From Goniomonas avonlea (Eukaryota > Cryptophyceae > Goniomonadida > Goniomonadaceae), in contig QUTJ01031826.1 in assembly GCA_003573635.1 (NCBI GenBank), forward strand, positions 1 through 24,455: DNA of 24,455 nucleotides, given 5' to 3'. Position numbers and translations under genes: made by a program. Shown here piece by piece: positions 1 to 24,455 of this stretch; positions within the stretch are counted from its first letter, which is position 1, and the number at the start of each line of letters is the position of its first letter. The notes under the pieces were generated by a model. It made no database searches and had not been told where the DNA came from. It was given only the letters and a program-made list of their open reading frames with translations.

Positions 1-289
1 TCCGCGATGGGAGCTCAGCAGAGCTCAGCTCACAGCGCAGTGTCTCCGCCTAGTGGAAGCCTTGTGGGGAATGAACCCCCAACGTCGCGCCAATGTCAGT
101 TCCTGTTTTTGTCAACTGTAGGAGTGTATTTGTGTGTGGGCGTGGATGTGGGTGTGAGCGTGTGCGTGCGCGCGGGTTGAAAACATAAAGTAGAGCCTCA
201 AGACGAGAGCACGCGTTCTCTTTTCTTCCAAGAGACGTGTTCTTTGCAAGCTCGGGTGACCCCATCGAAACGCTGACGCTCCCGCACAG
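1..289. other. Probable intron upstream of exon 1, no gene seen
   Basis: No convincing exon is visible. It holds a 10-bp tandem duplication (gagctcagca, then gagctcagct) near 11-30 and a GT-rich stretch at about 127-175. It ends in an acceptor-like tract whose last bases are cccgcacag, directly before exon 1. Open frames on the minus strand here have no boundaries or motifs that support them. Confidence 0.4.
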
Positions 290-428
290 ATTCTCTCTGG
301 GTTCGACACTGCCCTGCCACTTGGCACGGAAATCGTGGACAAGGGTGGCTCTCCGACCTTGGCGAATTCCACCACCGACCGACGCTATCTCCTCCTCCGC
401 CTCTTTCTTGGACCAACCAACGTCCCTG
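290..428 (+). CDS. NUP188: NUP188 exon 1 of the window
   Basis: This is 139 nt: 46 codons plus one base, entering in phase 0 after gctcccgcacag and leaving in phase 1 at a CCTG/gtgaaa donor. The peptide contains GFDTALPLGTEIVDKGG, then RRYLLLRLFLGPTNVP. In animal NUP188 a comparable stretch (a glycine-containing turn, a short acidic helix, a leucine-rich helix, then a TNNV motif) lies in the middle of the solenoid. Two other frames are open here, but only this one joins the next exon in phase. It is a helical scaffold segment with no catalytic motif expected. Confidence 0.55.
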
Positions 429-2196
429 GTGAAACTCGGTGCGCCTGCCTTACAATACCGGTCGGACCACAGGTTCATCCTATCTTATTCTTATTTCACA
501 ATACGATAACGAACTGTCAAGTGACTAACTCACACATGTGGCCTAGTTTCGAACAGACCACGGGCCTGACCGCACGCACCGCAGGCCGACGTCTGTGCTT
601 GTGGCGGCCGACCCGAAGGCCGAGTTCCGAGCCCTCACCCCGTCGTCGGCAACTCCGGCTGCCGGAGGGTCGCGTCTGGCGCGTGGACCTCCGAGCACTG
701 GCGGTCAGGGCCGCCCTGTCCTGAAGTCGGAGTTTGTGGCTGGAGGAGGCGGCGAAGGAGTGGCTAGAGCACAGCGCTTGTCGTTCTGGGACTGCTTGCT
801 GCGCTGGCTGTTACCGGACCGGCCTGGACCCCCAAGTTCTGTGCGCCCCCCCCCCCGCGCGCGCGCACCCACGGCATGTTTACCAGACCCAGTCAACGAC
901 ATTCACGACAGATTTAATCAAATACACTTTCTCACAAAGATAATACCACACACGTGACCTTCTGTCATGATTTTGACCTTGCAGACGACTTTTCCAGAAG
1001 CTGCTCTCTTTACTGGCAGAATGTGGTAGGCACAGGCACAAGGACACACGCGCAGGGAGAGAGACCACTGCCTTGGACCGCGGCCGCACTGTGTGATCGA
1101 GCTGCGTGTTAGTGCCTCTGTGTGCCTAGCCCCTCGCAGTACACTGGCCGAGGTTCCCGCAATCTCTCTCTGTGTGTGTGTGTGCGTGTCGGTGTGGCTG
1201 TCTCTCGCTCTCCCCTCCCGCTCGCTTTTCCCCACATTGTCACCCTCACAAACTGTTTTTTGATAAGGGAGGCGAGCTACGTGACTTCACGCGTGTTAGC
1301 GGGTGTACACAGTAGCGTGGTTCAGCACGAGGTGTTAGACGCTGTGGACTAACCACTCATACAGCAAGTGCGACACGATTGGTGGGTTAGCGGGAGGCGA
1401 GAGTGCCATAGGCTAACTGATCGAGGCTAGCATGTACCATAACCAATGTGGGACAATGCCCAGACACAGGGACACCAAGGGACGTGGGGCACCAAGGGGA
1501 CGCAGGGACACGAAGGGGCCAAGTGGGACAAAAAGTGTAGGCGAGGGCGGGTGGGCCAGGAAAACCAAGGAGCAGGGCAGTGCTGCGTTCCAAGTTTCCC
1601 GAAGCAAGGGAAACTGCCGTCTGTTGGCTTTTGACTCGGATTGACAAGCCAATCCGTAGTCAGTCATATCCAAACCAGATAGCCAGCAATCGTCATTCTG
1701 GTTATTCAACCTGCGATGGTAGGACAATCGATGTTTTTTCAGGTAAAAGAAATGCGAGGAGGTAGAATTTACGAGAGTAGGTAAAAAGGAGGTATATCAT
1801 AGATCTTGCAGTGACATAAACAATGATAGCACCAGAGGTCCAACCCACGACACACACAACCACACACTCACACACACACACACTGCTCTCTTCCTCACCC
1901 GACACCGTGGCGCAGCTCTCCGTGGTGCAGCCCTCCGTGGCGCCCCGCGTGACCTTCAGCCTTGCACCAGATGCATCCACTCCGACCTTGGCGCTGTCGA
2001 TCACCTTGCTCTCTCCCAAGAAGTTGAGCACCAGGCTGCCACCCGCTCCGCCGCTGCGCTTTGTGTTCAAGCGCCCTGACGCTGTGCCCACGGGTATGCC
2101 GGCCACTGCGCCGTGGAAGGAGTGGCTGCTCCGTCGCATTGCTGGTGTGTTCGAGACAGACAGAGACCTTTTCACACACACAGTGAGTGAGTAAGT

Positions 2197-2251
<55 letters not shown>

Positions 2252-5200
2252 AGAGAGAGTCCAAGTCGTATTTCATGGTTATAGAGGTGAAATTTTCAGC
2301 GTAAGACCGCAGTTCAGGGCACGAAGGCCCCAGAGCCCGCGGTCTGTTAGGATCGTGAGTTCGAGTTTGGGAGGTTGTTCGCAGGCCGAGCATGGTACAG
2401 CACCCCTTAGCTAGAAAACTGCGTTTCTCTGAGCCTTCCACCATCTTTTCCCGAAAAAATCTGCGGTTCCCGAGACAGAGAAATTTCAAAAAACAAAAAC
2501 AAGCTAGGTGAATGGGTGTAGTGTTAAAGCGCGCGGACTGACTTGACCGTGGGACGGGAGGGGCCAAAAACCTGTTAGTTTGAAGTGAGTGCCGACAGAC
2601 CAGTGCGGAGGGAGACTGGACAAACCACTCGTGCGACTTGTGTGAGACCCTGAGAGTGGCGGGTGAGCTGCTCGCGTCCTCAAATGATGCGACGAGGGGT
2701 AGTGGGCCGGCGGGTCAGAAATTGGGCGGCAAACCCAATTTCGGGCAGGGTGCGACAGTTTCTCTAAACAGAGAGAGGTCGATAAAGAGTCAGGGGGAAG
2801 GATGGAATAGTAAGACCATATTAGAATTCCAGCCTGACGAGGAAACGTCCTGCAACGTAGTGTTGTGTCAGGTAGTTTCCTCTCATCACCTTGCACGAGA
2901 GGTGGATCATCAGGACAGCGTCAGTTTACGTTATTGAGTGAGGGAGTTACTCCTTAAAGTAAATGTGCATAAGACATTAATCACGGTGGGTACGTGGCCG
3001 AGGTAGCGAGTGAGACAGCCACGCAGCGGGACGTAGGGCGACGAGGAGTGGCATCGCGGAAAGGGAGTACAGGAGAGAGAGAGAGAGAGACAGAGAGACA
3101 GAGAGACAGAGAGACAGAGAGACAGAGCGAGAGCGAGGGACGGAGAGAGCGACAGAGCGAGAGCGAGGAGGGAGGAAGCACAAACAAAACAAAGACACAA
3201 ACACAAACACAATGCAGGTGATCCGGGATCTAGATCAATCCAGATCAAAAAAAATATGGTCAAGTTTTTTTTAATCCAAAGTCCGATAACACTGTCCGAT
3301 AACGCTGTCTTCACAGCACCCCCCAGAGCTGCAGAGGTGTGTGCAACAAACACATCCACGAAGACTCGAAAAGAACGAAGACAGCAAAAAAACCACGAAA
3401 AGCGAGCAAAAAAAACAAAGAAAAAAACAAGCGAGCAAAAACAAAAACAAGAAGAAAATGGAAAAAAATCATTAGTGCAGCCGCTACCCCTCACTTGAGG
3501 TTATGCCGCTCAGAACTATATGAGATAACTATATGAGACATGGTGGCTAACATGTTCCCACTACACGAAACATCACCCAAAAACCCAGCGGAGGTCAAAC
3601 CGTCACATCGATCCTCAGATTTGGCTGTTTTTTCTCCCAAACCAAATGGCTGAATGATGGAATTTGATACCAGCATTCGGGATCCAAACAATCTCCCAAA
3701 TGGACAGCCGTTGCAGCAAAAGGCTGATATCAAGATTTTTCTCTAATAACCTCAATCCCCACCAACGAAAAATATATCTCCAGGGGAACTGAGAGCAAAA
3801 GCCCAATTTTGCACCGAAACATGCCTTCTGCATGTAAAACCAAGAAGCAAAACCTGGTTGAATAAAAACATCACACATTCAAGGCCAGATTGAGGCCATC
3901 TAGCTGCCCTTCGATCCGAGTCCAGCTCCATTAGCCTGGCCTCCACGGAAACCAACACCTTGAGGCCTTCAAGATAGTGAACCTCCCGTTTTCACTTGAA
4001 GAAGCCAAAAAAACGCTGGGAGCATCTCATCTCTGACCACAACAAGAGGGAATATGAGCAAGGAGATTAGGAGGTGCCGAAATATCATGTGATATCACGT
4101 GATATTGGGATTCCGGTTTTTCTTGATGTAATCTAGGGCGACTTGCGCGGGCTTGATGTCGTTGGGAATTCCTCCGTGCTGTAGTAGTCATCCATGATGA
4201 GGACTAGCTGCACTTTGAGGTGAACGGGTCCCATCTCAGCTGGACCGTGCCCACATCACTGTGCAAGCACCATCACACAACCGTTGGTGTCTGCGACTTA
4301 CACATCCACACCAAATTTTCGATGATCAGTTCCCCAGCCCAATGGATGCATCTGTTTGTCAATGTCCAAGTCCTTGATGTGGTTAAGCATCACAGCCTCT
4401 GAACTTGCATCGACTATATTGTTTGGACATTTTTTTTGTTTTTTTTCTTTGAAAGAAAACACAAGGAAGATCACAGTCCAAACAAGCTCAAAGCAAAAAT
4501 GCTGCCGGAATTCGGGATCTCATAAGCAATGAGGTGATTGAGATTTTGGGGTTGGAAATCGACATCAATGATATTCAAGAGTGTTCAAGATGGGGAGAAC
4601 AAGTGGGATCATCCACTGAAGCAAGGAAAACTTGGGCCTTCTCTCCCCAGTAAACGAGGAGGCAGTGGCGTGATAATCACCGATGTGATGATCACCAATC
4701 AATAACGACTTCCGGCTTGAAATACATTGTCAAAACAACCTGAAGAAAACAAGCAACCTTGACCTCCGCTCTGTTTACCATGTGAAGACAAACAGGCTCG
4801 CCAAGATCACGAGGTGTTCCACCAGCTCTCTGCATTTCCTCAGCCGTCCTTGTGGATATCAGGGCGACCGCAGCCTCCGTGTCCAGCAAGGCCAACACTG
4901 AAGCAGATGGTGAAGTGTCCAAATCACCCCAGTACGGGGAGTTAACAGCGAGAAGGAGCAGACATCGCTGTGATAAACTCTTCTTCAGTAGACGAAGACA
5001 AACCGGTTGCACTCTCCAGGCTTATACCTTTGAGGTTCAGCAAATTTCAGGAAAGAGAATCCGGTGGCAGACATAATTGTCTCGGTGACTGATGGTGATT
5101 CCGCCTGTGGCGACATTATCTTCAGAAATCTTTGGGGGGTTTCACAATCATGTTGTTGGACATCGGGGTGTTCGCGATGGTGGCACTGTTAAGCGGCACT

Positions 5201-8200
5201 GTAAAGCAGGCATTGATGTGTTGAATATTCGTTCCAATGTCTTGTCGTCTATTGCGGCTTGCGGAGCTTGCCAAAAGATTCGTCTTGGACAGGGTTGTGG
5301 CTCCAAGTCTGACTTCTACTGCAGCTTGGAAACTGTTTGATGCATTGTGCATTGACTTTGAGGGGCCACTTCCCGAGGACAGCAAGGGTTGCTGTTACAT
5401 TGGTGGCCGAAGATGCCTTTATAAGGTACATTGAGATGGCACCAACAGCCGACAATGGTGTTGGAGGCTGGAATTTGTCTCTTGACAATCTTTGCTCGTC
5501 GGCTGGTGCAGAGTCGCAGCTGACTTTAGCTTACCTCCTCAAGTGAATGATCAAGCTGAACAGCATCACCCAACAGCAGCCTGGTAGGTTCAATTCGTGT
5601 TGCTGAATGCACAGTGATATTTAGAATTCTGCACCAATGGCAAAAATCGAGACTTCATCTGAACCATCCTTCAATCAGTAACAATAGCCGGCAGATGACA
5701 GAGAATATCCTGATTTGTTCTCTCCACAATTCCGCGGTCTCTTGCAGTCCTCTGCTTCGGAATCTTGAGTTTTGGAGACTCCGTTGGCTAGTCAGCAATT
5801 CACTGATTATGTTACACTGATTATGTTCAGGATTTGGTGACAGCTCAGCAGGTTATTCTGGAGTACTCTGTGTTGTATCAAGTTTCTGGTGCAGCAACGT
5901 CTTGAGGCCACTGCTGCTGTGCCCACAAGTGCTGCTGTGCCCACACTAGGATATCAAGTTATTTGCCAACCCCACGAAAGACCACAGTTTCGCAGTGTTG
6001 TGCGGAAAGGGGATCCTAGCCAAATCCTGGGGGCACCCTTGAGAAATCTGGACACTGTCACTATTGACCACATGCCCCTAATATTGAACCTCACGCGCAC
6101 ACACACCAAAGACACATTTGTCCAGGTTCAGCTTGACATCATATTGCTCCATGCACTGAAAAACCTCACGGATATTAGCCAGCAGTTCTTCATCCGTCTT
6201 GGCATGGATGATCATGTCACCCATGAAAACCTCGCAAATAACCCCCACAAGACCAACNAGCACCAAAGTGATCATCACCTGCTGAAAATACGCTGGTCCA
6301 TTCTTCAGGCCATATTGCACCCAATTGATCTGATACAACCTATCAGGAGTCACAAATTCAGTCAAATCCGGTGCTCATGGGAATCTTGTGAAACCTGTGA
6401 GTCATATCCATTGTCACAAACACCTGCATAACCCAGCAGCTCTTTGGCATTGGGGAGAGGAAACTGCAGACTTAATTTGAATTCAGATCTGTATAGTCCA
6501 CACAATTCTGAGTCTGTCTCCCGTACACACACACCAAAGGTGCAGATTACAGACACGGACCAACTGACAACACCTTGGTCAATCCAACCTGCACCTGCTC
6601 CTTGATGTCCTGCCTGACTGCAGGCGAAACCGGTCCAGGCAGTTCCCTTGTATCCCTTGGGAACGGCCCCAGGCAGAAGACATCGGCATCAGACACCTTG
6701 GCCCCATCCCTTGGTAATTCACGGAAAAGGAACTCAACGATCAAGGCCTCAATCTGAGAAGCAAGTTCTGGCCCAGCATCCTCAGAGCCCAGGAAGAAGA
6801 AGTCACAACCTCCAAGACCGGAATGGGCCAGATGTCTGAATGATGGTCAATTTATTGTGCCATTTGTTATTATTGATTGTCAATAATAATAAAATCTTGA
6901 AAACACGAGTTCTTCTCCGGTCATTTATTAGTCCTGCACTGGTCCAATGGCAGGACTCCATTAATCTCTGTTGTTGACTGACCCGACGGAGTCGGCCAGG
7001 GCTCGATTTGAGCTCTGGCCACGTGGCCGCGGCAGCTGTTTCTCGTTCCGTGCTTGTTCATGGCACAAATTGACAGTCTCCCACCCGCCCGCTGGCTTTG
7101 TTCAAGTAGTAGGGGCAGCAGTGACCAAGCACGATGTGTTGTACAGTATTTTACCAAAAGTAAGAATCACTAAAAGTAAAGAATCTAAGGCTTGGAAAAA
7201 TTGTTGACCCGGGGGTACGATACTAAGATAATCCCAAGGCTTGGTGAAACGGCGTGTTCTTACTAAAGTGCCAAAATACTTGCAAAACTTGTTAAAATAG
7301 GGCACTTTAGTAAGAATCACGCCGTCGAGGCTCGGCCGAAACGGCATGATTCTTACTAAAGCGCACTATTTTGGCAACTTTTTGCCTTCTGGCGAAGTAA
7401 CGACGCGCGTGGCTGCAGATACACTGCAAGCACCATCAACACGATAGTAAGAATCTAGCAGCCTTGCCCGAAAATTTAGTGATTCTTACTTTTGGTAAAA
7501 TACTGTAGTCGTGCTGCACACCAAGTAAATTTACCCGAGAGTGTCAGAAAACAAGTTCTGTATTTTCCAATTCTGCCGAGCCTTTTATAGGGAGGGAAGC
7601 ACCAACAAAATGCAAATTCAAACACAACCACAAACAAAATGCAAGTGATCCAGGACCTGGATCAATCCAGATCAATCTGACCCTTAACGGTCAAGTTATC
7701 TTGATCCCAAGTCTGATAACACTGTCAGAGAGAGACAGAGACAGAGACAGACAGACAGAGAGAGAGAGAGAGTCTCGGCGAATGTATGTCAACAGGGGAT
7801 AGATATAGTGGCGAAGTCTCAGTCTCAAAGGACTGGAGCACTTGGAGTTTCTGTTAGGTTTGTGAGCAAAGAGCAGGCCTACCACAGCAAAACCTTGGCG
7901 GAGCTAGTGCAAGCCCTCCTGGCTTCCACATTCTTCATGCAATCTGCGGCCCGAGACCAAAGACAAAATTTCAAAGGCAGCTAGGTGAGTGAGTGTGGGT
8001 GAAGCGCACAGACTGACTTGACTGCGGGACGGGAGGGGTGCAAACCTGTAGGGCACGAAGGGTGAGCTGGCGGCTAGGCCGACAGACGGTCGAGAAGGGA
8101 ACTAGACAGACCACACGCGTGCAACTTTGTGAGACACTTAGTGTGGTCTTCACGTCGGGCGAAGGTCCAAATCCTCCCGCGGGTTCGGATCTGGCAGGGT

Positions 8201-11200
8201 TGGAGCTTGGGAACGATATCCCAATCTCGGGCAAGATAGATAACGGATTCCTATCAAGGCTTATCCGTTAGAGGTAGGGAGACTTGTGTTGAATCACCAG
8301 AAATCCAGAGATTCAACCCTGACCGTGTAAACGTGCGCAACACTGCAGGAGTCACGAGAATCTATGACAGTTATCTCGACTCCTAAAGTGAGAGGCAGCA
8401 TAAAGCTTTTCTCAATTAGGAGTTGCGATTTCATAGAGACCAGGCTAACCAGATTAGATTGGAGATGTAGTTGTGCAGCCATCTCTAGTCCAGCAGGCGG
8501 CGTTCAGGACGATCATGTCCCTAGGAGAGTGAGGGAGGGAGAAGAGAGAGAGAGGGAGAGAGAGAGAGAGATACATTTGAGAACTCAGGCTCTCCTGCGG
8601 GCATGCTCCTCACCTGACCTGTTTGCGAAAGAGCAAACACCCTGCGTGCCTGCACTGTGTGCTATCTCTGCTGGCCTGGGAGAGCAATCCCCTGTGCTTT
8701 ATTGCTGAACCTGCCTCTCTAACATCCATGCCTGCAGTCGGGATCCACGAAATGCAATTGCTGGACGAGAGCAGTGGGCAGCCCGAGAATGATGTAAGGA
8801 CAACATCTCGCACCTGTATTCTTTGTGCCATTTGTTGCCTTGCCTTGCGATCTTGACACTCGCCCACTTCAGCTCTGCACTCATGCATTCAATCTTTCTG
8901 CACTCCGTACCCGCACACACACCCGCACTATCTGCACTCTCTGCGCACGCTCGGGTGACAACCTTGGCAGCTCCTGCTCCTGCGGCAAGCTGCTTTTGAG
9001 TCAGGCCACACCTCACGTCTGGACATGGTGCGCCAGGTGTTGCACAAGAATGAGGGAGACTGTGACGGAGTCAGGGTGTGGTGTGGGCGCGGCGTGCCTT
9101 GCGGGTGTGACACAAGAATGAAAGACAGCGACAGAAACAAGTAGACAGAGAGAGACAGGGAGAGCCAGTGGGATGGTGTGGTGGTGTCTTAAAGCACAGG
9201 GTGATGTGTTCACTTTTGACTTGCCTTGCCTCACTTACGCGTGCTTTGCCTTCCACCACCCTCACTTTGTGCTTCTCCTCACACACCTGTTGCACATCTG
9301 CCTCACACACTGCACTTTTCCTTATTGGTTGCACTTGCGAACAGGAGATCGAGATCACTGCGTTAACGCTTCGGGACCTTGAACTTGCCGGTTGGCACCG
9401 CTCGTCTGCTGCCGACATGGCTGTTGCTCAGGTCTGTCTCCATGTGGGCGCCGTCCGTGTGTGTTCGTATGTCTATTTGTGTAGGTTTGTAGGCCTGTCT
9501 ATGCTGTCTCTGTCTGTTTTTTACAAAGCGATGTGTGTGTTGCTTAATATTGTCTCTGAGTCGAGTCAGGTCCTCGGCCCGTTCGCGAGTCTTAGACTGA
9601 CACCAGAACCGCGGTTGCGTACTACGAGAGTGCGAGCTTCGGCTCTGGCTTTGCCCATCTATCGTCCTTGCCCCTTCTGGAAGTACCAGTTAGCCGTGAA
9701 CTGGTGTGAGTCTATTTCCGGGTTCAAGCCTGAGCGACACGGGCGAAAGTTGCCTTTCGTTTCATATCACTCATGCTGGGAACTTTGGGGTCTTTGGCTG
9801 TTGTGCCTTCTTGGATTTTTGTGGCGATCCTAGCGATCAATGCCCTTGCCCTACTCACCATCACTGTGATCACGCTGAGAGTTCAAACTTTTACTCGGCA
9901 ACCCACCCGATGTACCCATCGTTCCCCAGTCACCCTTGCGCGGCTCCGCCTGTCCGCAACGGTGCTTGCGAGATTCACGCCATGCCTGTGAGAGTTGCTG
10001 ACATCTCCAATGCTGACTACCTTGCCTTACTTCACCCACTCCACTGCGAGTGTCTCAACCTGCTTGCGACCCTGGACAGTCTGTACATCATGAACACCGA
10101 CCTCCACATGTTTGAGGCCACCTGCGTGTTCCACGACTGCCCCGGTGTTGATGGCCAAGTCACCGGTGGCATGGAGCTTATGCCTTGCTTGACTTGCGGT
10201 TCTATTTGGCATCAAGGCTGCACCAACCGTGGCAAGATGCACTACTTCTAGACAGGCGCCCCAGTCTGCGATGAATGCCTCGGCTACAGTAAAGTAGCCC
10301 ACTACAGATTTGATATTGGCACAAGTTATCGCTCTGCGTGAACCAGAGCCTGTTACCTGTCTATCAGCTCCGTGGCAGCACTGGAGCCAGCGGTCCGCCA
10401 CAAGGCGCCAACGGAGGAGCAATGCTTTAGTGTCACCAGCTTCATTATTGGATGTGAGACAGACAGACACGCGCAGCAAAGACATCCTGAAGAAAATCTT
10501 CAGTAATTTTTCGATTTATCACTCCCACGAATCACCCACGATCACCAACGGAAACTACTCTTGCCTGGAGAAGGGTGCAAGAGTTATCCATTTGCTGGAG
10601 CTGCAACGTGTCGCTCTCGAAGAGTGCAAGCTCACAAACAAACCAAGGGAAGTGTGCTGAGGGCCTTCTCTGCGCGTGCGAGCACGTGAAGGCCATCGTT
10701 CAACGTGGATGGCCTATGGCTTGGGAATATCTCAAGTTCTTTCGCGTCGCGCTGCCCTCCGCCCAAATCGATGAAGTTCTATGACCCTGGTGGAGGCACC
10801 AGAACATCATCACCCGCAGCAAGCTTGCGCCGCTGCCACTACCCTCAATACGAGAACCTCCACAAATTCGAGTATTGGGTCCAGCAAGGCCGACAAGATC
10901 ACACCGAAAGCTAGTGGCATCATTTGCGACTACTGCAGCAGGCACGGCCATCGCCGCTCCCTCGCCGAGATTGACAAATTGTCCAAGGAAGTATCCAAGC
11001 ACAAGCACTCGGAGGACAATGCCGACTGACTAGCCAACGATACTTCGTCTGAGGATGAGTTCGCTGACATGCCTCCACTCACAGGCGATTCTCCAATGAG
11101 TTTGCCTATTCCACCTATGCCAATCGATAGCGTCGCTTCTACTCTGTTTAAGGAGCAGCTTGCCGAGCTGTCCCTCGCCGACCGCCCATGGACCAGTCTC

Positions 11201-14200
11201 CTTCCTCTTATTGAAGAAATTTACTCACCTCAGTCGCTCGACCCAAACGACTTCCTGCAAAGTGTGCTCACTCTAATCATGATTTCCTAAGTGATTGGTT
11301 GCCAAATTTATTCCAATATTGGGAGGATGTCCAGCCCATCGTCCAGAGGATCGTCTACTCGTGTGCACCATCAGACGGGGACACTGTCAAATCCTTGCTG
11401 TACCNCATCGTCACCGCAATGGCGGATAACCCTCCGTTCCCCCTCCTGATGTTTCGTATGTGTCTCTGATCACACTCTGTCCGCGCTGCGCTATCTCCTT
11501 CCGCCACTCTCACCTTGGTTGTTTCGACACCAAAGTGATCATGGTGCGCACCTACGAAGGCCAAGCACACGCGATGTGGTCCCAAGCGGTGCCACCGCCG
11601 CCATCTGCCGGTTGAGCTTACCGACCTCCACCGGCTACGGCATCTATGCCCTGCTCGGCCACCCCCGACTGCATTGGGAGGAGTGGCTAAACCCGGTGCA
11701 CCCACCATTGTATGGCGAACATTCCGGTACAGCACTCCCTACAACTTTTGTGGAAGGAGCGTCCTCTCACCGCACCCCCTTCTGATCTGCTTAAGGTCAA
11801 CGGTGCTTCGCTCGCCGACTGCGGACTCTACCTGCCTCTGTTGGCTCAAGACGATTTCAGCACGTGGCGAGCAGCACTGGCAAGTGGGAGGACCCACTTT
11901 CCAACACACCTCAACTTCTAACCCCGATGCACTTCATGAGTAAAGTCAAGGACGATGGAACACGCAAGTGGCACCTCATTTTTGACTGCAAACACTCGGG
12001 GCACAATGAAGCCTAACACCGCGAAAGTCGCTTACAACAAGGTCAATGACACCATCATGATCACAACTCCCTTGTCGGCGCAATACACCGCAGACAAGCC
12101 AGATGTTTTTCTGGGAGAGCCGAGATGGTGGGGGCATTGAGACTGTGTTTCTGTCATTGACCCCGGTCCGGGCTCGGGTGGCGCCATGGTTATTCCGCCT
12201 TCAGCACTACGGACGGCCCGAGCATCCAATCGCGCTCCACTCCAGTGGTCGCCACGATGCACGGTCTAGCTAAGATGGGGTCTCTCCACCCCAAGGCGCA
12301 ACTTGCCTCATGATGGACAACCTCATGATGGAGGAGTCCTCCTCTCCGATGACGTCAGGCCCGCCCGAGCCGCCTTGCGTCACCTGGCAGTCCTACTCAA
12401 TCAACTCGTCATCGAATTTCACATTGACAAGACTCTGGAGTTGGACTCCCATTCAAGGGTGTCGTTATCCACCCGGTCACCGACCTCAAGTCCATTCCCA
12501 TCAAGAAGCAGGACGGTGTGCTACAGCTTGCATCCGAGCTACTGGCTACGGCTGACGCGAATAATGATCGAGTCAGCGTGCTTCAGTGTGCACGCATTGC
12601 GGGAAAGTTCAACTACATGGCGACCTATGTGTGCAACACGAATCACAAGTATACTCGTACCTTGTACCCAGGCATCATGCTCTGCTCCGTACCAAGCTCG
12701 ACGACAAGGGTGTTCCCTTCGCGCTTGACGGGCCTATGGGTGATCCTTTCGTGTTCCGCTCAAGCGACAGAGCTTGCCATTGTAAAGCAGGCGTCATTGA
12801 CATAGTGCCAAGCCATCTCACTTGGTGCGAAGACGACTACATATCTCTGACGCCGCAAGCTCGTCTGCACATCGCTTGGTGGGTTAAGAACACAACTGCC
12901 AACACTGTGGTGAGCGTGCACTCCTGCCCCATCCAGTCGTCGGACTGCGAAAAATCCTCCATCTAGAGGACGAAGGACTCCATCGTGATGGGCACCTTGT
13001 CTGCAGTGGACCAGAAGCCTCGGAGCTTAGCGGTCTCAAGCACCATCTTGACACACTCGATGTCAAATGTTTTGACAGTGCCAGGCTCAACACCAGACCT
13101 CAGCCCATCTGGGTCGCACGAGAAGAAACAGTCGTATAAGGTGCTCACGTGGTGCTACATTTCCGACAACAACTGTGTCGGGCTCCCTGTCAACTGTGGG
13201 AAGCTCCTCTTCCGCCCCGGAAAGTGTGTGGACGTGGCGTGAGTTCGCAGCCTTCCTGGACCACTTCAGCAGCGTCACCAGCAGGTTACGCAAGGAGCTC
13301 GTGCCCAGTCGTTCCGAAAGTGGATGGCAGATGCTCACGGAGTGTGGCCATCTCACTGAGCAGCTGCAGGCGTTCGGCTTCTGGCGTTCGTCGGTGTCGA
13401 AGATCTATGCGAGACGCCGAGAGCAGGCTTCCCCTGCTTTTGAGGCTTTGCAGCATGATCTTCGTCAGAGCCGCAGCCACTGGCGCAGCGCCACACAGAG
13501 CAGGTGTGCCTGTGCGCATGCGGCACACCGGCCGCGGCTGTGGGCGCTAACCCGTTCGCCATGCCGCCCAGTCCGCCGGACACTGAGAGGTTGCAACCTC
13601 CAGTCCGCGACAGTCGTGGTTACTACACCGCTGCCGGACACTGAGAGGTTGCAACCTCCAGTACGCGACAGTCGCGGTTGCTACACCGCTGGAGTCGCGC
13701 TGTTACGTGCTGGCTTTCGCCGCCGCACCCGAGGAGCACTCTTCCGCACTCTTTCCTGACTCATGGACATATGGACGGTGTATCTGTGTCAGTGACGTGC
13801 GACCGTGCCTTCACGCATTTCGATACACACCTCATTTACCACCGCGCATTGGGGGGGGTCACGTGACATGCCAGCGTCTAACACCTCCCACTGAACCACA
13901 CTCCCGTGTACACACCCACTAACCACAGTTGCGTGAAGTCACGTAGCTCCCTTCCCCTATGGACATATGGTTTGTGAGTGTGACAATCGTGTGTTGTGCT
14001 AGAATAGTTTGTATCACTGCAGGACAGTACGAGATACCGACAGTGTAGTAAGTTACTTACCCAAACAGCATCTATTGTCCTTACGTATGACCAGCTTTCC
14101 GTTAGTTTGGATTTGACTGACTACGGAATGACGTGTCAATCCGGAATCGAGTCAAATCCCACCGACGGCAGTTCCCTTGCTCTCTGGAAGCTTGGAACGC

Positions 14201-17200
14201 TGCGCTGGCCTGCTGTTTGTTTTTTTCTGGCCCACCCACCCTCACCTACACTGTTTGTCCCACTTCGCCCCTTCGTGTCCCTGCGTCCCTGTCGTGTCCC
14301 ACGTCCCTTGGCGTCCCTCTGTGCCTTGGGGTATTGTCCCACATTGTTTTATCGTACACGCTAGCCGTGATCCGTTAGCCGAATGGCAGTATCACCTAAC
14401 TTACCGATCGTGTCGCANTTGCTGTATGAGTGGTTAGTCTACGGCGTCTAACACTTCCCAGTGAACCACGCTACCATGTACACACCCACTAACCACAGTT
14501 GCGTGAAGTCATGAAGCTCCCCTCCCTATCGACACATGGTTTGTGAGTGTGGCAATGCATGCGTTTGTGTGTGTCTAACACACCTTCTCGTGTGTTTTGT
14601 GTGTGCTCGGTGCCTAACGCCCCTTGGAGATGTGGGACCGTCTGGACTTTCCCTTGGTGGTGGAGGCTGGGCCCAAGGTCGAAACCCTCCCGCCGACGCC
14701 GTTGCCGTCGTCTGTGCGCTGGGACCTCATCCACCGTCTGTCGTTTACCTTCGAAGTGCCTCCTTCGAAAACCAGACAACCAGGTGCCACACGCACTCAT
14801 TCGTCTCACCATCTCGGATTTGGCTAATGACTCGACTCGCTCCTGTGACCGTGTCCTCGTCTGTGTCTGCATTTGGGTCTGTGTCGTGTCTGTGCGTCTG
14901 TGTCTGTGTCTGTGTCTGTGTTGCCGCGTCTGGTCTGTTTCCGCTGTCCTATGTGTTCCGCGGTGGCACGCGGCAATGTCGACGAGAGGGTGCAGGGTGC
15001 AGAGTGCAGTCTGCGGAGTGACTTGGGTAGTAATCGTGCTGTTCGCGTTCCCACAACCAACACGCCAGGTGGCGATGAGGAGAGGTCATGCACTCGAGCA
15101 TCGCTGGAGTGTGCCGTGTGGCAACTCCTCTCCCTCGAAGCAGCAAGTCCCCATGCACCGAGGCCCACTCCAGCAACAACCACTCCTGTCACAACTGCCC
15201 CTGCGACCGACTCAGAGAGTGACGGTCTCGCGGCAATTCTCACGCAGGTGGAGGATTTGCAGGCGCTTCTCCGTAAGGCTGTTCGCTTGCTTCTGCCATC
15301 CTCCGCCACGGACCCCTCACGGGCAAGTTTACTCCTCGCTCCAATTGCTCCTGTCTCGCCCTTATCCTTCTCCTCCTGTCCTCTGCCACCCCTGACCAGA
15401 CAAGCCCCACCCCTCCACACATTGCCACACCATTATCACGAGCTAGCTAGGGTTTGGGAGCTCGGTGACTTCACGCAGAGCGCACATGATTAGCTGACGG
15501 CATACACGGCGACAGTCTACGGCCGCACTCTAACAATATATCATAGCATAATCGAGAATGTGACGGGACAAGACCCCCCAGTTATGAAGTGACCCTAGTT
15601 TCGTGCAGACTATGGTGGTGTGACAGGAAACATATGCATTAGTTGGGCTCCCCGACCCCAACAGTCCGGCAACAAACAACAGAAAAGTCGGACAACACAC
15701 TCACAAGTCGATCAATAGTGCAAAGCGAGCAACTAGCGAGAGTGCGACTGTGAAAGAGCCATAGGCTGGTTGTAGCTCCTTACTGCGAGCTACACACGGC
15801 GATCGCGAACAGGTTAGCGCCAGCAGGGCGAGTGGGGGTCTGCGTGCGGCTGCGACTCGCTGGTGCTGCGTGTGGTGCCGCCGGTGCCGAAGCTTGTGTG
15901 GGCTTAGCAAAGCCATGGAGCAGGCGTAGCTTGTTCTCAACGTCACACATGCTGTCGATCTGGGAAACCTTAGAGTGCCAGTAGCCGAAGGCTTGCAGCT
16001 GCTAAGGGAAGGGCTGCCAAGGGAGACGATGACCGCGTCTTGCTGTTCGTGCCCATGCAGCAACGCCCGGACCTGCTCAATGGTGTTGTCTGCGTCTGCA
16101 GTGTCGATCAGTCGACCGACGAGCAGGCGACGATCAGGCGACGATCACTTCTGTCACTTGCCTTGGCACTTAGCAGCATTCGGTAAGGTGACCGTTCTCA
16201 GTGAGCATTTGCACCATGAATTTCTGAAAGGACTGCATGCCCAGCTGCTCGCGGGTGTGGCGAGTCTTCTCCGCGTAGTGGTCAGGCAAGCCTCGACCCC
16301 TGGCCATGTCCATTTCTGTCTGGATGGGCTGAGTAGGTATCCGGGTGTTTGCCCTCCGGCAGACGAGGTGGGCAAACCACGACGCGAAGGGTAGGCCGAC
16401 ACAGTTGTCATCGGAAATATAGGGTCAGGTGTGCGTGTTGATGGGCTGTTCTTCTCGCTCTTCCATTGCTTCTGAAAAAGAACTGGCCATCGTGTGCCCT
16501 CAATGTGATAGGAGCGTCGTCGCGACCCTTCTCGATGAGCCCTGGCTGTGGTAGCGACCGCCAAGGACGGCGGCTCGTCTGAGCATGGTCCCTGAAAAGG
16601 CGATTTCCGCTAGCGCATACTCCTGCTCGAGTCAGTCAGCGGACTTCATATAAGTCTGTACGTGGAACTGTGTGATTGAGGTTGACGGGGATCTGCTCCT
16701 CGTTCGGCCAGTAGCTGGGGAGCTCCGCGGTGCGAAGTGCCTCCTCAATGCAGGGGTAGAGAAGTGTGTTAGTGGCGTTGGGGCAATAACGACGCCATGT
16801 CTGAGCCCAACCCCTTGCTGCCGAGATGCTGTTGCGGATGGTGGTGTGCTTGACCGTCACGATACACATGAGAATGTGGTGCACGATCCACAATACTGGT
16901 GGCATGGGGGGGCGGGGGGGGGGGAGTAGATGCTGTCGTGATGATAAGTGAAAGTGCACTGAAAGCGGATTCGGCGTCCACGTTGCTTGTGGACACCTTC
17001 GCTGTGGCAAGAAGATAGTAGGAAGCTCTGGAACTTCGGTGTGCCCCCTGGTCTGAAGTCAGTCGCAGCCCAGCATTGCATCGAACCAATGACTGGGTAT
17101 CGAAGCCTGGACAAGAAGCTGGAATGGCTCCGAAGCCTGCGAAACGATGAGCTAGCGCCATTGCGCCATTAGATAGATGCGAAACGATGAGATAGTGCCA

Positions 17201-20200
17201 TTGATAGTGCCAAACTTCTCCAAGTTTCCACGTGCAGTTGAAACTTCTCCAAGTTTCGACGAAACTGCACTCCAAGTTTCGACGTGTGGCACGCGAATAT
17301 ATACATTAATGAGCCACTCTAACGTTCATGAGACAAATTCCCGTAGCAACCAAGTAGCACCAAGCAACACACACCCTGCTCCTCCATTTCCTTCTCCCTC
17401 TCCCGCTCCCGCTCCGCTGCCAGCTTTTCCTCACCTTCTCCCTCTCCCTCGCCCCCCTGCACACGGCTCCCAGTCCCCCAAACCTGCCTCCTCCTCCATC
17501 TGCCCTGCTCTATCCTTCCGTCTCTCCTCACTCTCACTCCCTTTCACTCTCACTCCCTCTCGCTTCCATCTTCTTCCGCTCCCTCCTCCTCCCTCTCCTG
17601 GTCCTCCACCCTGTGCCTCCTCCCTCCCATCCTCCTCCCTTGAATGGGCCACGAGACTCACGGTCGAGCGCAGCCTCCAACACGACGGCGGGGTTGCGAA
17701 CGAATTGACCAAAGTCGGCTGCAGTTGCTGTTACAGGCCGCACGCGTCTCGCCTGCAAGCTGCGAGCAAACCATCGTCCCGGAGCTTGAGCCTGGCACCT
17801 ACAATGTTGAGGTGCGCCTGGCAAGCATTAAGTTGGTTCCGCCCCGTTCTGCTCAGCCAAAGGTTTGATTTCTGTAGTTAACACTTGCTGGATTCGCTGA
17901 GACACAATATGATTTGCCGGGCCTCCGACTTGGCCAACTAATCCGAGCTAGGCACTTGCATCTCCAGAACAACCCTCAGGGTTGAGGATGATTGCTTGTG
18001 ACTGCGAGATAACAACTACTCGTGTGCCCAGAGTAGCACATGTGGAGCTCATGCAGAATGCCTTACTTAATTTCCCTCTGAAGTCAGGTCTGGACTTGAG
18101 TTTATGCGTCTCTCTGTGCCTGGGTGTTTCTTCTGCATAACTTTGACTGGGTTTGTCTGTGCATGTCCGTGGGTTTGTGTGCCCGTGTGTGTGTATGTGT
18201 GTTTTGCTTTGGGCTATGATAGTTTGTATCACTGCAAATGAGTTGGAGATACTAACTTGTTACTACTGTTTTAGAGCTAGTGTTCCGTTGCGTGACTCCC
18301 TGATTCGGTCTATCAGATGGACTAACCATGAGTGACTGCCAATCCAAATTTGTAGGTCAAAACCAACTGGCACCTCGTTTGTTTTTCTGGACGGATCAAG
18401 CACAGCATTCCTTTTTCTGACCTTTTCAGACTACTCCAATGGCCTTACAAAGCTTCTTTGGCTTCACAGCCAACCCGATAATGTGCCCAGGCTTCATTGT
18501 TGAGACATTGATTTATTGCAATCTTGCTGGACCAGGATACTGTGCCAACCACGCCGCCACCCCATGACACTTCAGGGAGGCGACAGTGAAGACACAGTTC
18601 TTGATTTTTCAGTGTGGCAGACCAATCATCAGGACACACCCAGAGGTGAAGCTTCCAGAGGGGATTCGGTCTGATTGGCCCGAGCTGTCCGAGCTGCAAA
18701 ATGTTACATTGCAGTCTGCAACCTGATTTCAGAGGCTGACACAATGGTTGCAAACCACCAAATGCACTGTCTGCCACCAGAGCTCTCCCACCAGACTGCT
18801 GCAAGCACTTGAAGATGGGCTACAAAGGGGCTTGATGTGCACTGAAAGAGTTGTGCTGGGCCAGCCAGATCGTGTCAGCTACCAAGTGGCAATTCACATC
18901 CTACACGCCATGTGTGTGGAGATCGCCCGGGCACAAGTGAGGTCAGCATCACACTGTAGCAACCATCAGAGTATGACCAAAATGATAACACTGTGGAGGC
19001 TGTGCGACAGACACACATTCACAAGCCACACGCGGAGGACACCTACAAGACTACTAGACTGACATTACTGCTAGACTGAGAAACACCATGGCTGGCCCCT
19101 GGCATCTTACTACTTGCTGCTGTTGTGGCAACAGCAAACGTGATGCCAATCTCCTGTGACACTGAGCGCCATCTTGCACAGGAGCTCAGCGACACTGACG
19201 GTGATTGGGTCATTACACTGTCTGATTTGGGCCGCCACACCAGCTTCCTGTTACGTAGCTTCATGTTCTTTCATAGCCTTGACAGGTATTTCAACATAAT
19301 CAGGGTCTATCCTTCTCTACTGTGACGTCTACACTGGTGCAAACAGCAACGGCAGCAACGGCAGCAACGGCAGTGTCCTACACCTGGTGGCTATAAGCTC
19401 CCATGGAGCGCCAAGAATGGGGCTAAAGTAATGCCAAGAAGAAAAATGCCGTCCTTCTTCGGCACCATGCATCTCTTGCGGAGAGCTGGGTCATCAGTTC
19501 AGCAAGTGTCTGAAGCAATCCAAGCCCGAAATGGACCAGCGGCAATGGCAGCCCCTCGAGAAGAGCCGTCGAGGATTTCGTCCTACCCACTGATGGACAT
19601 TGGGGAAGGATGGTTCCAAAGAATGGTTGTAGAAGGTGCCCCCCCACCTGGTGGCTCCTGGGCACTTTCAGCGAAGACCCTATCTGGAAGACAGTCACAC
19701 CGGACCGGGAAGACATACTGAAGCATCCCCTTGAAGGAGACAAAACTGGAGAGAGTGTTGGGCATGGTACGAGCTGTGCAAAAAAAGAGTTCGGGAACTT
19801 GGGGGGCACACAGCGCTTTGTGTGGATCCCCATCAACTACAAGAAGGCACTGGGCAGGAGCAATCTTAGCGGGCAAGACCTGCCATTTTTGGTGACTCCA
19901 TGGATCTTCTTCCAATTTGAGAGAATCGCCTGGCAGCTCTATGTCTACTTCCCGCGCGACATCGCTGATCACTACGAGGTCACACGAGACGCTGAGACCT
20001 TCGGCACCACCTTTTACTACTGTGCAGTGCCAGTCGATCCAACCAGTGCTGTCCAAACCCCACACACAAGACTGCCAAGGGAAGCGATGGCCGTGTCTTG
20101 CTGTTCGTGCCCATGCAGCAACGCCCGGACCTGCTCAATGGTGTTGTCTGCGTCTGCAGTGCCTATCGGTCGACCGACGAGCAGGCGATCACTTCTGTCA

Positions 20201-23200
20201 CTTGCCTTGGCGCTCAGCGGCCACGTTGGTCCCATTCTGATCCCAGTCTGCCGCTGCAGCGCTTGCGCTTCGAGGGTCACTACTGTCACCGCCTCGGTCG
20301 TTCCTGGCAGGGAATCTGAGTACCTTGCATGGTGTGAAAGTGCAGCGCGAGGTCCACAGTCCTGGCTCCATCGATGCCTACTTGCGGGACACCCGGTTAC
20401 ACGCGCATGGGCATTTCACCAGTGTGCCATTCTTGTTTCTCCGCCCCTCCGCCCGATTTCTGGTCGACTGTCGAATGGACTGGGTCAGTTTTGACACAAT
20501 CCAGAATAAAATCTACACCTTCAAGAAGTGGTGCGAATGGGAGCACTACTTCCCCAGCGAGGTCCTGTGCTTTCAACCACTACGCGGAGCATTCTGGGTA
20601 GTCTCACGCCTCGCTCGGCGCCAACTCCGTCCTTTTCAGGACGTCGCGGCACCGCGAGTCACTACATGTATGCACTACAATAGACTTTGACAAAAGTGAT
20701 CTCGACTGACTCTTTTCGGCACTCCCTCACGACACCAAGGGGACCTCGTCCCGGGGTTTTCACCCTCTGGACCTCGTCATGCTCGCCACGTGTAAAACTG
20801 TGCGACATGGTTTGACACTCGGTCCTTACACAATATATTGCGTGATGATTGCCTCGCGTCTCTCTTTCGTTTGTTTGTGCTTGCCTCACACTGCTCCCAT
20901 ATGATTTGATTTGTTTGCAAAAGCCTCACACAAGTGTCACCATGGGGGAAAGGACCACCGCACAATTTCCCTAACCATAGGGGGGGTTCGGCGCTAGCTT
21001 GGTGAAAGATAAGTAATATACATATGGGTCATATGTCATATTCTTAACCGCCAACAATAGTAACACCATTACCTCTGACGCCTTCGCGTACAAGTAATGT
21101 TACTATCAGTGTAATAATAACTCTCCCATATTCCAATATAACTTGAAGCAGCCCTCTTGTGTTAGTGACATCGTGTGAGTGCGTGCGTGCGTGCGTGCGC
21201 GTGCGCGAGTGTGTGTGTGTTTACCATGTCATGGTGTCTGTTCCCTGCCTTAGTGACCGCTTCGACAGAGGCTGGCAGTCCTCTCGCATCCAGATGAACG
21301 AGACATCGTGATCCAGATCGCTCTGGTACGTACTGATCTCTGTCTATTTTGCTGTGTTGGTGGTTCATTGTTTCACAGCAAACTTTGTGCCAGCCCTCGC
21401 AAGATGTCGCTGTAACAGCACACGTTCTCGCTGACATGTCCTCTTGAATCCGCATTGAATGTGTGTCTCAGTTTTACAGCGAATCTAACACGATGTGTCG
21501 TTACCCCGGGCTGACACTGTTGCCTGTTGTCTTGGTGCAAGTCTACAGGGCAAGGCTACAAGGCAACGTGGACAAGGACACTGCTGCCTGTTGCCGTGGC
21601 CCAAGTCTTCCCCGGACTGCCCGGTCTCTCTTTGCGTGTGTGTCCTCAGAGGTGGAGGAGATGGGAATGTCGTCGCTCTCGAGACATGGCGTTGAACATA
21701 TTCTGTGTCCCCTTGGTTTCTGTCTCGCCCGGAAAGGTCTCACACGTTCGTCTTTGACAGCGACTCAATTCGGAGGCAGTGTTGTCCATGAGGAGAGCCC
21801 GCCTCCTCTCCTCTGCATGCAGGTTTTTACGGGCGTTGGCCCAGCACCGACGAAAGGCTCTCACAGCGGCGCTGTCTGCGGTGGGTGGTGCAACACTACA
21901 ACCCATGCCCGACAAACCCGACACACGAGGGAGGGAGGGGGGAAGCGGTTGTTGACTGCAGACAGATAGGCGCGCTTGTGTGTGTGGGGGAGGGGGGGGG
22001 GGGCACCCTGGAAACCAGCTCGCGCCACACGCATACCCAACACGCACGCACGGCAGCAACCATGCGGAGCACGCTCAACGCACACGCACTGGATCCCTGT
22101 CGTTACTCGTCGCACGCACTCCCTAGTAGCAAATACTCGTTCCATTTGTCTGCCCAACCAGCACAAATACCTACCCGCTCTGTGTCAGATGTAGACAACT
22201 TGAGCAGCACAACACATGTGCGATGTCCAAACTTCCTGTTGGGTGGACAGGAATGAGGAGTCCAAGTGCAAGACGACAGGATCCAGCGTTCATCTCCGGT
22301 TTGATTGAGGGTCGCTTGGGCGAAATGTGCCTCCCACCGCCTCCACTCGCAGTCTCTGTCGCTGCCTCGCACCACGCGCACCACCATTGACTTCATGCCC
22401 CCCAGGCGCAAGGGGTCAGCGGCGATGGCGGGGTGACGCTGTTGCTACTCTGCCGTGTCCTTGTCCGCCGACTGCAATCTCTGTACATGAACGCGCCAGA
22501 CCAGGCGGTGCCCCTCAAACTGGAGGTTGCTCGCACTCTAAGCACTCTGATCGCTCTCTTGGTCCCGTTCCCTCAATCCTCGGGTGCGGCGAGCACACCG
22601 CACGTGTTGGGTGTGACACTCCCGGCCACCGGTGCACAGGGTTTGGTGGAGGATCTCACCGCCGTGTTGGCCACTGCGGTGACTCTGGCGCAGTCTGCGG
22701 GGCCGGGTGGGTCGAACGATGGTGTGACTGGGGATACAGACAGCCACGCCAGGGTGTGTGGCTGTGTCGTTGAGTCTCTGCTCAGTCTGTTTGTGTTCCT
22801 CACCCCTCCACCGGCGGCAACCAGTTCCGCTGAGACGGACTCGTCCTGGCTGAGTAACATGGCGCAGCATCTGTTTGTTCCCTTGTGCCTCTTCCTGCGG
22901 CTTGCGGCGTCCCTGTCGGAGGATGGCGCGGCCATGGACGTGGACCCCCGTGGCGGCGCCCCGACCGGTCAGCACGCAAACGGCTTGGGGGCCGACGATG
23001 TCGGGGCGCTGGACAGCGACGGGGGCAACACTTCGTCGCACGCCGCTCGGGGCGCATCGTTGTTGGCGGTGCTTCTGACTTGCACGCGGGGGTTGCGGTG
23101 TGAGCGCAGTGACGGCAGTCTCCCCAACTCGCCTCTGCACAGCTTGGAGTCTGAGGGCACGATTGACCGGTCTTTTCTAACTGTGTCTCCTGGCATCTTC

Positions 23201-24377
23201 GACTGGCTCTTGGAGCCCGCCGATGTCGGTGTGGACGCAGACCCGAACAATCGCAGACAGCATGCGCACCCCAATCCACACTCGCACGCATACGCCCCGG
23301 GTGCAAGTGCCGCCGTGTCGTCCAGGCCCGGGTGGGCCCTGGCCACAGGCCCACAGGCACAGGCAGCACTACACTGTCTCCTTGCGCTCGCGCGCACTCG
23401 CTGTGGTGCCCTCACCCTGCTCGCCTCGGGGTTCATTGTGAGTGCCGCTCGCCCCCGCTTCCACCTCTCTCACTCGCTCCCGCTCCCACTCCACTGTCTC
23501 CTACTCCCCCCGCCCCCACTGTCGCTCATTCCACCCACTCCCACTGGCTTTCACGCGCCCTCTCTCCCTCGTTTGTGGTTGATACTGTGGCTTGCAGTTA
23601 TCGATGCAGGTGTTCAGCGAGGGTGAGAAAGGGAGAGAGGGAGAAGGGGGCCCATGCAAGAACCGAGGCAGTCGCGCTGGCTTGTTCCTAGGGTGCGGGA
23701 CTCAACAGTATCTGGTCCATCAGCAGATTATGCACAGGCGTGGAAAACCATAGCACCCTTGGCCCTGTGAGAAATCTCACGTAACGCAGCTTCCAGGATT
23801 TTTTGCGGTCTGCTCCTGTGGTGTCAGCCATTCTAGGGTCGAACCAGCGCGACGGCTTAGGCTTTTACAAGGGGCTTTCTGGAAGTGCAAACGCTGCAAG
23901 TCGCAACGTGGACAAGGACCCCGCACACGTCATGTGGTGCAACCTGCTGCTGGTGTGTGTGCCCTTGTGCTTTCCTTCCGTCCGAGCTGGGCTCTCGAAA
24001 AACGCGCAAGCTGTGCGGTTTGAGGTTCTCAGAGCACACCCTCCAGGCTCGGGGCGACAGCTGTGGTCTGCGTCTGTGTCTGTCTGACGCCGTGCGCAGC
24101 TCGTGTCTGTGATCGGCGGGCATCTGGCGGACCACGACGACTTTGTGACTGGAAGCGTGTCGCTGTTGCTCGTCTACGCCTCTCGCTGGATGGCAATTGC
24201 GTCGATGCCACAGCCTGCACCACAGGTCCAGCACTCGCTCCACAGCCTCCAAGGACGTCGGCTTTCACAGCACCCTGTGTCGCACACGGGACCTTCCATC
24301 CCCACCTCGCTCAGTGGCGCTGCCTGGGGCGGCCCTCTGTGCCTTGCGCGGTTGCAAGAGGCTGCCCTGTGGATGGC
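290..24377 (+). CDS. NUP188: NUP188 nucleoporin gene, partial, 12-exon model
   Basis: Gene-level entry for the twelve exons listed separately below. NUP188 is a scaffold subunit of the inner ring of the nuclear pore complex, an alpha-helical solenoid that binds NUP93 and helps anchor the pore in the nuclear envelope. Identification rests on the order of recognisable segments compared with animal NUP188 as remembered: a pattern like TNVP after a leucine-rich helix, a segment around WDRLDFPL, the VEVRLASIKL to TLLLLCRVLV transition, the acidic MDVDP loop, the ALHCLLALARTRCGA repeat helix, and the VSVIGGHLADHDDFV to LARLQEAALWMA stretch. Phases agree across all eleven introns, which chance frames would not give. 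The coding total is about 2.8 kb of about 24 kb. The gene starts before the window and continues after it. Its close relative NUP205 is the main alternative. No database search was possible. Confidence 0.75.
557..840 (+). CDS. NUP188: NUP188 exon 2 of the window (3' end uncertain)
   Basis: It starts after gtttcgaacag. The first two bases complete a codon begun in exon 1 and give aspartate. The reading passes through VLVAADPKAEFRALTPSS, a flexible Gly/Ser/Pro-rich stretch, and a Trp/Leu helix, RLSFWDCLLRWLLP. High GC at third positions and an open frame of almost 300 nt support coding. The flexible stretch would be a loop between solenoid helices. The donor is doubtful: gtgcgc at 841 keeps phase 0 with exon 3 but is weak, and earlier GTs such as the one in GGA/gtggct are possible. 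An alternative acceptor is gcaccgcag at 584. Confidence 0.5.
841..1233. other. Intron 2, left part: low-complexity sequence
   Basis: No gene is visible. It opens with a C run followed by alternating CG (about 845-866). It has an AT-richer segment around 890-960 and a (TG)n stretch around 1170-1190. The short open frames here are simple-sequence artefacts. R1 repeat copy 1 follows immediately. Confidence 0.5.
1234..1830 (-). repeat. R1 interspersed repeat, copy 1
   Basis: A block of about 600 bp that recurs in the opposite orientation at 13998-14556. The two copies match along their whole length, although they have clearly diverged. Shared landmarks, read on the minus strand, are a head (gctatcattgtttatgtcac), a middle section rich in gtcccac/gtcccttg units, and a tail containing gtgtacac, gcgtgaagtcac and gtttgtgag. 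No coding capacity, clear terminal inverted repeat or poly-A tail is seen, so it is either a non-autonomous element or a solo terminal repeat of something unidentified. Confidence 0.7.
1441..1560 (-). repeat. Internal minisatellite of R1 copy 1
   Basis: Degenerate units of about 16-17 bp built on agggacaccaaggga on the + strand fill the middle of R1. They are present in both R1 copies, with unit counts that seem to differ, so they belong to the element and are not a later expansion at one site. Confidence 0.6.
1916..2144 (+). CDS. NUP188: NUP188 exon 3 of the window
   Basis: This is 229 nt, entering phase 0 after a strong acceptor (pyrimidine tract gctctcttcctcaccc, then gtggcgcag) and leaving phase 1 at a GCTG/gtgtgt donor. 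The peptide includes APDASTPTLALSITLLSPKK, PPLRFVFKRPDAVPTG and APWKEWLLRRIA. It resembles the animal NUP188 segment where a proline precedes LAI..LL..LA, a short loop follows, and a helix ends in an LTRL-type motif. A long minus-strand frame covers the same bases (about 1702-2181). The + strand is preferred because only it has phase-consistent partners on both sides. Confidence 0.6.
2199..2258. repeat. (GA)n microsatellite 1
   Basis: A nearly pure GA run preceded by GTGA repeats. It lies just inside intron 3 and stands before segment X and segment B of the A/B repeat, the same place a GA run has in copy 2 (7727-7772). Confidence 0.9.
2259..2458 (+). repeat. Spacer X of A/B repeat copy 1, with a SINE-like B-box match
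   Basis: Two hundred bases between the GA run and segment B. It contains gtgagttcgagtttggg at about 2354, which resembles a tRNA-type B box (GGTTCGAnnCC), and upstream bases with the rhythm of a tRNA-derived SINE head. No convincing A box or cloverleaf can be folded by eye. Part of it (tctgttagg, then gtgag) recurs at 7848-7864 in copy 2. It may be the head of a SINE-like element. Confidence 0.3.
2459..2760 (+). repeat. Segment B of the A/B repeat, copy 1
   Basis: Matches 7942-8240 in direct orientation, best over 2500-2650, with shared runs such as agctaggtga, gactgacttga and gggacgggaggggt-like text, then weaker similarity through caaac..cct..g and a later region ending in gggca. There is no open frame of note. 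It is an interspersed non-coding repeat of unknown class, inserted in intron 3. Confidence 0.65.
2761..3071. repeat. Spacer Y of A/B repeat copy 1
   Basis: No gene is visible. It has faint similarity to 8290-8360 (ccctgac / aaacgt / gcaacac order). It separates segment B from the second GA run and looks like the diverged rest of the same repeat unit. Confidence 0.3.
3072..3172. repeat. GA/GACAGA microsatellite 2
   Basis: Purine-rich run of gaga, gacagaga and gcgagagc units about 100 bp long, ending directly at segment A. Long minus-strand open frames across it translate to Leu/Ser repeats and are not genes. Confidence 0.9.
3173..3296 (+). repeat. Segment A of the A/B repeat, copy 1
   Basis: Matches 7593-7726 in direct orientation: aggaagcac start, CA-rich spacer with caaaatgca- or caatgcagg-type text, tgatccggga/tgatccagga, gatcaatccagatca, tggtcaag or cggtcaag, then gtc(c/t)gataacactgtc. 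In copy 2 the middle reads gatccaggacctggatc, an inverted repeat with 8-bp arms. It ends in a short duplication, gataac(a/g)ctgtc, in this copy only. Confidence 0.7.
3297..3520. other. A-rich low-complexity stretch
   Basis: Purine- and A-rich sequence (caaaaaaacc, aaaaaaacaaag, caaaaacaaaaacaag) between segment A and the LTR-retroelement block. No gene is visible. Its A-richness might be the tail of a retroposed copy, but the strand and source are not clear. Confidence 0.4.
3521..4690 (-). mobile_element. Left part of the retroelement block, unassigned
   Basis: Begins with a short duplication (actatatgaga twice near 3514-3537). Minus-strand pieces such as VEARLMELDSDRRAARWPQS around 3890-3958 have a coding feel, and the + strand around 4515-4610 also reads openly. 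None matches a domain I can name. It is probably more pol or gag debris of the same block. Confidence 0.35.
4692..5012 (-). mobile_element. Retropepsin-like protease fossil
   Basis: A minus-strand open stretch with a hydrophobic run leading to ALLDT followed by AAVALIS, the layout around the catalytic aspartate of retroviral-type aspartic proteases (usually LLDTGA). It belongs with the gypsy-type block. It lies downstream of the reverse transcriptase on the same strand, which is not the usual gypsy order (protease before reverse transcriptase). Confidence 0.55.
5092..5560 (+). mobile_element. Retroelement integrase fossil (zinc-binding and core start)
   Basis: Plus-strand remains of a gypsy-type integrase. 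FHNHVVGHRGVRD and CGACQKIRLG (5140-5295) give the His-His and Cys-Cys pairs of the HHCC zinc-binding domain. ALCIDFEGPLPEDSKG (5340-5390) matches the start of the catalytic core around the first acidic residue. A short, less certain continuation follows to about 5560. It is broken several times. Confidence 0.65.
5561..6077 (+). mobile_element. Retroelement-derived stretch between integrase and reverse transcriptase remains
   Basis: Low-similarity sequence continuing from the integrase remains. No domain is recognised. It includes a short near-duplication (tgctgctgtgcccaca twice near 5910-5945). It is probably the decayed 3' part of the integrase or an inter-element join. Confidence 0.3.
6078..6840 (-). 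mobile_element. Ty3/gypsy reverse transcriptase fossil
   Basis: The minus strand shows the gypsy reverse transcriptase order: an N-terminal approach (SPAVRQDIKEQV, about 6590-6640), a FPLPNAKELL piece (about 6440), then the longest run at 6365-6078 with TPDRLYQINWVQYGLKNGPA, the FQQVM helix and LNLDKCVFGV near its end. These are the classic blocks before and after the catalytic palm. One base in it is undetermined (6258). It is a fossil with several breaks. Confidence 0.8.
6851..7141. other. Intron 3 sequence between retroelement block and MITE
   Basis: Contains an AT-rich stretch with aataataataaaatc (about 6884-6898) that looks like a polyadenylation signal on the + strand, perhaps the end of an element. 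The rest is ordinary intron sequence with no gene visible. A small palindromic match (gagctctggccacgtggccgcgg) sits near 7010-7032. Confidence 0.4.
7144..7505. mobile_element. Tc1/mariner-type MITE, 362 bp, TA-flanked
   Basis: Perfect 31-bp terminal inverted repeats at 7144-7174 and 7475-7505, starting CAGTATTTTACC, flanked by a TA dinucleotide at 7142-7143 and 7506-7507. TA target duplication and CAGT ends are typical of the Tc1/mariner superfamily. There is no transposase frame, so it is a non-autonomous MITE. Inside it, 7250-7272 and 7301-7324 form a second inverted repeat differing by one inserted base, and 7342-7364 is a further copy of the same motif. Perfect TIRs suggest a fairly recent insertion. 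Confidence 0.85.
7250..7324. repeat. Nested inverted repeat inside the MITE
   Basis: Left arm 7250-7272 (cggcgtgttcttactaaag...) pairs with right arm 7301-7324, leaving a loop of 28 bases. A third related unit is at 7342-7364. The core ttcttacta(aa) also appears in the terminal repeats, so the whole element is built from one motif family. Confidence 0.8.
7593..7726 (+). repeat. Segment A of the A/B repeat, copy 2
   Basis: Direct repeat of 3173-3296. The central gatccaggacctggatc is a near-perfect palindrome (8-bp arms, one central base), better kept than in copy 1. Here segment A precedes the GA run, while in copy 1 it follows one. Confidence 0.7.
7727..7772. repeat. (GA)n/(GACA)n microsatellite 3
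   Basis: Run of gaga, gacaga and gacagaca units joined directly to segment A of copy 2. Confidence 0.9.
7773..7941 (+). repeat. Spacer X of A/B repeat copy 2
   Basis: Between the GA run and segment B. A small patch (tctgttaggtttgtgag) resembles 2339-2357 of copy 1, but the rest has diverged beyond recognition by eye. No gene is visible. Confidence 0.35.
7942..8240 (+). repeat. Segment B of the A/B repeat, copy 2
   Basis: Direct repeat of 2459-2760, best over 7979-8110. It shares atctgcgg, cgagac, agctaggtga, gactgacttga and gggacgggagggg blocks in the same order. The spacing between blocks differs by small indels. Confidence 0.65.
8241..8737. other. Intron 3, right end
   Basis: Spacer Y of A/B copy 2 grades into a fourth GA run (8524-8571). 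The last 160 bases have no repeat and end in an acceptor tract (ctgcctctctaacatccatgcctgcag) directly before exon 4. An open frame at 8364-8708 crosses the GA run and is not supported. Confidence 0.5.
8524..8571. repeat. (GA)n microsatellite 4
   Basis: GA-rich run with interspersed ggga. It closes the A-GA-X-B-Y-GA order of repeat copy 2. Confidence 0.85.
8738..8793 (+). CDS. NUP188: NUP188 exon 4 of the window
   Basis: A 56-nt exon between catgcctgcag and GAATGAT/gtaagg, both close to consensus. Two bases complete the codon left by exon 3 (valine), then GIHEMQLLDESSGQPEND. It fits the place in animal NUP188 where a helix ending in a VLELID-type motif is followed by a short polar loop. The preceding intron is about 6.6 kb and the following one 551 bp. 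Confidence 0.65.
8794..9344. other. Intron 4
   Basis: 551 bp with canonical ends (gtaagg ... gcgaacag). It holds a short CA-rich stretch around 8910-8930. No element or gene is recognised, making it one of the few introns here of over 300 bp without a visible insertion. Confidence 0.55.
9345..9431 (+). CDS. NUP188: NUP188 exon 5 of the window
   Basis: Exactly 29 codons, phase 0 at both ends, between ttgcgaacag and GCTCAG/gtctgt. The peptide EIEITALTLRDLELAGWHRS continues with SAADMAVAQ. In animal NUP188 the equivalent helix pair runs from an A.AFL..L motif to the residues just before FWENL, matching the way this exon joins WDRLDF of exon 6. It is a helical repeat of the scaffold. Confidence 0.65.
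9432..9699. other. Intron 5, left edge
   Basis: About 270 bases of T/G-rich intron sequence after the exon 5 donor. Open frames continue through it by chance. The change to retroelement-derived sequence is placed at about 9600-9700 and cannot be fixed more precisely. Confidence 0.4.
9706..10285 (+). mobile_element. Retroelement region with PHD-like zinc finger
   Basis: An open stretch ends in a Cys/His pattern: CVFHDC, then CLTCGSIWHQGC, then CDECLG at 10270-10288. The spacing C-x3-C ... C-x2-C-x4-H-x2-C ... C-x2-C follows the C4HC3 order of PHD fingers, including the aromatic residue before the histidine. PHD fingers bind histone tails in host proteins and occur in a few retroelement proteins. 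Its N-terminal part is Pro/Cys/His-rich and unassigned. It is a fossil with breaks. Confidence 0.5.
10286..11926 (+). mobile_element. Retroelement middle region, gag-like with knuckle-like motif
   Basis: Several short + strand stretches. One contains IICDYCSRHGH (about 10919-10951), which looks like the start of a CCHC zinc knuckle, followed by a charged helix. Another, at 11069-11290, has LSLADRPWTSLLPLIEEIY, helical and gag-like in feel. Neither gives a firm family. One undetermined base lies at 11405. Confidence 0.4.
11927..12966 (+). mobile_element. Reverse transcriptase fossil (DIRS-like)
   Basis: The fingers block MHFMSKVKDDG then KWHLIFDCKHSGHN (11927-12010) matches the V-x-K-x-DG...W-x-L-I-x-D-x-R...N motif of reverse transcriptases. 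At 12390-12440 a piece with VIEFHIDKTLELD matches the block after the catalytic palm. At 12585-12620 RIAGKFNYMA resembles the thumb motif (L-x-GK-x-N). At 12860-12900 LTPQARLHIAWWV matches a tryptophan-pair helix found after the reverse transcriptase in DIRS-type elements. It is broken several times. Confidence 0.65.
13150..13530 (+). mobile_element. Helical retroelement region shared with the intron 7 copy
   Basis: Contains CYISDNNCVGLP (13153-13190), CGHLTEQLQAFGFWRSSVSK (about 13340-13400) and charged helices around them. Matching pieces YISDDNCVGLPF, NGHLT and LQAFGYWHSKVSQI occur in the same order on the minus strand between 16430 and 15950. The two places are therefore diverged copies of one element family. 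The function of this region is unknown. It is helical and may be structural. Confidence 0.6.
13575..13690. repeat. Two-unit 58-bp tandem repeat with palindromes
   Basis: Unit 1 is 13575-13632 and unit 2 is 13633-13690, differing at only a few bases. Each unit carries the perfect 14-bp palindrome GAGGTTGCAACCTC and, next to it, gcgacagtc(g)tgg/gcgacagtcgcgg, which in unit 2 is a second inverted repeat (gcgac-a-gtcgc). The period is not a multiple of three. It sits at the distal end of the retroelement fossil. Confidence 0.85.
13761..13873. other. Short intron stretch between fossil and R1
   Basis: No feature is recognised apart from a run of seven or more Gs near 13852. It ends where the first R1 tail begins. 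Confidence 0.4.
13874..13987 (+). repeat. R1 tail segment, extra copy
   Basis: 114 bp nearly identical to 14444-14556: gcgtctaacac, ccgtgtacacacccactaac, ttgcgtgaagtcac, gtttgtgagtgtg in the same order. It stands directly before the head of R1 copy 2, giving a tail-head-tail order with the tails as direct repeats about 570 bp apart. Confidence 0.8.
13998..14556 (+). repeat. R1 interspersed repeat, copy 2
   Basis: The head, starting gctagaatagtttgtatcac, is followed by tgactgactacgga, a caatccg/gagtcaaa patch, acggcagttcccttgct, cacccaccctcacctacac, the gtcccac minisatellite (about 14250-14350), tgtatgagtggttagtctac and the tail. It is the reverse complement counterpart of 1234-1830. One undetermined base lies at 14418. 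It is non-coding and lies near the right end of intron 5. Confidence 0.75.
14557..14629. other. Intron 5, 3' end with acceptor
   Basis: T/G-rich tract (gtttgtgtgtgtc, cgtgtgttttgtgtg) then gccccttggag before exon 6. The last AG gives phase 0 with exon 5. The tract is not strongly pyrimidine-rich, so the acceptor position is moderately sure. Confidence 0.4.
14630..14783 (+). CDS. NUP188: NUP188 exon 6 of the window
   Basis: This is 154 nt: phase 0 in, phase 1 out at AACCAG/gtgcca. It reads MWDRLDFPLVVEAG, a Pro-rich loop, then VRWDLIHRLSFTFEVPPSK. The order matches animal NUP188, where FWENL..PL is followed by a Pro/Ser loop and a helix of the L-I-x-K-I-x-x-L-E-x-Y type. The minus frame over the same bases is basic and unlike a protein. 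Preceding intron 5 is about 5.2 kb and carries the retroelement fossil. Confidence 0.65.
14784..15068. other. Intron 6
   Basis: 285 bp, gtgcca ... aacacgccag, with a TCTGTG-repeat stretch (about 14856-14935). A long + strand frame runs through it by virtue of the repeat. No element is recognised. Confidence 0.5.
15069..15247 (+). CDS. NUP188: NUP188 exon 7 of the window
   Basis: GT completes the glycine codon begun in exon 6, then GDEERSCTRASLECAVWQLL, a Thr/Pro-rich low-complexity loop, and DSESDGLAAILTQ. With the donor CAG/gtggag it ends in phase 0 and joins exon 8 as ...LAAILTQ/LLLQAAR, one continuous helix. A stronger-looking donor, CTCC/gtaagg at 15273, would end in phase 1 and break the join. 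The LECAVWQLL helix fits the LLEYQMLVSAW region of animal NUP188. The Thr/Pro loop appears to be lineage-specific. Confidence 0.55.
15248..15700. other. Intron 7, left part
   Basis: The first 240 bases stay open in the exon 7 frame and are CT-rich. They could be coding under an alternative donor, but they end in a stop at 15491. The rest (15490-15700) shows no gene or recognised repeat. Confidence 0.4.
16008..16190. repeat. Shared segment, also at 20066-20227
   Basis: Nearly identical in the same orientation over about 165-180 bp: ctgccaaggga, cgtcttgctgttcgtgccca, gcaacgcccggacctgctca, gtgttgtctgcgtctgcagt, then gatcacttctgtcacttgcc. This copy has about 20 extra bases around 16125-16145, caused by a local duplication of caggcgacgat. 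It is part of the minus-strand retroelement fragment. Confidence 0.85.
16900..16926 (+). repeat. G-run tract 1
   Basis: Two long G runs interrupted by a single C in intron 7. It could form a G-quadruplex in the + strand or transcript. No function is claimed. Confidence 0.7.
17139..17211. repeat. Local duplication of about 40 bp
   Basis: gcgaaacgatgag(c/a)ta, then gtgccatt- or gcgccatt-type text repeats at 17139 and 17179, each followed by atag patches. It stands next to the 29-bp repeat. Confidence 0.7.
17213..17288. repeat. 29-bp tandem repeat, about 2.6 units
   Basis: Units at 17213-17241 and 17242-17270 begin aacttctccaagtttc, and a partial third follows at 17271. It is intronic, between the retroelement fragment and the pyrimidine tract. 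Confidence 0.75.
17364..17640 (+). promoter_or_regulatory. Long pyrimidine-rich tract before exon 8
   Basis: About 280 bp made almost entirely of C and T on the coding strand (tccctctcccgctcccgc-type units) shortly upstream of the exon 8 acceptor. Pyrimidine tracts upstream of an AG help U2AF binding, but this length exceeds what splicing needs. It may also form a triplex. A shorter tract of similar make lies at 23448-23545 before exon 10. Confidence 0.55.
17641..17724 (+). other. Open stretch between pyrimidine tract and exon 8
   Basis: Reads openly in another frame as EWATRLTVERSLQHDGG and on, which looks protein-like, but that frame does not continue into exon 8. It may be chance, part of an alternative exon, or evidence that exon 8 starts earlier. 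Confidence 0.3.
17725..17862 (+). CDS. NUP188: NUP188 exon 8 of the window
   Basis: 46 codons, phase 0 at both ends, between gtcggctgcag and CCAAAG/gtttga. It reads LLLQAARVSPASCEQ, then PELEPGTYNVEVRLASIKL. The VEVRLASIKL helix corresponds to the CLRLGSMK helix of animal NUP188, which is followed by a leucine run and a tryptophan/arginine helix. Here the leucine run is supplied by exon 9 (VTLLLLCRVLVRRLQ). An inner GAG/gtgcgc could serve as an alternative donor and would give a shorter exon. Confidence 0.65.
17863..18429. other. Intron 8, left part with an R1 head fragment
   Basis: No gene is visible. At 18213-18264 the sequence gctatgatagtttgtatcac, then gagatac and aagttac/cttgttac patches, matches the head of R1 copy 2 (13998-14047). 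The rest of R1 is absent. The T/G-rich stretch just before it is simple sequence. Confidence 0.5.
18430..19064 (+). mobile_element. Unidentified coding remnant with CxxC
   Basis: A mostly open + strand stretch containing EGIRSDWPELSELQNVTLQS, a piece with TTKCTVCHQSSPTRLLQALE and the helix RVSYQVAIHILHAMCVEIAR. No family is recognised. Given its position in a repeat-filled intron and upstream of a zinc-knuckle remnant, it is probably part of a decayed mobile element and not a host exon. Which strand is coding is not certain. Confidence 0.35.
19344..19373. repeat. 9-bp tandem repeat (cagcaacgg)
   Basis: Three exact units and a partial fourth in intron 8. Confidence 0.85.
19440..20065 (+). mobile_element. 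Retroelement gag fossil with CCHC zinc knuckle
   Basis: At 19468-19509 the + strand encodes CISCGELGHQFSKC, an exact C-x2-C-x4-H-x4-C nucleic-acid-binding knuckle typical of retroelement Gag proteins, followed by a charged tail. Downstream, another + frame is open to 20065 and beyond, with IFFQFERIAWQLYVYFPRDI, unassigned. The minus strand is also open for about 480 bases. It is a fossil broken several times, family unknown, perhaps related to the intron 5 element. Confidence 0.55.
20066..20227. repeat. Shared segment, second copy of 16008-16190
   Basis: Same orientation as 16008-16190 and nearly identical, without the roughly 20-bp internal duplication. Its minus strand reads ADADNTIEQVRALLHGHEQQ, as does the intron 7 fragment. 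It is bounded on both sides by sequence not shared with intron 7. Confidence 0.85.
20320..20690 (+). mobile_element. Possible tyrosine-recombinase N-terminal remnant
   Basis: A 121-codon open stretch with SFDTIQNKIYTFKKWCEWEH, which has the T-x(3)-Y/I...F-x-x-WC rhythm of the N-terminal SAM-like domain of tyrosine recombinases, the integrase type used by DIRS-like elements. The catalytic half is not seen. The resemblance is weak. Confidence 0.3.
20691..21649. other. Intron 8, AT-richer middle part
   Basis: No gene is visible. At about 21056-21108 an imperfect inverted repeat (atagtaacaccattac ... gtaatgttactat) can form a stem. At 21176-21222 a TG/CG alternating run occurs. Two copies of caaggctac/caaggcaacgtggacaagg-type text near 21540-21580 repeat loosely. 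The element content is unclear. Confidence 0.45.
21650..21736 (+). CDS. Possible extra NUP188 exon
   Basis: A strong acceptor (tttgcgtgtgtgtcctcag) and a GGAAAG/gtctca donor bound exactly 29 codons in phase 0 at both ends, so it can be spliced in or skipped without breaking the frame. The in-phase peptide (DMALNIFCVPLVSVSPGK at its end) is not clearly like NUP188, and exon 8 joins exon 9 sensibly without it. It may be an optional exon or chance. Confidence 0.25.
21737..22405. other. Intron 8, right part
   Basis: Contains a long G run (about 21984-22001) and no recognised gene or repeat. It ends in ttgacttcatgccccccag, a good acceptor, before exon 9. Confidence 0.5.
22406..23437 (+). CDS. NUP188: NUP188 exon 9 of the window (largest)
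   Basis: 344 codons, phase 0 at both ends, from ccccccag to GGGTTCATT/gtgagt. In order: a leucine/arginine helix (VTLLLLCRVLVRRLQSLYMN), helices around LEVARTLSTLIALLVPF and GLVEDLTAVLATAVTLAQ, a Gly/Asp loop, VCGCVVESLLSLFVFL, a helix ending FVPLCLFLRLAASLSEDG, the acidic loop AAMDVDPRGG, a long low-complexity loop, SLLAVLLTCTRGL, and finally QAQAALHCLLALARTRCGA followed by LTLLASGFI. The acidic SMETDD-type loop and the LHLLLTLARTQQGA helix of animal NUP188 lie in the same order. The minus-strand frame (22538-23140) is basic and a shadow. The loops are longer than in animals. Confidence 0.8.
23438..23597. other. Intron 9
   Basis: 160 bp with canonical gtgagt donor and gtggcttgcag acceptor, and a C/T-rich middle (ctcccgctcccactcc type). 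Confidence 0.7.
23598..23622 (+). CDS. NUP188: NUP188 microexon (25 nt)
   Basis: Eight codons, LSMQVFSE, plus one base, between ggcttgcag and a GAGG/gtgaga donor. It enters phase 0 from exon 9 and leaves phase 1, which is what the next exon needs. The residues fit the animal pattern after the repeat helix (a glycine-isoleucine, then a leucine-rich turn). Reading on past the donor gives a Gly/Arg-rich tail of about 40 codons that stops at 23752, which does not resemble the family. Confidence 0.5.
23623..23827. other. Intron 10
   Basis: 205 bp, gtgaga ... cctgtggtgtcag, with a T-rich tract (gattttttgcggtctgctcctg) before the acceptor. An earlier AG at 23796 would give an in-phase-0 start and a longer exon, but not the phase left by the microexon. 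Confidence 0.6.
23828..24024 (+). CDS. NUP188: NUP188 exon 11 of the window
   Basis: CC completes an alanine codon, then ILGSNQRDGLGFYKGLSG, a polar linker, DPAHVMWCNLLLVCVPLCFP and QAVRFE. The W-x-x-L-L helix after a polar linker corresponds to the WPGVYRLSMSLMEQLL helix of animal NUP188. The donor GAG/gttctc is weak but keeps phase 0 with exon 12. Other GTs downstream would change the phase. Confidence 0.65.
24025..24099. other. Intron 11
   Basis: 75 bp, gttctc ... gccgtgcgcag, with a gtctgtgtctgtct tract. It contains an in-frame stop (tga at 24085), so retention would end the protein. Confidence 0.6.
24100..24377 (+). CDS. NUP188: NUP188 exon 12 of the window
   Basis: Enters phase 0 after gccgtgcgcag and reads LVSVIGGHLADHDDFVTGSV, a hydrophobic helix with YASRWMA, a Gln/His/Ser-rich loop, and LCLARLQEAALWMA, leaving phase 2 at GATGGC/gtgagt. 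With QAVRFE from exon 11 it reproduces the ALDFVGVHQERTLQCL to LACLEEADHTVGFI region of animal NUP188, near the C-terminal solenoid. The animal loop between these is much shorter. The gene continues to the right. Confidence 0.75.
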
Positions 24378-24418
24378 GTGAGTTGACCTAGTTGTCGAGT
24401 GTTCCTTGGCTCTCGCTC

Positions 24419-24455
24419 ACACACACACACACACACCCTCTCTCGCCCCCCCCCC
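24419..24455. repeat. (CA)n and poly-C at window end
   Basis: A CA run followed by ctctctcgccccccccc in the next intron. The window ends in it. Confidence 0.9.

Follow-up and report, generated by a model that had tools for sequence, protein, structure and literature searches.

A plus-strand host gene of at least 13 exons amid transposon-laden introns, probably a partial and strongly diverged NUP188

The window, meaning the whole 24,455-nt stretch of DNA analysed here, has a GC content of 54% and carries microsatellites, LTR-like repeats and exons that look spliced; by these features it is eukaryotic, transposon-rich DNA. Scans of the window for tRNA genes and Rfam RNAs returned neither. The gene model was rebuilt from plus-strand open segments with AG/GT bounds, the exons being chosen partly by eye. 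The resulting chain consists of 13 exons running from 290 to 24377, every one of them AG/GT-bounded and all 12 junctions consistent in phase, and the spliced sequence is open through 876 codons, with its start and end both lying outside the window. Acceptors are of the YAG type in 12 of the 13 exons, the exception being 14630, which is preceded by GAG. The exons are as follows, z denoting codon-position bias.

Exon 1, 290..472 (+), phase 0 to 0: AG/GT-bounded and open, proposed frame best of three; translation pieces ILSGFDTALPLGTEIVDKGG...RRYLLLRLFLGPTN...; alternative donors at 422, 429, 439 or 461
Exon 2, 1916..2144 (+), phase 0 to 1: gcgcag acceptor; z 2.0
Exon 3, 8738..8793 (+), phase 1 to 0: ctgcag acceptor, gtaagg donor; z 2.0
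Exon 4, 9345..9431 (+), phase 0 to 0: aacag acceptor, cag/gtctgt donor; z 2.2
Exon 5, 14630..14783 (+), phase 0 to 1: MWDRLDFPL...; GAG acceptor, less certain; z 1.5
Exon 6, 15069..15247 (+), phase 1 to 0: gccag acceptor, cag/gtggag donor
Exon 7, 17725..17862 (+), phase 0 to 0: contains LQLLLQAARVSPAS; z 1.6
Exon 8, 21269..21325 (+), phase 0 to 0: RLAVLSHPDERDIVIQIAL; gacag acceptor, gtacgt donor; z 1.6
Exon 9, 21761..21880 (+), phase 0 to 0: contains LLSSACRFLRALAQHRRKALTAAL; codon bias neutral
Exon 10, 22406..23437 (+), phase 0 to 0: 344 codons, predicted helical; ccccag acceptor, gtgagt donor; ends AQAALHCLLALARTRCGALTLLASGFI
Exon 11, 23598..23622 (+), phase 0 to 1: 25-nt microexon LSMQVFSE; ttgcag acceptor, gtgaga donor
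Exon 12, 23861..23952 (+), phase 1 to 0: ttag acceptor; z 1.1
Exon 13, 24100..24377 (+), phase 0 to 2: gcgcag acceptor, gtgagttg donor; z 1.2; the gene runs past the window

Edges are uncertain in four exons: on the donor side in exons 1 and 6, and on the acceptor side in exon 7 and in exon 5, where the acceptor is GAG. Exon 6 may extend to about 15326, where the codon bias is stronger, its peak at 15194-15313 lying past the phase-consistent donor (after 15247), and exon 7 may start at 17674, directly 3' of a long C/T-rich tract. The open frame 13229-13503, which looks like retroelement coding sequence, was left out of the chain: an inverted copy of its stretch 13353-13438 occurs at 15919-16009. 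The initial annotation had proposed twelve phase-consistent AG/GT exons over 290-24377; a chain of that kind can be built, its first acceptor and last donor falling exactly on those end coordinates, the best chain counts 13 exons, and the agreement in phase is weak evidence, since about 15% of random relative-frame assignments reach full consistency at the 12 junctions when sites are freely chosen.

Coding evidence independent of homology and phase was obtained with a codon-position base-composition model trained only on exon 10 (22406-23437) and applied to the other 12 exons. Summed over these 12 exons, the score was +33.8 for the frames of the model, whereas the two alternative frames gave -81.8 and -123.4; the proposed frame was the best in 11 of the 12, exon 9 (21761-21880) being the exception; compared with stop-free windows of both strands, the combined Stouffer z of the codon-position bias was about 4.5. 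Among 500 local shuffles, 9 produced an open frame as long as the 411-codon one at 22391-23626, whose length is thus moderately improbable by chance, and repeats found by self-BLAST overlap none of the 13 exons. Because of the codon-position bias, the rarity of the 411-codon frame and the freedom of the exons from self-repeats, we accept that a host gene is present in the window. The proposal that the small exons make up one host gene, overlooked among transposon pieces, is likewise supported by the codon-position bias and the splice structure.

Decayed mobile elements fill the introns; the elements and repeats noted are as follows.

6078-6374 (-): reverse transcriptase fragment (RVT_1, E 6.7e-12) inside a decayed LTR retrotransposon at about 2458-8146
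3169-3299/7589-7729 (77%) and 2458-2659/7941-8146 (70%): LTR-like repeat pairs flanking the RVT_1 fragment
7142-7507: MITE-like hairpin element, 366 bases long, whose 33-base terminal inverted repeats (TACAGTATTTTACC...) are perfect; it lies within the LTR element
1235-1675/14105-14557: pair of inverted repeats, each about 450 bases long, 80% identical, 12.4 kb apart
13874-13987 and 14444-14556: 114-base direct repeat (89%) associated with the right copy (14105-14557) of that pair
9700-13760 (+): run of broken retroelement-like frames, with a PHD-finger-like Cys/His pattern near 10111-10300
13353-13438 (+)/15919-16009 (-), 70%, and 16014-16177/20072-20221 (+), 85%: dispersed repeat pieces

The region 2458-8146 perhaps holds two nested LTR elements. 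A Pfam search of the tested frames in 9700-13760 gave no match, and relatives of one retroelement frame, sought in viral contigs, were not found. The dispersed repeat pieces suggest that the frames of coding appearance in 13140-13500 and 15700-20700 are parts of mobile elements.

The spliced protein was compared with profiles built from residues 378-1492 of human and frog NUP188 and residues 858-1732 of NUP205. Of the sequences used, human NUP188 and NUP205 were compared letter by letter with PDB chains 5ijo_J and 5ijn_D, NUP188 proving identical over both queries and NUP205 identical save for three residues; beta-catenin and importin-beta served as controls. In an hmmsearch of all open frames, exon 10 was the top hit for NUP188, with an E-value of 0.7, which did not surpass the best hit of a reversed profile. 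The spliced protein scored 1.9-2.8 bits against the NUP188 profile, a score reached by none of 500 shuffles (none of 300 in another run) and, for the longest variant of the protein, by 2 of 500. Against the NUP205 profile 48 of 500 shuffles did as well, and the importin-beta and beta-catenin profiles gave the spliced protein no hmmsearch score. Chaining local matches exon by exon gave 46.8 for NUP188 against 29.2 +/- 4.3 in shuffles (0 of 200 as good), 26.6 against 24.9 for NUP205, and for reversed NUP188 a value below its own shuffle mean. When the exon edges were set more conservatively, the NUP188 chain fell to 40.7 against about 29.5, and 6 of 300 shuffles were as good; in a further run about 25% of shuffles equalled the NUP205 chain. 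The z of the chain over residue shuffles is about 2.4 to 4 for NUP188 and about 0.5 for NUP205, with none for reversed NUP188. Judged against shuffles, the similarity to NUP188 exceeds that to its paralogue NUP205 and to the other solenoids tried. When the entire window was aligned to NUP188 by spliced dynamic programming, the plus strand scored best (37.5 against 29.2 +/- 1.7 with block-shuffled profiles); the alignment was discounted beyond the motif at 23357-23455 because its trace passed through two spurious pieces, 16230-16343 and 21165-21239.

The NUP188 signal comes mainly from one strong and one moderate motif. The strong one is AQAALHCLLALARTRCGALTLLASG, at the end of exon 10 (23354-23437), which matches NUP188 columns 957-981 (human about 1335-1358) with 26.1 bits; the moderate one is LLSSACRFLRALAQHRRKALTAAL of exon 9 (21803-21874), whose best match, 19.1 bits, falls in NUP188 columns 604-627 (human about 980-1003), and the two stand in NUP188 order. 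The top match of LQLLLQAARVSPAS in exon 7 is to NUP188 profile columns 496-509, and a weak motif in exon 5 resembles both KFWENL of NUP188 and MWERL of NUP205, its position breaking the NUP188 order. Exons 11-13, considered as the segment following the GAGI motif, were no more similar to it than shuffles. Over the whole exon set, between 5 of 200 and 109 of 300 permutations of exon order did as well (p about 0.02 to 0.36, varying with the exon edges), the result being non-significant at more conservative edges (94 to 109 of 300, the latter at the most conservative ones); the segment order that the initial annotation had taken as shared with animal NUP188 does not reach significance over the whole set.

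Searches of standard databases were run with HMMER filters on and hence at low sensitivity. For the protein of this gene, an hmmscan of Pfam-A up to E 10 matched no family, nucleoporins included, and a phmmer search of PDB sequences up to E 10 matched no nucleoporin and no solved structure; viral and prokaryote contigs likewise yielded no relative of exon 10. The profile of the C-terminal half of vertebrate NUP188 also misses the plant NUP188 in PDB, and the identity between two fungal Nup188 proteins is only 15% (PMC3679522), so that weak similarity is to be expected of a Nup188 and the missed match is weak evidence against one. Because neither Pfam nor solved structures recognised NUP188 in this low-sensitivity test, we do not file the gene as a confirmed member of the family. 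The middle of NUP188, about 378-939, by which plant NUP188 can be found in a sequence search, is matched least here. If the gene is NUP188, the window covers only about residues 500 to 1410 of about 1750, with the region matching human residues of about 550-900 poorly accounted for; to call it a recovered NUP188 gene, as was done at the outset, is an overstatement.

Members of the NUP188 family are alpha-solenoid proteins of about 1600-2000 residues that bind Nup93/Nic96 and are located at the nuclear pore. An AlphaFold2 prediction for exon 10 alone consists almost only of helices (mean pLDDT 46, too low for a fold search), and would fit a solenoid rather than prove one. According to PMC3679522, every Nup188 orthologue has an SH3-like insert, which was not found in Nup192. 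Exon 1, a short sequence, compared no better than shuffles with the human and plant SH3-like stretches; an SH3-like region there is possible rather than demonstrated, and that reading was not adopted.

Taken together, the locus probably holds a partial, strongly diverged NUP188 gene, represented by an internal part of a plus-strand gene of at least 13 exons; the identity is suggestive, drawn from sequence similarity, with no shuffle in 500 matching the profile score of the NUP188 reading and that score amounting to about 2 bits. Slightly less assured, at somewhat better than even, is a fuller reading: a NUP188 orthologue too diverged for standard family profiles, its coding sequence divided among small exons by introns of several kilobases laden with transposons, and its lineage absent from the reference sets used. 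A less likely, though still serious, explanation is a real single host gene for another alpha-helical repeat protein of the ARM/HEAT type, in which LHCLLALARTRCGALTLLASG, the decisive motif, would be a generic helical-repeat motif. This motif does resemble an ARM-type helix pair, Pfam and PDB gave no nucleoporin match and no SH3-like domain was detected in exon 1; yet it is the NUP188 profile that rises above shuffles, those of beta-catenin, importin-beta and NUP205 failing to do so, and the second motif, in exon 9, fits NUP188 best and stands in order.

That the strongest NUP188-like motifs sit in the 3' exons, and that exons 1-4 match nothing, would also suit two or more adjacent genes, the 3' exons (21269-24377) being NUP188-like and the 5' exons (290-9431) another gene or decayed elements. 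We consider this improbable, as all exons share one strand, consistent phases and a common codon bias. Least probable by far is NUP205/Nup192, the paralogue of NUP188: MWDRLDFP resembles NUP205 MWERLTAP (14.8 bits), and NUP205 also gives a weak alignment with the GALTLLASG motif, whereas neither the spliced protein nor the exon-wise chain scores clearly above shuffles for that protein.

Under the NUP188 reading, the exons would belong to one plus-strand gene giving one transcript, its large introns holding decayed transposable elements that splicing would remove. The spliced product would be a segment of a large scaffold protein, alpha-helical and in all likelihood a very diverged NUP188; by homology it may serve as an alpha-solenoid brick of the nuclear pore's inner ring, where NUP188 is such a scaffold (PMC8421043). 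If so, a core nuclear-pore gene can escape Pfam-level annotation through divergence and intron fragmentation, which would call for caution before NUP188 is declared absent in poorly sampled eukaryotes. The gene is of an ordinary kind and its importance lies mainly in gene annotation; ideas on nuclear pore structure are unaffected even if the reading is true.

Among known systems, the ARM/HEAT proteins used as controls share with the window protein a common, generic style of helical-repeat motif and yield no hmmsearch score. NUP205/Nup192 is a paralogous helical scaffold with an LTRVAKIQQGAxELLRSGVI-type motif and MWERL, but its similarity is not clearly above residue-shuffled controls. From NUP188 (human; Xenopus, 7wkk_B; plant, 9sob_B) the window protein differs in its acidic and proline-rich insertions, in a middle that is largely unmatched, in a database E-value short of significance, in an SH3-like domain that is not demonstrated and in a gene that lies only partly in the window. 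It is also predicted to be helical, as NUP188 is, NUP188 is the only profile tried that stands clearly above shuffles, and its two motifs match near human residues 980-1003 and 1335-1358, in order.
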